From Providencia rettgeri (GTDB lineage Bacteria > Pseudomonadota > Gammaproteobacteria > Enterobacterales > Enterobacteriaceae), in the NCBI RefSeq assembly GCF_013702265.1, contig NZ_CP059348.1, positions 3,596,001 through 3,660,000 on the forward strand: DNA of 64,000 nucleotides, read 5' to 3'. The notes under the pieces are model-generated. The model saw nothing but the letters and a program-made list of their open reading frames with translations. It was not told the DNA's origin and searched no databases. Of the stretch, positions 1-64,000 are shown one piece after another (the first letter of the stretch is position 1; every line of letters begins with the position of its first letter). The position numbers were made by a program, and so were the translations under genes.

Positions 1-1928
1 TACAATATGGTAATGCATGGGAGTTTCCGCGCTATAACCTTAGCTACAAAGTCCGCTTTGCCGGCCGCCTTCAACAAGAAGGTAAAATCGTTCGTTGGGT
101 GGAAACTGAAGAAGTGCTTGCTCGCGCCTATGACCAAATCGTGATGGGCTATGGCTGCGACGCCACCAACACCCTACGCCTATGGTCTGCCCATGCCACG
201 AATGAAATGAACATCAACAAATTTAACCAAGGGGAATACTCGGCCGCCGTTGAAGATAAAAATTTTTCTGAGAATGTCTCCCGTGTGCTCTACCCCAATG
301 ATTCTACGGAATCAGGGAAAATTTTGCGTCTTGGGCAAGAGTATTTTCTTGTATCAGCAACCTTGCAAAATATCCTCGATGTCCATTACCGAGTCCATGG
401 CACGTTGAGTAATCTTGCCGATAAAGTGGCAATCCATCTAAATGATACCCACCCCGTTTTAGCCATTCCTGAACTGATGCGCTTGCTTATCGATGAGCAC
501 GAATATGAGTGGGAAGCCGCATGGCAAATGAGTGAAAGAATCTTTTCCTACACCAATCACACTCTGATGGGAGAAGCATTAGAACGATGGTCTGTGGACC
601 TTCTCGGGCGATTGCTCCCTCGCCATCTACAAATTATCTTTGAAATAAACGACCACTTTCTCACTGAGATCAAACAGCGTTACCCCAATAACCCAGAACT
701 TTTAACCCGCCTATCTCTGATTGATGAATCCCATGGACGCTATGTTCGCATGGCATGGCTTGCCGTCGTGGGTAGCTACCAAATAAATGGTGTGTCAAAG
801 CTGCATTCTGAGCTCATGACTCAAGAAATTTTCGCTGATTTTGCCAAAGTATTTCCTAAGCGTTTTAGCAATATCACCAATGGCATTACCCCACGCCGCT
901 GGCTGGCGTTGTGCAATAAACCCCTGGCAAGCTTGATTGATGAAACCATCGGTGAAAGTTGGCGGGAAGATCTCACAGAGCTTTCGCGCCTACAGCAACG
1001 CACCGATTTTCCTCTATTTATTGAGCGGTTAAAAACCTGCAAATTAGAAAACAAAGTTGCTCTCGCCGACTATATCGCTAAAAACGTCAATATCATCGTC
1101 GACCCTCACGCTATGTTCGATGTACAAATTAAACGTATTCATGAATATAAACGCCAATTACTCAATATCTTGCAAGTCATTGGACGCTACCAGCGTATCT
1201 TGCAACTTCCCGAAAAAAATTGGGTTCCGCGCGTGGTGATTTTTTCAGGAAAAGCCGCCTCATCCTACGTTAACGCCAAAATGATTATCCGACTCATCAA
1301 TGATATCGCTAACGTGATTAACCATGACGCCCGAATCAAAAACCGCTTAAAAGTGATTTTTATTCCAAATTACAGCGTGAGCTTAGCGGAGTTAATTATT
1401 CCCGCCACCGACTTATCTGAGCAGATATCCCTTGCAGGAACTGAAGCTTCTGGAACAGGTAATATGAAATTTGCCCTCAATGGCGCATTGACCATCGGCA
1501 CATTAGACGGTGCTAATATTGAAATTCGCGAACATGTTGGCGAAGACAATATGTTTATCTTTGGGCATACCGCCGAGCAAGTTAACGCGATTCGCACACA
1601 AGGCTATGACCCACGAAAGATTTACCAAGATCATGAAGATCTGCACAATGTCCTCAATTCCCTCGTTTCGGGCATTTTCAGCCCTGATGACCCTAACCGC
1701 TATTACCCGCTTTATGATTCTCTGATTAATTTTGGCGATCATTACCAATTGCTTGCCGATTACCACTCTTACGTTCAAGCCCAAGATGCCGTCGATAAGC
1801 TATACCAAAACCCAACGTTATGGACGCAAAAAACCCTCAATAATATTGCTAATATGGGCTATTTCTCTTCCGATAGAACCATAAATGAATATGTTGAAAA
1901 GATATGGCGAATGAAACCCACTCAGTGA
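1..1928 (+). CDS. glgP: Glycogen phosphorylase, 5'-truncated by window edge
   Basis: Glycogen phosphorylase releases glucose-1-phosphate from glycogen alpha-1,4 ends using pyridoxal phosphate (PLP). The reading frame is already open at base 3, so about 642 residues are present of the usual ~815, and the N-terminal ~170 lie outside the window. Family motifs run collinearly: [51 protein letters not shown] and [15 protein letters not shown]. The PLP lysine lies in [16 protein letters not shown] (codon 1467-1469). The wording fits GlgP better than MalP; no other glg gene is visible to test this. The gene ends at a TGA, with an AT-rich spacer after it. Confidence 0.95.
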
Positions 1929-2321
1929 AATAAAAAATATGATTAAACAGCCCAAAGATTTAACGTAAATACTCGTATCAGGTTTAAAACTTTGAAGATC
2001 AAAAAAATGCATCAATACGCTGTATATGCGTATTTTTGCAGTTTTATCATTCGATAATTTTATTTTTATATTTTTTTATATTGAAAATATACTTAATTAT
2101 GTTTTTCACTTATTTAAATTTAAATAAACTTAATTAATTAAAGCTTAATTACATAAAAAAAATCAAATCAAAACCCCTGTTCATTATTTTATTAATGACA
2201 TTTACTTACCATTGTGATTAGTATAATTAAAGCCTAATAACAAAAATTCAATATCTACGTAAACTTTACGCAGATTAATTAACCCTACACGCAGCAATGC
2301 TATATTTCATAGGAATTCATT
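1929..2321. other. AT-rich spacer upstream of the adhesin gene
   Basis: This 393-bp gap is strongly AT-rich and holds no convincing gene. A TATAAT-like hexamer near 2222-2227 could be a -10 box for the adhesin, but I see no well-spaced -35 box. A short near-repeat (ACGTAAACTTTACGCAG) lies near 2257-2275. I see no clear terminator for glgP. Confidence 0.4.
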
Positions 2322-5300
2322 ATGAATAAAGTTTATAAAACTATTTGGAACGACGCGATAAAGTCGTGGGTTGCCGTACCTGAAATAATGCAATCCGGAC
2401 CAAAATTAAAAAACTCAACAGACAATAAGATTAATCCAAAAAATAAATGCAATAGCAAAAAAGAGAATATTTTAAGAATATTTAATATAAAAAATATTGT
2501 AATTGTTTTATCTGGTTTATTTCCGTTAATCGCTAATGCGGTTGTTAGTGATAAATTAACAGTAATAGTCGATGATGACGAAAAAATGGTTGCGGTTTAT
2601 AATATAGATATCTATAAAAAGTATTTTCCTACTGCAAAATGGAACTCAAATAGTCCAAGTAACCTTTATTTACCTGAAACAATCGTTGTGGGAAAAAACT
2701 CTAGTCTTGCTAACTCAGCGACCGACTCTAAAACGGATGCGACTGGCGGAAGTGTTATTTTTGGTCCAAATTCTGTCGCTTATGGTTTTGGTAATACTGC
2801 ATTTGGCGCTGGAACTTATGTCAGCACAGGTGGTACTGCTCTAGGAGTTGCAACCATCGCAAATAACTTAAGTACCAGCGTTGGACGCAGTGCAGTTGCT
2901 GAAAATAATGGTGTCGCGATTGGGCGAGCTGCATTAGCATCCGATACCGCAGATGGAGGGGTCGCTATCGGTGTTTCCAGTAAAGCTACCGCCAATAATG
3001 CCGTCGCGATTGGTCGTTCTTCCGTGGCTTCAAATGTGAATGAAGTCTCCTTTGGTAACGATACAATAAAACGTAAACTCACCAATATCGATGCGGGTAG
3101 TGCAGATAATGATGCTGTTAACTTTAAACAGCTATCCACCACCAATGCGAATGTTGCTAAAAATACTCAAGAATTAATTGATACGAATAATGTATTAAAT
3201 ACAGCAAAAACAGATTTAACTAAGCAAATCAGTGATAATAAAACCGATGCTAACAATCAAATAACTACCGTAAATAATAAAATAACCCAGATTAATAATG
3301 GAGAAATAGGTCTTGTTAAAATTAACAGTGCCAATAACCTTATTAATGTGGCCAGTGATAAACTTGGAAAAATAGTTAGCTTCACCGGCTTAAATGGCAA
3401 TCGTAAATTAACGGGCATTGATAAAGGCACGGAAAATAACGATGCCGTTAATGTCAGCCAATTAAATGAAACTAATGCATTAGTCGCCAAGAACACGACC
3501 GATATTGCTGATAATAAAACTGTGATTGATAAGAACACTACCGATATCGCGGGCAACAAAACCGCTATCGATAAAAACACCACCGATATCGCCGACAATA
3601 AAACCGCTATCGATAAAAACACCACTGACATTGCTGATAACAAAACCGCTATCGATAAAAACACTACCGATATCGCCGACAATAAAACCGCTATCAACAA
3701 GAACACCACTGACATTGCCGACAACAAAACCGCTATCGATAAAAACACTACCGATATCGCCGACAATAAAACCGCCATCGACAAGAACACCACTGACATT
3801 GCCGACAACAAAACCGCTATCGACAAGAATACGTCTGATATCACCAGCAATACCGCAGCCATTGATAAAAATACCCAAGACATATCCAAACAAGGTGATG
3901 CGCTGAAAGATATCTCCACCAACTTAGAATCCGGTACCTTAGGGCTCGTCCAGCTGTCTGCCAACGGCGAAGAAGTGATCCTCAGTGATAAAGCCAAAGA
4001 TGCCAAAGCGTTTAATATTGGCAATAAAACCCTGAACGGTGTTTTGGCGGGTAAATTAAGTACCGACTCCACTGAAGCGGTAAACGGTAGCCAGTTGCAC
4101 GCCACCAATCAAGCTGTGACAGCGAATACCACTGCGATCGCTGATAACAAAACCGCTATCGACAAGAACACCACCGATATCGCCGACAATAAAACCGCTA
4201 TCGATAAGAACACCACCGATATCGCCGACAATAAAACCGCTATCGACAAGAATACGTCTGATATCACCAGCAATACCGCAGCCATTGATAAAAATACCCA
4301 AGACATCTCCAAACAAGGTGATGCGCTGAAAGATATCTCCACCAACTTAGAATCCGGTACCTTAGGGCTCGTCCAGCTGTCTGCCAACGGCGAAGAAGTG
4401 ATCCTCAGTGATAAAGCCAAAGATGCCAACGCGTTTAATATTGGCAATAAAACCCTGAACGGTGTTTTGGCGGGTAAATTAAGTGCCGACTCCACTGAAG
4501 CGGTAAACGGTAGCCAGTTGCACGCCACCAATCAAGCTGTGACAGCGAATACCACTGCGATCGCTGATAACAAAACTGCTATCGATAAAAACACCAACGA
4601 TATCAAGAAAAATACAGCGGACATATCCAAACAAGGCGAAACACTGAAAGATATCTCCAGCAACTTGGAGTCCGGTACTTTAGGGCTTGTTCAGTTATCG
4701 GCGAACGGTGAAGAAGTAATATTGAGCGAAAAAGCCAAAGATGCCAAAGCGTTTAATATCGGAAATAAAACCCTGAACGGCGTGAAAGCGGGTAAATTAA
4801 GTGCAGATTCCACCGAAGCGGTGAACGGCAGTCAGCTCTATGCCACCAATCAAACGGTGAAAACCAACACTGACAATATTACCAAGAATACAAACGCTAT
4901 CAGCCAAAATACCCAGGATATCGTAGAAAATAAAAACGCGATTACCACGATCACCAAAAACATTGATTCTGGCTCATTAGGATTGGTGCAGCTAAGTGCG
5001 GACAACCAGAAAATTGTGTTGAATAGCAAAGCTGATAGTGCCCGAGTGTTTGAATTTAACAACCGGACATTAAGCGGCGTATCGGCAGGTCGTGTAGCGG
5101 CTGACTCTACAGAAGCTGTCAATGGCAGCCAATTGCACACGACCAACCAAAGCGTAGCTAAAAATACGCAAAAAATTCAAGAAAATAGCGACAAAATAGC
5201 GCAACACGATACGGCGATTGCGCAAAATACCAAAGATATCCAAGCCAATACCGATAAACTGACGCAGCATGACAAAATGCTTAACCAGAATAGCCAAGAT

Positions 5301-6008
5301 ATTAAGGAAAACACCAACCGGCTAAACGAGCACGATAAGGAAATTGCTCAGAGTAAACAGGATATTAAAGCGAATACGGAAAAGCTGGCTGAGCATGATA
5401 GCGCCATTAGTAAAAACACCAGCGATATTCAGAAAAATACGGCGGCATTAGATAAACAAGGTAGTGAAATTGCGCGTTTATCCTCAGAAATGGGAGATGC
5501 CGGAGCGCTGAAAATGAGCCGTGACGGTGAAAGTATCAACCTCAGTGATAAGGCAAAAAGCGTCAAATCCATCAATTTTGGCGACAAACAACTTTCCGGT
5601 ATTGCCGATGCGAAAAATGACAGCGATGCCGTCAATTTAGCGCAAATGAAACGTGGTAATGCCGAAACCTTAAAATCTGCGAACACTTACACCGATGAAC
5701 GAGTCAATCAGTTGGGTGAATTTACAGAAAATGGGTTAAATCGCCTGAATACCAAAATTGATGATTTAGACAAAAAAGTCGACAAAGGTTTTGCTGCGAA
5801 TGCCGCACTATCCGGTTTGTTCCAACCGTATGGCGTAGGAAAAATGAACTTAACGGCGGGTGTCGGGGGTTATAAAGATGAATCCGCAGTCGCTGTCGGT
5901 ATGGGGTATCGCATTAATGAAAATGTCGCTATCAAAGGGGGAGTCGCCGCATCAACGGGTACAGGTTCTTCCACTATGTACAACGCGTCAGTGAACTTTG
6001 AATGGTAG
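2322..6008 (+). CDS. Trimeric autotransporter adhesin (YadA/Hia type, type Vc secretion)
   Basis: This 1228-residue protein is a surface adhesin expected to trimerise and export itself. Residues 1-24 (MNKVYKTIWNDAIKSWVAV) match the extended signal peptide region of large autotransporters. A hydrophobic core then ends near residue 73 (LSGLFPLIANA). A YadA-like head with GxxSxAxGxxAxA repeats spans about 145-245, followed by a neck (RKLTNIDAG..DAVNFKQL). A long coiled-coil stalk is built of 14-residue units (NTTDIADNKTAIDK) with repeated neck motifs (STEAVNGSQLHATNQ). The last ~75 residues are a YadA membrane anchor ending in F-E-W. The region upstream is AT-rich and a strong terminator follows. 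The ligand is unknown. The stalk contains recent DNA duplications (separate entries), so its length probably varies between strains. Confidence 0.95.
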   Translation: MNKVYKTIWNDAIKSWVAVPEIMQSGPKLKNSTDNKINPKNKCNSKKENILRIFNIKNIVIVLSGLFPLIANAVVSDKLTVIVDDDEKMVAVYNIDIYKKYFPTAKWNSNSPSNLYLPETIVVGKNSSLANSATDSKTDATGGSVIFGPNSVAYGFGNTAFGAGTYVSTGGTALGVATIANNLSTSVGRSAVAENNGVAIGRAALASDTADGGVAIGVSSKATANNAVAIGRSSVASNVNEVSFGNDTIKRKLTNIDAGSADNDAVNFKQLSTTNANVAKNTQELIDTNNVLNTAKTDLTKQISDNKTDANNQITTVNNKITQINNGEIGLVKINSANNLINVASDKLGKIVSFTGLNGNRKLTGIDKGTENNDAVNVSQLNETNALVAKNTTDIADNKTVIDKNTTDIAGNKTAIDKNTTDIADNKTAIDKNTTDIADNKTAIDKNTTDIADNKTAINKNTTDIADNKTAIDKNTTDIADNKTAIDKNTTDIADNKTAIDKNTSDITSNTAAIDKNTQDISKQGDALKDISTNLESGTLGLVQLSANGEEVILSDKAKDAKAFNIGNKTLNGVLAGKLSTDSTEAVNGSQLHATNQAVTANTTAIADNKTAIDKNTTDIADNKTAIDKNTTDIADNKTAIDKNTSDITSNTAAIDKNTQDISKQGDALKDISTNLESGTLGLVQLSANGEEVILSDKAKDANAFNIGNKTLNGVLAGKLSADSTEAVNGSQLHATNQAVTANTTAIADNKTAIDKNTNDIKKNTADISKQGETLKDISSNLESGTLGLVQLSANGEEVILSEKAKDAKAFNIGNKTLNGVKAGKLSADSTEAVNGSQLYATNQTVKTNTDNITKNTNAISQNTQDIVENKNAITTITKNIDSGSLGLVQLSADNQKIVLNSKADSARVFEFNNRTLSGVSAGRVAADSTEAVNGSQLHTTNQSVAKNTQKIQENSDKIAQHDTAIAQNTKDIQANTDKLTQHDKMLNQNSQDIKENTNRLNEHDKEIAQSKQDIKANTEKLAEHDSAISKNTSDIQKNTAALDKQGSEIARLSSEMGDAGALKMSRDGESINLSDKAKSVKSINFGDKQLSGIADAKNDSDAVNLAQMKRGNAETLKSANTYTDERVNQLGEFTENGLNRLNTKIDDLDKKVDKGFAANAALSGLFQPYGVGKMNLTAGVGGYKDESAVAVGMGYRINENVAIKGGVAASTGTGSSTMYNASVNFEW
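3492..3827 (+). repeat. Eight tandem 42-bp stalk repeats
   Basis: Eight consecutive 42-bp units encode NTTDIADNKTAIDK with rare changes (TVIDK in the first, AGNK in the second, AINK in the fifth). Two-heptad units like this extend a trimeric coiled-coil stalk. Neighbouring units differ mainly at synonymous sites, so they are older than the 423-bp duplication that follows. Confidence 0.9.
3821..4581 (+). repeat. 423-bp tandem duplication in the adhesin stalk
   Basis: The sequence from about 3821 to 4158 reappears from about 4244 to 4581 with a constant offset of 423 bp (141 codons) and almost no differences, for example ACC/GCC in the STEAVNGSQ segment and AAA/AAC in KDAKAFN/KDANAFN. A third, more diverged copy begins near 4585. 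This is an in-frame duplication of one stalk-neck module. Confidence 0.85.
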
Positions 6009-6024
6009 TGTGAGTTGATATATG

Positions 6025-6055
6025 AAGGGGAATACTGATTGTATTCCCCTTTTTG
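6025..6055 (+). terminator. Rho-independent terminator of the adhesin gene
   Basis: A perfect 11-bp stem (AAGGGGAATAC / GTATTCCCCTT) with a 5-nt loop is followed by a T-run. It starts 16 bp after the adhesin stop codon. Confidence 0.9.
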
Positions 6056-6058
6056 CTA

Positions 6059-6619
6059 TTAATACTCGCTGTAATCCACTTCTTCGTCATTCAGCTCAAC
6101 CATGACGTCGAAATGTTCCATGATGTCCATAAACGGTTCGAAAATACCGGAAGGAATTAAGATCTCATGGTAGGCATCATTGCCGGAAGTCAGACCCAAT
6201 AAATAGTAACCAAGGGCTTGTAGTTGCTGATTAGCGCGAACAAAAATTTGGTCTGGTCTTAAATCGTTTTTAGGGTCTTTAACGGCAAAATCTAGCTGAA
6301 TATCCAACCCTTCAACGTCAACAGCGTCTTCCAAGAAACTCACCGCAGATTCACTGTCTTTCCAGTCTATCCAAAAGCTGTTTCCCATATTCGACCTGAC
6401 AATAAGATCTGCCATTAAATAGCCAATTTCACCCTCTTCGATACGCTCGACGAACCCCTCTTCGTCTTCACTGATCGACTCTTTTAACTCTTCCTCAAAT
6501 GAAGAGATATCCGTATCCATATTCTCGATTGAATCTGGATTTAACAGCTTCGCCAGCTTGTTAACCACCTGCATAATGTCATTGAAATGGTCGAGCGCTT
6601 CTGGGTTCATGCCCTGCAT
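6059..6619 (-). CDS. Uncharacterised acidic cytoplasmic protein
   Basis: This 186-residue protein is very acidic, with a Glu/Asp-rich stretch near residues 42-65. It has no signal peptide, membrane segment or catalytic motif that I recognise. It could belong to one of the DUF6630-like families of acidic enterobacterial proteins, but that is only a resemblance from memory. It lies tail-to-tail with the adhesin gene and is probably monocistronic. Function unknown. Confidence 0.7.
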   Translation of the reverse strand: MQGMNPEALDHFNDIMQVVNKLAKLLNPDSIENMDTDISSFEEELKESISEDEEGFVERIEEGEIGYLMADLIVRSNMGNSFWIDWKDSESAVSFLEDAVDVEGLDIQLDFAVKDPKNDLRPDQIFVRANQQLQALGYYLLGLTSGNDAYHEILIPSGIFEPFMDIMEHFDVMVELNDEEVDYSEY

Positions 6620-6707
6620 CGTTATTCCTTATTTTTAGCGTAATTGGCTGTATTTTCACTAAAATAGGTGATTCGGTATATCGACTAATTCCGATATTTA
6701 CAGTGAA

Positions 6708-7091
6708 TTAGCCTTGCACTGGTGTGCAAATCTCGATCAAAAAGCCATTTAGGTCATGAACATAACCTATCGTTTGTCCCCAAGGCATCTCCTGCGCGTC
6801 TTGTACCAACTCAGCTCCGGCTTTAACTGCCTGAGCCAACGCGTTTTGTACATTATCAGTCTCAAAAGCAAGTTCAAAAACAGGGGCGTGCGGATTAGGA
6901 GCAACCGCGCCTTTACCGAGTTGATTCATTAACGCCAATGAAGAAAATGAAATTGTTGTGCTACCAGTATCCAGCTCGCCATAATCACCACTTTCATGGA
7001 GAAACGATTTTTTAAAACCAAAAGCTTGTTGGTAAAAATCGAGGGTTTTCTCTACATTCTCGACATACAAAATAGCGTATTTGAATTTCAT
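6708..7091 (-). CDS. VOC-superfamily protein (glyoxalase/bleomycin-resistance fold)
   Basis: This 127-residue single-domain protein has the vicinal-oxygen-chelate pattern: an N-terminal strand KYAILYVENVEKTLDFYQQ, a central FELAFETDNVQNALAQA and a C-terminal YVHDLNGFLIEIC. Such proteins bind a divalent metal and act as lyases, dioxygenases or drug-binding proteins; the substrate cannot be told from sequence. It lies 40 bp downstream of the MarR-type gene on the same strand, so co-transcription is likely. Confidence 0.85.
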   Translation of the reverse strand: MKFKYAILYVENVEKTLDFYQQAFGFKKSFLHESGDYGELDTGSTTISFSSLALMNQLGKGAVAPNPHAPVFELAFETDNVQNALAQAVKAGAELVQDAQEMPWGQTIGYVHDLNGFLIEICTPVQG

Positions 7092-7131
7092 TATTTTCTC
7101 TCACGTCATAGGAAGTATTAGATAGGGAGTA

Positions 7132-7617
7132 TTAGGCTTTGTCGCTATCAAATTGCTTGGCGACATCCACCAGCCATTTTCGGATCACTTTTTCATCAGA
7201 TTCACTCACTCCACTTAATAACCTATTTTCAGTGGACTTAACAGCCCCTTTGCATTGACGTAATAATGCTTCCCCTAATTGGGTTATTTCAATAATTTGG
7301 ATCCGCCCATGCTCCGGGTGCGGCAACTTAGAGATCATTCCCGCCTTTTCGAGATTTTTCACAATCACACTCATAGTCTGCGGTGTTAATAATGATAGCC
7401 TCGCTAAATCAGCCCCTGAGGCTTTAGGATATTCTGCAACCATTAACAACACAGAAAATTGAGGAAGCGTTACTCCCACATCCTGCAAAACTTGCTCCAT
7501 GCGAATACGATGAGCCGCATGAGCCTGTCGCAGTAAATAGCCAATATGACCTGATTCCCCACGTTTGCCTTCCCCTATTTCAGGGATCATCGATGTATTA
7601 ACTTTTGACTTGCGCAT
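7132..7617 (-). CDS. MarR-family transcriptional regulator
   Basis: This 161-residue protein shows the MarR winged-helix core: LRQAHAAHRIRMEQVL, then QFSVLLMVAEYPKASGADLARLS, the recognition helix TPQTMSVIVKNLEKAGMI, and the wing LPHPEHGRIQIIEIT. It is divergent from the AhpD-like gene and precedes a VOC gene. This arrangement is common for MarR proteins that sense electrophiles or oxidants and control their neighbours. No good ribosome-binding site precedes the first ATG, so expression may be weak or the start may be internal. The intergenic inverted repeat is a probable autoregulatory operator. Confidence 0.88.
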   Translation of the reverse strand: MRKSKVNTSMIPEIGEGKRGESGHIGYLLRQAHAAHRIRMEQVLQDVGVTLPQFSVLLMVAEYPKASGADLARLSLLTPQTMSVIVKNLEKAGMISKLPHPEHGRIQIIEITQLGEALLRQCKGAVKSTENRLLSGVSESDEKVIRKWLVDVAKQFDSDKA

Positions 7618-7621
7618 AATG

Positions 7622-7653
7622 TAAGAATTCGAATATTATTATCAGAGTTCTTA
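7622..7653. promoter_or_regulatory. Inverted repeat, probable MarR operator
   Basis: TAAGAATTC (7622-7630) and GAGTTCTTA (7645-7653) form an inverted repeat with one mismatch and a 14-bp spacer. It lies in the 58-bp gap between the divergent MarR and AhpD-like genes. Position and size suit a MarR dimer site; the assignment is inference. Confidence 0.6.
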
Positions 7654-7675
7654 TATTATCCGTTTGGAGCACAGA

Positions 7676-8152
7676 ATGAAACCTGAAATTATTGGAAGAA
7701 GTGATTGGAATCAGTTTGAAAAAATCGCCCCTGAAGTCGTTGCCGCGATGGGAGAACTGGGAAAAGCCGTTAGCAATTCAGGGCTTGAAAAACCACTTAC
7801 TGAGTTACTGAAAATACGCGTATCCCAAATCAACGGTTGTGCGTTTTGCCTTCAATATCACTTAAACTTAGCCCGTAAATTGGGGATTGAAGCCGCTAAA
7901 TTGGATCTCTTGCCAACTTGGCGTGATGCCGGTATTTATACTCCTCGCGAACAAGCCGCGCTCGCTTGGGCAGAATCACTAACTTTAATGGCTGCTCAGC
8001 ATGTTTCTGATGATGTTTATCAAGCACTACAGAATGAATTTACTGAATCCGAAATTGCGTTTCTAACCTCAGCGATTGGGGCGATTAATGCTTGGAACCG
8101 TATTGCGGGTGCTCTGCAATTCGCGCCACCAATTCCTAAATCGAGTTTGTAA
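7676..8152 (+). CDS. Carboxymuconolactone decarboxylase/AhpD-family protein
   Basis: This 158-residue all-helical protein carries the AhpD-type active site GCAFCLQYHL (CxxC plus His). It suggests a thiol-dependent peroxidase or reductase role rather than true decarboxylation. The ATG at 7676 is chosen because GGAG sits 6 nt upstream; a TTG at 7664 is also in frame but lies over that Shine-Dalgarno sequence. It is divergent from the MarR gene, its likely repressor. The ending, RIAGALQFAPP, is typical of the family. Confidence 0.9.
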   Translation: MKPEIIGRSDWNQFEKIAPEVVAAMGELGKAVSNSGLEKPLTELLKIRVSQINGCAFCLQYHLNLARKLGIEAAKLDLLPTWRDAGIYTPREQAALAWAESLTLMAAQHVSDDVYQALQNEFTESEIAFLTSAIGAINAWNRIAGALQFAPPIPKSSL

Positions 8153-8194
8153 AATCATGCATCCCAAGGTGAATATCGCCCTTGGGATGGTTGA

Positions 8195-9850
8195 TTAACG
8201 GCTATACCGCTGCTGAATAAATTGCGCGCACAGCATCAAGGTTAAGCTTATCAATACCGCCAGACAGGCCATCGCCATACCGCTGCCAATGGAACCTTGC
8301 TCAAACTGGCGCCAAACAAAAATCGACACCGTTTGCATACCTGCAGGAGCCAGTAACAGCGAGGAAACCAGCTCTCGTGATGCCACCGCAAACACCAACA
8401 TCATCGCCGCCACTAAGCTCGGTAAAACCAACGGAAATAAAATCAGTCTCAGTGACGTCATTAACCCTGCGCCATGAACCCGTGCCGCATCGGATAAACT
8501 GCCGCCAATTTGCGTGAATGCCGCACTGCAATAACGCACAGGATAAGGCAGTAGTAAGCAACTATAGGCCAGCAATAATATTCCCCAAGTATGGTAGGGC
8601 GTGATGGGCCAAAACGGTTGATTCCACGCCAAAATAAGCCCCACTGCGACCACAATACCGGGAATGGCTATTGGCAGTAACGAGAGCCCATCCAGCAATG
8701 CGGCACCACGGATCCGCTGCGCGACGACCAGCCATGCACATAAAAAGCCCAATATCCCCGTCAATATCGCGGTTGCCGTTGCGAGAGACACACTCATCAC
8801 TAATGCATCGAGGGCTTCTGTGTGGCTATTTAACAGTCCAGCAAAATGCCGGAGCGTTAGATTATCCCACGTCAAACCGCCAGAAACCGTATTGGAAAAT
8901 GCCGTGCCAAACATAGCCAGTAATGGCATGCCAACCGCGCAAAGCGCCACGAAAGAAAACAAACACACCGCGGGAATCCGCCAAATACCCAATGAGCGAG
9001 TCACCAATGCCGCGGCTTTGCCCGTATTCGTCGCCACATTACGCCCAGACACTAACGAACGCTGTAAGGTATAAGCCAATAGCGCCAAACTGGCTAATAC
9101 CAATGACAGCGATGCCGCTCCCGGTAAATCAATCGGCCAATCGGCAAGACGCTGCTCGATATCCGTTGTCAGAACCCGAATACCATTCGGAGAGCCAATC
9201 GCCGAAGGAATGCCGAATTCTTCAATCGCCAAAGTGAAGACCAGCAATAAACCTGCGGCAATCGAAGGCAAAGAGAGAGGCAATGTCACTCGCATAAATG
9301 CCTGCCATGCGGATGCCCCATGAACTTGTGCCACATCCGCCAGACGGTTGCCATTCACCGCCATACTGCGGGAGACCGCAAAATAGAGCACCGGAAACAG
9401 ATTTAACGACATAATCACCACCATTCCCCCAAGGGAAAACAGGGCGCTACCGGGGCTGATACCAAATAGTTGCTGAGAATAACCATTCGGTTGCAGGGTT
9501 AACATCCATGAAAGCCCTGCGATATAAGGTGGAATTAAAAATGGAATCAAAAACAGTAAGTCCCAAACACGGGCAAAAGGCAGGTTAAATAAGCCACGTA
9601 AAGCCCCTAATGGGATGGCTATCATGGCACTCACCAGCGCCACACCTAAACCCAGTAAAAACGTATTTTGCAGTAAATTTGCCAGTGCTGGTTCATTAAA
9701 TAGATGGGTAATCGGCTGGAAAATTTGGCTGAAATCCCCTTGTCCAAAATACGGAAATAGCGCTTGTAACACAATAAAACTCAAGGGAATAATCACTAAA
9801 ATCGCCAAGGCGATTAAGATCGAAAATGGCAATAAACGACGTGTCATCAT
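8195..9850 (-). CDS. ABC importer permease, fused two-domain (FbpB/AfuB type)
   Basis: This 551-residue inner-membrane protein has about 12 hydrophobic segments. It has two copies of the permease coupling motif (around HGASAWQAFMRVTLPLSLP and HGAGLMTSLRLILFPLVLP). It is therefore an internally duplicated permease, as in the Fbp/Sfu/Afu ferric or sugar-phosphate importers. It is the last gene of an ATPase / binding protein / permease operon. Iron, hexose phosphate or another anion are all possible substrates. Confidence 0.9.
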   Translation of the reverse strand: MMTRRLLPFSILIALAILVIIPLSFIVLQALFPYFGQGDFSQIFQPITHLFNEPALANLLQNTFLLGLGVALVSAMIAIPLGALRGLFNLPFARVWDLLFLIPFLIPPYIAGLSWMLTLQPNGYSQQLFGISPGSALFSLGGMVVIMSLNLFPVLYFAVSRSMAVNGNRLADVAQVHGASAWQAFMRVTLPLSLPSIAAGLLLVFTLAIEEFGIPSAIGSPNGIRVLTTDIEQRLADWPIDLPGAASLSLVLASLALLAYTLQRSLVSGRNVATNTGKAAALVTRSLGIWRIPAVCLFSFVALCAVGMPLLAMFGTAFSNTVSGGLTWDNLTLRHFAGLLNSHTEALDALVMSVSLATATAILTGILGFLCAWLVVAQRIRGAALLDGLSLLPIAIPGIVVAVGLILAWNQPFWPITPYHTWGILLLAYSCLLLPYPVRYCSAAFTQIGGSLSDAARVHGAGLMTSLRLILFPLVLPSLVAAMMLVFAVASRELVSSLLLAPAGMQTVSIFVWRQFEQGSIGSGMAMACLAVLISLTLMLCAQFIQQRYSR

Positions 9851-9909
9851 CAGAAAATCAGCTCCTGCTGGGTCGCTAATGCCACCCAGCGGCGAGGAAG
9901 AGAAAACCG

Positions 9910-10908
9910 TTAGCGGAAAATGCCGCTAAAGCGAGATAACACGCTGCTGCGTTCTGCGCTGTCGGTAGTCGGTTCTGGCAACAGTTTTAACGTCGAAAAA
10001 TCAGGCCGCTTGCCAGCAACATCCGTTCTGGCTGGCATTAACCAGGCATCTGCCACGATTTTCTGACCTTCAGGAGAGAGCACGTAATCAACAAAAGCTT
10101 TAGCTTCATTTTGCTGTTTACTGCTATTTAAAATCATCATGGGACGTGGCGCGATGGCCGTTCCGCTGCTTGGGAAAATCACCTCGATGGATTCACCTTC
10201 CGCTATGCTGCCATAAGCCACATAGTCGACTGCCCCAAATACAGCCGCTTTTGCCCCTTGCAACACAGGCGTTAACGCTTGCGCATTCGGACCAGAAATC
10301 ACCATCCCGTTGGCTTTTAATTCAGAGAATAGCGTCCATGCGGCTTCTGGTTTTGCATTCTGTAATCCCAACAATAAGTCTAACGATGCCCCTGACAATG
10401 CAGGGTCTGGCATGGTGACTTTGTCTTTAAAAACTGGCTGAGCTAGATCTGCCCAATCTGTTGGCTTCGGCGTGCCACTTTTACTGTTCCAAACAATCCC
10501 CAAGGCGGAGATCCCTTGTGCCACATAGTATGGTGTTTTGAATTGCGCAGGCACTTTTTCGGCATTTGGGCTTTCATACGCCAGTAACCAGCCTTTTTGC
10601 TGAAGGTCTACCGCGGTATCCCATGAGGCAGAAATCAAGACATCCGCACGCGGGTTGGCCTGTTCCGCTTCTAAGCGCGCCATCACTTTGCCAGTCGTTG
10701 CCTGAAACACATCCACTTTCACGCCTGTTTGCTTTTCATACCCCGCGGCTAGCTGTTTTGCCATCGCCCCTGGCCCTGCGGTGTAGACGGTCAAGGCATG
10801 GGAAGAAACGGAAAATAGTGCGCAGGATAATCCTAAACTCATTGCGATACCTTTCATGGAAAAATGGTTTGATAACATCAGCTTTTGCATAACAGAGTCT
10901 CTCTTCAT
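9910..10908 (-). CDS. ABC importer periplasmic binding protein (FbpA/AfuA-like)
   Basis: This 332-residue periplasmic protein has a signal peptide ending around SVSSHALTVYTAG, preceded by an unusually long n-region. Starts at 10890 (MQKLML) or 10857 (MKGIAM) would give a normal signal. The binding-protein core is recognisable (EKQTGVKVDVFQATTGKVMA, DVLISASWDTAVDLQQKG). I do not see the paired tyrosines of classical ferric-binding FbpA in the expected region (DYVAYGS instead), so iron is not assured. Its start codon overlaps the ATPase stop as ATGA, which indicates translational coupling. Confidence 0.88.
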   Translation of the reverse strand: MKRDSVMQKLMLSNHFSMKGIAMSLGLSCALFSVSSHALTVYTAGPGAMAKQLAAGYEKQTGVKVDVFQATTGKVMARLEAEQANPRADVLISASWDTAVDLQQKGWLLAYESPNAEKVPAQFKTPYYVAQGISALGIVWNSKSGTPKPTDWADLAQPVFKDKVTMPDPALSGASLDLLLGLQNAKPEAAWTLFSELKANGMVISGPNAQALTPVLQGAKAAVFGAVDYVAYGSIAEGESIEVIFPSSGTAIAPRPMMILNSSKQQNEAKAFVDYVLSPEGQKIVADAWLMPARTDVAGKRPDFSTLKLLPEPTTDSAERSSVLSRFSGIFR

Positions 10909-11657
10909 AAGGTGGCCAAACTGTCTATTTTGCCGTTTTGCATATGAGCGATTTGATGCGCCAATGCATGGGCTTCTGCAGGATCGTGAGTGACATAAAC
11001 GGCGGTAATTTCTAATGCGCGAAGTAGCTGCGCCATCTCATCACACAGAGAACGGCGTAAAGCAACATCAAGGTTAGAAAGGGGTTCATCAAACAATAAA
11101 ATTTCAGGTTCCGCGATAATGGCGCGGGCTAATGCCACCCGCTGCTGCTGACCGCCAGAGAGGTCGGCAGGTTTACGCTTGGCAAAACCTGCTAATCCAA
11201 CCCGCTCTAAGGCTTGGTTCACCCTATCCTCTATCGCTTGACGCGCCACTTTGCGCATACGTAAAGGAAAAGCCACGTTCTGAAATACGGTCATGTGAGG
11301 CCAAAGTGCATAATCTTGAAACACCATACCGAGATTGCGCTGTTCCGGCGGGACAAGTCGCTGGGCACTTGCAACCAGCTTTTCATTCAATAAAATCTCG
11401 CCTGAGCTTGGTTGCAATAACCCCGCTAACAGCTTCAATAAGGTGCTTTTACCGCAACCGGAGGGGCCTAATAGCGCTAAGATAGAGCCTTTTTCGACGG
11501 TCAGATCAATCCCATCCAGCACCGTTTGATGAGCAAAAACTTGAGAGAGTTTGTGAATAGAAATCATCGGATGCTGCGAGGCTAATTGCGCATTCGCTGC
11601 GTTAGCTTTTTGAAAAGCATCCTGACTCCCATTCAATGAAGAGAGTGCGTTTAACAT
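10905..11657 (-). CDS. ABC importer ATPase
   Basis: This 250-residue ATPase shows Walker A GPSGCGKST, Q-loop MVFQDYALWP, signature LSGGQQQRVALARA, Walker B EILLFDEP and the H-loop VYVTHDPAEA. It energises the permease encoded downstream. It ends soon after the H-loop and lacks the ~100-residue C-terminal regulatory domain of FbpC-type proteins, so substrate-dependent regulation may be absent. The first ~30 residues (to about QHPMISIHKL) are not conserved ABC sequence; the start is supported by GAGG upstream. It is the first gene of the operon. Confidence 0.9.
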   Translation of the reverse strand: MLNALSSLNGSQDAFQKANAANAQLASQHPMISIHKLSQVFAHQTVLDGIDLTVEKGSILALLGPSGCGKSTLLKLLAGLLQPSSGEILLNEKLVASAQRLVPPEQRNLGMVFQDYALWPHMTVFQNVAFPLRMRKVARQAIEDRVNQALERVGLAGFAKRKPADLSGGQQQRVALARAIIAEPEILLFDEPLSNLDVALRRSLCDEMAQLLRALEITAVYVTHDPAEAHALAHQIAHMQNGKIDSLATL

Positions 11658-11792
11658 ACATTGTTATCCTCTTTGGGACTTAATCGTTATCGAGGATGCT
11701 ACGAAAGGAATGGGTCAGTGAGATGACAAATTTATGATGGAATAATGACAGGGTGAATGGGCATCAATGGGATTATTAATATAATAAATAAG

Positions 11793-11825
11793 ATAGGAAA
11801 GGATGAGTTTCCTCACCCTTCCCAT
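11793..11825 (-). terminator. Terminator-like hairpin after the acyltransferase gene
   Basis: On the minus strand GGAAGGGTGAG-GAAA-CTCATCCTTTCC forms a stem with one bulge and one G-U pair, followed by TATCTTATTT. It lies just downstream of the acyltransferase stop. Confidence 0.6.
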
Positions 11826-11829
11826 CATT

Positions 11830-13548
11830 TTATTCAGTCGTCGATTGCGCTTGATGAACTGCGATATAACGCTGATAACGCTGTGGTTTTAAGCGGCTTA
11901 AATCCACCAAAACCAAACCGTCAATGCAGTCGTTAAACGCAGGGTCAGTACCAAAATCAATAAACTGCACGCCACCTGGTTCACACAGCTCCGTATACTG
12001 TTTATACAGCGTCGGAATAGAGCAGCCAATATTGCTGAGTAAGCTTTTTAGCTTCACTAAATCTTCTTGATAGTTATTGCCATCAAACTGGGCTAAAACC
12101 TGTGGTAGTGACGCGGGATACGGCTTACGGGATTGCGCCATTGCCAGCTCCGAGGAGAAATAAAGGCGATAAAAGGCAATCAGCAAATCACGCGCAGCAA
12201 CGGGCATACTTCCTGAGATAGACACAGGGCCAAATAGATAACGATATTGCGGATACTTCGCTAAATACGCGCCAATACCTAACCAAAGATAATCTAAGCC
12301 ACGTTTTCCCCAATAGGCAGGCTGAATAAAACTGCGCCCTAATTCAATTCCTTGCGCCAAAATAGGCATCATGTCTTGGTTATAGTGGAACAGGCTATTA
12401 CTGTAGATCCCCTCTAACCCTTTTTTCTCTAGTTGCTGCTCCGTCGGCACAAATCGGTATGCGCCCACCACTTCTAAATCCTCTTCATCCCATAAAATAA
12501 GATGGTAATAATCGTCATCGAAACTATCGAGATCGCGGCGTCGACCGGAGCCTTCCCCCACCGCGCGAAATGCGATTTCCCGCAATCGCCCTAGCTCGCG
12601 TAGAATCGGCGTTCGCTCTTCTTGCTGACGCTGGTAGAGGTAAATAATTTTACCATCAGGAGTGACGCCTAATTGTTCGCAAGCCGCTAGCGCCTTTTTC
12701 AGTTCAATGCGATCTTCAGGTAACGCGATTGGGGCTTCACAGGTAAACAGCCCAGCCTTTCCTTTCCCTAGCAGATACACATGGCGACGAAACCGCTCTG
12801 CCAGTTCATTATCATTCGTTCGCCCGTCATACCATTGGGAAAACGGGATGCGCCCACCGATGCGTAATTTGATGCGATTATTGCGCTGCTTGAACATTTC
12901 GTTCACCAGCATCAAAGCAGATAGCGGCTTATACACCAAGGATGTTGTGTAGAACAGCAGGCTGTTATGGGCTTGCACATGCACAGGAACAATCGGTGCG
13001 CGAGATTTGGCGGCTAAACGTAAAAAACCTGTGCGCCAATGACAATCACGAACGCCTTTCGTGCTCCAGCGAGAAACTTCCCCCGCAGGGAAAACAACCA
13101 AGGCCCCTTGGTTATCAAGATGCGATTGCATACCAACGACTTGCTGGCGGTTGGTGCGATTGCCAACATTATCGACAGGAATAAATAAGCTTTGAAGTGG
13201 CTCAAGGTAACTGAGCATTTGGTTGGCGACGATTTTGACATCGGGTCTAACCGTTGCCACTGCGCGTAAAATTGCGAGCCCATCAAGGGAGCCAATCGGA
13301 TGATTTGCAACAAATAAGACCGGCCCTTGGCTTGGGATATTCTCTAAATCCCCATCGCCTAATTCGCAACGGACATTCAAGTCATTCATAAACTGCTCGA
13401 CAAGATCGAGCCCTTTTAAGTGCGGATAATCTTCAGCAAGCTGCTGGAAATCTCTTTCATGTAATAAACGCTTTAATAACTTCCGTTTCCAAGCGGGCAG
13501 TGTTTGCTGCGGAAAAGCACTTTCCAGTAAAGCATCAACACTAAACAT
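11830..13548 (-). CDS. Bifunctional PlsC-like / GNAT-like acyltransferase (OlsF-like)
   Basis: This 572-residue protein has two parts. The N-terminal ~270 residues resemble a lysophospholipid O-acyltransferase, with the NHPIGSLDG catalytic motif, VFPAGEVSRWS and APIVPVHV. The C-terminal ~300 residues resemble the hemolysin/OlsB N-acyltransferase family (LGRLREIAFRAVGEGSGRR, YHLILWDEEDLEVVGAYRF, ELGRSFIQPAYWGKRGLDYL). This domain order matches OlsF of Serratia-type bacteria, which makes ornithine lipids by N- then O-acylation. Homologues may instead acylate other amines. It appears monocistronic, with AGAGGA upstream of the start. Confidence 0.8.
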   Translation of the reverse strand: MFSVDALLESAFPQQTLPAWKRKLLKRLLHERDFQQLAEDYPHLKGLDLVEQFMNDLNVRCELGDGDLENIPSQGPVLFVANHPIGSLDGLAILRAVATVRPDVKIVANQMLSYLEPLQSLFIPVDNVGNRTNRQQVVGMQSHLDNQGALVVFPAGEVSRWSTKGVRDCHWRTGFLRLAAKSRAPIVPVHVQAHNSLLFYTTSLVYKPLSALMLVNEMFKQRNNRIKLRIGGRIPFSQWYDGRTNDNELAERFRRHVYLLGKGKAGLFTCEAPIALPEDRIELKKALAACEQLGVTPDGKIIYLYQRQQEERTPILRELGRLREIAFRAVGEGSGRRRDLDSFDDDYYHLILWDEEDLEVVGAYRFVPTEQQLEKKGLEGIYSNSLFHYNQDMMPILAQGIELGRSFIQPAYWGKRGLDYLWLGIGAYLAKYPQYRYLFGPVSISGSMPVAARDLLIAFYRLYFSSELAMAQSRKPYPASLPQVLAQFDGNNYQEDLVKLKSLLSNIGCSIPTLYKQYTELCEPGGVQFIDFGTDPAFNDCIDGLVLVDLSRLKPQRYQRYIAVHQAQSTTE

Positions 13549-13675
13549 AATGAAGTCCTCTCACATGCGCGTTATTGGCAAATTTAAGTCATAATAATGA
13601 CGAATAAATAACCACTTTGTGACAAGATTATGAAATAAATGATGCAAGAACTATACGTCATTGTCCGAGAAATCC

Positions 13676-13691
13676 TCGACACTTTTGACGA
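13676..13691 (+). promoter_or_regulatory. Putative FhlA-type activator site upstream of fdhF
   Basis: TCGACA-CTTT-TGACGA lies about 90 bp upstream of the -24 element. The same TCGACA-N4-TGWCGA pattern occurs upstream of hydN and of hyfA in this window, each with its own -24/-12 promoter. The assignment to the local FhlA-like activator is inference from this co-occurrence. Confidence 0.7.
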
Positions 13692-13781
13692 TTTCTTCTC
13701 CATTTAGCTTTTGTTTACTTTCCACCTAAAAATATTGTCTTTTTATTCAGTTAATTACAAATTCAGTCTTCGCTAAAAAAA

Positions 13782-13799
13782 CTGGCACAAACCCTGCAT
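13782..13799 (+). promoter_or_regulatory. Sigma-54 (-24/-12) promoter of fdhF
   Basis: CTGGCACAAACCCTGCAT carries the invariant GG and GC separated by exactly 10 bp, with a near-consensus TGGCAC. Transcription would start near 13808, about 45 bp before the start codon. Sigma-54 dependence of fdhF is established in E. coli. Confidence 0.88.
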
Positions 13800-13853
13800 T
13801 AGCTCTCTTGAAAGAGCGGGAAACCGCTACACAAAAATAGAGGAGCAATGTTG

Positions 13854-16001
13854 ATGGAAAAAGTCATCACCGTCTGCCCGTATTGCGCCTCAGGCTGTAA
13901 AATCAACCTGAAGGTGGAGAACGGGAAGATCATAGGCGCTGAAGGCGCAAATGGTCACACAAATGAAGGGGAGCTTTGCCTGAAAGGTTACTATGGCTGG
14001 GACTTCATTCATGACACTAAAATTTTAACGCCGCGTTTAAAAAACCCGATGATCCGCCGTCAACGTGGTGGCAAATTAGAGGCCGTTTCTTGGGAGGAAG
14101 CCATTGAATTTGCAAGCTCCCGTTTATTAGCCATCAAAGAAAAATATGGCCCAAAAGCCATCATGACGACAGGCTCTTCCCGCGGTCCGGGTAACGAAGC
14201 TAACTTCGTGATGCAGAAATTTGTTCGTGCAGCGGTCGGTAGTAACAATATCGACTGCTGTGCTCGTGTCTGACACGGCCCTTCGGTTGCAGGTCTGCAG
14301 CGTTCGGTCGGTAATGGCGCAATGAGCAACTCAATTGTTGAAATTGAGGATACCAAATGTATTTTTGTCTTCGGTTATAACGCCGCGGACTCACATCCTA
14401 TTGTCGCTCGCCGTATTTTAAAAGCGAAAGAGAAAGGGGCACAAATTATTGTCTGCGACCCGCGTTATATTGAAACCGCGCGTATTGCAGATATTCACTT
14501 ACCACTGAAAAACGGTTCGAATATCGCATTATTGAATGCGTTAGCCTACGTTATCATCGAGGAAAATCTGTATGACCATGCCTTTATCGAGGCACATACC
14601 GATAAATTCGACGAATATCGTGCATTAGTCGCGCCATACACACCTGAATCAGTTGAAGAGATCACCGGCATCAAAGCCGAGGATATCCGCAGAACCGCAC
14701 GGATGTACGCCAAAGCTGAAAATGCCACCATTTTATGGGGTATGGGTGTGACTCAGTTCTATCAAGGGGTGGAGACGGTTCAGTCTCTGACCAGCTTGGC
14801 ATTACTGACAGGCAACCTTGGCAAGCCGCATGTGGGTGTGGGTCCTGTACGTGGTCAAAATAACGTACAAGGTGCCTGCGATATGGGCGCATTACCAAAT
14901 ACGCTGCCGGGCTACCAGTATGTTTCAGATAAAGCGGCACTCGAGAAATTCGCCAAATTCTGGGGCATTGACGCAATGCCGGATGAAAATGGTATTCCAC
15001 TGAGTGAAGTCCCTCACTTTATCGATGAAGGCGTGCTGAAAGCACACTATGTGATGGGTGAAGATCCACTGCAAACAGAGCCGGATTTAGCAACGATCCG
15101 CCGCACGTTCGACAAACTTGAGCTGTTAATCGTGCAAGATATCTTTATGACTAAAACCGCGTCAATTGCAGACGTGATTTTCCCAGCCACTTCTTGGGGA
15201 GAACATGAAGGTGTTTATACGGCGGCTGACCGTGGTTTCCAACGCTTCTATAAAGCGGTAGAGCCTGTGGGTGATGTGAAAACTGACTGGGAAATCATCA
15301 GTTTAATGTCAACCGCAATGGGCTACCCAATGCACTACAACAACACCAAAGAAATTTGGGATGAGCTGCGTGAGCTTTGCCCGATTTATTTTGGTGCAAC
15401 TTACGAAAAAATGGCGGGCTTGGCATACATTCAATGGCCATGTCGTACATTAGAAAGTGAAGGCACTGAGTACCTGTATGAAGGTGGTAATTTCGATACA
15501 CCAAATGGTCGCGGTCAATTCTTCACTTGCGAATGGCGTCCACCAATCGACCAAGTCAGTGCTGAATACCCAATGGTTCTTGCCACCGTGCGTGAAGTGG
15601 GTCACTACTCTTGCCGCTCTATGACCGGTAACTGTAAAGCCCTAGCGTCTCTTGCTGACGAACCAGGTTTTGTTCAGATCAATACTGCCGATGCGAAAAC
15701 GTTAGGCATTAAAGATCAGGAACTGGTCTGGGTCTGTTCACGACAAGGTAAAGTCATCACTCGCGCCAATATCAGCGACCGCCCAAATAAAGGCGCCGTA
15801 TATATGACGTATCAGTGGTGGATTGGTGCTTGTAATGAACTGGTCGCCGAAAACTTAAGCCCGATAACCAAAACACCAGAATACAAATATTGTGCGGTGC
15901 GAGTTGAGCCAATCGCGGATCAACATCAAGCCGAGCATTATGTGGTTCAGGAGTATACGGGTATCAAACGTCGCTTACGTGAGGCGGCCGAAGGTTTATA
16001 G
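13854..16001 (+). CDS. fdhF: Formate dehydrogenase H, selenocysteine-containing
   Basis: FdhF is the formate-oxidising subunit of formate hydrogenlyase, binding a bis-MGD Mo cofactor and one [4Fe-4S] cluster. The in-frame TGA at 14271-14273 is selenocysteine 140, in the family context CCARV-Sec-HGPSVAG. With this start the protein is 715 residues with Sec at 140, the same as E. coli. CPYCASGCK near the N-terminus binds the cluster. The ATG at 13854 is preferred over 13848 because AGGAG lies 8 nt upstream and MEKVITVCPYC aligns with the E. coli start. A tool that reads TGA as stop will split it at 14273. It has a sigma-54 promoter and an activator site upstream. Confidence 0.96.
14271..14313 (+). 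promoter_or_regulatory. SECIS element of fdhF
   Basis: The stretch directly after the UGA contains GGTTGCAGGTCTGCA, the same apical stem-loop core as the E. coli fdhF SECIS (GCA-GGTC-TGC). SelB binds this hairpin and directs selenocysteine insertion. The lower part of the stem continues to about CGGTCGGTAATGG. Confidence 0.85.
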
Positions 16002-16014
16002 TTTGTTTTAACGC

Positions 16015-16065
16015 TTTGCACTGTAGGTATGCGTATATAAAGTAAACCTACAGTGCAAATTTATA
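16015..16065 (+). terminator. Large inverted repeat after fdhF, probable terminator
   Basis: TTTGCACTGTAGGT (16015-16028) and ACCTACAGTGCAAA (16046-16059) are perfect 14-bp inverted arms with a 17-nt loop, followed by TTTATATT. It lies 14 bp after the fdhF stop. Confidence 0.7.
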
Positions 16066-16198
16066 TTAAAAACGATATAGATTAAAATCCGTATAAAGAT
16101 AATAAACATCCCCATTCAACAAACGATTAAAATAAAATATTAATCGCCATTAAAAACTATTTAATAAAAAAATAACTTTCCAACAAAATAATCAACAT

Positions 16199-16262
16199 CC
16201 TTTATTTTTTACTTATTAACTTTCCTTTTTCCCATTTCTTTTTTCCCTTTCCTTTTTCCTTT
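16199..16262 (+). other. Polypyrimidine tract
   Basis: About 64 nt are almost entirely C and T on the plus strand, in an otherwise AT-rich gap between fdhF and the convergent regulator. No gene is visible in 16066-16289. Function unknown. Confidence 0.5.
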
Positions 16263-16289
16263 GCCAGCTTCTACCAATCTCTAAATAAT

Positions 16290-16430
16290 TCGCGTTGTGG
16301 CTAGGCGGCAAACGAAGATATCTCGGGGAGCATACATAAGTATGTGACCCGAGTATCACAGTGCGGCCAACAACGCCACAGCGTGAAGTATGACGAGATT
16401 AAGTATGACGAGATTAAGTATGACGAGATT
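16290..16430. repeat. Intergenic repeat-like element with hairpin and 3 x 15-bp tandem repeat
   Basis: A hairpin at 16322-16353 pairs CTCGGG with CCCGAG and CATAC with GTATG around an ATAA loop. It sits in GC-richer sequence unlike the surrounding AT-rich gap. Three exact tandem copies of AAGTATGACGAGATT follow at 16386-16430, the last overlapping the stop codon of the FhlA-like gene. It resembles the dispersed intergenic repeats of Yersinia and Morganellaceae, but I see no second copy in this window. Confidence 0.6.
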
Positions 16431-18024
16431 ACTGGAATAAATCTTGAACACTAACCCCCAATCTCTGCATCCTTGAAAGCAACGTCGTACGCTTCAACCC
16501 TAAACGAGCTGCCGCCCCTCTCGCCCCTGCAACCACCCCATTGGTGGCTTTCAGCGCTTCAATAATGCGGTTTCGCTCTTCATCATCGCTTTCTGGCGCA
16601 TCCGTCTGCATTTTTCGCTCTAATGAACTGGGCTTATTCAGGGCTTCTTTAATACGAGATGGTTTTGGGATATTTAGCTCATGCAATTGAATATTCAACG
16701 TATTCCCACGGGTTAAAATGACGGCACGTTCAATCACATTTTCCAGTTCTCGCACATTGCCCGGCCATGGATACAAGGATAGCTGCGCGAGAGCATCGCG
16801 AGGAATGCAATCAATTTTACGGTTCATACGCTGCGCCATTTTCTTGGTGAAATAGGTCGCGAGCAGCGGAATATCTTCTGGTCGGTCACGTAATGGCGGG
16901 ATCACAATCGGGAACACATTCAAACGATAATAGAGATCTTCACGAAACTCTCGGTCTTCCGTCATCGCCTTTAAGTTGCGATTGGTCGCCGCCACAAGGC
17001 GCACATCCACAGGGATAACTTTATTGCCACCAATGCGCTCAATCTCACGCTCTTGCAAAACACGCAATAATTTTGGTTGTAAATCCAATGGCATATCACC
17101 AATTTCATCTAAAAACAGCGTGCTTTTATCCGCCATTTCAAAGCGACCAATATGGGTGCTCGTCGCGCCGGTAAATGCGCCTTTATCATGCCCAAACAGG
17201 TCACTTTCCAGTAAACCCGTTGGGATTGCCGCACAGTTCATTTTAATCAGCGAGCGTTGGTGACGATGGCTAAGTTGATGAACGGCTCTGGCAATTAACT
17301 CTTTACCGGTGCCCGTTTCACCCAAGATGAGCACAGTGCTATCACTGCGAGCGACTAAATCCACTTGCTCCAATACTTCACGCATAGCCTGACTTTGGAA
17401 GACTATTTCGCTGAAACTATTGGTGTTTTGGATCTGTTCATTGAGCCATAAATTTTCATTTTTCAGGCTATCTTTGAGGCGAGTAATTTCACCATACGCT
17501 GCCGCATTGTCCACGGCTATCGCAAAGCGTGCCGCCACTTGTTTCAACAAAGTGCAGTTATCTTCGGTGAAAATATGGTCATCTTCATGGGATAATACCA
17601 AAACACCCAATGGCTTATGATTGAATGCCAACGGCAATAATAAGGTTTCCGTCATCCCTTCCGCGCACAGGTTTTGATACAGAGGGTCTTGAGTTTGACT
17701 ATCGAGCGTTAAGCGCAGCGGTTTGTTGCTCTCCAAGACTTGAGCGAGATCCGCATGCAGTTCATTAAGATGATACTGGCTTTTTTTAACCGGTTTTGAG
17801 CGTTGATAATGGCTTGAATAACAAAGATAAACCGCTGAACTGACATTATCACAAAGAGCAACGCTAATTTGGCTAATACCAAAAAATCGGTAAATTTCTC
17901 GCGAAACTTCAGCCACTAACCCATCCATTTCAAGATGAGAAAGCACTGAGTTAGTGATGTCCACAAGGATCCTGAATTGGTCACGTTCATGACGAATTTG
18001 TTCGGTGGTTTCGGATATGCTCAC
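16429..18024 (-). CDS. FhlA/HyfR-type sigma-54-dependent activator with one GAF domain
   Basis: This 531-residue enhancer-binding protein probably activates the formate hydrogenlyase genes around it. A single GAF sensor domain (about 20-172) precedes an AAA+ domain with Walker A GETGTGKE (235-242), the sigma-54 contact loop GAFTGA (282-287), Walker B LFLDEIGD, and arginine-finger and sensor motifs. A Fis-type helix-turn-helix closes the protein (RIIEALKATNGVVAGARGAA onward). E. coli FhlA (692 aa) and HyfR (670 aa) have an extra N-terminal GAF region that is absent here, so effector sensing may differ. It lies between fdhF and hydN and is divergent from hydN. The last tandem 15-bp repeat overlaps its stop. 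Confidence 0.9.
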   Translation of the reverse strand: MSISETTEQIRHERDQFRILVDITNSVLSHLEMDGLVAEVSREIYRFFGISQISVALCDNVSSAVYLCYSSHYQRSKPVKKSQYHLNELHADLAQVLESNKPLRLTLDSQTQDPLYQNLCAEGMTETLLLPLAFNHKPLGVLVLSHEDDHIFTEDNCTLLKQVAARFAIAVDNAAAYGEITRLKDSLKNENLWLNEQIQNTNSFSEIVFQSQAMREVLEQVDLVARSDSTVLILGETGTGKELIARAVHQLSHRHQRSLIKMNCAAIPTGLLESDLFGHDKGAFTGATSTHIGRFEMADKSTLFLDEIGDMPLDLQPKLLRVLQEREIERIGGNKVIPVDVRLVAATNRNLKAMTEDREFREDLYYRLNVFPIVIPPLRDRPEDIPLLATYFTKKMAQRMNRKIDCIPRDALAQLSLYPWPGNVRELENVIERAVILTRGNTLNIQLHELNIPKPSRIKEALNKPSSLERKMQTDAPESDDEERNRIIEALKATNGVVAGARGAAARLGLKRTTLLSRMQRLGVSVQDLFQ

Positions 18025-18326
18025 AAAATCTCCAATCTCGTCCTAACCCACTGCATTGCTAAGTCATTTATTTATTTTGCTGACTAACAATAATGAGAAT
18101 TAGTTAGAGTTTTAAATTTTCATTTATAAACGACTTATTTATCAATAATAAAAATAAAAAAGTTTAATAGTGTGATTAATGCGATTGCTGTTTTTGATTT
18201 AATACTAATATTGTAGTCATTATTTGAAAAAATAATATCGAAGTCTGATTTAAGTTTGATCCATTCACCTATTTTAGATATTGGTTGATTTAACCCAATA
18301 TCCGCTTAATACCGATTTCATGTCTC

Positions 18327-18342
18327 TCGACAATAATGTCGA
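18327..18342 (+). promoter_or_regulatory. Putative FhlA-type activator site upstream of hydN
   Basis: TCGACA-ATAA-TGTCGA is a perfect palindrome with 6-bp arms and a 4-bp spacer, about 95 bp upstream of the -24 element. It is the most symmetrical of the three copies in the locus. Confidence 0.75.
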
Positions 18343-18433
18343 AAGCCGTGTCGAATATGAAAAATCTATTTTTTCGTGATTATCCAATAATAACCAACTG
18401 ATTGATTTTATTGAATTAATTTATTTATCGAAT

Positions 18434-18450
18434 TTGGCACGATCCATGCT
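18434..18450 (+). promoter_or_regulatory. Sigma-54 (-24/-12) promoter of hydN-hypA-hypC
   Basis: TTGGCACGATCCATGCT has the invariant GG and GC exactly 10 bp apart and a consensus TTGGCACG -24 box. It lies about 85 bp upstream of hydN. Confidence 0.88.
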
Positions 18451-18534
18451 TATCTCTGAGTATTGTCAGCATAAGACGAGGCAACCGGAATAGACCGGAT
18501 CCCATGCCCGTTTACGATCATTCAGGAGAATATG

Positions 18535-19083
18535 ATGAACCGTTTCATCATTGCAGACCCAAAGAAGTGCATTGGCTGTCACACCTGTGAAGTGGCTTGT
18601 GTGGTCTCCCACCAAGAGCAAGAAACAGGGATTGCCACTGTTGTAAAAGATGAATTTTTTCCACGGATTCATGTGCTAAAAGGCTATACCGTCAGCACAG
18701 CGGTAGTGTGTCGTCAGTGCGAAGATGCCCCCTGCGCCAATGTATGCCCTAATGGCGCCATCAGCCGTAAAGATGATTTCGTGTACGTAGACCAATCTAA
18801 GTGTATTGGCTGCAAAACCTGTGTGATCGCTTGTCCTTACGGCACCATGGAAGTCATCAGCCGCCCCGTAGCTCAGCACACCACGGCACTCAATACCATT
18901 CCACAGTATCGTGCTGAGGCGCATAAATGCGACTTATGCCATACCCGTGAAGGTGGACCAGCTTGCGTAGAAGTCTGTCCAACAGAAGCCTTAATGATCG
19001 TCGACAGAAATAAAATGGATGAAATTATCAAAGAACGCCGCCGTCGCGCTGCCTTTGAAAATCCAGCGGATATTTTGTCTTAA
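18535..19083 (+). CDS. hydN: Electron-transfer 4Fe-4S protein HydN
   Basis: This 182-residue ferredoxin-like protein has four cysteine clusters (CIGCHTCEVAC, CRQCEDAPCANVCP, CIGCKTCVIACP and CDLCHTREGGPACVEVCP), enough for four [4Fe-4S] centres. In E. coli HydN is needed for full FdhH activity. The second of two ATGs is chosen because it is 6 nt from AGGAG and gives MNRFIIADPKKC, matching E. coli HydN. It is first in a hydN-hypA-hypC transcript under the sigma-54 promoter. Confidence 0.93.
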   Translation: MNRFIIADPKKCIGCHTCEVACVVSHQEQETGIATVVKDEFFPRIHVLKGYTVSTAVVCRQCEDAPCANVCPNGAISRKDDFVYVDQSKCIGCKTCVIACPYGTMEVISRPVAQHTTALNTIPQYRAEAHKCDLCHTREGGPACVEVCPTEALMIVDRNKMDEIIKERRRRAAFENPADILS

Positions 19084-19093
19084 GGAATGACAA

Positions 19094-19435
19094 ATGCATG
19101 AAGTTGCCTTATGCCAAAGCGCATTTGAGATTATTGAACAGCACGCTAAACGCAACCATGCTCGGCGGGTGACGGGTGTGTGGTTAGAACTCAGCGCCGT
19201 CTCTTGCGTAGAGGAATCCGCCGTGCATTTTTGTTTCGATATTATTTGCCGTAATACCCTCGCACAAGGTGCCGAATTACATATTGTGATTTCCCCTGCC
19301 CAAGCACAATGCCGAGATTGTCAGCATCAGGTACAAATAACTCAGTTTGGTGAAGGATGCCCCCACTGCGGCAGCCAAAATTTAATTGTCGACAGCACCA
19401 GCGCCATGCAAGTGAAGCAGATTGAAGTTGAATAA
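19094..19435 (+). CDS. hypA: Hydrogenase nickel-incorporation protein HypA
   Basis: This 113-residue nickel metallochaperone works with HypB to load Ni into the NiFe site of hydrogenase large subunits. The Ni-binding N-terminus MHE is intact, and the zinc site shows two pairs, CRDC and CPHC. It lies 10 bp after hydN, so it is co-transcribed. In E. coli hypA is followed by hypBCDE; here only hypC follows, so hypB, hypD and hypE must be elsewhere. Confidence 0.95.
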   Translation: MHEVALCQSAFEIIEQHAKRNHARRVTGVWLELSAVSCVEESAVHFCFDIICRNTLAQGAELHIVISPAQAQCRDCQHQVQITQFGEGCPHCGSQNLIVDSTSAMQVKQIEVE

Positions 19436-19453
19436 CCCGTTTAGGAGCCAGTT

Positions 19454-19726
19454 ATGTGTTTAGGTATTCCCGGTCAAGTGGTTGCCGTTGGTCAAACCCC
19501 TATGGATAGCGCCCAAGTGGATGTCTGTGGTGTCCAACGGGAAGTGAATATTGCCCTCGTCTGTGAAGGGGATACCGAGAGTATGGTCGGTAAATGGGTA
19601 TTAGTTCACGTCGGTTTCGCCATGAGTATTCTCGATGAAAAAGAAGCTAGAGATACCTTAGAAGCATTAATGGCAATGGAAGAAGTTGAAGAAGATGTAG
19701 GGTATTTTTTGCGAGGAAATGCGTGA
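19454..19726 (+). CDS. hypC: HypC/HybG-family hydrogenase maturation chaperone
   Basis: This 90-residue chaperone carries Fe(CN)2CO with HypD and docks on the precursor large subunit, here presumably HyfG. The essential N-terminal Cys2 is intact ([12 protein letters not shown]) and [16 protein letters not shown] is the family core. RBS AGGAG precedes it. It is the last gene of the hydN operon, followed by a hairpin terminator. Confidence 0.94.
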
Positions 19727-19781
19727 TAGCACGTGTTTATTCACCCCACAGCTTTTTGTATTTCGCACCTTTTTATACATC

Positions 19782-19816
19782 AAAAAAACCTGACACACTT
19801 TTGTGTCAGGTTTCAT
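19782..19816. terminator. Bidirectional terminator between hypC and maeA
   Basis: A perfect 12-bp stem (AAACCTGACACA / TGTGTCAGGTTT, 19786-19797 and 19802-19813) has a 4-nt loop. On the minus strand it runs into seven T, so it mainly ends the fumC-maeA transcript; the plus strand also ends in TTT. Confidence 0.9.
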
Positions 19817-19860
19817 TAATTACCGTTTTACTCAATCAAACTATCAATCACACTCTGTAA

Positions 19861-21654
19861 TTAGATAGCTTCAACTGGCACATAAACCGGCCACCAAGAT
19901 TGTGTTCTCACCATTTCGACTTCAGAATCACTGGCGTTAACCCCTGCTACGCCTTGGCTTTTCGCCATACGTAAAACAGCAAGAGCAACGATACTTGAAG
20001 TGATACGTAAATCTTCATTCGATGGTAATAACGATGCACCTTCTGAGCCTAATGTTGCTTGGCTTGCCACGGCTTGAACTGCGGCAAAAATCATTTCATC
20101 GGTAATTTTCGTGGCTTTCGACACGATAGCACCGAAACCTAGCCCCGGATAAAGCGCAGCGTTATTTGCCTGGCCGATTTTGTAGCAAACACCGTTATAA
20201 ATCACATCATCAAATGGCGCGCCCGTTGCAACAAACACTTTCCCTTCAGTCCATTCAATTAAATGCTGTGGTGTTGCTTCATGCAGTAATGTTGGGTTTG
20301 ATAATGGGAAAATAATTGGGCGTTCAACATGGCTTGCCATGCTGCGAACGATATCTTGAGTGAAAGCACCCGGTGTTGTTGATGTACCAATTAAAATCGT
20401 TGGTTTTACATTCTCGATAACCGTTGCTAAATCAATAATACCTTTAGCTTTATTCTGTTTCGCAAGGATATCCGCCATATCCGGCCAGCGGGTTTGTGCT
20501 TCAACAGAAACATCAACAATCTTTCTTGGATAATTGGCAACATCTTGGCTGTTTTTCGCATAATCTTTTTGGAAATACAGTAAGCTGTCTACCATGTCGG
20601 TGGTCAGTAGTCCCGGCAAGTCAATTAACCAAATGCGAGAAATGGCTTCTTCACGAGACAGACCACTGCGGATCATTTGGTCACGAATTTGGTCTGCAAT
20701 ACCGCAGCCCGCAGTTCCTGCACCAAAGATAACCACTTTTTGCTCAGTCCAAGGCGTTTTACTTAATTTCACCGCATTCAATAAGCCCGACAATACAATG
20801 GCACCCGTGCCTTGCACATCATCGTTAAATGTCGCGAAATTCGCTCTGTATTTATCCAAAATGCGACGCGCATTTGTTGAACCGAAATCTTCCCAGTGCA
20901 TAACTGCATTTGGAAATAACTTTCTTGCCGCTTTGACATAAGCATCAACAAAATCGTCATAGACTTTGCCTTGAATGCGCTCATGACGATTACCCACATA
21001 TGATGGGTCATTTAACAGTTTTTCATTGTTAGTCCCGACATCGAGAACAACAGGAATAACACTGTGAGGATCTACGCCCGCTGCAGCAGTATAAACAGCC
21101 AGCTTACCGACTGAAATATCGATACCATTAGAGCCCCAGTCTCCGATGCCTAAAATTTCTTCTGCGTCAGTGGTCACGATCAGTCGAATATCACCACCTT
21201 CAGCACCGAATGCACGCAGCTTTTCTTCGATTAATTCAGGTTCATTAATACTGAGGAAGATCCCGCGAGGACGAGTAATAATCTCGCTATAGTTTTCAAT
21301 GGCATCGCCGACAACTGGGTCATAAACGACTGGCAGCATTTCCAGCATATGACGTTGTAATAATGCATAAAATAATGTCACGTTATTATCGTGTAAACGC
21401 CACATGTAAATATGTTTATCTAAATCAGAATGGCATCCACGGTAAGCGTGATAAGCACGGTTTAATTGTGTTTCCATATCCTCAGTGACAACAGGAGGAA
21501 GAATACCATTTAAGTCCAGCGCTTTTCGTTCTTCTTCAGTAAAAGCCGTTCCTTTATTTAATGATGGATCGCGTAATACTTCATATCCTCTTGCAGTGGT
21601 TTTAATTTTACGAATGTTATTTTCCACAACAACTTTAGCTTGTCGATTATACAT
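19861..21654 (-). CDS. maeA: NAD-dependent malic enzyme (oxaloacetate-decarboxylating)
   Basis: This 597-residue enzyme converts malate to pyruvate, CO2 and NADH. Family motifs are intact: the catalytic Tyr region YHAYRG, VVTTDAEEILGIGDWGSNG-type metal and substrate residues, FNDDVQGTGAIVLSG, and the dinucleotide-binding VIFGAGTAGCGIADQI. It is somewhat longer than E. coli MaeA (565 aa). A malolactic enzyme has the same fold, but the length and C-terminus fit malic enzyme better. It follows the fumarase gene by 41 bp, so the pair would run fumarate to malate to pyruvate. Confidence 0.88.
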   Translation of the reverse strand: MYNRQAKVVVENNIRKIKTTARGYEVLRDPSLNKGTAFTEEERKALDLNGILPPVVTEDMETQLNRAYHAYRGCHSDLDKHIYMWRLHDNNVTLFYALLQRHMLEMLPVVYDPVVGDAIENYSEIITRPRGIFLSINEPELIEEKLRAFGAEGGDIRLIVTTDAEEILGIGDWGSNGIDISVGKLAVYTAAAGVDPHSVIPVVLDVGTNNEKLLNDPSYVGNRHERIQGKVYDDFVDAYVKAARKLFPNAVMHWEDFGSTNARRILDKYRANFATFNDDVQGTGAIVLSGLLNAVKLSKTPWTEQKVVIFGAGTAGCGIADQIRDQMIRSGLSREEAISRIWLIDLPGLLTTDMVDSLLYFQKDYAKNSQDVANYPRKIVDVSVEAQTRWPDMADILAKQNKAKGIIDLATVIENVKPTILIGTSTTPGAFTQDIVRSMASHVERPIIFPLSNPTLLHEATPQHLIEWTEGKVFVATGAPFDDVIYNGVCYKIGQANNAALYPGLGFGAIVSKATKITDEMIFAAVQAVASQATLGSEGASLLPSNEDLRITSSIVALAVLRMAKSQGVAGVNASDSEVEMVRTQSWWPVYVPVEAI

Positions 21655-21695
21655 AATTAATACCTTCTAATTTAAATATTATAATTCAGAGAAAA

Positions 21696-23144
21696 CTACG
21701 CGCCAGATAGACCATTTCCTGTCATATCAATCGGATTGACATATTTATTAAAATCTTCTTCACTTATTTTTCCAGAAGCGATTGCAGATTCTTTTAACGT
21801 GATATTTTTCGCTATTGCATTTTCAGCAATATGTGCTGCATTTTGATAACCAATAATTGGGGATAATGCCGTCACTAACATGACACTATTGTCCACATAC
21901 TCGGTTATTTTCGTATTATTTAATTCAGTACCTTCTACTGAATATTCCATAAATTTACGACAGCCATCAGAAATAATACGAATGGAATGCAGGAGATTAT
22001 TAATAATTACCGGTCTCATCGCATTTAATTCAAAATTACCTTGGCTACCTGATATCGCAATCGCAGCATCATTACCCATAACCTGAATACCAATCATGAC
22101 CATCGCTTCACATTGGGTTGGGTTGACCTTGCCAGGCATGATGGATGAACCAGGTTCATTCGATGGCAGTATTAACTCGCTGAAACCACAACGGGGGCCC
22201 GAAGCTAACCAGCGCATATCATTCGCAATTTTGATAAGTGCGACAGCTAATCCACGAATAGCGGCATGTGTACGAACTAACGCATCAAGGGAGCCTTGAG
22301 CGGTAAATTTATTGGGCGCAGTAATAAACGGTTTTTGGGTTAATTCCGCTATCTTATCTGCGACATCTTTTGAAAAGCCTTTTGGCGCATTTAATCCTGT
22401 ACCAACAGCCGTGCCGCCAACGGCAAGTTTATAGAGATCTTGCTGACTACGTTTAATGTCATCTAGCGCATCGCGTAATTGACCCGCCCAACCGTGCCAC
22501 TCTTGCCCTACAGTTAAAGGTACTGCATCTTCGAGGTGAGTACGACCTATCTTAACGACAGTCATCCACGAATCAGCTTTCTTTTCAATAAGTTGAATTA
22601 AATCTTCAATGCTCGGAATCAATTGTTCATCAAGCGCAAAAATAGCGGCGATGTGCATTGCAGTAGGGAATGTATCATTGGAAGACTGACCCATGTTGAC
22701 ATCATCATTGGGTCCAACGGGTAATTGAGTTCCTAATGAACCACCGAGTAATTGAATAGCTCGGTTAGAAATAACCTCATTCACATTCATATTAGATTGT
22801 GTGCCAGAGCCTGTCTGCCATACATAAAGCGGATAATGCTCATCCAATTGACCATGAATAGTTTCATCAGCAGCGATCACGATCGCCTCTTTTTTCCATT
22901 CAGCTAATCGACCTGCTTCGCAGTTAACCAATGCACAGGCTTTTTTTACATAGCCATACGCGTGGTAAACCGATTTTGGCATTAAATCATCGCCAATATT
23001 AAAGTGCTGTAATGAACGTTGAGTCTGTGCCCCCCAATAACGATTTGCAGGAACATTTACTTTTCCCATGCTATCGAATTCTTCACGGGTGCCTGTTTCA
23101 TTAATACCAATAGGGATGCTCTTATTTAGAATATAATCTGTCAT
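21696..23144 (-). CDS. fumC: Class II fumarate hydratase
   Basis: This 482-residue enzyme of the fumarase/aspartase superfamily interconverts fumarate and malate. The signature loop GSSIMPGKVNPTQCEA holds the catalytic serine, and WQTGSGTQSNMNVNEVI and GQSSNDTFPTAMH form the substrate pocket. The T-x-H motif (IGRTHLEDAVPLT) favours fumarase over aspartase. It is upstream of maeA in the same transcript. No sigma-54 promoter or FhlA-type site is visible upstream, so the pair is probably not in the FHL regulon. Confidence 0.9.
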   Translation of the reverse strand: MTDYILNKSIPIGINETGTREEFDSMGKVNVPANRYWGAQTQRSLQHFNIGDDLMPKSVYHAYGYVKKACALVNCEAGRLAEWKKEAIVIAADETIHGQLDEHYPLYVWQTGSGTQSNMNVNEVISNRAIQLLGGSLGTQLPVGPNDDVNMGQSSNDTFPTAMHIAAIFALDEQLIPSIEDLIQLIEKKADSWMTVVKIGRTHLEDAVPLTVGQEWHGWAGQLRDALDDIKRSQQDLYKLAVGGTAVGTGLNAPKGFSKDVADKIAELTQKPFITAPNKFTAQGSLDALVRTHAAIRGLAVALIKIANDMRWLASGPRCGFSELILPSNEPGSSIMPGKVNPTQCEAMVMIGIQVMGNDAAIAISGSQGNFELNAMRPVIINNLLHSIRIISDGCRKFMEYSVEGTELNNTKITEYVDNSVMLVTALSPIIGYQNAAHIAENAIAKNITLKESAIASGKISEEDFNKYVNPIDMTGNGLSGA

Positions 23145-24024
23145 TACAATAACTCCATTTTAAATATAAAACATATGAGCAATTCCTATACTAAGTTAAA
23201 AGGATTAATTAAACATCAAATACCAAACATACGTTCAAATAAGACATTTAAGCTATCAAGATAACAAAAAGACAGTTTGAAATATAAAAAATAAATTACC
23301 TTTCAATTTTTTATAAAATATAATTATCGCAAACAGACTGTCTATTTCATCCAAAAATCATATAAAGACTAAAGTTTCAAAATAGCATTAAAAACAATAT
23401 AATGTATTATCAATCTTATCTTTTAATGACAATTCAAATAAATTAAACAATTTAATTATATAAATAAATTATTGAAGCGCTGATATGAAAAATAAAAAAC
23501 GCATGTATTGAGTAGATATATAAATTAAAGAGGTTTAAATTTTAAAATATATTAACAAAACAAAAACAACCAATGAAATATAAGTGAAATAATGTTATTT
23601 AATATAAAAAATATAATAAAAAAGAGCTAAAAACATGTTATTCATTTAAAATACAAGGTGATATATCCACTGAGTTTCTCTTTAGTTTAATACGCATTAA
23701 TTTCAAAAAAATCATCCTTAATTATGCTTATGCAAAAATATAGAGCATCATAACTCAACAATACTGAAGAGAAGCTTTTGATAATAGTGATCATGCCCAC
23801 CTTGGTTGGTCACTGAACCTAACTCCACTCACAAAACGAGTACCGAGTTTAATATTCATATCGATACCATATTAAACACTGGTTTTACGCAATTTTGGAG
23901 AAATAGCCGAACTTGCAGGGTGGGATGCACTGGTTTTTCAGTAAAAACCGCACTGCATCCCTGTAGCGCGGCCTATTTATTCCCTTAACATTCTATCCTT
24001 TAAATAAAGGCTTCCAGCCTATCG
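23145..24024. other. Long AT-rich gap between fumC and the hyf operon end
   Basis: The stretch 23145-23780 is extremely AT-rich and must contain the fumC promoter; I could not define -10/-35 boxes with confidence. From 23790 composition becomes more even, and a long hairpin lies at 23922-23961. A 60-codon open frame at 23806-23988 overlaps that hairpin and is unlikely to be a gene. Confidence 0.5.
23922..23961. terminator. Long two-step hairpin beyond the hyf operon
   Basis: GGGATGCA pairs with TGCATCCC and, inside it, GGTTTTT pairs with AAAAACC around a CAGT loop. No T-run follows on either strand, so it may be an RNA-stabilising or processing hairpin rather than a classical terminator. Confidence 0.5.
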
Positions 24025-25032
24025 TTACTCACCCTCAAATAACCGGAATCCCCCTAACCCTTTCCATGCTGGTAAGGCTTGATAAACTTGCTCGACGGCG
24101 GCAACCACTTTGTCATTCATTGGCATATAAAAACCGACTAAATCGGGCTGAATGCCTAAGAAAATGATTTCTCCGACATCCTCTTTTAACTGGTCGATAA
24201 GAAAATTCAGCGGCAGGTTATGGGTGCTCATAATAAACATTTCGGCGATATCATCAGGGTCGATAACCCGAATTTCTCCCGGCGCTAAACCAATATCCGC
24301 AGCATCCACAATTAATAAACGCTGGGGTTTTAACGCTCGTACTTGGTGGGAAACACTTTCAGGACTGCTGCCACCGTTAATTGCCACCCAGCCGTCAATC
24401 GGGGTTTGCTGCATGAGGTCAAATAGCATCGGGCCTGCGCCATCATCCCCCATCATGCTATTGCCCACCGCCAGCATGAGATTTTGCACGGGTGATGGGT
24501 TATCTGAAGATAAGAGATTTTTTGCTGATACGCTTTCTGCTGAAGATTCGATTTCCATCGAAAAAGACGGTTGAGTTTGTCTCGCAACATCGCTCATCGG
24601 CTGCCTTTTCGCTATCTGTCTTTTCACGATCAAATAAATTGCCGGCTCACGCTCAATTTCACCGAGTAATCGAATCAGTGTGGCGCTCCATGCCTGATAG
24701 GGAGAATCACTGTCTTTAGCGAAACCATCTAATGCTAACGCCAGCATATTGGTGTGGGTGGAATCGATATTAATCTCGCCAAAGGTGATCAAGCCCTGTA
24801 ATTTGCGACGCGCCTCCCCTTCAGGAAGGGCATTCACCCATGCTTGGTAGCCATCCAATGGACATTCCAATTCCGTTTTTAAGCAGTCAATCATCCCAAC
24901 ATGGTGACCAATCGCCAGTGAGTAATACATCACTTGCTGCGCGTCTTCAGGTACGTCATCGTCACTGTCGACAAATTTCTGGCGCAGTGACCAGAAAATC
25001 ACTTTGCCCGTTTCAGTTGCTGGCTCACTCAT
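24025..25032 (-). CDS. HycH/HyfJ-HycI fusion: hydrogenase accessory protein fused to maturation protease
   Basis: Residues 1 to about 140 match HycH/HyfJ ([37 protein letters not shown]). After a linker of about 40 residues, residues from about 182 match the full HycI protease ([59 protein letters not shown]), including the Asp and His that bind nickel in the precursor. HycI cuts the C-terminal tail of the large subunit after Ni insertion. In E. coli hycH and hycI are separate genes. It ends the hyf operon and its start overlaps hyfI by 8 bp. Confidence 0.92.
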
Positions 25033-25807
25033 CGATGCCCCCTTGTTGCAGCACGGTCACGAGGCGGTTCACAATCTCACGCAGGCGCGGGTCTTGCTCC
25101 TCGTCCATCCATGTTTGCATCGTGGCTTTCACTTGGCTTGGGGTCGCTCCATCCAGCAGGGTCAAGAAGCGGTCACTGATTTCTCGACCTTGGTAATATC
25201 CCGCTTGGCGGCGCGCTTCACGCTCGATCATCACGCGGGTCGCCAAAGGGATGGATGGCAGTAAAAGCTCCACTTTTTCCCCATCGGCTTCACGGTGATC
25301 TTGCCCAACCAATTTCTGATTCAATAACCCTAATGCCACCGCGAAACCGTAAATCGTGGCTGCTGGGGTTGGTGGGCAACCTGGGATCCACACATCGATC
25401 GGCACGATATGTTCGCTACCGCCCCAGACACAATACAGGTCGTGGAAGATCCCCCCACCACAACCACAAGCCCCATAAGAGATACAGATTTTGGGATCCG
25501 GCGCAGACTCATATGCCCTCAGGGCAGGCATGCGCATCGCACGGGTGACCGCCCCTGTGAACAGTAAAATATCCGCATGGCGCGGAGATGCCACCACTTT
25601 GATCCCAAAACGCTCTGCATCGAAAACCGGGGTGATTGCCGAGAAAATTTCAATTTCACATCCGTTGCAACCGCCACAGTCCACGCGATACACATAGGCT
25701 GAACGCTTAATATCTTTCAGCAGCGTGCTTTTCAGTTTTGCGACCTGCTCATCGAGCACAATCGGCTGGCTAACATGATGGTTTACGGGGATATTTGGCA
25801 AACTCAT
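25025..25807 (-). CDS. hyfI: Hydrogenase-4 small subunit HyfI (NuoB-like)
   Basis: This 260-residue iron-sulfur subunit passes electrons to the NiFe subunit HyfG. Cysteines for the proximal [4Fe-4S] cluster are visible in [18 protein letters not shown] and PGCPPTPAA, as in NuoB/HycG. It overlaps hyfH by 4 bp and the HycH-HycI gene by 8 bp, so translation is coupled. The C-terminal ~70 residues beyond the NuoB core are hydrophilic. Confidence 0.93.
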
Positions 25808-26355
25808 GATTTATCTCCCTGAATATGCAAACGGAAGTTCTGACGATCATTATTCAATAAATTGTTTTTTTGCTTACAAGATGGGCAGGTTTCATACATT
25901 GGGCGCAGAGCTTCAATGCCGCCTTCCTCAATCCCCGACGCCACCATCAGCGCCATGGCATACTCCACGGATTTTTTCGGGGCGAATGCTTCGCCACACT
26001 GGCGACAATGTTGCAGGCGGAATGTCCCTTTCATGTACAAATCCGCTTTGTTCATTACCGCGGTTTCAAACTCTTCCGTTAAATGAATGGCGCGAGTCGG
26101 ACAAACTTCTTCACAGCGCGCACAATAAATACAGCGACCTAAAAACAGCTGCCAGCGGCGTTCACCACTTTCTAAGTCAGTTTCCATGGTTAACGCATTG
26201 GCAGGGCAAGCGGAAATACAAGCGCCACACGCAATACATTGCAGTGGGTCATATTCAGGTTTGCCTCTAAATCCGTGAGCCACTTCCAGCGGTTTGAACG
26301 GGTATTTCACCGTTGCAGTACCCGCATTACGAAGGGTTTTAAAAAGTTTAAACAT
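25804..26355 (-). CDS. hyfH: Hydrogenase-4 ferredoxin subunit HyfH (NuoI-like)
   Basis: This 183-residue protein has two [4Fe-4S] motifs ([12 protein letters not shown] and [12 protein letters not shown]) plus two extra CxxC pairs (CRQC and CPSC) that could bind zinc or another cluster. It corresponds to HyfH/HycF in the peripheral arm. It is 12 bp after hyfG and overlaps hyfI. Confidence 0.93.
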
Positions 26356-26367
26356 GGTGTCCCTCCG

Positions 26368-28101
26368 TTATTTCATAATCGAATGTTTGCGCTCGATACT
26401 GTGCTGTTCGAGCTCTTTGTACGCGACAGTTTTCGCTTTGCGTTTTTTCACATCCACCAGCGTCACGCGGTCAGTACAGGAGTAACAAGGGTCAAGGCTA
26501 CCGATAATCAATGGCGCATCGGAAACGGTGTTGCCTTGCAGCATATAGCGCAGCACTGGCCAGTTCGCGTAAGTGGCAGCACGGCAACGCCAGCGATACA
26601 GTTTTTGGTTATCGCCGAGCATGCTCCAGTGAACATCTTCACCTCGCGGCGCTTCGGTATAGCCCAGTGCAAATTTATGGGGCTGATAGGTAAAGCCTTC
26701 CGTCAGAATTGGGCCTTCTGGCATATTGTCGAGGGCATATTCAATCATCGACAGAGAGTCCAATGTCTCTTTAATGCGTACCATCACGCGGGAATAAACA
26801 TCGCAACCATCTAAGGTGAATAAGGTTTTTGGTAAATTGCCGTAGTCCGCAAATGAGTGGTCGAAACGCACATCGCGCTTGAAGCCGCTGGCGCGGATCA
26901 TCGGTCCCACAGGGCTGTAATCACGAGCAACTTGTGGATCGAGGCGGCCGACGCCGACGGTACGCTGCTCCATATTTGGTGTACTCAGCAACATGTCCAC
27001 CAGCTGAGTTACATCTTGGCGCATCTCTTTAACCAGCTGAATGGTTTTCACGCGCTGCTCTTTCAAGAAGTCACGACGAACCCCACCAATTAAGTTGGTA
27101 CCGTAAGTTTTACGGGCGCCTGTCAGTAATTCCGCCATAGTCATGGATTTTTCACGGACACGGAAAAACTGCATGAAACCGGTATCAAAACCGGTGAAGT
27201 GGCTCGCTAAGCCGATATTCAGCAAGTGGCTGTGTAGACGTTCCACTTCCAGTAATACGCTACGAATAGTGTGAGCGCGTTGAGGCACATAAATACCCAG
27301 CGCATTTTCCACAGAGGTGGTGTATGCCACGCTGTGGGTGAAGCCGCAAATGCCGCATACGCGGTCAGATAAGAAAGTGACTTCGTTGTAGCCCATGCGG
27401 GTTTCAGCCAATTTTTCCATCCCGCGGTGCACGTAGAACATACGGTAGTCCGCATCCACAATGCGCTCGCCATCCACAAACAGGCGGAAGTGTCCCGGTT
27501 CATCGGACGTGATATGCAGCGGACCAATTGGCACGATGCGGCTTTGGGTTTTGCTGTCGTTGATAAACTCGTAGGTTTCTGTGTCGGTGGTTGGCGCTGG
27601 GCGCTGACGGTAATCCATAGTGTCTTTACGCAGCGGATACAGGTCTTCCGGCCAATCATCCGGCAGCACTAAGCGGCGCTCATCCGGCAAGCCCACCGGA
27701 CGTAAACCGTACATATCACGGATTTCACGCTCTCCCCACACAGCCGCAGGCACCCGTGGCGTTACAGATGGGAACTCTTGGGTGATTGGACTGACATACG
27801 CTTTCACCGTTACCCAGCATTTTTCTCCCTCTTCCATCGACAGTGCGTAATAAACTGCAAACTGCCCATTGAGAGGACGTTCATCGTTCCCCCACAACAC
27901 CGGCAACCAACCGCCGCAGCCGTAATAGAGGAATTCCACCACGTCTGGCAGCATCTCAGTTTTGACGGTAATGGTGACTTGGTTAGCTGTTTGCCACTCC
28001 TCTTCCAGCATGGCATGAGGAAATTTCTCGCGCACTTTTGCCAGATAGCCCGCGCCTTTGCGAACGCCCTGAAGGGTATCTGTATAATTCTGATAGCTCA
28101 C
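26368..28101 (-). CDS. hyfG: Hydrogenase-4 NiFe large subunit HyfG (NuoCD-like)
   Basis: This 577-residue catalytic subunit combines a NuoC-like N-terminal domain (to ~170) and a NuoD-like NiFe domain. The Ni ligands are RVCGICGFTHS and DPCYSC. A 32-residue tail follows TDR (VTLVDVKKRK to the end), equal in length to the HycE tail removed by HycI, so this is a protease-processed precursor. The protease domain lies in the last gene of the same operon. Its start is 1 bp from the hyfF stop. Confidence 0.95.
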   Translation of the reverse strand: MSYQNYTDTLQGVRKGAGYLAKVREKFPHAMLEEEWQTANQVTITVKTEMLPDVVEFLYYGCGGWLPVLWGNDERPLNGQFAVYYALSMEEGEKCWVTVKAYVSPITQEFPSVTPRVPAAVWGEREIRDMYGLRPVGLPDERRLVLPDDWPEDLYPLRKDTMDYRQRPAPTTDTETYEFINDSKTQSRIVPIGPLHITSDEPGHFRLFVDGERIVDADYRMFYVHRGMEKLAETRMGYNEVTFLSDRVCGICGFTHSVAYTTSVENALGIYVPQRAHTIRSVLLEVERLHSHLLNIGLASHFTGFDTGFMQFFRVREKSMTMAELLTGARKTYGTNLIGGVRRDFLKEQRVKTIQLVKEMRQDVTQLVDMLLSTPNMEQRTVGVGRLDPQVARDYSPVGPMIRASGFKRDVRFDHSFADYGNLPKTLFTLDGCDVYSRVMVRIKETLDSLSMIEYALDNMPEGPILTEGFTYQPHKFALGYTEAPRGEDVHWSMLGDNQKLYRWRCRAATYANWPVLRYMLQGNTVSDAPLIIGSLDPCYSCTDRVTLVDVKKRKAKTVAYKELEQHSIERKHSIMK

Positions 28102-28102
28102 G

Positions 28103-29683
28103 TTATTTCTCCTGCGATGAAGGTTCGGAGGTGCTTACACCCCACGGCCATTGATAATTTAAGGTGGTAATTTGGTGGTCGACTGTCGCACTATCTTTGA
28201 GCACGATTGTCGCGGCATTTTCCAGTAAGCGGCTGACAGGCTGAGGAATATAAGTCCCCATCACCAGCATCAGTACAATCAAAATCGCCATCGGTAATGT
28301 GGTTAAAATGCCCAGCTCACCACGCGCTACGCACTCTGGTTGTTCGCCAAATAAGGTTTTGGAGATCATGCGGATCAACCCGCCCAGCACTACCGTAATC
28401 AAGATCAGCACCAGCAAGGTTAACCAGAAATGGTTAGCGACCAGCCCCGCCACCACAATCATAAATTCACTTAAAAAGACGTTGAATGGCGGCATACCAC
28501 CCAGAGCTAATGCACCGCCCGCAAATACCACCGCGGTAAATGGCATAGTGCGCAGTAACCCTTTCACCACCGTAATATCGCGAGTGCCATATTTCAGTAA
28601 CACGTTACCGGAACCGCAGAACAGCAAGGTTTTACCCAAACTGTGGTTTAAGGTATGCAGCAGCGCGGCCAGTACACCTAAAGGCCCACCGATACCTAAT
28701 GCCACCGCGATCAGCCCCATGTTTTCCACACTGGAGTAGGCCAGCAAACGTTTCATATCTTTTTGTACCAAGATAAAAAACGCAGCCACCGCGACGGACA
28801 TTAATCCGAACACCAACAATAAGGTTTGCGTAAATTCGCCACCAATTGATGAAGTGACGATGATGTAGTAACGGATGATAATCAGCAGTGCGCAGTTGAG
28901 CAGCACCGCAGACAGCAACGCCGAAGTTGGGCTTGGTGCCTCACTGTGCGCATCAGGTAACCAGGCGTGCATTGGGAAAAGACCGGTTTTGGTACCAAAA
29001 CCGATTAACACAAACACAAAGGCAAGATGCATCAAGGTTGGATCGAGAAGGTCGGTATATTTCAGGACTTCCGTCCAGAAAATAGCCATTTCAGGATCCG
29101 GCATGACATTCACCGCATTGGCATACACTAAAATGGTGCCAAACAGACCAAACGCCACACCTACGCTACAGATAATGATGTATTTCCATGCCGCTTCCAG
29201 TGAAGAACGTTGACCATAAATGCCCACTAAGAACGCGGAGCTTAAGGTGGTCGCTTCGACCGCCGCCCACATTAAGATCAGGTTATTACTGGTGATCACC
29301 AGCAACATAGTGAACAGGAATAAGTGGAAGAAACCATAATAGTTACATAAGGTTCCAACACTAATTTCCCCTTCATGCACTTCATGGTTCATATAACCGA
29401 TAGAGTACAAGCCAGTCAGGAAGCCGACGATCCCTAAGATAGCGAGGAATAACCCGGCAAGGCTATCAAGGTGGATCCAGTGACCTGCCATCAGCAAATC
29501 ACCGACTTTATCTATCGTGCCAACCATCCAGATCGATAACACTAGCAATGCCGTGATCCCAATGGTATGGATCAGAGTGACAGGGATTTTTGCACCGTTA
29601 CCCAATAAGCGGCAGGCGAACGCCAGCAGTGAAATCACCAGCGGGGTTGCCATCAATAAGGTTAATAACATTGTTTGACTCAT
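28103..29683 (-). CDS. hyfF: Hydrogenase-4 membrane subunit HyfF (Complex I antiporter-like)
   Basis: This 526-residue integral membrane protein matches the length of E. coli HyfF. About 13-14 hydrophobic helices include the antiporter core ([36 protein letters not shown]). It has the Lys and Glu residues expected for proton translocation in NuoL/M/N-type subunits. HyfF and HyfD are what distinguish hydrogenase-4 from hydrogenase-3. Confidence 0.93.
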
Positions 29684-29687
29684 CTCA

Positions 29688-30338
29688 TCACCCCTTCAGC
29701 GCGGTCAGTTGATCCACGTTCAGTGTGTTGAGCGTGCGATAAATTTTACGAGCCAATACCGCCATAATGATCACCGCAAAAATGGCGTCTGTGGCGATAC
29801 CAATTTCCACCAGCTCAGGGGCTTTATACGCCAGTAACGCGAGGGTCAGATGGGAGCCGTTTTCCATGAGGCAGTAACCAAAGGCTTGCTTGAGAATATT
29901 GCGTTGAGTGACGATACACAGCAGCCCCAACATAAAGTGCCCAAGAGAAACCGCTAAAGCGGGTTTTAAATCCGCTGCCAGTGGCAATTTAATTGGCTCG
30001 ACCACAAACCAGCACAGCACCACAATCACCGCTGCCGCTAACATCAACCAAGCTGGGCTAATCACCCCGCCGTTAGCGGTTGGGTCGGACAATTTGCGGA
30101 AGGCGTAGCCCATAATCAGCGGCACTAACACCACTTTAGTGGCGAACGCGGTACCTGCCCACATTGCCAATTCAGGGGCGTTGAGGGTGTAAGATAACGT
30201 GCCGAAAATCGCCACTAACACCAGCGACTGCAACGCATAGAACCAACAAGAGACCACCGGCTTTTTCGCGCCGATCACCAGCAGCGACGTGATCATCATC
30301 AGCCCTGCTAAATTATTTACAATCATTGAACCAGTCAT
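29688..30338 (-). CDS. hyfE: Hydrogenase-4 membrane subunit HyfE
   Basis: This 216-residue membrane protein has about 6-7 hydrophobic helices and a short charged C-terminus ([21 protein letters not shown]). Its length equals E. coli HyfE, which is NuoK-like in its C-terminal half. It sits 4 bp before hyfF. Confidence 0.92.
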
Positions 30339-30350
30339 GCTTTCTCTCCC

Positions 30351-31793
30351 TTAACCGAGCCAGATGACGGCGATAACACTAGAACAGAAGGACATTACGA
30401 TCAGTAAGCCAATAACCCACTGCATTGCCCAAGGAACTGCGCTGCCGTTTGCCACTTCTTCGCTAGGTTCACCCGGAACCACTTTGCCGAACCAGTACAG
30501 CAACCATGCAAAGCTCGCGACAGATTCAATCAGTACCAACACCATAATTGGCGTTAACACCCAGAACTGTTCAGACAGCGCGAAGCCCGCTGCAAAGATA
30601 GGAAATTTACTGAAGAAACCGTTAAGTGGTGGAACACCCGCAATGGCCAGTGCCGCCACACAGAAGCCCACACCGAGTAATGGGTAGCGCTTTGCCAAAC
30701 CGCGTAAGCGTGGCAGCATACGGGTACCGCAGCTATAACTCAGCGCGCCCGCCACTAAGAAGAACAGGCTTTTCGCAAATGCGTGGTTGAAGATATACGC
30801 GATACCGCCATCGAAGGCTTCTTTGGAACCGAAAACGGATAAGGATAAAGCGAGGAAGATATACGCCAGCTGCGTGATGGTTGACCATGCCAGCAGACGT
30901 TTCATATCTTTCTGCGGCAGATACATCATAAAGCCATACACCAGTGTGATGACCGCCATCACGACACCCACCCAACCTATAATTTCTGGCACATGGGTGG
31001 AAGACATCAAGCCACGGGCAAAGATATACACACCCACTTTCACCATGGAGGCGGCGTGTAAGTAAGCACTAACTGGGGTTGGGGCTTCCATCGCATCGGG
31101 TAGCCAGGCTTGCAGTGGTAACTGGGCTGATTTACCCCATGCTGCAAACAGAATACCGCCAAACACGATCAGGCTTTGGGATTCACTCAAGCGGTCAATG
31201 GCGCTCAGAGCAAAGGTTCCGGTGCTGATAAACAGAGTTGCCGCCGCCATGTATAAGCCGAGTGAGCCAACATGGGTAATGAGCAACGCTTTCATCGCTG
31301 AACGCTGGGATTTTTCAGTTTGGTAGTAACCAATGAGCGCCCAAGAACATCCACCGGTAATTTCGAAGAACACCAATTGCCCTAAGATAGTGGAAGAGAG
31401 CACAACCCCTGCCATCGCACCGATAAAGATTAGCAAGAAAGCGTAATAACGGCGAGTTGGCCCATGAGCGTGTTCGCGGTTTCCTTCAGTGAGATACCCC
31501 GTTGAATAGAGGCAAATCAAGAAGCCAAGGAACACCACAGCAAACGCAATCAGCGTGCTGACGCCATCCACAGTAAAACCGAACAGCGCGACATCGCCTG
31601 TCTGGATTAACTCCAGTGTAGTGGCGACCTTGCCACCGTCTAAATAGAGCCAGCCTAATGCTGCCGTTCCCAAAGACGCCAGTAAGGCAACTAAGGTACT
31701 TAGCCACGGCGCTAGACGGGTGGGTAGCACACTGACCAGCAACGCCCCGATGAACGGGATTATCAAGGTTGCTAGTGCAATATTTTCTAACAT
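30351..31793 (-). CDS. hyfD: Hydrogenase-4 membrane subunit HyfD (Complex I antiporter-like)
   Basis: This 480-residue NuoL/M/N-like protein carries SAQLPLQAWLPDAMEAPTPV and [16 protein letters not shown]. The start at 31793 (MLENIALATLI) is preferred over an in-frame start 57 bp upstream: AAGGAG lies just ahead of it, the protein then matches E. coli HyfD (479 aa), and the longer version would overlap hyfC. Confidence 0.92.
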   Translation of the reverse strand: MLENIALATLIIPFIGALLVSVLPTRLAPWLSTLVALLASLGTAALGWLYLDGGKVATTLELIQTGDVALFGFTVDGVSTLIAFAVVFLGFLICLYSTGYLTEGNREHAHGPTRRYYAFLLIFIGAMAGVVLSSTILGQLVFFEITGGCSWALIGYYQTEKSQRSAMKALLITHVGSLGLYMAAATLFISTGTFALSAIDRLSESQSLIVFGGILFAAWGKSAQLPLQAWLPDAMEAPTPVSAYLHAASMVKVGVYIFARGLMSSTHVPEIIGWVGVVMAVITLVYGFMMYLPQKDMKRLLAWSTITQLAYIFLALSLSVFGSKEAFDGGIAYIFNHAFAKSLFFLVAGALSYSCGTRMLPRLRGLAKRYPLLGVGFCVAALAIAGVPPLNGFFSKFPIFAAGFALSEQFWVLTPIMVLVLIESVASFAWLLYWFGKVVPGEPSEEVANGSAVPWAMQWVIGLLIVMSFCSSVIAVIWLG

Positions 31794-31806
31794 GCTTCGT
31801 CGCTCC

Positions 31807-32757
31807 TTATAGACCGGTGAGGTAGAAGACGAATCCGAGTGCCGCAACACCGAATCCTAACCAAGTCACATGGTGCGTTAATAAGAAACGACCACGAGCC
31901 AGACTGTTTTCGACCAGCGACGCCAGCACGAAAATCACCAATAATTTCACTAGCATTAATCCCATCGCTAACAGCACACTGCCAACAGTAAAGACTCCGG
32001 CATTGCCGAATGGGAAGAAAATCGACAGGAACAGAACCGCAACGACCACTTGTTTCAGGCCAATGCCCAGTTTCACCATCGCGAATCCTGAACCGGAGTA
32101 TTCGGTTAATGGACCTTCTTGCAGCTCTTGCTCCGCTTCCGCCACGTCGAATGGGATTTTGCCCATCTCAATAAATGTCGCGAATCCGCAAGCGAGTAGC
32201 GCTAATAACGTGGCAGTTGGAGACACCCAGCCTTCACTCATCGTGGCGCTGATGGTGCCAATATTGGTGGAGCCAGCGATCAGAGCTACGACTAGCAAGC
32301 CGAGGAATAACGTCGGTTCCACCAGTACGCCAAGTGTCAGTTCACGGCTGGCACCGATGCCCGCAAATGGGCTGCCCGTATCGAGGCCGGAAAGTGAGAA
32401 GAAAAAGCGGAATAACGCGAAGATATACAGCACGATAATGATGTCGGCTGCGCCACTAAACAGTGATGTGTTCGTGACCACTGGCAACGCCATCGCTAGC
32501 AGCAACATGCTGCCCAGCAGCACATACGGCATGATGCGAAAGATAATGCCAGAATCACGCGGCGCGACGGATTGACGTGTCAGTAGCTTGGTAATATCAC
32601 GATAATCCTGCCAAATACCAGGGCCTTGGCGGGAATGCATTTTGGCGCGAATTTGACGGGAGATCCCTGTGAACAGCGGCGTCAGCAACAGTAAAACCAC
32701 GGCTTGAACGACGGCGAAGATCCCTGTCATCAATGTGGGTGTTTCTTGAATCGACAT
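31807..32757 (-). CDS. hyfC: Hydrogenase-4 membrane subunit HyfC (NuoH-like)
   Basis: This 316-residue NuoH-like membrane subunit probably anchors the hydrophilic arm. Motifs include KMHSRQGPGIWQDYRDI and FDVAEAEQELQEGPLTEYSG, the acidic loop of NuoH proteins. The start MSIQETPTLMTG is supported by AAGGAGAG directly upstream and agrees with E. coli HyfC (315 aa). A longer in-frame version to 32853 would overlap hyfB and adds unrelated residues. Confidence 0.93.
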   Translation of the reverse strand: MSIQETPTLMTGIFAVVQAVVLLLLTPLFTGISRQIRAKMHSRQGPGIWQDYRDITKLLTRQSVAPRDSGIIFRIMPYVLLGSMLLLAMALPVVTNTSLFSGAADIIIVLYIFALFRFFFSLSGLDTGSPFAGIGASRELTLGVLVEPTLFLGLLVVALIAGSTNIGTISATMSEGWVSPTATLLALLACGFATFIEMGKIPFDVAEAEQELQEGPLTEYSGSGFAMVKLGIGLKQVVVAVLFLSIFFPFGNAGVFTVGSVLLAMGLMLVKLLVIFVLASLVENSLARGRFLLTHHVTWLGFGVAALGFVFYLTGL

Positions 32758-32768
32758 GGTTTCTCTCC

Positions 32769-34784
32769 TTACGCCGCAATCACAACAAGCAACACGATCA
32801 AGGCCGCGACCACATACAGGCAGTAGAGCCTGAAGTCCCCGCCTTGCAGGCATTGCATGCGTTTTGCTATTCGGTTAATCACACGAACCAATGGGTAGAT
32901 AATTTTCTCATCCCAGAACGGTTCCACCTTCCCTGCTCCCTCTTTCGTCACTTCTAAGGTTTGCGCTAAACGCGCTGAAGGGTCGAGCTGAGTACGCAGG
33001 CGATACAGCGGTGCAAACATAGAACGCAGCGGCTGAGTAAAGCCTCCCGCGGACACGGACATCTCTTTTTCCCATGCATAACCACACGCCCAAGCATCCC
33101 CTTTACGGCGCGCTTCGAGCTGTTTGCCTTTAAATACCATGTAGATAATCAGTGGAATGATAGGCAGTGCGAGCAACAGGATCAGCGTCATGGCTGGAGA
33201 GATCATCGCTTGAGACGCGCTGTTTGGAACTAGCATCGCTCCTTGTGCCACGGTGATATCGGTGGCGTGTGTCAGGGACATTGCCACGTTGGCTAAAACC
33301 GGAGCGATATAGGTCGCGCCTACCCCTAAAATCACGCAGATAGCCGCTAAAATCAGCATCGCGGCGGTCATTGTCCATGGCACTTCGCGAGCATGAGTGG
33401 CTTGCTCACTGCGAGCACCTCCACAAAAACTGACGCCGTACACTTTCACAAAACACATTGCCGCCAAGGCCCCGGTGATGGCTAACATCACAATGGCGAT
33501 TGGGCCGCTGATGCGCATAATAAAAGTGCCTTCATGGCTCATGGAGAATAAAGATTGGTAGGTATACCACTCACTAACAAAGCCGTTGAGTGGTGGCAGC
33601 GCGGAAATCGCCATACAGCCGATTAAAAACGCGGTTGCGGTCAGTGGCATTAATTTGGCTAAGCCACCCATTTTTTCCATATCGCGGGTATGCACACGGT
33701 AGATCACGGCGCCCGCCCCAAGGAACAGTAAGCCTTTGAATACGGCGTGGTTAAGTAAGTGGTAAATCGCACCGAGCAGACCAATGGTTGCCAACACAGG
33801 CATATTGTTTGCCATGCCAACCATCGCCACACCGACACCCATCAGGATAATCCCGATATTTTCGACGGTGTGCCAAGCCAGTAAGCGTTTGATATCGTGC
33901 TCAGCCAGTGCATACATAACCCCAAGAACCGAGGAGACTGCACCGAATGCCAGCACCACAATGCCCCACCAGCCTTGAGTGGCGCCGAGTAAGTCGATAC
34001 CTACTTTGATGATCCCAAAGATACCGATTTTTACCATGACGCCGGACATTAATGCTGATGCGTGAGATGGTGCTGCGGGGTGAGCTTGCGGTAACCAGCT
34101 GTGCAGTGGGAGCATCCCTGCTTTGGCACCAAATCCAAAAAATCCCAATAAGAAAACGATGGATGCCATCGCCGGTGAAAGCGAAAGCTGGCGGAAGGAG
34201 TCGAAATCTAAGCTGCCACTTTCACGCCACATTAAGAAGAAGGCGATCATAATTAAAATCGAACCGGCGTGGGCAATAAAGAAGTACAGCAGACCCGCGC
34301 GGATAGATTTGTCATCTTGGTCGGCAATGACTAAGAACCAAGAGGCTAGCGACATCATTTCAAACAGGATGATGAAGTAGAAGGCGTTGTCCATCACCAC
34401 CAAGGCGACCATCGAGGCGATAAACAGGTTCAGGAAGAATCCCATGCTCCACGCGCCACGACCGCAATATTCCTGAACATAGTTTAAGGAATAGAGGGCA
34501 CTGACAGTCACCAGTAGCGAAATCACCATCACCATAAAGGCGGCGAGGCTATCTAATCGGACGACAAAGTTGGCAAACGGGAATGGGCCTTGCGACAGGT
34601 AAGTGAGTACTTCGCCACTCATTAGCACCGGAATAGAGCTGCATAAGCCTAGAACGCCGCCGATCATGGCTGAAATTCCCGCGACATAAATGGCGAGCTT
34701 TTCTTGGCGTTTAAAGAGCAACGAGACAAAGCCACCCACCGCGTAGAAAATCACCGACCATAAAAGTAACTGAAGAGGTGTCAT
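32769..34784 (-). CDS. hyfB: Hydrogenase-4 membrane subunit HyfB (NuoL-like)
   Basis: This 671-residue antiporter-like subunit is almost identical in length to E. coli HyfB. Core motifs are GAKAGMLPLHSWLPQAHPAAPS and EHDIKRLLAWHTVENIG, followed by a long C-terminal extension (from ~560) ending in hydrophobic LYVVAALIVLLVVIAA. Its ATG overlaps the hyfA stop as TAATG. Confidence 0.94.
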   Translation of the reverse strand: MTPLQLLLWSVIFYAVGGFVSLLFKRQEKLAIYVAGISAMIGGVLGLCSSIPVLMSGEVLTYLSQGPFPFANFVVRLDSLAAFMVMVISLLVTVSALYSLNYVQEYCGRGAWSMGFFLNLFIASMVALVVMDNAFYFIILFEMMSLASWFLVIADQDDKSIRAGLLYFFIAHAGSILIMIAFFLMWRESGSLDFDSFRQLSLSPAMASIVFLLGFFGFGAKAGMLPLHSWLPQAHPAAPSHASALMSGVMVKIGIFGIIKVGIDLLGATQGWWGIVVLAFGAVSSVLGVMYALAEHDIKRLLAWHTVENIGIILMGVGVAMVGMANNMPVLATIGLLGAIYHLLNHAVFKGLLFLGAGAVIYRVHTRDMEKMGGLAKLMPLTATAFLIGCMAISALPPLNGFVSEWYTYQSLFSMSHEGTFIMRISGPIAIVMLAITGALAAMCFVKVYGVSFCGGARSEQATHAREVPWTMTAAMLILAAICVILGVGATYIAPVLANVAMSLTHATDITVAQGAMLVPNSASQAMISPAMTLILLLALPIIPLIIYMVFKGKQLEARRKGDAWACGYAWEKEMSVSAGGFTQPLRSMFAPLYRLRTQLDPSARLAQTLEVTKEGAGKVEPFWDEKIIYPLVRVINRIAKRMQCLQGGDFRLYCLYVVAALIVLLVVIAA

Positions 34785-35401
34785 TATGGGTTCTCCCGAT
34801 CAGCAACAAAAATGTCGAACTCTGGCGGCATGGCATCGACAGATGCGCTGCGGCGTTTGGCACTTTCGTTTTCGAGTTGGTGTTCTTCCACCAGATGGAG
34901 GGCATCGGTTGGGCAGACTTTGACACAAGCTGGCCCTTCGTCACTGAAATCACACAGGTCACACTTCACGGCGATATTGCGAATTCCCGCATTCCACGCA
35001 AGGAAAGGATTCATGGTTGGAAGGCTATCTGGCACATCTAATAGCATCTCTTTTGGAACATATTGTTCAAAGAAATCAGGCATATTGACCGGTTTGCTGC
35101 CTGATGGTGTAATCGCCCCAAATGGGCACACCAAGCCACACAGTTTGCAACCAATGCACAGGCTTTCATTCAGCACAATCATGTCATTTTCGTGGGTGAT
35201 GGCATTGACCGGACACACACGCGCACACGGGGCATCGTCACATTGACGACAGAGCATCGGTGCGGTTAGCTCGCCAACTTTGACCACCTTTAGTCGCGGA
35301 TATGTTTGTAATCCTTGGGCTTTATGCGTTTCTGAGCACGCCGCCATGCAAGTGTTACATCCGATACACAGTTGTGGGTCTGCAATTACAAAGCGATTCA
35401 T
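34784..35401 (-). CDS. hyfA: Hydrogenase-4 ferredoxin-like subunit HyfA
   Basis: This 205-residue protein has four [4Fe-4S] cysteine motifs (CIGCNTCMAAC, CRQCDDAPCARVCP, CIGCKLCGLVCP and CDLCDFSDEGPACVKVCP). It probably links FdhF to the HyfH/HyfI chain. It is the same length as E. coli HyfA and is first in the operon. RBS GGAGG is 9 nt upstream, and a sigma-54 promoter and an activator site precede it. Confidence 0.94.
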   Translation of the reverse strand: MNRFVIADPQLCIGCNTCMAACSETHKAQGLQTYPRLKVVKVGELTAPMLCRQCDDAPCARVCPVNAITHENDMIVLNESLCIGCKLCGLVCPFGAITPSGSKPVNMPDFFEQYVPKEMLLDVPDSLPTMNPFLAWNAGIRNIAVKCDLCDFSDEGPACVKVCPTDALHLVEEHQLENESAKRRSASVDAMPPEFDIFVADRENP

Positions 35402-35454
35402 TCGCTTTCCCCTCCAATAAAATCAGTCGGATCTTAAGTTTGTTGCAGACACCT

Positions 35455-35472
35455 AAGCATTTTTTGTGCCAG
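35455..35472 (-). promoter_or_regulatory. Sigma-54 (-24/-12) promoter of the hyf operon
   Basis: Read on the minus strand, CTGGCACAAAAAATGCTT has GG and GC exactly 10 bp apart. It lies about 55 bp upstream of hyfA. Confidence 0.85.
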
Positions 35473-35521
35473 AAATAATATTGTTATTTATCAGTTGGTT
35501 GGAGTTTTGTGGGGTGGGAGC

Positions 35522-35537
35522 TCGACAGTAATGACGA
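35522..35537 (-). promoter_or_regulatory. Putative FhlA-type activator site upstream of hyfA
   Basis: TCGACA-GTAA-TGACGA (plus-strand reading) lies about 50 bp upstream of the -24 element. It differs from the fdhF copy only in the 4-bp spacer. Confidence 0.7.
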
Positions 35538-35590
35538 AGGGGGAAATAAAAGAAAAATAAAATTTAAAGTGATGGCTAAAGCTTAAAAGT

Positions 35591-35731
35591 TCAAAAAAGG
35601 GTCTTATTCATTGCCGCAATCAACTCTCGCCTAACTGGGGCTCTACCTAATTGATTGTATAGATCAAAACAACTGTCCCACACGGCCCTTATCCGAGGTC
35701 CTTTGGGATAGCCATGTTTACTTAAAATCAT
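35591..35731 (-). CDS. Small protein of unknown function (46 aa)
   Basis: This short gene starts MILSKHGYPKGPRIRAVW and ends ELIAAMNKTLF. It is basic, rich in aromatic residues and has a protein-like composition. A strong GGAGG lies just upstream of the ATG, which supports translation. I recognise no family. It is divergent from the nuclease-like gene at 35815, and the two could form a small module, but nothing proves this. Confidence 0.5.
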   Translation of the reverse strand: MILSKHGYPKGPRIRAVWDSCFDLYNQLGRAPVRRELIAAMNKTLF

Positions 35732-35814
35732 AGATTCCTCCATTAATAACCTGAATATTATTTATTCTTAATTTGTGTAGAATTAATGAGTAACAGTAAT
35801 AATGGAAAATTAAA

Positions 35815-36351
35815 ATGAACAATAGTGAATTAATAAAAAAACTTCTACCTACGCTGGATAATACTGAATTACTTTCAATACATGCAGATATTTTGCTTGA
35901 ATTATGCACAAGAAATGTTTTACGCACCCAAAATAATCCAGTAGGTGACTATGCTGAATGGTTAGTTTCTCAAGCATTTGGGATGAAGTTACTGAATAAT
36001 TCCTATCCTGGGGTTGATGCAATAGATGCAGATGGCCAAAAAGTTCAAATTAAAGCACGCAGAATCACACCAAATAGCCTTTCTAAACAGTTAAGTGCTT
36101 TGAGAAATTATGATGCAACTGAATTTGATTACCTTATTGCTGTCATATTTGATGCACACTATAACGTCATTGAAGCATATCAAATTCCTCATATCGTCAT
36201 TGGGGATTATGCTAAATTTAGCAAGCATACAAATGCACATCTCATCACGTTAAAGGGAGATATTCTTTTAGATGAGAGAGTTCTTGATATTAAAGAAAAA
36301 ATGATATTAAGTACCACTAAATTACATAACAAGCCGCCATTATTAAACTGA
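35815..36351 (+). CDS. Uncharacterised protein, restriction-endonuclease-like (PD-(D/E)xK) core
   Basis: This 178-residue protein contains GDYAEWLVSQAFG, then GVDAIDADGQKVQIKARRI. The D-x(9)-QIK-A-R layout resembles the catalytic core of PD-(D/E)xK nucleases, with the acidic residue in GVDA and a Q-x-K strand. The N-terminal ~40 residues are helical and the C-terminus is Lys-rich. Similar proteins are usually annotated as hypothetical. A defence or DNA-repair role is possible but unproven. Confidence 0.65.
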   Translation: MNNSELIKKLLPTLDNTELLSIHADILLELCTRNVLRTQNNPVGDYAEWLVSQAFGMKLLNNSYPGVDAIDADGQKVQIKARRITPNSLSKQLSALRNYDATEFDYLIAVIFDAHYNVIEAYQIPHIVIGDYAKFSKHTNAHLITLKGDILLDERVLDIKEKMILSTTKLHNKPPLLN

Positions 36352-36594
36352 AACTTTTCCACTTTTGGCTACTAATTAAGACAGAATAAAACTGCATTAA
36401 AAATCCAGTTTCTTTTCAAAATTGAATGATATAACCAACTTTCATAGCCAAATTCATTATTGTATACATATTTTAAATAACCTGACCCAATCTCATCGCT
36501 AATTGTCCTAATGGTTGCGGTGATTTTGCCCAAAAACATCATAATCGCCTTATTGAGCCACGAGCTTATCAACTCACTTAATCAGGCGGTTTTT

Positions 36595-37371
36595 ATGAAA
36601 ATTACCCAAATACGCAATGCCACACAAATCATCGACTATGCGGGCAAAAGATTTCTTATCGACCCCATGTTAGGGGAAAAAGGAAGCTACCCCGGCTTTG
36701 AAGGCACCGCCAATTCACATATTCGTATTCCTATGGTTGATCTACCCTGCGACATTAATAGCCTATTGGATGTCGATGCGATTATTGTTACGCATACCCA
36801 TTTAGACCATTGGGATGAGGCCGCTGTAAAAGCCATTCCGAAAGATAAGCTCATCTTTGTTCAGAATGAACACGATAAACAGCTATTATCTTCTCAAGGA
36901 TTCACTAATCTCTGCATTTTGTCTGAATCCACTGAGTTTGCAGGTATTCATTTAATTAAAACCCAATGCCAACACGGTTCTGACCTAGCTTATGAAAACC
37001 CTATTTTAAGTGAACGATTGGGAGATGCTTCCGGCGTGATATTTAAACACCCTTCGGAACAGGTGCTGTATTTAATGGGAGATTCTATTTGGTTTTCCGC
37101 TATCGAACATAACTTGGCGGTTCATTCGCCCGATGTAGTGATCATGAATACCGGCTGGGCGCATATTTTGGGATACGGCTCGATTATTTTTGGACAAGAA
37201 GATATGCTGAAAGTACGGCAGATAAGACCAAATGCAAAGATTATTGGTACCCATATGGAAGCCATTAATCACTGCTTAGTCACTCGGCAACAGTTGCTCA
37301 ATTACGCGGCTGTAAATGGTTTGGCCGATGCGGTTTTTGCCCCGAAAGACGGTGAAACTGTCTCTATTTAA
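36595..37371 (+). CDS. Metallo-beta-lactamase-fold hydrolase (UlaG-like)
   Basis: This 258-residue cytoplasmic hydrolase has the zinc motif THTHLDHWD and further metal ligands in GDSIWF and GTHMEAINH. It resembles the UlaG/YtnP branch more than beta-lactamases. The start MKITQIRNATQ is chosen because an AGGCGG-like sequence precedes it; an in-frame extension to 36511 adds unrelated residues. It lies 90 bp upstream of an AraC-type regulator and may be its target or partner. Confidence 0.85.
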   Translation: MKITQIRNATQIIDYAGKRFLIDPMLGEKGSYPGFEGTANSHIRIPMVDLPCDINSLLDVDAIIVTHTHLDHWDEAAVKAIPKDKLIFVQNEHDKQLLSSQGFTNLCILSESTEFAGIHLIKTQCQHGSDLAYENPILSERLGDASGVIFKHPSEQVLYLMGDSIWFSAIEHNLAVHSPDVVIMNTGWAHILGYGSIIFGQEDMLKVRQIRPNAKIIGTHMEAINHCLVTRQQLLNYAAVNGLADAVFAPKDGETVSI

Positions 37372-37461
37372 AATCGCTATTACCGCTGTTTTCTGTCATT
37401 TACTGCTTTTCTACTACTTACTGATTTTCTAAAAGCTTGCTGCCATAAAAGGAAACGATAA

Positions 37462-38424
37462 ATGAAGATAACCACCGTTGCAATTGTGGTCACAGAAGGA
37501 TTTAGCACCTTCCATTTGTCGGTTCCTTTGATTTTCTTTGGCAATATGATGACGGATATCCCCCTGTTTTCACGAAAATTATGCGCAGAAATAGCGGGGC
37601 TAATCTGGTCTAAAGAGGGAACAGCGGTCAATGCAGAGTACAGTTTCGATGCCCTCAAAACTGCAGATATTGTGGTGATCCCTTTTTGGGAGAAGATCCA
37701 TGAGCGCCCTAGTGAGTCCTTACTTACTGCCATTAACATCGCAAAACAGAATGGCGCATTATTGGTAGGATTGTGCCTTGGTGCCTTTGTACTTGCCTAT
37801 GCAGGTGTACTCGATAACCATAAAGCCGCCACCCATTGGAAATTTGAGCAGGAATTTCAGCGGTTATTTCCGAAGGTCAAATTAGATGTCAATGTGCTGT
37901 ATACGGAAGATGAGGGCGTAATAACATCCGCAGGAACTGCCGCCGCCCTAGACTGTTGTTTGCATATTGTCCGACAACGTTTTGGTGCCAAGATAGCGAA
38001 TGAAATGGCGCGCAGAATGGTGACACCGCCCCATCGAGACGGCGGTCAAACACAATATATTGAACAGCTTATTCCCCGTAACACCAGTGACCAACGCATT
38101 AATCAACTTCTCGATTATCTGCTAAATCACCTACAACTCCCCCACTCTATCGATGAGCTTGCCAATAAGATGTCCATGAGCCGTCGTACCCTCACTCGTC
38201 ATTTTCAAAAAGCGACAGGCATTAGCATCGGCGAATGGCTAACCGTTGCCCGCTTGAATCGCAGCCAAGAACTTCTGGAAAGCTCAGCCTTCTCTATTGA
38301 ACGCGTGGCTGAATTAGCAGGTTTTCAATCCTCCGTGACATTTAGGCAGGTATTTAAGGATAAGTTTGGGGTTAGCCCGATGCAATGGAGAAAAGTATTT
38401 GGTAGCAACGAAAATATTTTATAA
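37462..38424 (+). CDS. GlxA/FtrA-type AraC-family regulator with DJ-1/PfpI domain
   Basis: This 320-residue regulator has an N-terminal DJ-1/PfpI-like domain (about 1-180) with the nucleophile-elbow region LLVGLCLGAFVLAYAG, and a C-terminal pair of AraC helix-turn-helix motifs (DELANKMSMSRRTLTRHFQ; IERVAELAGFQSSVTFRQVF). Such proteins usually activate nearby metabolic genes. The gene upstream, an MBL hydrolase, is a candidate target. Confidence 0.88.
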   Translation: MKITTVAIVVTEGFSTFHLSVPLIFFGNMMTDIPLFSRKLCAEIAGLIWSKEGTAVNAEYSFDALKTADIVVIPFWEKIHERPSESLLTAINIAKQNGALLVGLCLGAFVLAYAGVLDNHKAATHWKFEQEFQRLFPKVKLDVNVLYTEDEGVITSAGTAAALDCCLHIVRQRFGAKIANEMARRMVTPPHRDGGQTQYIEQLIPRNTSDQRINQLLDYLLNHLQLPHSIDELANKMSMSRRTLTRHFQKATGISIGEWLTVARLNRSQELLESSAFSIERVAELAGFQSSVTFRQVFKDKFGVSPMQWRKVFGSNENIL

Positions 38425-42562
<4,138 letters not shown>

Positions 42563-42602
42563 TTTAATTTCGTATTTTTAATTCGTATTTGTAGCATATA
42601 AA

Positions 42603-42637
42603 AAAGCGGCTTGTATCTTGGTGGTGCAAGTCGCTTT
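42603..42637 (+). terminator. Hairpin after the autotransporter gene
   Basis: AAAGCGGCTTG and CAAGTCGCTTT form an 11-bp stem with one G-U pair and a 13-nt loop, 40 bp after the stop. The T-run that follows is weak. Confidence 0.7.
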
Positions 42638-42840
42638 AGTTTGTGCGGTTGGAATGGGGGGATTTTGGGATTTGTTTGAAAGGATAAATTGAGTGATATA
42701 ACAGAATGAATTGATAATATATCCATTTGATTATAATGAATATTTTTATCGCAAGGATCAGTAATCAGCATATTGATAATCATAGAATTATTTATACATT
42801 AAATTATACTAAGCAAATGATGTGACAAATAATAATCACT

Positions 42841-43713
42841 ATGTGTACTCAAAAAATACTGCAAGATAAAGTCTCTAATATCCTGACATGGCGCAAAGGC
42901 GATCAAAGGGCTCCTCATAAACCATTATTGCTCCTATTGGCACTTTCAGAGTATCGAAAGGGACATGAGCGGCTGTTTAACTATGGAAAAGAGATCCATC
43001 AGCCGCTATTAGATTTGCTGGTGAATTTTGGCCCATCACGTCGAGAACATTCCCCTAATATGCCCTTTTGGCGATTAGCGCGGGATGGATTTTGGGATTT
43101 AGAGTCTCACGAAAAATGTCTTTTACAAAAGAAGACTAAACAGCCCTCAAAAAATGAGCTTATCAAGCAAAATGTATTGGGTGGATTTAATCCAGAAAGC
43201 TATCAACTCCTTCTGACTAAACCCAATTTAATTGATAAATTAGCGCAGCAAATTTTAAGCGAACATTTTCCTGAAAACGTTCAGGATATCATTGCAAATC
43301 GCCTCGATTTCCCATTGCAAGAAATTCGTAAAATCCGAGATCCTGCATTTAGAAAAAACATTTTACGGGCATACAATTATCAATGTGCAATATGCGGCTA
43401 TAACCTGCGCTATGACAGCGCGGTTGTTGGTTTAGAGGCTGCACATATTAAATGGAAGCAGTTTGGCGGGCCATGTACGACAAATAATGGTATTGCGTTA
43501 TGTTCATTGCATCATTCCGCATTTGATATGGGCGCGATTAGTATTGACGAGAATATGAAACTGCTGGTTTCTAGCGGCGTTAATGGCAGCCAGATGGTCG
43601 AGCAATTATTTTGGGCATTTTCAAATAAGTCAATTTACCTACCGAAAAACCTTGCAGAATATCCTAGTGATGAGTTTATTAATTGGCATCGGGAGCAAGT
43701 TTTTAAACAATGA
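42841..43713 (+). CDS. HNH endonuclease, phosphorothioate-DNA (type IV) restriction type
   Basis: This 290-residue protein has an N-terminal domain (about 10-110: WRKGDQRAPHKPLLLLLALS, NFGPSRREHSPNMPFWRL) like the sulfur-binding domain of ScoMcrA/SprMcrA-type enzymes. Its C-terminal HNH nuclease has zinc pairs (CAICGYN, LCSLHHS) and the catalytic EAAHIKW. Such enzymes cut DNA with Dnd-type phosphorothioate modification, as anti-phage or anti-plasmid defence. No dnd genes are visible. It lies just outside the proposed island boundary. Confidence 0.82.
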   Translation: MCTQKILQDKVSNILTWRKGDQRAPHKPLLLLLALSEYRKGHERLFNYGKEIHQPLLDLLVNFGPSRREHSPNMPFWRLARDGFWDLESHEKCLLQKKTKQPSKNELIKQNVLGGFNPESYQLLLTKPNLIDKLAQQILSEHFPENVQDIIANRLDFPLQEIRKIRDPAFRKNILRAYNYQCAICGYNLRYDSAVVGLEAAHIKWKQFGGPCTTNNGIALCSLHHSAFDMGAISIDENMKLLVSSGVNGSQMVEQLFWAFSNKSIYLPKNLAEYPSDEFINWHREQVFKQ

Positions 43714-43828
43714 GGGTTGGGTGGTTTTGTTTATGGTTTTTCCTGTGGAGGAATGCTGTAAATAATAGGGGATTTTAGTTTGTTGAGAAATTAGTGAAGT
43801 TGATGGGATTAATTTCAGTGTTTGGTTT

Positions 43829-43848
43829 TGGTGCGAAGGCCGGACTCG
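43829..43848. mobile_element. Distal attachment site of the tRNA-Leu island
   Basis: TGGTGCGAAGGCCGGACTCG copies the 3' end of the tRNA-Leu gene at 62824-62844 with one base missing; the last 15 bp (43834-43848) are exact. The repeat lies about 19.0 kb from the tRNA and in the same orientation. Confidence 0.8.
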
Positions 43849-43903
43849 CTTTTAATAGGCAATTCATTGTTTTTATTTGATATAAATTAATATAAAAATT
43901 TTT

Positions 43904-43926
43904 GTATACTTAAATGTATACTTAGT
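43904..43926. promoter_or_regulatory. Possible integrase/AlpA arm site near the distal att
   Basis: GTATACTTAAATGTATACTT closely matches the GTATATACTCAGATGTATACTC stretch near the integrase end (62676-62702). Paired repeats just inside both island ends suit recombinase arm-type or excisionase sites. Confidence 0.45.
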
Positions 43927-44004
43927 GGTTTGAGGTTTGAGGTTTGAAAATTTGATAAGCAACTAACATCTAGTAACTTCAGATCAAATCTGAAGTTACA
44001 TAAA

Positions 44005-44454
44005 TTATTTTTTCCCTGCCACACTCATCTTAGCCAGCTCTGGATTATTGGCCTCAAAGATCGATAGTGGTAACTCAACCTTGCGTCCATTCTGATCTTC
44101 TACAGCTTTAACCACTTCGAATTCAGCGATATCCTCACAAGGGATTTCTAACCCAGTAAATGTGGCTCGAGATGCACTGGTATCACCAAACGGATCAACT
44201 TCTAACACCTCATCACCTAGTACTTTTCCTTGCCTATCTTTCATTCGCAGCGTGAGTTCAAGGGCACCAAATTCAGCATGGTCTAACACCATATGGTTAC
44301 CGCCATTATCAAGGATAAATGAGTAACCACAATAGCCTCGATTAATAAAGTTTGAGCTGGTATGCGTAATACTCGCATAGCGTTGTTCTTCCGCCATTAC
44401 TGATGTGCTCAGAGCTAAAACACCAACAGCAACCAATAAATTGATTTTATTCAT
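44005..44454 (-). CDS. IrmA-family secreted protein
   Basis: This 149-residue protein has a clear signal peptide (MNKINLLVAVGVLALSTSVMA-EEQRY). The mature part contains YASITHTSSNFINRGYCGYSF and two cysteines likely to form a disulfide. It resembles IrmA, a small secreted or periplasmic protein of uropathogenic E. coli that lies in the same type of island. The start at 44454 is chosen over 44484 because it gives a normal signal peptide. It is transcribed with the other minus-strand island genes. Confidence 0.7.
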   Translation of the reverse strand: MNKINLLVAVGVLALSTSVMAEEQRYASITHTSSNFINRGYCGYSFILDNGGNHMVLDHAEFGALELTLRMKDRQGKVLGDEVLEVDPFGDTSASRATFTGLEIPCEDIAEFEVVKAVEDQNGRKVELPLSIFEANNPELAKMSVAGKK

Positions 44455-44535
44455 AAGTAATTCCTTATTAGACGTTACCATCATTTTAATGATGTACTAA
44501 ATTCAAGGGCACACGACTGTGCCCAAAACGGATAA

Positions 44536-45108
44536 TTATTTTTTCTCTTTCTGTTTGATTTTTTGGTACTCTGCATCGGAAAGATGACCATATTTTGTTG
44601 CTCTTTCATACCGTTCTACAGCTTGTGCATCAATTTGTAATCCACCTTGCATTCTATCCTTTTCTTTCCAACGCGGGCGATTTTTACCCGAGAACTCTTT
44701 CTTCTGACTCCAATAGCCGATAGGGTACTGAGCCACAATCGTTCCTCCAACACCAATATCGACGGTAGAGTATTGACCATTATTAATGGTTCCTTTTTGG
44801 ATGTAAGCGTTAGGGCTACACGTGCCAGTATCTCGCTGCTGCCAAAAGCCGTCAGTTCTTGCCACGATATAAAAATCACCGAAGGCACAACCCGAAGCGG
44901 ATTTACGGTTCAGCACGGCAACATAATGTTTGGTTGAACCCACTATTTTGCAGGTGCTGTTTTGGCTGCCACACACTTGCCACAACGTTTTACCGCCGTC
45001 ACCTTTGTATTCCCAAATCGTATCTTTAGGTGGCTTGCTGGCAGCAAAGGCTTGTGAAGCGATAAGACATAATGATGCAGAGGTAATAAGGGCTAAATAT
45101 TTTTTCAT
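44536..45108 (-). CDS. Secreted/periplasmic protein of unknown function
   Basis: This 190-residue protein has a signal peptide (MKKYLALITSASLCLIASQAFA). The mature part has four cysteines (two in CGSQNSTCKIV, then GCAF and GTCSP), probably two disulfides, and a very basic C-terminal tail. I recognise no family. It lies next to the IrmA-like gene, so the two may act together at the cell surface. Confidence 0.65.
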   Translation of the reverse strand: MKKYLALITSASLCLIASQAFAASKPPKDTIWEYKGDGGKTLWQVCGSQNSTCKIVGSTKHYVAVLNRKSASGCAFGDFYIVARTDGFWQQRDTGTCSPNAYIQKGTINNGQYSTVDIGVGGTIVAQYPIGYWSQKKEFSGKNRPRWKEKDRMQGGLQIDAQAVERYERATKYGHLSDAEYQKIKQKEKK

Positions 45109-45198
45109 TTAAAATTCCTTTCAATATTTTAGATATGTCAATATTGACGCAAGATAAGCACGCCTTAATGGGGGCTCAGTTTTCTCTGGTGTGGCGTA

Positions 45199-45414
45199 TT
45201 AAGTGGTCAGCTCATGAATGACTGAATATTTCTTTTCTGTGAAATTGCTTTCTTTAATCTCATTGGGGATAGCGTCTTGATTCTGAATGGGTGTTACCCA
45301 TTCAAAATTGCAATCACGGCACATCCAGCCCATACCCCATGCAATGATGTCTTGCTCAGAAGAACAGTGAGGGCAATGTGTGGGATGCGATGCTGGTGGG
45401 GTTAATAACGTCAT
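45199..45414 (-). CDS. Small zinc-ribbon protein
   Basis: This 71-residue protein has one zinc-ribbon (CPHC..CRDC) followed by an acidic tail. The start at 45414 overlaps the stop of the upstream WYL gene as ATGA, indicating coupling. A longer in-frame version would lie mostly inside that gene and is rejected. Similar small ribbon proteins lie beside yfjR-like genes in CP4-type islands. Confidence 0.65.
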   Translation of the reverse strand: MTLLTPPASHPTHCPHCSSEQDIIAWGMGWMCRDCNFEWVTPIQNQDAIPNEIKESNFTEKKYSVIHELTT

Positions 45415-46118
45415 GATCGGCTCCTTTCTTTGTGTGATGGAAGAGAGGTAAGTAATTGTGATATCAATCGAAAATGCGGTAATGCTGCAATAAAACTGTT
45501 TTGTTGTGACAGTTGCATCACTGTGTGTTTCGGTGTGAAAGGTATATTGAGCGGTTGAACCTGTTGAATATCCTCCAACAACAAGACATGCACTTGCTGA
45601 TGATATTCCGCCAATAAATACCACTGGCCTTCACGGTAAATCAGTTGATAGGGTTGTAGCGGATTAAAACGACGCTCAAGCGTGAGTATGCTAATAGATT
45701 GCTTACTGGTAATGGCATACACCAATTGATAGAAATGGTCGGCATGAAAGGCCGAAATCTTATGGGCGTGATGCCAAATCAAACAAGGTGCATGGGACTG
45801 CTGGGTTAACAGTAACCCGAGTAAGCGACTATCTAACCCCGGAAACAGCCGAGTCATTCCAATCTGTTTCACAAAGGTAAGAATATCTTTGTCTCGATAA
45901 GCTTTTAGCGTATTGATGGGCAAGCGATAACAACCTTGCCGACCTTCTACACCCAGATAAGCCAAGCGTTCACGTAAATCGCGCTGTAACGTGCGCTCAG
46001 AAACGTTGAACTCTTGGGCTAAACATGAGAGCACAAGGCTTTCTCCTGCCATTAAGCGGGCAATCAGCGCAGAGAGTCGCACAGCCATGCGGTCATATTT
46101 TCGGTTGGTCTGAAACAT
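45411..46118 (-). CDS. WYL-domain transcriptional regulator (YfjR-like)
   Basis: This 235-residue regulator has an N-terminal winged helix (DRMAVRLSALIARLMAG; FNVSERTLQRDLRERLAYLG) and a C-terminal WYL-like domain (YQLIYREGQWYLLAEY). WYL regulators often control defence genes and sense nucleic acid or nucleotide signals. Gene order relative to the YfjQ- and YfjP-like genes matches E. coli CP4-57. Confidence 0.85.
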   Translation of the reverse strand: MFQTNRKYDRMAVRLSALIARLMAGESLVLSCLAQEFNVSERTLQRDLRERLAYLGVEGRQGCYRLPINTLKAYRDKDILTFVKQIGMTRLFPGLDSRLLGLLLTQQSHAPCLIWHHAHKISAFHADHFYQLVYAITSKQSISILTLERRFNPLQPYQLIYREGQWYLLAEYHQQVHVLLLEDIQQVQPLNIPFTPKHTVMQLSQQNSFIAALPHFRLISQLLTSLPSHKERSRS

Positions 46119-46330
46119 AACGTATTGCTCTCAATAACAGACAGTTAGAAATTACAGGTGTGAGGGAGTTTAACTTAGGGGATTGACAGGTTATGTCTGT
46201 TGGGAAAAATTCTCATTAGGCATTTTAATGAAAAATCACTATAAGTAATTCATTGATAAATAACGTTATGTCTTTTATTTGAACGATAAGAAAGTAAGGC
46301 GTAGCGACACAACCTGTCAGGGCGGGAAAA

Positions 46331-47167
46331 TTAGTTGGGCTGGCGAGGGGTAAGTTGGTTAAATAAGGTATCCGCCATCACCCACAGGGCTTTATTGAGT
46401 TTGATATCACCATCAATCCCATTTACTGAACGAGTACGAGCGCGTTTACCTTTTGCAGTCCTGCCTGATAATCCTCCCTTGATTAAATTTTCCTGTAATC
46501 GTTGGTACACTGTCCAAAGATCGTCTTTCTTATCCTCAAAACGGCGAGGTTGTAAGACTTGAGCTTCAGTTATTGGTTGATGTTCCTCACCAAAGCGATA
46601 GGTTAAAGCCGCATGCGCCAAGGCCTGCTGTGCTGGTGGCGGTAATAGTAAGGACTGCATTTGCTCACGTTTTTCAGCGATGGTATCGAAGGTGCCTAAT
46701 ACTTCATAAGCCCCTTCAATGACATTATCGACAACATGACCTCGGTGGGGGACTCTGACCTCCCCAAAGGTATCGCCACAAACCAGCCCATTTTGACAAA
46801 CATAGCGAAAAAAGCCAGGTAACATTTGATAACTGCTTGAACCATCATGGCTATTAAGTAAGATGATTTCAGGCACTTGGCTACCCGTAATTTGGTCATG
46901 ACGTCGGAGCCGTAACATATGCTTAGTATGATCACGACGGCTGTCATCTCGCACACGAGTTTGGCATGCAAAGAATGGATAAAAACCTTCTTTCTGTAAA
47001 CTATCGAGTAAGGTAATCGTAGGAATATACGTGTACTTTTCGCTACGAGAATCGTGTTTCTCTTCAGAGAACACACTGGGTACGGTGCGAAATAACTCTT
47101 CGAGAGTTAACGGGCGGTCACGGCGAATGCTATTCGCTGCACCAAAGCGGGACGCTAAGCGAGTCAT
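46331..47167 (-). CDS. DUF932 protein (YfjQ/YafZ-like)
   Basis: This 278-residue cytoplasmic protein belongs to the plasmid and island DUF932 family: MTRLASRFGAANSIRRDRPL, LRLRRHDQITGSQVPEIILL and GFFRYVCQNGLVCGDTF are characteristic. Its role is unknown. Relatives occur next to anti-restriction genes on plasmids and CP4 islands, as here. Confidence 0.88.
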   Translation of the reverse strand: MTRLASRFGAANSIRRDRPLTLEELFRTVPSVFSEEKHDSRSEKYTYIPTITLLDSLQKEGFYPFFACQTRVRDDSRRDHTKHMLRLRRHDQITGSQVPEIILLNSHDGSSSYQMLPGFFRYVCQNGLVCGDTFGEVRVPHRGHVVDNVIEGAYEVLGTFDTIAEKREQMQSLLLPPPAQQALAHAALTYRFGEEHQPITEAQVLQPRRFEDKKDDLWTVYQRLQENLIKGGLSGRTAKGKRARTRSVNGIDGDIKLNKALWVMADTLFNQLTPRQPN

Positions 47168-47226
47168 AATGAATTTCCTTTAAAATAAAGTAGATAGATA
47201 ATACGAAGGCGTAAATAAGGACGTGG

Positions 47227-47653
47227 TTAATCGATTAGATGGAAAATGGCGGAACGTTCTAGGTGTTGCGCCGCATAATCACGCAATTGATAAAAACGAT
47301 CGACGAGGGTGTCACTTTCCGTTTGAAATGACCATAAACTGTACATCATCAAACACACGGCAATGCCTGCCGCTTCACAGCTAACGTTCGCTTCATTGCC
47401 GTTATGCGGGTTGAATAGCGTAAGCTCCTCTTGATTTAAATCGGGATAAATAAAAGCGCCGCCATTAGATAAAGTGCAATATTCCCAATACCCCCCCCTG
47501 ATAGTCATCACAAAACTGCCCCATAGTGGTAAAGATGACCACTTCAAAGGTGGTCCAGCCTTTCACGCTTCCGAAGTGATTGAGCCAAAAATCCAGGCGT
47601 TGCTCATCGGGAACGAGTGTCATTGTAATTGCACATTCAGTTGAATTATTCAT
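47227..47653 (-). pseudogene. ardB: ArdB/KlcA-family anti-restriction gene, frameshifted at a G8 tract
   Basis: Two overlapping frames together give a full ArdB/YafX-like protein: MTLVPDEQRLDFWLNHFGS..FCDDYQGG in the first, then YWEYCTLSNGGAFIYPD..AAGIAVCLMMYS..LRDYAAQHLERSAI in the second. They join at eight G (minus strand, 47492-47499); seven G would restore one frame of about 141 codons. ArdB proteins relieve type I restriction in conjugating or integrating elements. The extra G may be a phase-variation state, true decay or a sequencing error. Confidence 0.8.
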
Positions 47654-47744
47654 CAGTTGATACTCCAAGAAAAAGAAATAAAAAAGCGCCAATCCTGTTA
47701 AGGACTGACGCTGAGAGTGATAATTAATGGGGTAATGTAAGAGG

Positions 47745-48617
47745 TTAAAAGAACATTCTCCACAGGGATTTAGCGACGGATACGATACTGTTTTTAACGG
47801 TGCTAACCGTACTTCTTATCAATGGCGGCAAGGGAATGATATTGATTAAGGTATCCACAATATCACTGACACATTGACCAAAATCGTTACGTGCGGCGTT
47901 CTCCACCGATTGCGTCCGGTAAGAGTTGTTCAGTTGCCTAGCTACTCCGCTACTGGCTTGCGCCGGTAACGCCTGTATTAATTGCTCAGCTAATTCAGTG
48001 AGTTGAAAACCTTCTGCCGCAGAGACTGTCATCACAGGGTGGTGCGGCTTGAATGCTGTTATCACGGCTTGCTGCTTCAATTCTAAGTTAGCCACTTGTT
48101 CAAGGGATGGCTGGTGGTTGTGTTCATCCCACTGGCGGCAGGGCTCTATTTTGTCAGCCTGATTCAATACAAACAGAAATCGTTCAGATTGGTAGCCACA
48201 TTGCTCAGTAAGAAAGCGATAACACTGTTCATCAGAAGACCATGCCCTATCATCGGCTTTGAGTACCCAGATGATTAAATCCAGTTCTGGTAACAAATTA
48301 CGGTAGAGGCGGTGGTACTCTTTATCCCGTTCGATACTTTCCCCCACGCCGGGTAAATCTACAAAAGTGAGAGTATGGTTGTTCATCGTCATGCTGAAGC
48401 GTTGGGCTTGGCGTGTGCAGCCTGAAACATCACTCACAGGTGATAATGACGATTGGAATAGTGCGTTGATTAAGCTGGATTTTCCTGCACCCGTTTTACC
48501 CATCAAACCGATGGCGGGGGAGTAATTGATGAGCTGACTGAGTTGGTTAAAAAATGATGTTTTAAATGAAAAGGGAAAGGCTGCGAGAGCCTTCTCCAGT
48601 TCAATATGTTGATTCAT
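47745..48617 (-). CDS. Era/TrmE-like GTPase (YfjP/YeeP-like)
   Basis: This 290-residue P-loop GTPase shows G1 GKTGAGKSSLI, G3 DLPGVGE, G4 NQAD and a hydrophobic C-terminal region (DTLINIIPLPPLIRSTVSTV) that could touch membrane. It matches YfjP/YeeP proteins of CP4-type islands, where it lies beside yfjQ and yfjR homologues. The cellular target is unknown. Confidence 0.88.
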   Translation of the reverse strand: MNQHIELEKALAAFPFSFKTSFFNQLSQLINYSPAIGLMGKTGAGKSSLINALFQSSLSPVSDVSGCTRQAQRFSMTMNNHTLTFVDLPGVGESIERDKEYHRLYRNLLPELDLIIWVLKADDRAWSSDEQCYRFLTEQCGYQSERFLFVLNQADKIEPCRQWDEHNHQPSLEQVANLELKQQAVITAFKPHHPVMTVSAAEGFQLTELAEQLIQALPAQASSGVARQLNNSYRTQSVENAARNDFGQCVSDIVDTLINIIPLPPLIRSTVSTVKNSIVSVAKSLWRMFF

Positions 48618-48673
48618 ACAAACTCCTTGAAAATAAAATTATCATTACTCAAGGTGATAATATATATTTGAAA

Positions 48674-49612
48674 TTATTTTAAATTTTTCTTTTTAACTAA
48701 CAGTATGAGCTCTTCAATGGAATCCCGTGGTAGATCAATTTGATCAATCATCGCCTCGATAATTTCGTTAATATTTTTATTATGATTTTTGGCTATTTTT
48801 TTTAATTTTAACATTGATGATTTGGAAATATACGTATTCAGTACAGCCTTATCTTTTACACCATCACGATATTTTTTTTGGCTCCAAGCTTTTCTTGTTT
48901 GAGATAGAAAAAGCTTGACCGCTTCTACGCTTGAAATAATAGCCCAACAATCAAAACAGGAAATAATCAATTTCCATTTTTCATTTTGAATAAGAACATT
49001 AACATCATCATCAGCAGCAATATTTGCGCGGATCATCCTCTCGGCTATCCATTTTAATGCTTCATTTTTTCTGGGTAAAAATAAAAAAGGATCGGGGTAC
49101 TCTTTAGAAACAGACGAAGCTTTATCTTTCATGCAAAAGACTGTATCATTAAAATCTTTAGGGTTTATAAACAAAACTAAAAAGTCTAAAAAACAAACAA
49201 TATAATGAAAAGGGATATTCCTGCCCATGATAGGGTTCAAGTTCAAGGGAGAGTAATTATACACGCCAGTCATAATTGATGGGTAATCATTTTCTATAAG
49301 ATGTTTATTATACGACTTCATGAGAAAGTTTAAGATAACAAATGATATTCTTTCATCCGTTAAAAAAGATAATTGTTCTATTGGGATAATCTTTTGCTCT
49401 ATCGTTCTGAGATAATAATCAACATTTTTAAATCCACTCCCGACATGCTGATTTAACTCACTAAGTAATGTACACACATTCTTATTCTTTGCTTCGGATA
49501 TCATTTTATAAAGCTCATTAGGCGACAGTGTTTTTTCTGAAAACATATAGAACAAAACAGCATAATATTGTCTGCACTCCAAATAATTATCATTGACATT
49601 TATATTTATCAT
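48674..49612 (-). CDS. Unknown protein with C-terminal ribbon-helix-helix-like segment
   Basis: This 312-residue protein of low GC shows no recognised N-terminal domain; the first ~230 residues are helical and rich in aromatic residues. Near residues 255-290, VLNTYISKSSMLKLKKIA and NINEIIEAMIDQI read like a strand-helix-helix DNA-binding unit, preceded by KAWSQKKYRDGV. This hints at a regulator or DNA-organising protein. It heads the minus-strand gene block of the island. Codon use is more AT-rich than its neighbours. Confidence 0.6.
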   Translation of the reverse strand: MININVNDNYLECRQYYAVLFYMFSEKTLSPNELYKMISEAKNKNVCTLLSELNQHVGSGFKNVDYYLRTIEQKIIPIEQLSFLTDERISFVILNFLMKSYNKHLIENDYPSIMTGVYNYSPLNLNPIMGRNIPFHYIVCFLDFLVLFINPKDFNDTVFCMKDKASSVSKEYPDPFLFLPRKNEALKWIAERMIRANIAADDDVNVLIQNEKWKLIISCFDCWAIISSVEAVKLFLSQTRKAWSQKKYRDGVKDKAVLNTYISKSSMLKLKKIAKNHNKNINEIIEAMIDQIDLPRDSIEELILLVKKKNLK

Positions 49613-50054
49613 TTATTCTCCACGTAGTATTTTTTGCATATATTTACATAGTATTTTACGTAGTGTTTAAGGTGTCATTATACTACATGAAACCCCCTAT
49701 TTATGTGCTAAAACTCACGATAACTGCACTAATTATTATTAGAGTGAAGGCTAATCTTTAGATAAGTTAATATCAGAGTTGACTCTCCTCAAAAAGAAGC
49801 TGCTTATTGTGGTTCAAAAACGCGCTGTCACGGGCATTGATGATAAGATAAAGAAAGGCTTTATCGTGTTGGTATAGTATTATTTTAATAAAGATAACCA
49901 GCATCACAACCACACCTAAAAGATTAAACATTACCCTGTCACTGACTCACCTATCCATATATTCATATATTCATCATCTTGGTTAAATGATGAATGCCTG
50001 TTTTTAACAACATCCATTCTAGATATGAAATAAAACCAACCACAGGTATTAATC
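49613..50054. other. Divergent control region of the island backbone
   Basis: This 442-bp AT-rich gap lies between the minus-strand block and the plus-strand YagK/YfjJ-AlpA genes. Partial repeats of ACGTAGT and TAGTATTTT recur at 49622-49667. A hairpin GATAAAG-AAAGG-CTTTATC lies near 49850. No gene is visible. Confidence 0.45.
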
Positions 50055-50642
50055 ATGTCTAGTTACACCTACAATGAGCATTACATTCAAAAGATAAACC
50101 ACACTATCCGTAAAGCACTTTTAATTCACAATCGTGTTACTGCTATTAGGGTTGACTTGCGTTTCCCATCTGAAAATATATTTCACTTTAACGATTCGAG
50201 GGTCATTACTCGATTCTTTGAATCGTTAAAAGCCAAAATAAATGCTGACCTAAAACGTAAGAATAAAATATGGAAACGTAACCATATATGCCCGTTGTCT
50301 TATGTCTGGGTCAGAGAGTTCGGTCAGATAAATAATAAAAAACACTATCATGTTCTTTTGCTGTTAAATAAAGATGTTTATTGGGGGCTGGGCGATTTTG
50401 TTAAAACTGAAGGGACGCTCTATGCATTAATACAGCAAGCGTGGTGTAGTGCTATTGGTGTGAACTACCCTGCGGAGCGTTATTTAATTCATATTCCAGA
50501 TAACGCCATAACGTGGCTGGATAATAATAAACCCAATATTGAAAGCACGATATTCGAATTAAACCAGCACTGTCGTTACTTAGCCAAAGAACATACAAAA
50601 TATTATGGTGATGGTGAGCGTTCTTTTGGGTGCAGCCGTTAA
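50055..50642 (+). CDS. YagK/YfjJ-family (inovirus Gp2-like) protein
   Basis: This 195-residue protein is typical of the YagK/YfjJ C-terminal domain family: AIRVDLRFP, CPLSYVWVREFGQINNKKHYHVLLLLNKDVY and CRYLAKEHTKYYGDG. The HYHVLL strand and the upstream acidic strand resemble rolling-circle Rep-like folds, so a replication role for the excised island is possible. It lies just upstream of alpA. Confidence 0.8.
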   Translation: MSSYTYNEHYIQKINHTIRKALLIHNRVTAIRVDLRFPSENIFHFNDSRVITRFFESLKAKINADLKRKNKIWKRNHICPLSYVWVREFGQINNKKHYHVLLLLNKDVYWGLGDFVKTEGTLYALIQQAWCSAIGVNYPAERYLIHIPDNAITWLDNNKPNIESTIFELNQHCRYLAKEHTKYYGDGERSFGCSR

Positions 50643-50747
50643 TCTACCAATAAAAAACATGAGGGGGATATCTTTTGGAAGAGAGATATCCCTAAACACT
50701 TATCGATATCCCTTCTGCCTTTTAACGCTAAAGACAGGAGTTCAATA

Positions 50748-50957
50748 ATGAGTTCTCAAGCTATTCCCTTACTAGATGACCAATTCGTTGATATGAAATT
50801 TATAACTCGCCTAACCGGTTTGACGGATAAATGGTTTTACAAATTAATCCAAGAGGGCGAATTCCCCAAACCGATAAAGTTAGGACGTAGCTCACGTTGG
50901 TTAAAGAGTGAGGTTGAACACTGGTTGAATGAACGTATCACCGCTTCTAGAGGTTAA
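50748..50957 (+). CDS. AlpA-family regulator/excisionase
   Basis: This 69-residue MerR-like winged-helix protein carries DMKFITRLTGLTDKWFYKLIQ, GEFPKPIKLGRSSRWLKSEVEHWL. AlpA activates island integrase expression or aids excision in CP4-57. It is intact here and is the best candidate for an excision switch. Confidence 0.92.
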   Translation: MSSQAIPLLDDQFVDMKFITRLTGLTDKWFYKLIQEGEFPKPIKLGRSSRWLKSEVEHWLNERITASRG

Positions 50958-51041
50958 GTATTATTAATTTAGTCAGTTACAGCGATTTTTTACAACTCAA
51001 TTACAGAATTAATTACATCGTCACCAGTCAGCGTTATTTGA

Positions 51042-51542
51042 GTGTATTCCAAAATATTGATGATACGGACGGACTTCCATTGGTCTGATAATACCGACCG
51101 TTCCCATTGCGAAGATGAACATCAATTCAGTCGGGATATGAGTATCCTGATGTTACGTCTCTCAGAATATCCCGGAGTAATAGGTTATGCCTGGGTATTG
51201 GAAGAAAGCTCTGGTGGTAAATTACATGCTCATGCAGCCATCTACGTCAATGGTCAGCGGCATTGTAAGAAGTGGGGCTTTCAGGATGTAACAGAACGCC
51301 TGTGGAGAGCCGTGACTGACGGAGAAGGGGATATCTACCACTGTCCTGATAAAAGCGATTATCGATACGCTATATGCCGTCCGGTACACTTTGATGATTA
51401 TGCTGGTCGTAAGGCAATGCGTTACGTGGTGAACTATTTAGCCAAAGCCGAGCAGAAACCCTTTGACCCGATTTACCATATCTCCCGTCTACCTGATGTG
51501 AATGATAAGCCGATAGGTCGTCCTCTTTCCCGTCATCGTTAA
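51042..51542 (+). CDS. Second YagK/YfjJ-like protein, probably N-terminally shortened
   Basis: This 166-residue protein keeps the family core (RTDFHWSD, GVIGYAWVLEESSGGKLHAH, AMRYVVNYLAKAEQ) but begins at a GTG immediately after an in-frame stop. About 25 residues typical of the family are missing. It differs clearly from the copy at 50055, so it is not a recent duplicate. Confidence 0.7.
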   Translation: MYSKILMIRTDFHWSDNTDRSHCEDEHQFSRDMSILMLRLSEYPGVIGYAWVLEESSGGKLHAHAAIYVNGQRHCKKWGFQDVTERLWRAVTDGEGDIYHCPDKSDYRYAICRPVHFDDYAGRKAMRYVVNYLAKAEQKPFDPIYHISRLPDVNDKPIGRPLSRHR

Positions 51543-51674
51543 ATCACGCTTAGCTTTGAACACTCTGCTAGTCAGGGGCTGTATGACGATCTCTATGGCC
51601 CTTATAGCCGTTTATTGTGGCGACACCGTGCAAGTTTATCCCCTGCCCGAATAAAACGCTCAGAATGGCGCTGA
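51543..51674 (+). pseudogene. In-frame coding remnant after the second YagK/YfjJ-like gene
   Basis: Right after the TAA at 51540-51542, the same frame continues with protein-like sequence (LSFEHSASQGLYDDLYGPY, ending in SPARIKRSEWR) to a TGA at 51672-51674. There is no start codon of its own. It may be the true C-terminus lost to a nonsense change, or the tail of another lost gene. Confidence 0.4.
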
Positions 51675-51692
51675 GCGCGTTATTCACCCCCA

Positions 51693-51971
51693 TTACTCCT
51701 CTTCAGCCGTCACTTTGCAGTTGCTGTAGACCGTAGCGTGGTCGGTGCCGACAACATAGGCAATGACAATTGGACTGTTGTTACTGGGATCGACTTCCTG
51801 ACGCAGATTAACCCGTCCATCCTCCGACGTATGGTAATACCCGATACCGTCATATTCCGCTTCGCCATAACGGGTTTCAGACCCATTATTACTGTCCTGC
51901 TCAAACGCACCGTATTTGCTGAACTCAAAGGTGCACTTTACGCTTGCTGTATGACGAGATGAGGCTATGTT
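51693..51971 (-). pseudogene. C-terminal gene remnant of unknown family, no start codon
   Basis: The minus strand is open from 51971 to the TAA at 51693-51695 and encodes a plausible protein end: ASVKCTFEFSKYGAFEQ, ETRYGEAEYDGIGYYH, VIAYVVGTDHATVYSNCKV. Two cysteines suggest a secreted domain. No start codon is present, so it is a fragment cut off near 51972, where the GC-rich block begins. Confidence 0.5.
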
Positions 51972-52460
51972 TTAGGCCAAGCGGAGGGGCTCGATGAAAG
52001 ATTAATCACACAGGTGATGAAGAGGGCAGCACCCGACTTGCAGCGAGAGAAGCGAACGGCAAGTCGCCATTAACGCTTAGCGCAGCTAAGCAGTGAACCA
52101 GGGGCGGTCCCGCAGGGAGCTGCCCCCCTGCCCTTTGCGCTACGTTGAAAACGTTAAAAGGCGCAGCGGTTGACCTTTCAAGCCGGTTGTCCCCATTTTC
52201 CACATTTGGCGAGCCAGTGAGCGCGCCCCAAACAGGCGCGAGAACGGGGGTGTACGGGGAACCTGCGCCAACTGTGTGTAAATGGGGTCAATCCGGCGTT
52301 CGGCTTAAGCCTGGCTCAATGCCAGTGTGAAGCCGTTGCCCCTAAACTCAAAAATGGCGTATCCACAAAAACAGTGGATAACTTGAAATAACCTTGTTAG
52401 TAATAAGGGTAATAGCTTGATTAATGGATGAATATCAAAGGTGCTTAAAAAACATCAGCT
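51972..52460. other. GC-rich, highly structured non-coding block with DnaA-box-like sites
   Basis: About 490 bp of much higher GC than its surroundings, with no convincing gene. Paired elements include GACTTGC/GCAAGTC, a GCTTAGCGCAGCTAAGC hairpin, GGGGCGG/CTGCCCC, CGCGCC/GGCGCG, and long arms TTGTCCCCATTT (from 52187) and AAATGGGGTCAA (to 52291). TATCCACA and GTGGATAA face each other at 52360-52381, and TTTTCCACA lies at 52196-52204; these are 8 of 9 matches to a DnaA box. It could be an island replication origin or a structured RNA. Confidence 0.55.
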
Positions 52461-52465
52461 GATGA

Positions 52466-53745
52466 TTAGCATTTGACGATAGGAATGTCCGAAAATTGCG
52501 TTGTCCAACGCGGCGAAAGAAATTGCTGTTTCATTTTCCATAAGGCAGATTGCGATTGTATTCCCTGGCCTGCAAACCAGATAGCGCCTTTTCCATGATT
52601 TATTTGGTCAATCGTCCGCATTAATTCGCCACTTTTGCGAAATACCTGACCATTCTCAAACAAATTCAGTTGCACTTCCCCTGAAGGAGAAAATTCACTG
52701 AGCAATATGCCACTTTTACTGTATTTCACATTGGGGAGCCAAAGTCGGTCAAATAAAGTCACGGCCGCCTGAATAATCTCGCGCGTATCTTGGGTGGGAT
52801 AAATGAGTGCTTGGGTTTCTTGTCGATAATAATGCGGCTCATGATGAGAAAAATGGCTACTCTGTACCCACAATGTGACTAACCGACAATACTGTTTTTC
52901 TTCACGCAGTTTTTCTGCTGCACGTTCAGCAAACGCACACACCGATTGGCGAACTAACTCGTAGTCCATGACTTTATGACCAAACGAACGAGAGCAAATA
53001 ATTTGTTGCTTGGCGGGTGCGATTTCTTCCAGCTGGAGACAGGACTCCCCATTCAACTCCCGCACCGTTCGCTCTAAAACCACGGAATACAGTTTACGTG
53101 CCTGGGACGTTGGCAGCCGACTTAAATCCAAGGCAGTTTCTATCCCACTTTGATTTAAACGCTTTGCCAGTTTACGGCCAATTCCCCAAACTTCCCCGAC
53201 TGGCACTAATGCCATGAGTTTTTTTTTGACGACTGGGCGAACTTAAATCGACAACGCCACCTGTTTTTTTCCATGTTTTTGCGGCGTGATTGGCCAACTT
53301 AGCTAACGTTTTGGTACTGGAAATTCCCACTCCGACAGGCAAGTGAGCACACCGGAAGACATCCTCTTTTAATTTATGGCCAAGCTCATGCCAGGAATAT
53401 AATGCATCCATGCCTGGTCAGGTTACAAAAACATTCATCAATACTGTAAACCTCAATTTGAGGCACAATTTGAGCGACTACCGCCATAAACCGGTTACTA
53501 AAATCGACATAAAGCGGATAATTTGAAGAAAATACAACCACTTGCTTTTGTTTGATTATCGACTTAATTTCAAAATAAGGGACTCCCATGCGAATACAGG
53601 GTTTCGCTTCAGCTGAACGCGCAATGACGCAGCCATCGTTATTCGAGAGACAAATAATCGGCTTTCCTTTTAAATCAGGCCGAAAAACGGATTCACAGGC
53701 GGTGTACATAGAATTAACATCGATAAGCGCAAACATGTCTTTCAC
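52466..53745 (-). pseudogene. umuC: umuC-like error-prone DNA polymerase V subunit, two frameshifts
   Basis: Three frames tile a complete Umu[32 protein letters not shown], then [31 protein letters not shown], then LMALVPVGEVWGIGRKLAK to the end. The breaks are an extra C near 53404 (ACCAGG for ACAGG) and an extra A in an A9 run at 53219-53227, where eight would be in frame. As read, no polymerase is made. If the indels are sequencing errors the gene is intact. It is co-transcribed with umuD. Confidence 0.85.
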
Positions 53746-54125
53746 CGACAGGTATGCACGGCATAACGAACGACACCGAAAATTTGCATGTCCGTATCGT
53801 CATTGATGGGGATAGAGGGAAATTGGCTGTTAGCGGGAATAAGCGCTTTAGTCGGTGTGATTTGCAGGTACTTACAGGTGAATTCACCATTGTATTCGGC
53901 GACTACAATTTCCCCATGACGGGCAGTAAGGTGACTTTCAACGACTAATAAGTCACCGTCAAAAATCCCCGTATCCTTCATCGAATCCCCTGAAGCACGA
54001 AGAAAATAGGTGCTTTCAGGATAGCGAATAAGTTCAGCATCGAGCGATAAGCGACGTTCGATGTGATCTTGAGCGGGACTGGGAAAACCGCAAGCAATTT
54101 GACTTTCAAAAATAGGGATTTGCAT
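53742..54125 (-). CDS. umuD: UmuD-like SOS mutagenesis protein (LexA-type autoprotease)
   Basis: This 127-residue protein has the cleavage site CG within ACGFPSP, the catalytic serine in ASGDSM and the lysine in GEFTCKYLQ. RecA-stimulated cleavage to UmuD' allows translesion synthesis with UmuC. It overlaps umuC by 4 bp and has SOS boxes directly upstream. It appears intact although its umuC partner is not. Confidence 0.92.
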
Positions 54126-54135
54126 AGCGCACCAA

Positions 54136-54181
54136 TACTGTAAAAATACACAGTAATAATATACTGTATATTTTTACACTA
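54136..54181 (-). promoter_or_regulatory. Two LexA (SOS) boxes upstream of umuD
   Basis: TACTGTAAAAATACACAGTA (54136-54155) fits CTGT-N8-ACAG exactly. A second site at 54162-54181 reads CTGT-N8-ACAC, one mismatch. Both lie just upstream of the umuD start, so SOS induction is strongly indicated. Confidence 0.88.
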
Positions 54182-54213
54182 CACAAATGTCCAAATCTTT
54201 TTTATTTAGCTCC

Positions 54214-54445
54214 AAGCTATTAAGCTATTAAGCTATTAAGCTATTAAGCTATTAAGCTATTAAGCTATTAAGCTATTAAGCTATTAAGCTATTAAGCTAT
54301 TAAGCTATTAAGCTATTAAGCTATTAAGCTATTAAGCTATTAAGCTATTAAGCTATTAAGCTATTAAGCTATTAAGCTATTAAGCTATTAAGCTATTAAG
54401 CTATTAAGCTATTAAGCTATTAAGCTATTAAGCTATTAAGCTATT
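54214..54445. repeat. 29 perfect copies of the 8-bp repeat AAGCTATT
   Basis: The array is 232 bp of exact head-to-tail AAGCTATT units without a single substitution. It lies between the SOS promoter of umuD and the serine recombinase gene. All frames contain stops, so it is non-coding. Perfect copies mean recent expansion by slippage. Confidence 0.95.
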
Positions 54446-54562
54446 TTATAGATAAGATTGATTTTTCCTAGTTAGATTTAGGTATACCCTTACTGCACTA
54501 AGTAAATTCAAGTGTAGTAAGTATGAAAAACATATGTATAATGCACCAACATCACAACACCA

Positions 54563-55207
54563 ATGTATAGTGCACTGATGAATACAAATACACGAATTTA
54601 TGGATACCTTCGCGCATCAACACATGAACAGGATGCTTCTAGAGCAAAAAATGAACTATTGAAATTTGTTGAGGGGAGGGAGCTAAAAATTGTCTGCTGG
54701 TTTGAGGAGAATGAGTCGGGCGCGCAACTTCACCGGCCAGAACTCTTTCGCTTACTCGATGTAGCCATGCCTGGTGATATTATTTTAGTTGAACAGGTGG
54801 ATAGAATCAGCCGCTTGAATACCGATGACTGGGAAAAATTAAAATACCTCATTGGACATAAAGGGTTAAAAGTTGTTTCTTTAGATCTCCCAACCAGTTA
54901 CCAGTTTATGAATAGCACTGATGAATTTACAGAACGGATGCTTGCAGCCCTTAACAGTATGATGTTAGACATGCTGGCAGCGGTGGCGAGAAAGGATTAC
55001 GAAGATAGGCGTCGCCGTCAAGCCCAAGGTGTGCAAAAAGCCAAACAAGCAGGAAAATATAAAGGTCGTCCGATCAACAAAATATTACACCAAAATATTA
55101 AAGGGTTGCTGATGGAAGGGAAAAGCTATAGCCAGATAGAAAATTTGATAGGGTGCTCAAGGCATACGATTTCGAAAGTGTCAAAATCGATGAAAGCATC
55201 AAAATAA
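54563..55207 (+). CDS. Serine recombinase (resolvase/invertase family)
   Basis: This 214-residue recombinase has the N-terminal catalytic domain (RIYGYLRASTHEQDASRA with the nucleophile Ser, and GDIILVEQVDRISRL) and a C-terminal helix-turn-helix (YSQIENLIGCSRHTISKVSK). The start could be 54563 or 54578. Two direct repeats of TGTATA-R-TGCAC (54535-54546 and 54564-54575) surround the start and may be recombinase or operator sites. Confidence 0.88.
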   Translation: MYSALMNTNTRIYGYLRASTHEQDASRAKNELLKFVEGRELKIVCWFEENESGAQLHRPELFRLLDVAMPGDIILVEQVDRISRLNTDDWEKLKYLIGHKGLKVVSLDLPTSYQFMNSTDEFTERMLAALNSMMLDMLAAVARKDYEDRRRRQAQGVQKAKQAGKYKGRPINKILHQNIKGLLMEGKSYSQIENLIGCSRHTISKVSKSMKASK

Positions 55208-55290
55208 ATTAAACTACTTGAGTTTTTGGGCTTTCAGTTATATTACAGACCAAAAACTCTGTTCACTAGACACTGTTCTGCGCAACAAAA

Positions 55291-56115
55291 TCAGGACACT
55301 TTTCTTAAAGAATTTTGTTCATACTCAATGGGGGATAGCTCACCGTTGGCAGTATGAAGCCTTTCTAGGTTGTAATAGCGCATATACGCGATAACATCTT
55401 CTTTCATCTGTTTCCGAGTCGGCTGTGAGATTTTCAGTACCCAATCGTGTTTTAAACTGCCAAAAAATCGTTCTACAACGGCGTTATCCCAACAAGCTCC
55501 AACATCGCCCATACTTGCTCGAATACCATAACTTGTCAGTAAGTGACGATAGTACTGACTCGTATATTGTGCTCCTCTATCACTATGAAAGACTAAGCCT
55601 TTTTCGGGCTGGCGTAAGTTATACGCTTTCATCAAGGCTTTAATGACTAAATCTGCCGTCATTCGTTTATCGATGTGCCAACCCACAATACGGCGTGAGT
55701 ATAAGCCCATCACGATGGCTAAATACATCCAGCCTTCCCCTGTTTTTATATAGATCACATCACCCGCCCACACTTCGTTAGGTGCGTGAGGATTAAAATT
55801 TTGATTGAGCAAATTATCGGCTACGGCATCACTGTGTTTGCGTTTTGTGGTGACTTTGTAAGCAACGCGCTGAGTGACAACTAGGACAAGCTGAGCCATT
55901 AGCTTCTGAACGCCATAAGCTCTTACGCTAAAGCCATCTTTGCATAACCGTTTACGTAACGTTCTGTAACCTAAGCTATTTCGACTATGTTCAAAGATGG
56001 ATTTGGCTCTACGGTACAGACTAAGTTGTTCTGCGGTAATCAATTTTGCTGGGCGTTTAAGCCACGCATAGTAGGCAGAACGACTTATTTTCATTAACTT
56101 GCAGAGCTTCAGCAC
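55291..56115 (-). CDS. IS3-family transposase OrfB (DDE domain)
   Basis: This 274-residue catalytic part carries the DDE residues in WAGDVIYIKT, FHSDRGAQYTS and VVERFFGSLKHDW. It is normally made as an OrfAB fusion by a -1 frameshift at the A7G run near the end of orfA (codons for ILKKAGAL). In that frame the protein extends upstream through KSRRSPAKGNQVAFKT. Confidence 0.9.
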   Translation of the reverse strand: MLKLCKLMKISRSAYYAWLKRPAKLITAEQLSLYRRAKSIFEHSRNSLGYRTLRKRLCKDGFSVRAYGVQKLMAQLVLVVTQRVAYKVTTKRKHSDAVADNLLNQNFNPHAPNEVWAGDVIYIKTGEGWMYLAIVMGLYSRRIVGWHIDKRMTADLVIKALMKAYNLRQPEKGLVFHSDRGAQYTSQYYRHLLTSYGIRASMGDVGACWDNAVVERFFGSLKHDWVLKISQPTRKQMKEDVIAYMRYYNLERLHTANGELSPIEYEQNSLRKVS

Positions 56116-56153
56116 AGGAAACTGTGAAGATAATTGCTTAATCGTTTTAAACG

Positions 56154-56441
56154 CTACTTGGTTTCCTTTAGCAGGAGAGCGCCGGCTTTTTTTAAGATCT
56201 CTTTCTCAATCCTAAGTTCTTTATCTTCCTTTCGAAGTCTTAATAACTCAGCTCTCTCATCGGAATTCATGCTGCTACCAGATTGCTCAGCGTCGAATTT
56301 TGCTTTCCAGTTATAAAGTAATTTATCGGTAATTCCTAAAGAAGCTGCCGCTTTTGGCAAGCTATAACCTTGCTCGGTGACTAATGCGATCGCCTCTTGC
56401 TTAAACTCAGCGGTATAAAATCTATTTGTTCGTTTTTTCAT
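56154..56441 (-). CDS. IS3-family transposase OrfA
   Basis: This 95-residue helix-turn-helix protein (FKQEAIALVTEQGYSLPKAA, ASLGITDKLLYNWKAKF) has a leucine-zipper-like tail and binds the IS ends. A slippery A-run near its end allows frameshifting into orfB. Confidence 0.9.
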   Translation of the reverse strand: MKKRTNRFYTAEFKQEAIALVTEQGYSLPKAAASLGITDKLLYNWKAKFDAEQSGSSMNSDERAELLRLRKEDKELRIEKEILKKAGALLLKETK

Positions 56442-56510
56442 TTAACACCTCAATAATTGGATTATATTCCATTATTAAAGTATCCTGTTTGATTAAAGCA
56501 GATCAGAACA

Positions 56511-56958
56511 TCGTGTGTGATAAGTGTCCTAGTACCAATGATTGCACCATCACCGATATGTACACCCAGCATTATCATCGATTCCGTAACTATCCAAACA
56601 TCCTTGCCGATGACAGTATCTCCAGAGGGGATGTAAACATTATTCGCAGATTCAAACTCAGGATAACCCTCTAGCCAGTTAAAAGGGAATGTGCTTACCC
56701 AATCATGCCGATGACCTTGGTTTCCCGCCATGATAAAAGAAGCCCACGATCCAATAGAGCAAAAACTGACTATGATTAATTTATCCACTTCGGTATCAGG
56801 CATCAGATAGCGAACACAATCATTGAAGTCATGGGCGTGGTAGTAACCGGAGTAATAACTGTATCGACCAACGATGATATTTTTATTGGTTATTGTTTGT
56901 CTAAAGGGATCCCCTTAAAATGGCTTTCAAAAAAATTATTTGTTTTGTTAGAGATCAT
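56511..56958 (-). pseudogene. CatB/XAT-type acetyltransferase gene, broken by frameshift and IS3
   Basis: The left-handed beta-helix xenobiotic acetyltransferase is recognisable: [14 protein letters not shown] at the start (56958), then [16 protein letters not shown] in another frame, [29 protein letters not shown], and [10 protein letters not shown] to LITHDV, where the IS begins. One base is missing in an A-run near 56913. Conserved glycines are replaced (IVSF, GSWA, WIVTE), so the protein was probably already losing function. Members inactivate chloramphenicol or streptogramins; this copy cannot. Confidence 0.82.
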
Positions 56959-57147
56959 TGCGGGTTGCCATTTTTAAGCGGTTATTGGGTTGGAATAGTC
57001 CGAGTTGATACACCTTATTTGCAATTAATGGTACACCTAAAATGTGTACTATGCTATCATACAGACTGAAAGTCACAACCAAAAATAACCTTGGTAATTT
57101 AAAATATACATAAAACATTTAATGTCATATAGATAGGTTTAAATGAT

Positions 57148-57384
57148 ATGAAAAATATTAATGCTGTATTAGGTGAGTTTTTTAGGAGTAAACGTATTTC
57201 TAAATCATTGACGGGAATAGAAGTTGCGAAAAAAATGAGCGTCAGCCAACAACAAATATCCCGATATGAAAGAGGGAGATGCTGTCTTTCAATTGAAACA
57301 ATACTTCGTTATTGCGAGGTGTTTGATATATCGCCAAAAGAGTTAATGGTTACTCTATTTCCGTCAGAAAAAGATCATCTTTGA
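57148..57384 (+). CDS. XRE-family regulator (MrpJ-like)
   Basis: This 78-residue helix-turn-helix protein (FFRSKRISKSLTGIEVAKK, MSVSQQQISRYERGRC) resembles MrpJ of Proteus, which represses motility when fimbriae are expressed. No fimbrial genes are beside it. It is followed by a coupled pair of membrane proteins. Confidence 0.82.
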   Translation: MKNINAVLGEFFRSKRISKSLTGIEVAKKMSVSQQQISRYERGRCCLSIETILRYCEVFDISPKELMVTLFPSEKDHL

Positions 57385-57470
57385 ATATTGGTTCGGCTGA
57401 TATTTGTTTTCAGATTATCAGCGGGATGTTCACTCGATTTAATATTTTCTATTCAGGTAGAGCAGAGAAA

Positions 57471-57566
57471 ATGAGATACACAATAGGCGCTAAGTTTTTG
57501 ATGATAATAATATTATTATTTATATTCCCGATCGGTTACTTTTTCATCTCGGAGTTAGTTGCATGA
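57471..57566 (+). CDS. Small membrane protein (31 aa)
   Basis: MRYTIGAKFLMIIILLF and the rest form one hydrophobic helix with a basic N-terminus. Its stop overlaps the Wzz-like start as ATGA. A purine-rich GAGCAGAGAAA precedes the ATG. A longer in-frame version from 57381 is possible but has no better start signal. Confidence 0.5.
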   Translation: MRYTIGAKFLMIIILLFIFPIGYFFISELVA

Positions 57567-58216
57567 ATAACAGCAATGACGAAATAGATTTTTTGGAAAT
57601 ACTGTTAATCTTAAAAAGCAAATTGGTTCTCATCATAACAATTACAGTTGTTGTTGGGTTGTTATCAGCCTTATTTGTGTGGGTGATGAGAGATAAAGTC
57701 AAAATAGATTACTCCCTATCCATCAACAAAGAATCACCGGGTTTAATTGTTGACTGTAATAATAGTTTCTCTTGTAAGGCAAAATTGATTTTCTCAGAAA
57801 TTAACAGTGATATTTCTGGGTTAAGCATGAAAGTGAATGACAAAGAAAATATTGTCACCTTTTCATGGGGTGGCGATATTCAAGATAGTCAACTTTCTAG
57901 GGATAAAATAAACACGTTATCTAAGAATGTCTCTGATTGGATAGTTAACGATTACAAAAGATACAATCAACTATTGGTTGAAGAATCAAAAGGGGCGAGC
58001 ATAAACTCGGATTTGTATTCGCGTATCTTGCTAATGACCAAAAACGGGCTGTCTAAAAATGACAAGCTGGTAACAGTTACCGAAAGCGTCAATCAAAAAT
58101 ATAAGTCGTTGATTATCGTTCTTTCATTGATATTGTCGTTTATCACTGCTTCGACTTACTTTCTTGTGAGAGAAAGATTCAACTTCGGTATTTTTCCCTC
58201 ATCGAATAAAGCTTAG
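57563..58216 (+). CDS. Wzz-like polysaccharide chain-length-determinant domain protein
   Basis: This 217-residue inner-membrane protein has the Wzz architecture: N-terminal DEIDFLEILLILKSK, a first membrane helix (about 22-42), a periplasmic domain and a second helix (about 185-207). It is shorter than true Wzz (~325 aa) and lacks a kinase domain. It may modulate surface polysaccharide or act as a membrane sensor. It is coupled to the small membrane protein before it. Confidence 0.7.
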   Translation: MNNSNDEIDFLEILLILKSKLVLIITITVVVGLLSALFVWVMRDKVKIDYSLSINKESPGLIVDCNNSFSCKAKLIFSEINSDISGLSMKVNDKENIVTFSWGGDIQDSQLSRDKINTLSKNVSDWIVNDYKRYNQLLVEESKGASINSDLYSRILLMTKNGLSKNDKLVTVTESVNQKYKSLIIVLSLILSFITASTYFLVRERFNFGIFPSSNKA

Positions 58217-58268
58217 TAATTGCCAACCCAAAAGGCATCAATGTGCTTGCTTAATGATAAGTATTATG

Positions 58269-58294
58269 AAGTCCTGAATTTCAGGGCTTTTTTT
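58269..58294 (+). terminator. Terminator after the Wzz-like gene
   Basis: AAGTCCTGA/TCAGGGCTT hairpin with a short loop is followed by seven T. Confidence 0.8.
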
Positions 58295-58299
58295 GTGGG

Positions 58300-58416
58300 T
58301 TATTCTGACTTATCATCCCACCAAGTTTTTTTATCATAGTCAGAATCAGCTGCAATTTTTTTATATATCGCCTCTATATCTTCGTTTTTTTCACCTTTGA
58401 TTCTACGGCTGTTTTT
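58300..58416 (-). pseudogene. C-terminal gene fragment of unknown family
   Basis: An open minus-strand stretch with no start codon encodes NSRRIKGEKNEDIEAIYKK, then SDYDKKTWWDDKSE and a stop. The composition is protein-like, so it looks like the tail of a lost gene. Confidence 0.4.
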
Positions 58417-58518
58417 TTACTGTTGTAGTACATTAAATACAAAATATCTAAAAAATTCGGTCATGTATTCAATTCGGTGAATAACCTGTAATATAGGGTA
58501 ATTTATTGGAGAAGATTC

Positions 58519-58795
58519 ATAGCCAAAGTCGATGTGAATTGCTCATTTTGTCAACAAACTCCCGCAGTGAAAAAAACATGGGTTAGGGAGTACAGCTCAT
58601 CAACGTTACCGTTGCCAAGACTGCTGTAGAAGCCTCCAACTCGATTATGAATATCATGCCTGCCAACCCGGTACCAAAGATAAAATTATCGACCTTACGA
58701 TGAATAATGCCGGTATTCGTGATACTGCAATAGACCTTCATATCAGCATTAATGCCGTTGTTCGTACTTTAAAAAACTCTCGCCGAGGCAGGTAA
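58519..58795 (+). pseudogene. IS1-family InsA remnant, frameshifted
   Basis: AKVDVNCSFCQQTPAVKK and, in another frame, STAHQRYRCQDCCRSLQLDY, YHACQPGTKDKIIDLTMN, SINAVVRTLKNSRRGR match IS1 InsA. The break is an A7 run near 58569-58575, where A6 would be in frame. No InsB or clear inverted repeats are visible. Confidence 0.8.
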
Positions 58796-58849
58796 CGTCT
58801 TTACCACTTGATAATTTGCACATTGAACTCCTTTGTGAGGTTGAAGTGG

Positions 58850-59002
58850 TCAACTAATATTGGCCACGTCATTAGACTGTATGTAGAACAGCCGCTCTGA
58901 TTCATTTGGGGTCAACCCTCCGTTATACCAGTGAGGCCTGACGTTGCTGTAATAGACTGTAATGTAACGAATAATTCCGTGTTCTGCTTCTTTCAGGCTT
59001 TT
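58850..59002 (-). pseudogene. C-terminal remnant of an IS3-family OrfB
   Basis: The minus strand encodes LKEAEHGIIRYITVYYSNV, RPHWYNGGLTPNESERLF and a stop, the typical end of an IS3-family transposase. The rest of the element is missing. Confidence 0.75.
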
Positions 59003-59096
59003 TATTATGAATCGAAAATACTGATGTAACTATCCCGTAAAAATAATACAGCTCACTCGTAGAATTTCTTTTAAACTAAAACAAAGGGGTTTTACG

Positions 59097-59468
59097 ATGA
59101 GCAAACGCATGACTGAAAGCCAGATTGTGGCGATTTTAAAAGAAGCCGAAGCGGGTATGCCGGTGAAAGATATTTGTCGTAAGTACGGCATCAGTAATTC
59201 AACGTTTTATAAATGGCGCGAAAAATACGGCGGTATGGAAGCGTCTGATATGCGCCGCTTGAAAGAGCTTGAAGAAGAGAACCGTCGAATTAAGCAGATG
59301 TATGCTGAGTTGAGCCTCAAGTCACAGATGCAGCAGACATCATAAAAAAGCTCTAGCGCCTGTGGCAGAACGGAAAGTCTGGGCACACGAGTTACAGGTG
59401 CAGTATAACGCAAGCGTAGTGAAGTGCTGTCATGTGGTTGGTATCAGTCGTACCGCTTACTATTCCTG
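59097..59468 (+). pseudogene. IS3-family remnant: intact OrfA plus start of OrfB
   Basis: 59097-59345 encodes an 82-residue OrfA (MSKRMTESQIVAILKEAEAG, ISNSTFYKWREKYGGM). After it, the frame APVAERKVWAHELQVQYN, CCHVVGISRTAYYS is the start of OrfB, which ends at a stop near 59468. The remainder is lost, so the element is dead. Confidence 0.78.
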
Positions 59469-59637
59469 ATTAACACTCGTCCATTCTACTTACGCCAAGG
59501 AGTATGATGCACAGGATGTTATGTTGAAAGCCAACATGTGGCTATCTTGCTTCTAGCTTCTACTAGTGCATTTGTCATCACAGGAAAATAAGTATCCATT
59601 TAATGGTTTGAATTAAATAAAAAAAGAATACCATAAT

Positions 59638-59669
59638 AGCCATCTTTACGGATATCCGTAAAGATGGCT
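59638..59669. terminator. Perfect 32-bp palindrome
   Basis: AGCCATCTTTACGGAT is followed immediately by its exact reverse complement, with no loop base. As RNA it would form a strong hairpin. TTAAAATAG follows on the plus strand, and the ardA gene ends 120 bp away on the other strand. It may be a terminator or a recombination or protein-binding site. Confidence 0.6.
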
Positions 59670-59788
59670 TAAAATAGAGTTTAGTTTGATTGGTACTCTA
59701 GCTTATGGATGTTATTGGGGTACCACGACATTCTTTATTTTCCGCCTTAAGGGATGAAAGCGGATTGACTCTCATATTGTTATCCTAT

Positions 59789-60373
59789 CTACCCACTCGT
59801 ATGATAAACATAGCCTCCACTGTGAAAAATTCCGCCTTGTTCAAGGCAAACATCACGTCCATAGCGTTCATAGTCAAAGTAATGGGATAAATGACCCAGT
59901 TGGGCTAAATCATAACAACCACTTTCTTCTATCCAGTAATAACCTAAATCATATTCATTATTGACCCCCGATAATTGCTGGAAAGAATCTAAATTATCCG
60001 CTAAATGAATTAAATCATGGATTGAACTCGTTGAAGAACCGATTTCAATTGCCGCCTGATAAAGGTCAATTTCATCTGGCGATAACATGGCTAATCGCGA
60101 GGCTAACTCGTTCAACTCATCTAAAAGGCTATATTCTGAAATGTAAGAAGAAAGGCCATCAATGGAGGATTCATAGTCGGTCAAAAAATACTCTTCATAG
60201 TGAATGCCATCAATGCCAATCCGCATTAAACAGTGTTCGATCTCTTTTGAGGTTGCCGGAAGCTCAAGCCACTCACCAACCAGCTCTCCTTCGTTATATT
60301 TACCTAAATTCGTAATAAAAACAGAAATCATCCCCGATTTTCGGCATGGGGAAGCCGTCGCAGTTATACGCAT
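59789..60373 (-). CDS. ardA: ArdA-family anti-restriction protein
   Basis: This 194-residue very acidic DNA-mimic protein blocks type I restriction enzymes. Family motifs are present: ISVFITNLGKYNEGELVGEW, IDGIHYEEYFLTDYESS, LDELNELASRL, and YFDYERYGRDVCLEQGG near the C-terminus. AGGA precedes the ATG. It is the second anti-restriction gene of the island. Confidence 0.92.
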   Translation of the reverse strand: MRITATASPCRKSGMISVFITNLGKYNEGELVGEWLELPATSKEIEHCLMRIGIDGIHYEEYFLTDYESSIDGLSSYISEYSLLDELNELASRLAMLSPDEIDLYQAAIEIGSSTSSIHDLIHLADNLDSFQQLSGVNNEYDLGYYWIEESGCYDLAQLGHLSHYFDYERYGRDVCLEQGGIFHSGGYVYHTSG

Positions 60374-60403
60374 ATTCGTGTCCTATTATTGATGTATTGT
60401 GAT

Positions 60404-60583
60404 CTAATTAATGGCGATATTTTGATAAAGGGAGCTATTTCCCTTTAGAAGATGATATTGATATAAAAAGCCAATCAGCTGAAAAACAGGCAACTCGCTT
60501 TAAAAATGATTAATGACGGTTTAGAGCAGGATAATGAGTTGCCTTACAATCCCGATAACATGTTATGCTTTCTATCATGATCT
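60404..60583 (+). pseudogene. Possible coding remnant in two frames
   Basis: Protein-like sequence (RYFDKGSYFPLEDDIDIKS, EKQATRF) is continued in the next frame by MINDGLEQDNELPYNPDN. There is no start codon for the first part. It may be a decayed gene. The rest of 60374-60697 holds only a hairpin (60662-60681) downstream of the next minus-strand gene. Confidence 0.3.
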
Positions 60584-60661
60584 CAATTTGCGCGGGTTAA
60601 AACGAAAAAGCCCCTGTCCAATAAACTAGGGTCAGTTCAGACTCACAGACTCCTAAGAGAT

Positions 60662-60681
60662 GAAACCCCATCAGGGGTTTC
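60662..60681 (-). terminator. Hairpin after the glycine-zipper gene
   Basis: GAAACCCC-ATCA-GGGGTTTC is a perfect 8-bp stem just downstream of the stop at 60698 on the minus strand. The T-run is weak. Confidence 0.55.
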
Positions 60682-60697
60682 CGTTAACTTATGGCTA

Positions 60698-60982
60698 TCA
60701 ATCAAACGTGTATTCACACTCGATACATTCATAACGATCAAATACCACGCCATCTAAAGCTGAACCACTCACAGCCCCAGCAGTAGCTCCAGCGACTAAA
60801 CGTCCAAATAGAGCGCCTACCGCAGCACCAGCAATCGTCCCTACAACAGGAACAGCAGAGCCGATAGACGCTCCAGCTAGTGCGCCTGATACGCCACCAG
60901 CAACAGCTCCTGTCTTTTTCCCGATATGACGTTCACGAATGCGAGTTGAATCGCAGGCCGGGCAACGAATGTAATTTTCCAT
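60698..60982 (-). CDS. Small zinc-ribbon / glycine-zipper protein
   Basis: This 94-residue protein has two cysteine pairs (CPAC at the N-terminus, CIEC at the C-terminus) that can form one zinc ribbon. Between them is a Gly/Ala-rich hydrophobic stretch (GAVAGGVSGALAGASIGSA, GTIAGAAVGALFGRLVAGA) that could insert in a membrane. Function unknown. It lies between hairpins, so it is probably its own transcript. Confidence 0.75.
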   Translation of the reverse strand: MENYIRCPACDSTRIRERHIGKKTGAVAGGVSGALAGASIGSAVPVVGTIAGAAVGALFGRLVAGATAGAVSGSALDGVVFDRYECIECEYTFD

Positions 60983-61012
60983 GATAATTTCCTTTTAGGT
61001 TGATTTAAAAGC

Positions 61013-61043
61013 AAAAAAGCCCCTGTCCGTGAGGACAGAGGCT
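61013..61043 (-). terminator. Hairpin with T-run on the minus strand
   Basis: AAAGCCCCTGTCC-GTGA-GGACAGAGGCTTT pairs with one mismatch. On the minus strand it runs into TTTTTT, so it can end transcripts from the integrase side. Confidence 0.7.
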
Positions 61044-61237
61044 TTCAGTGATAAAGCTTCTTTATTGAATGAGATGTATTACGATAAATCGTGGTTAGTT
61101 ATCATGCGTTTTGACGATGAAAATTCCCATGAACAATATTGCCACCATTTCTCAATGAATCGATATAGTCGGCATACTACCGTAGTATTCGACTCCTCGT
61201 ATTGAAAATGGATCTCCTATATGACATGGCTAAAGTT

Positions 61238-62506
61238 TTAGTGATTCATTGGATTATTCAACTTTGCAAAGTCGAATGGCGAAATCGTTTGTTCCCGATT
61301 AGCATCCAAATAATCCGCCCACCATTGCACCATTAATCGGCGTTGATCTATATGTTCTGCCTTATGAATATAAGCAGCCCTCACTGAGTTACGTTCTTGG
61401 TGGCTCATTTGCCTTTCTACTGCATCCTTCGACCATAAACCTGATTCAACTAATGAACTACACGCCATCGTTCTAAAACCGTGTCCACAAATTTCAGTCT
61501 TCGTATCATAGCCCATCACACGTAATGCATTATTCACTGTGTTTTCACTCATTGGTTTTCTTGGATTATGATCGCCAATAAAGATCAGTTCGTGATTACC
61601 GCTAAATTGATAGATCTGTTTTAAGATCTCAATGGCTTGTCGGCTTAAAGGTACTAAGTGAGTAGTACGCATTTTTGATCCGCGATGTGAGTGTTTAACC
61701 CCTTCTATCGCTTCACGTTCAGCGGGGATCGTCCACATAGCATTTTCAAAATCGATTTCATCCCAACGAGCAAAGCGCAGTTCACTGGAACGAATGAAGA
61801 CTAATAAGGTAAGTTTGACGGCAAGTTTAGTTAAAGGTCTTCCTTTATAATCGTCAATGCGTTGTAAGAACTCAGGTAGGCGTTTAAGCTCTAATGCCGC
61901 TCTATGCACTCGTTTACCTGTAGCAACAGCACCTGCCATATCTTGCGCTGGGTTATAGTCAATTAAACCGCTTTGTATGGCATAGCGCATGATGCCTGTT
62001 ACACGTTGTTGTAAACGCGCCGCCACCTCAAGACGTCCAGACATCTCTACGGCTTTAATTGGTTCAAGTAGATCGCGGGTTTTCAGTTCAGCAATATTAC
62101 GTTTACCAATAGCAGCAAAGATATTATCTTCAAGGCTTTTCAGAACCCGATGGCTATGTCCTTCAGACCACTTTTTATTCGTCGCATGCCAATCTCGAGC
62201 AACCTTCTCAAAGGTATTGAACTCTTTTTGCTGCTCTTCCTTTAATTCTTTCTTGAGCTCACGAGGATCGATACCTAAAGCAACTTGCTTTCTGGCAGCG
62301 TCCCTTCTTTCTCTTGCATCCGCTAAAGAGATTTCAGGGTATACACCGAAAGCCATCAAATGTTGTTTACCACCAAAGCGAAAACGGAAGCGCCAATATT
62401 TAGAGCCATTGGGGTGAATATAAAGAAACAAGCCATCACTGTCTGTCAGTGTATAAGCTTTCTCGTCTGGTTTAGCTGCTCGAACTTTCGTATCGGTTAA
62501 TGCCAT
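61238..62506 (-). CDS. P4-type tyrosine integrase
   Basis: This 422-residue integrase has the N-terminal P4-type arm domain (ALTDTKVRAAKPDEKAYTL, LFLYIHPNGSKYWRFRFRF) and a C-terminal catalytic domain with Arg in FIRSSELRFARW, HGFRTMACS, the second His in QMSHQERN and Tyr in AAYIHKAEH. The start MALTDTK is chosen because a GAGG lies upstream; six further residues are possible. It lies next to the tRNA-Leu 3' end, as usual for island integrases. Confidence 0.95.
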   Translation of the reverse strand: MALTDTKVRAAKPDEKAYTLTDSDGLFLYIHPNGSKYWRFRFRFGGKQHLMAFGVYPEISLADARERRDAARKQVALGIDPRELKKELKEEQQKEFNTFEKVARDWHATNKKWSEGHSHRVLKSLEDNIFAAIGKRNIAELKTRDLLEPIKAVEMSGRLEVAARLQQRVTGIMRYAIQSGLIDYNPAQDMAGAVATGKRVHRAALELKRLPEFLQRIDDYKGRPLTKLAVKLTLLVFIRSSELRFARWDEIDFENAMWTIPAEREAIEGVKHSHRGSKMRTTHLVPLSRQAIEILKQIYQFSGNHELIFIGDHNPRKPMSENTVNNALRVMGYDTKTEICGHGFRTMACSSLVESGLWSKDAVERQMSHQERNSVRAAYIHKAEHIDQRRLMVQWWADYLDANREQTISPFDFAKLNNPMNH

Positions 62507-62675
62507 ATTATTTGTCCTCTTCACCCCATAGTGAGTATATAAACGAGATATCTCAGATTACTGTCGATGATTTCGAGCTGCATAACCAACTATGTGCCTA
62601 CGCCACAGGCTGCGCCTGCATTGCTCTAACATCAGTAATTTGAGACAAAATGAGTATACATTCATTATCGAAGCC

Positions 62676-62702
62676 GTGTATATACTCAGATGTATACTCA
62701 CT
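62676..62702. promoter_or_regulatory. Possible integrase arm sites next to attR
   Basis: GTGTATATACTCAGATGTATACTCACT lies between the integrase gene and the tRNA. It matches the repeat inside the distal att, and a further GAGTATACATTC lies at 62652-62663. Confidence 0.45.
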
Positions 62703-62823
62703 CGGAGGTTGATGTGGGTTGAGTTAAGTTGACATGCATTGACTGAAAACGCGGGGAAAGCCTTGCAAACACTGGATTCCAGATACAAAAAAAGACGTCG
62801 GTTGACGTCTCTTGATGTTCTTA

Positions 62824-62844
62824 TGGTGCCGAAGGCCGGACTCG
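62824..62844. mobile_element. tRNA-proximal attachment site
   Basis: The last 21 bp of the tRNA-Leu gene (TGGTGCCGAAGGCCGGACTC and the next G) match the distal site at 43829-43848 except for one extra C. The exact shared core is 15 bp (62830-62844). Confidence 0.8.
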
Positions 62845-62908
62845 AACCGGCACACCCGAAGGCGGTTGATTTTGAATCAACTGCGTCTACCAATTCCGCC
62901 ACTCCGGC
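62824..62908 (-). tRNA. leuX: tRNA-Leu, anticodon CAA (leuX-type)
   Basis: The 85-nt gene reads GCCGGAGTGGCGGAATTGG at the 5' end and ends CCGGCACCA-type with encoded CCA. The anticodon arm GTTGA-TTCAAAA-TCAAC gives anticodon CAA, followed by a long variable arm (CGCCTTCGGGTG) and a TTCGAGTCC T-loop. The acceptor stem pairs GCCGGAG-like with CTTCGGC, with one weak pair. leuX is a known insertion site for enterobacterial pathogenicity islands. Confidence 0.95.
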
Positions 62909-63190
62909 ACGAAGTGATGTGTTTCTTGGAAAACGGTGCCATTATACTTGCCTGATGCCGACTGGCAACATTTATCTTGAACAATCAGATTGTTCGATTA
63001 AAAAAAAAGCACCTGAAAAAATCTTTCCATAAAAAGCCTAATATCCCCTGTTATGTTCAACAACATTTGAATATCTATGCTAATTTTCCTAAGAGTATTT
63101 TCATTGTCTTAACCCTTGGGTGACTGGCGACAAAGCATAATTTTTGTTAGTTTATCCGCACTCTTATGTAAAATTATAAAGGCATATTTT

Positions 63191-63277
63191 ATGGGCTTTG
63201 TTGGATGGATAGCCACTGGTCTGGTTATTGGCATCTTAATTGGTGTCGTCATGAAAATTTTCTCAAAGAAAAAATAA
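63191..63277 (+). CDS. Possible 28-residue membrane peptide
   Basis: MGFVGWIATGLVIGILIG followed by VVMKIFSKKK is one glycine-rich transmembrane helix with a basic end. AAGG lies 9 nt upstream of the ATG. It is divided from the next gene by 50 bp. Unknown role; the short length makes it uncertain. Confidence 0.45.
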   Translation: MGFVGWIATGLVIGILIGVVMKIFSKKK

Positions 63278-63327
63278 ATATTGGCTGAAAAGCCTTTTAT
63301 AAACAATCATATCGGCTGGCTTCAAAC

Positions 63328-64000
63328 ATGAAGAAAACATTTCTTAAAATTTTGTCGGTATCCGCACTCTCTGCGGCATTGATGGCCTGTTCCTCAACGA
63401 CAGAAAAAACCTCGCAAAGCTCACAAAGTGGCATGCTTGCAGGTAACTCCGAGTGGCAAATATTCGAAGGCGATAGAAGAACTTACGAGCGTGTCACCAA
63501 AATCGTCGATATGTATGCGAATCGAATTTATAACGAAAGCGATGCCCGAGGCATGGCCATTATCGTTATTGATAACAACCAAACCCTCGCTCGCTATTAT
63601 GGTGAAACCGCGCCGGGTAATGGACAAAAACCGGGCCCTAACTCCCTGATCCGCATTGCTTCTGTTAGCAAATTAATGACCAGCGAAATCTTAATTAAGC
63701 TGGAGCAAGATAAAAAATTAGCGATCACCGACCCGCTACAGCAATACAGCTACAACGGCGTCACAGTTCCAGATAACAACAGCGGGCAACCTATCCGACT
63801 GTATCATTTAGCGAGCCATACCAGTGGGTTACCTCGCGAACAACCGGGTGGAAAATGGGGTCGCCCTGTCTTTATCTGGCCAACCCAAGAGAACCGTTGG
63901 ACATGGCTGAAAACCGGTAAACTCGACTTTACACCGGGCACTGAAGCGGCTTATTCCAACCTCGCCTATGATTTACTCGCCGATGCGATGGTCAAAGCTA
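63328..64000 (+). CDS. ampH: AmpH-like penicillin-binding serine hydrolase, 3'-truncated by window edge
   Basis: 224 residues are present. AmpH is a D,D-carboxypeptidase/endopeptidase of the class C beta-lactamase fold that trims peptidoglycan. The nucleophile motif SVSK lies in LIRIASVSKLMTSEIL, the YSN motif in EAAYSNLAYDLLADA, and HLASHTSGLPREQPGGKWG and RPVFIWPTQENRW match AmpH. Unlike E. coli AmpH, the signal peptide ends in a lipobox-like ALMACSS, so it may be a lipoprotein. The frame runs off the window, so no stop is visible. Confidence 0.88.
   Translation, partial: MKKTFLKILSVSALSAALMACSSTTEKTSQSSQSGMLAGNSEWQIFEGDRRTYERVTKIVDMYANRIYNESDARGMAIIVIDNNQTLARYYGETAPGNGQKPGPNSLIRIASVSKLMTSEILIKLEQDKKLAITDPLQQYSYNGVTVPDNNSGQPIRLYHLASHTSGLPREQPGGKWGRPVFIWPTQENRWTWLKTGKLDFTPGTEAAYSNLAYDLLADAMVKA

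Follow-up and report, generated by a model that had tools for sequence, protein, structure and literature searches.

The closest described relative of the locus studied here is the FhlA/sigma-54 formate regulon of Escherichia coli (fdhF, hyc, hyp, and hydN-hypF), which has a like enzyme system, half-sites upstream of its promoters, and -24/-12 elements at fdhF, hyfA, hycA, and hypA. In Proteus mirabilis, where the hyf, fdhF, and fhlA promoters were assayed, those of hyf and fdhF depend on fhlA and rpoN and were reported to be induced by formate and anaerobiosis (PMC7658346). Our literature search found no description of an FhlA site apart from the one in that paper, and the part of FhlA that senses formate is still under study (PMC11291172).

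We analyzed a 64,000-nucleotide stretch of the Providencia rettgeri genome (hereafter the window). Its forward strand carries fdhF (13848..16001), encoding formate dehydrogenase H and recognized by the Fdh-alpha model, an in-frame TGA (14271-14273, selenocysteine at codon 142), and a SECIS element on the same strand (Rfam RF01988 SECIS_2, 14266..14320, 79.1 bits for a gathering score of 70). Further along the same strand are hydN, encoding an electron-transfer iron-sulfur protein (18532..19083, 282.6 bits, cut-off 260), hypA, encoding a nickel insertion protein (19094..19435), and a gene for a hypC/hybG-type hydrogenase chaperone (19454..19726). The reverse strand encodes a hydrogenase-4 operon made of hyfA, its first gene (34784..35401), hyfB to hyfI (25025..34784), and a single open frame of 335 aa homologous to both hycH and hycI (24025..25032). 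Family models above their cut-offs name HydN, HypA, HypC/HybG, HyfB/D/E/F/H, HycH, and HycI, and hyfA, C, G, and I were named from related subunit models and position. Jointly, the fdhF, hydN, and hyf gene groups convert formate to hydrogen gas. Between fdhF and hydN, on the reverse strand, sits the gene for a 531-aa FhlA/HyfR-type sigma-54 activator (16429..18024).

The sequence-only reading of this DNA had proposed that fdhF, hydN, and hyfA belong to one FhlA-type regulon marked by a palindrome, TCGACA-N4-TGWCGA, upstream of three sigma-54 promoters. Exact copies were indeed seen at 13676, 18327, and 35522, and form three putative operators annotated without strand: TCGACACTTTTGACGA (13676..13691) upstream of fdhF, TCGACAATAATGTCGA (18327..18342) upstream of hydN, and TCGACAGTAATGACGA (35522..35537) upstream of hyfA, all three also conserved in relatives. 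The hydN copy had been called a perfect palindrome, which holds for its 6-bp arms, perfectly complementary to each other, but not for its 4-bp spacer (ATAA). A third half-site, TGTCGA (18349..18354, forward strand), starts 12 bp after the start of the second arm of this copy and creates an overlapping one-mismatch palindrome at 18339-18354. Pattern matching predicted sigma-54-type -24/-12 promoters for fdhF (TGGCACAAACCCTGCA, 13783..13798, forward strand), the hydN operon (TGGCACGATCCATGCT, 18435..18450, forward strand), and the hyf operon (TGGCACAAAAAATGCT, 35456..35471, reverse strand), each of which deviates from the consensus used at a single position and has the GG-N10-GC spacing that had been claimed. 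The palindrome lies upstream of all three, as described earlier, with gaps of 91 bp (fdhF), 92 bp (hydN), and 50 bp (hyfA). As for self-regulation of the activator gene, the minus strand from 18024 to 18532 contains no sigma-54-type site at two mismatches; the P. mirabilis fhlA promoter is independent of RpoN and FhlA (PMC7658346).

The genome-wide search suggested along with this proposal found exact copies of the palindrome in three places only in 4,023,756 bp, namely at the fdhF, hydN, and hyfA promoters. When one mismatch was allowed, 24 forward and 18 reverse matches were obtained, on a par with the 23 and 15 of a reversed-pattern control. Besides the three exact places, they represent 24 more, and one of these 24 (18339) lies across part of the hydN copy. 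The other 23 were all read for promoter-like elements, 17 of them at up to three mismatches and six at up to two: two places have a two-mismatch element (L015 and L235, each within an open frame) and three have a three-mismatch one (L007, L008, and L009). Open frames of more than 150 aa enclose 21 of the 23, and the other two (L010 and L237) have no promoter-like element. As none of the 23 has an element matching the quality of the three, further regulon members among these places were rejected. The genes hypB, hypD, hypE, and a second hypA are located in the hyb cluster (L232), ~280 kb away, and the 19.9 kb read there contain no palindrome at one mismatch.

We then compared the distribution of the palindrome with that of the activator within the genus. 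All 14 genomes with an intact activator carry at least three palindromes within 50 kb of it, including one before fdhF, while the nine genomes without activator have zero or one palindrome and, at the thresholds used, no match to hyfG or fdhF. On average, genomes with the activator (n = 15) carry 3.47 palindromes and those without it (n = 9) carry 0.44, compared to 0.87 and 1.11 for the reversed control. In one genome (G152), 38 kb separate fdhF from the activator, and this fdhF has the palindrome as well as a promoter-like element. G165 and G164 each carry a fourth palindrome, which starts 145 bp (G165) or 142 bp (G164) upstream of a second fdhF match; in G164, it is 2.5 Mb from the activator on the contig. 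Six more palindromes in the 14 intact genomes have no explanation; the reversed control, with 13 matches in 15 genomes, would account for that many.

At the family level, 57 activator-bearing genomes contain 207 palindromes compared to 162 for the reversed control, and 40 activator-lacking genomes of at least 2 Mb contain 74 compared to 102, with 52 smaller genomes of the 149 left out. These counts alone are weak evidence, being only modestly above the reversed control, but the contrast with the activator-lacking genomes is clearer. The upstream regions of the regulon genes were more informative. In the genomes with the 30 best activator matches of these 57, 89 such regions were examined, a sample that leaves out L162 (another hydN-like locus, in G039) and those second copies that lacked a fetched locus. 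The palindrome was exact in 43 of them and present with at most one mismatch in 68; five control arrangements of the motif gave 0-3 in the same regions, and dinucleotide shuffles gave about 0. The site was found upstream of hydN in 27 of 29 regions (18 exact, missing at one mismatch in L138 and L149), upstream of hyfA in 26 of 30 (18 exact, missing at one mismatch in L206, L207, L212, and L213), and upstream of fdhF in 15 of 30 (seven exact). Among the 15 fdhF regions without it, 13 come immediately after a hydN or hydN-like gene, and the other two (L178 and L184) are true misses. The W letters in the arms vary among these relatives. A strict -24/-12 rule selected 56 of the 89 regions, 51 of which also carry the palindrome. 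The palindrome-promoter distances (34 distinct values) show clustering that is strongest at a period of 11.3 bp, and one in 5000 uniform draws scored as high; this helical phasing is only suggestive, as four distances above 170 bp were excluded and shared ancestry inflates the signal.

The palindrome precedes the same genes in other genera. In Photobacterium, a hydN-like gene has upstream the very 16-mer of the fdhF copy of the window (TCGACACTTTTGACGA). In E. coli, the palindrome is exact before hydN and has one mismatch before fdhF and hyfA. No element at E. coli hydN passes the strict -24/-12 rule, even though the palindrome is there, and no palindrome occurs at up to two mismatches between hycA and hypA in E. 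coli, which means that the palindrome is not the sole form of the site.

The activator itself was then characterized. Pfam identified a GAF domain (44 bits, residues 34-171), an AAA+ domain (Sigma54_activat, 243 bits) with the GAFTGA motif at 282, and a Fis-type HTH (HTH_8, 25.5 bits), a predicted domain set that places the protein in the FhlA/HyfR family. In a midpoint-rooted tree of 43 rows, the protein and E. coli HyfR share one side of 17 rows and E. coli FhlA is among the 26 rows of the other (98/97), and each side holds one copy from each of the seven genomes with both copies in the tree; on this phylogeny, the activator belongs to the HyfR clade. It is not FhlA sensu stricto, either by the curated score or by its N-terminal region: it scores 685.5 bits with the FhlA equivalog model NCBIfam NF011958 (cut-off 830), matching profile positions 177-691 only, and has seven residues before the position equivalent to FhlA 178. 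The region before the AAA+ domain of E. coli FhlA is ~380 residues long (1-381; PMC11291172), and about 170 residues of N-terminal extension are missing from the Providencia protein by comparison. No trace of the missing stretch was detected by tblastn with five N-terminal queries in the window from 16001 to 20000. Two glutamates of E. coli FhlA linked to formate, E183 and E363 (PMC11291172), align with E13 and E190 of the activator and are both kept, and E. coli HyfR has a D at the position aligned with E183.

The number of GAF domains was considered as a contrast with E. coli FhlA and rejected, since E. coli FhlA and HyfR also have one Pfam GAF each, the same one that is kept in the 531-aa protein. 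A second, diverged GAF probably lies in the N-terminal region of E. coli FhlA. As judged by alignment, the difference lies in the absent N-terminal extension and not in GAF number. The HTH segment KRTTLLSRM is found in 39 of the 43 relatives, from both clades, and is one letter off in the other four. Short forms of the activator also occur on a separate branch (G003/G138). Among 21 first-look sigma-54 activator candidates in this genome (nine scored in one comparison and 21 in another), only the 531-aa protein passes E ≤ 1e-150, so that the genome has a single FhlA/HyfR copy at this threshold. A search of the genome contigs with the activator (at least 80 loci) says little on close kin, as the matches listed include only distant relatives (best, L021, 45% identity over nearly the whole length).

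Taken together, TCGWCA-N4-TGWCGA is very probably the site upstream of the formate hydrogenlyase promoters to which their activator binds. The proposal of one FhlA-type regulon is supported in that the palindrome tracks both regulon and activator, but "FhlA-type" applies only broadly, as the protein groups with HyfR and has no N-terminal extension. Activator binding, formate sensing, and sigma-54 dependence at this locus are what we infer, backed by the P. mirabilis work (PMC7658346).

Another co-regulator of the same three operons, such as an oxygen, nitrite, or metal sensor, could use the palindrome while the activator binds elsewhere. Simple outward palindromes of this kind are used by many dimeric regulators. 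The FhlA matrix of PMC7658346 arranges the same half-sites differently and does not single out the outward-facing palindrome: its best scores (log-odds, flat background) are 10.9, 13.2, and 7.7 in the three regions, with 65 sites of at least 9 across the window and a best score elsewhere of 16.9. Co-occurrence of motif and activator alone cannot separate this reading from ours, since the activator and its genes are absent together. However, the TGWCGA half-site agrees with columns one to six of that matrix, the motif accompanies the activator and the activator's genes, and its distances to the sigma-54-type elements show a periodicity of about one helical turn, making a different regulator very unlikely. 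It is very unlikely, too, that only one or two of the three promoters answer the activator, hydN or hyfA being under another sigma-54 activator. Such activators are present among the 21 candidates, the hyfA site is nearer its promoter than the other two (50 bp compared to 91-92 bp), and hydN is not among the promoters assayed in the main text of the P. mirabilis study (PMC7658346), but all three promoters share the same operator and the FhlA/HyfR copy is single. Lastly, the motif was picked after looking, but three look-alikes arising by chance or as remnants of one duplicated promoter region are hardly credible given the genome-wide uniqueness of the palindrome, its conservation compared to shuffles, the unlike spacers and flanks of the three promoters, and the persistence of the site across genera and in Photobacterium while its W letters vary.

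Under the single-activator reading, the FhlA/HyfR-type protein would bind the palindrome as a dimer, with one HTH per TGWCGA half-site and the half-sites about one helical turn apart. It would sense formate through its retained GAF region and contact the sigma-54 RNA polymerase poised at the -24/-12 promoters, 50-92 bp downstream of the palindrome. Spending ATP, it would turn on transcription of fdhF, hydN-hypA-hypC, and hyfA-I with hycHI. Accumulation of formate without oxygen would then switch on formate dehydrogenase H together with hydrogenase-4 and some of the maturation proteins. Whether one HyfR-clade activator without the N-terminal extension runs the whole formate regulon of this lineage and still answers formate is, in our estimate, evenly balanced. 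If it does, formate sensing in the FhlA/HyfR family would lie in the retained GAF region with E183 and E363, the N-terminal extension would be dispensable, and the real operator of FhlA and HyfR would be the outward palindrome, old enough to be shared with Photobacterium. Naturally shortened activators would offer a direct route to asking which part of FhlA senses formate, and an operator this sharp could mark formate hydrogenlyase regulons from genome data alone, as illustrated by the extra copies before a second fdhF in two genomes.

Compared to the E. coli formate regulon, the window has one activator, which belongs to the HyfR clade and lacks the N-terminal extension. The hydrogenase genes are of the hydrogenase-4 type (hyf), no hyc operon lies within the window, and hydN is followed by hypA and hypC instead of hypF. 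The HyfR proteins of E. coli and Pectobacterium atrosepticum are also among the nearest described relatives; E. coli HyfR belongs to the same clade, yet has 670 residues and the N-terminal extension. The P. mirabilis FhlA would itself be a short protein, as its GAFTGA residues are numbered F291/T292 (PMC7658346); in the 69%-identical protein of G078, GAFTGA is at 289 when numbered from the Met, so that F and T again fall at 291 and 292, and the two appear to be of one type. The main text of that paper does not include hydN and does not appear to raise the short activator, and it proposes inward-facing half-sites (PMC7658346). The resemblance to known FhlA sites noted in the sequence-only reading thus holds for the half-sites and not for their arrangement, which is outward-facing here. 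The circuit is of a known kind, and what is new is the sharper description of its operator and the shortened activator.

The palindrome TCGACA-N4-TGWCGA precedes the fdhF, hydN-hypA-hypC and hyfA-I (with hycHI) operons at 13676-13691, 18327-18342 and 35522-35537, and on re-reading, its three copies and the three sigma-54-type GG-N10-GC elements lay where the sequence-only reading had placed them, with the palindrome 91 bp (fdhF), 92 bp (hydN) and 50 bp (hyfA) upstream of the element. The hydN copy, described there as a perfect palindrome, has perfectly complementary arms, but its 4-bp spacer is non-symmetric; a third half-site stands behind it. The genome-wide search proposed in that reading confined the exact pattern to these three places in 4,023,756 bp. 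One-mismatch matches were as numerous as those of the reversed-pattern control. Of 24 further one-mismatch places, one overlaps the hydN copy; 21 of the 23 others inspected lie inside open frames, and none of the 23 has a promoter-like element of the quality seen at the three operons. Within the window, 32 of the 137 three-mismatch matches come from an 18-bp periodic stretch (41103-41568), which thus accounts for part of their excess over shuffles; the stretch lies inside a large 1141-aa open frame (39137-42562).

Among 24 genomes of the genus, 15 carry the activator (E <= 1e-150), one of them as a broken copy. All 14 genomes with an intact activator have at least three exact palindromes inside 50 kb of it, one of these at most 300 bp before fdhF, whereas the nine activator-free genomes have none or one, and no HyfG or FdhF match at the thresholds used. 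The mean number of palindromes per genome was 3.47 with the activator (n = 15) versus 0.44 without (n = 9), and that of the reversed control 0.87 versus 1.11. Two genomes (G164 and G165) hold a second fdhF, 64% identical and free of an in-frame stop, that of G165 scoring 905.5 with the Fdh-alpha model (cut-off 666.25). Each of the two has a further exact palindrome that begins 142-145 bp ahead of the match; the G165 copy is followed by a sigma-54-type element whose start lies 75 bp away, and the G164 copy is separated from the activator by 2.5 Mb of the contig. Another genome (G152) has fdhF 38 kb from the activator, with both palindrome and promoter-like element. Outside the sites accounted for, the 14 intact genomes contain six other palindromes, a number within the control rate.

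The broken copy belongs to a genome labelled as conspecific with the window (G086, locus L223, C1:3392000-3411900). Its activator match begins only at residue 50 and is interrupted by one stop; an IS3-family transposase pair adjoins it, with a phage-type integrase gene beyond. A duplication comprises the 5' part of fdhF and its palindrome, and hydN, hyfA and hyfG gave no match in this genome. These features point to a natural loss of the formate hydrogenlyase system.

Across the family, 57 of 149 genomes searched carry the activator, and the best 30 of these were footprinted over the 400 bp before hydN (29 regions), fdhF (30) and hyfA (30), 89 in total. The exact palindrome occurred in 18, 7 and 18 of these regions, respectively, and a palindrome with at most one mismatch in 27, 15 and 26; reversed, gap-3, gap-5, swapped and direct-repeat forms gave 0 to 3 in the same regions, and shuffled regions about 0. 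Of the 15 palindrome-free fdhF regions, 13 immediately follow a co-oriented hydN or hydN-like gene, so that these fdhF genes could share the hydN promoter; two do not. A sigma-54-type element was found by the strict rule in 56 of the 89 regions, and together with the palindrome in 51. When all spacings and orientations of 4-bp half-sites were compared, outward GWCA-N4-TGWC was the commonest (69 occurrences), followed by two direct spacings (36 each) and inward N0 (32), counts to which adjacent palindromes contribute in part. The published matrix would suggest an inward N6 or a direct N5 arrangement; these occurred 12 and 15 times, respectively.

The activator (16429-18024, minus strand) has 531 residues with a GAF domain, a sigma-54 AAA+ domain and a Fis-type HTH. 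It scores 1458 against HyfR versus 1365 against E. coli FhlA, and groups with E. coli HyfR in a 43-row tree in which each of seven two-copy genomes has one copy on either side. Pfam likewise detects just this one GAF in E. coli FhlA and HyfR, but there about 200 and about 170 residues, respectively, precede it; this extension is absent from the window activator, whose alignment to FhlA begins at FhlA residue 178, and tblastn with five N-terminal queries found no remnant upstream (16001-20000). Both residues aligned to FhlA E183 and E363, which a preprint ties to formate binding (PMC11291172), are retained. The activators of G089 and G078 are short too, as are those from two other genera placed on the FhlA side of the tree (genomes G003 and G138; L128 and L129); since the latter also lack the extension, the shortening seems to have occurred more than once.

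Taken alone, the joint absence of activator and palindrome is compatible with the palindrome being used by another dimeric regulator, but the shared half-sites, the geometry of the promoters and a nearly invariant HTH segment (nine letters identical in 39 of 43 rows) all speak for the activator, and we regard another regulator as very improbable. With the activator as the regulator, we infer that in this organism formate would be bound by the retained GAF region, and that an activator oligomer would hold the palindromes, reach the waiting sigma-54 polymerase and start the three operons together.

As for the gene content, family models were above cut-off for HydN, HypA, a HypC/HybG-type chaperone and HyfB, D, E, F and H, and the remaining hyf genes were assigned by related subunit models and position. 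Codon 142 of fdhF is TGA, and a SECIS element covers it and continues downstream. Both the HycH and HycI models were above cut-off in a single 335-aa open frame (24025-25032, minus strand), a predicted fusion of assembly protein and maturation protease. The joint product of the three operons is, on these assignments, a formate hydrogenlyase of the hydrogenase-4 type. A hyb cluster about 280 kb away carries hypB, hypD, hypE and a second hypA, and the 19.9 kb read there contained no palindrome at one mismatch. Divergent to fdhF, and with an upstream region common to both, lies a gene for OlsF, a bifunctional ornithine lipid synthase (11830-13548, minus strand; 837.9 bits, cut-off 620). A visibly A+T-rich stretch of about 880 bp (23145-24024), which separates fumC from the end of the hyf operon, contains no listed open frame of at least 80 aa.

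In Escherichia coli K-12, hydN is preceded by the exact palindrome, as in the window, and fdhF, hyfA and hycB by one-mismatch palindromes; the hycA-hypA region of K-12 has no palindrome within two mismatches, and its hydN no -24/-12 element by the strict rule. Among the 80 distant activator loci listed (1.22 Mb), the only exact palindrome is that of Photobacterium chitinilyticum, whose activator is the best-matching of the distant loci listed. Identical letter for letter to the window fdhF site, it precedes a hydN-like gene (224.4 bits; the HydN model requires 260), and a sigma-54-type element lies 130 bp past the palindrome. In Proteus mirabilis, the hyf and fdhF promoters require fhlA and rpoN, and formate and anaerobiosis are reported to induce the two "respectively" (PMC7658346). 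The numbering of F291 and T292 in GAFTGA of its FhlA (PMC7658346) implies that the tested form was short too, and comparison with the GAFTGA numbering of G078 suggests the same short type as the window activator. The matrix quoted in PMC7658346 fails to single out the three palindrome sites in the window. The circuit is a formate regulon of a known kind; new in detail are an operator sharper than that matrix, the one used for comparison, and what appears to be a one-activator version whose activator belongs to the HyfR clade and lacks the N-terminal extension.
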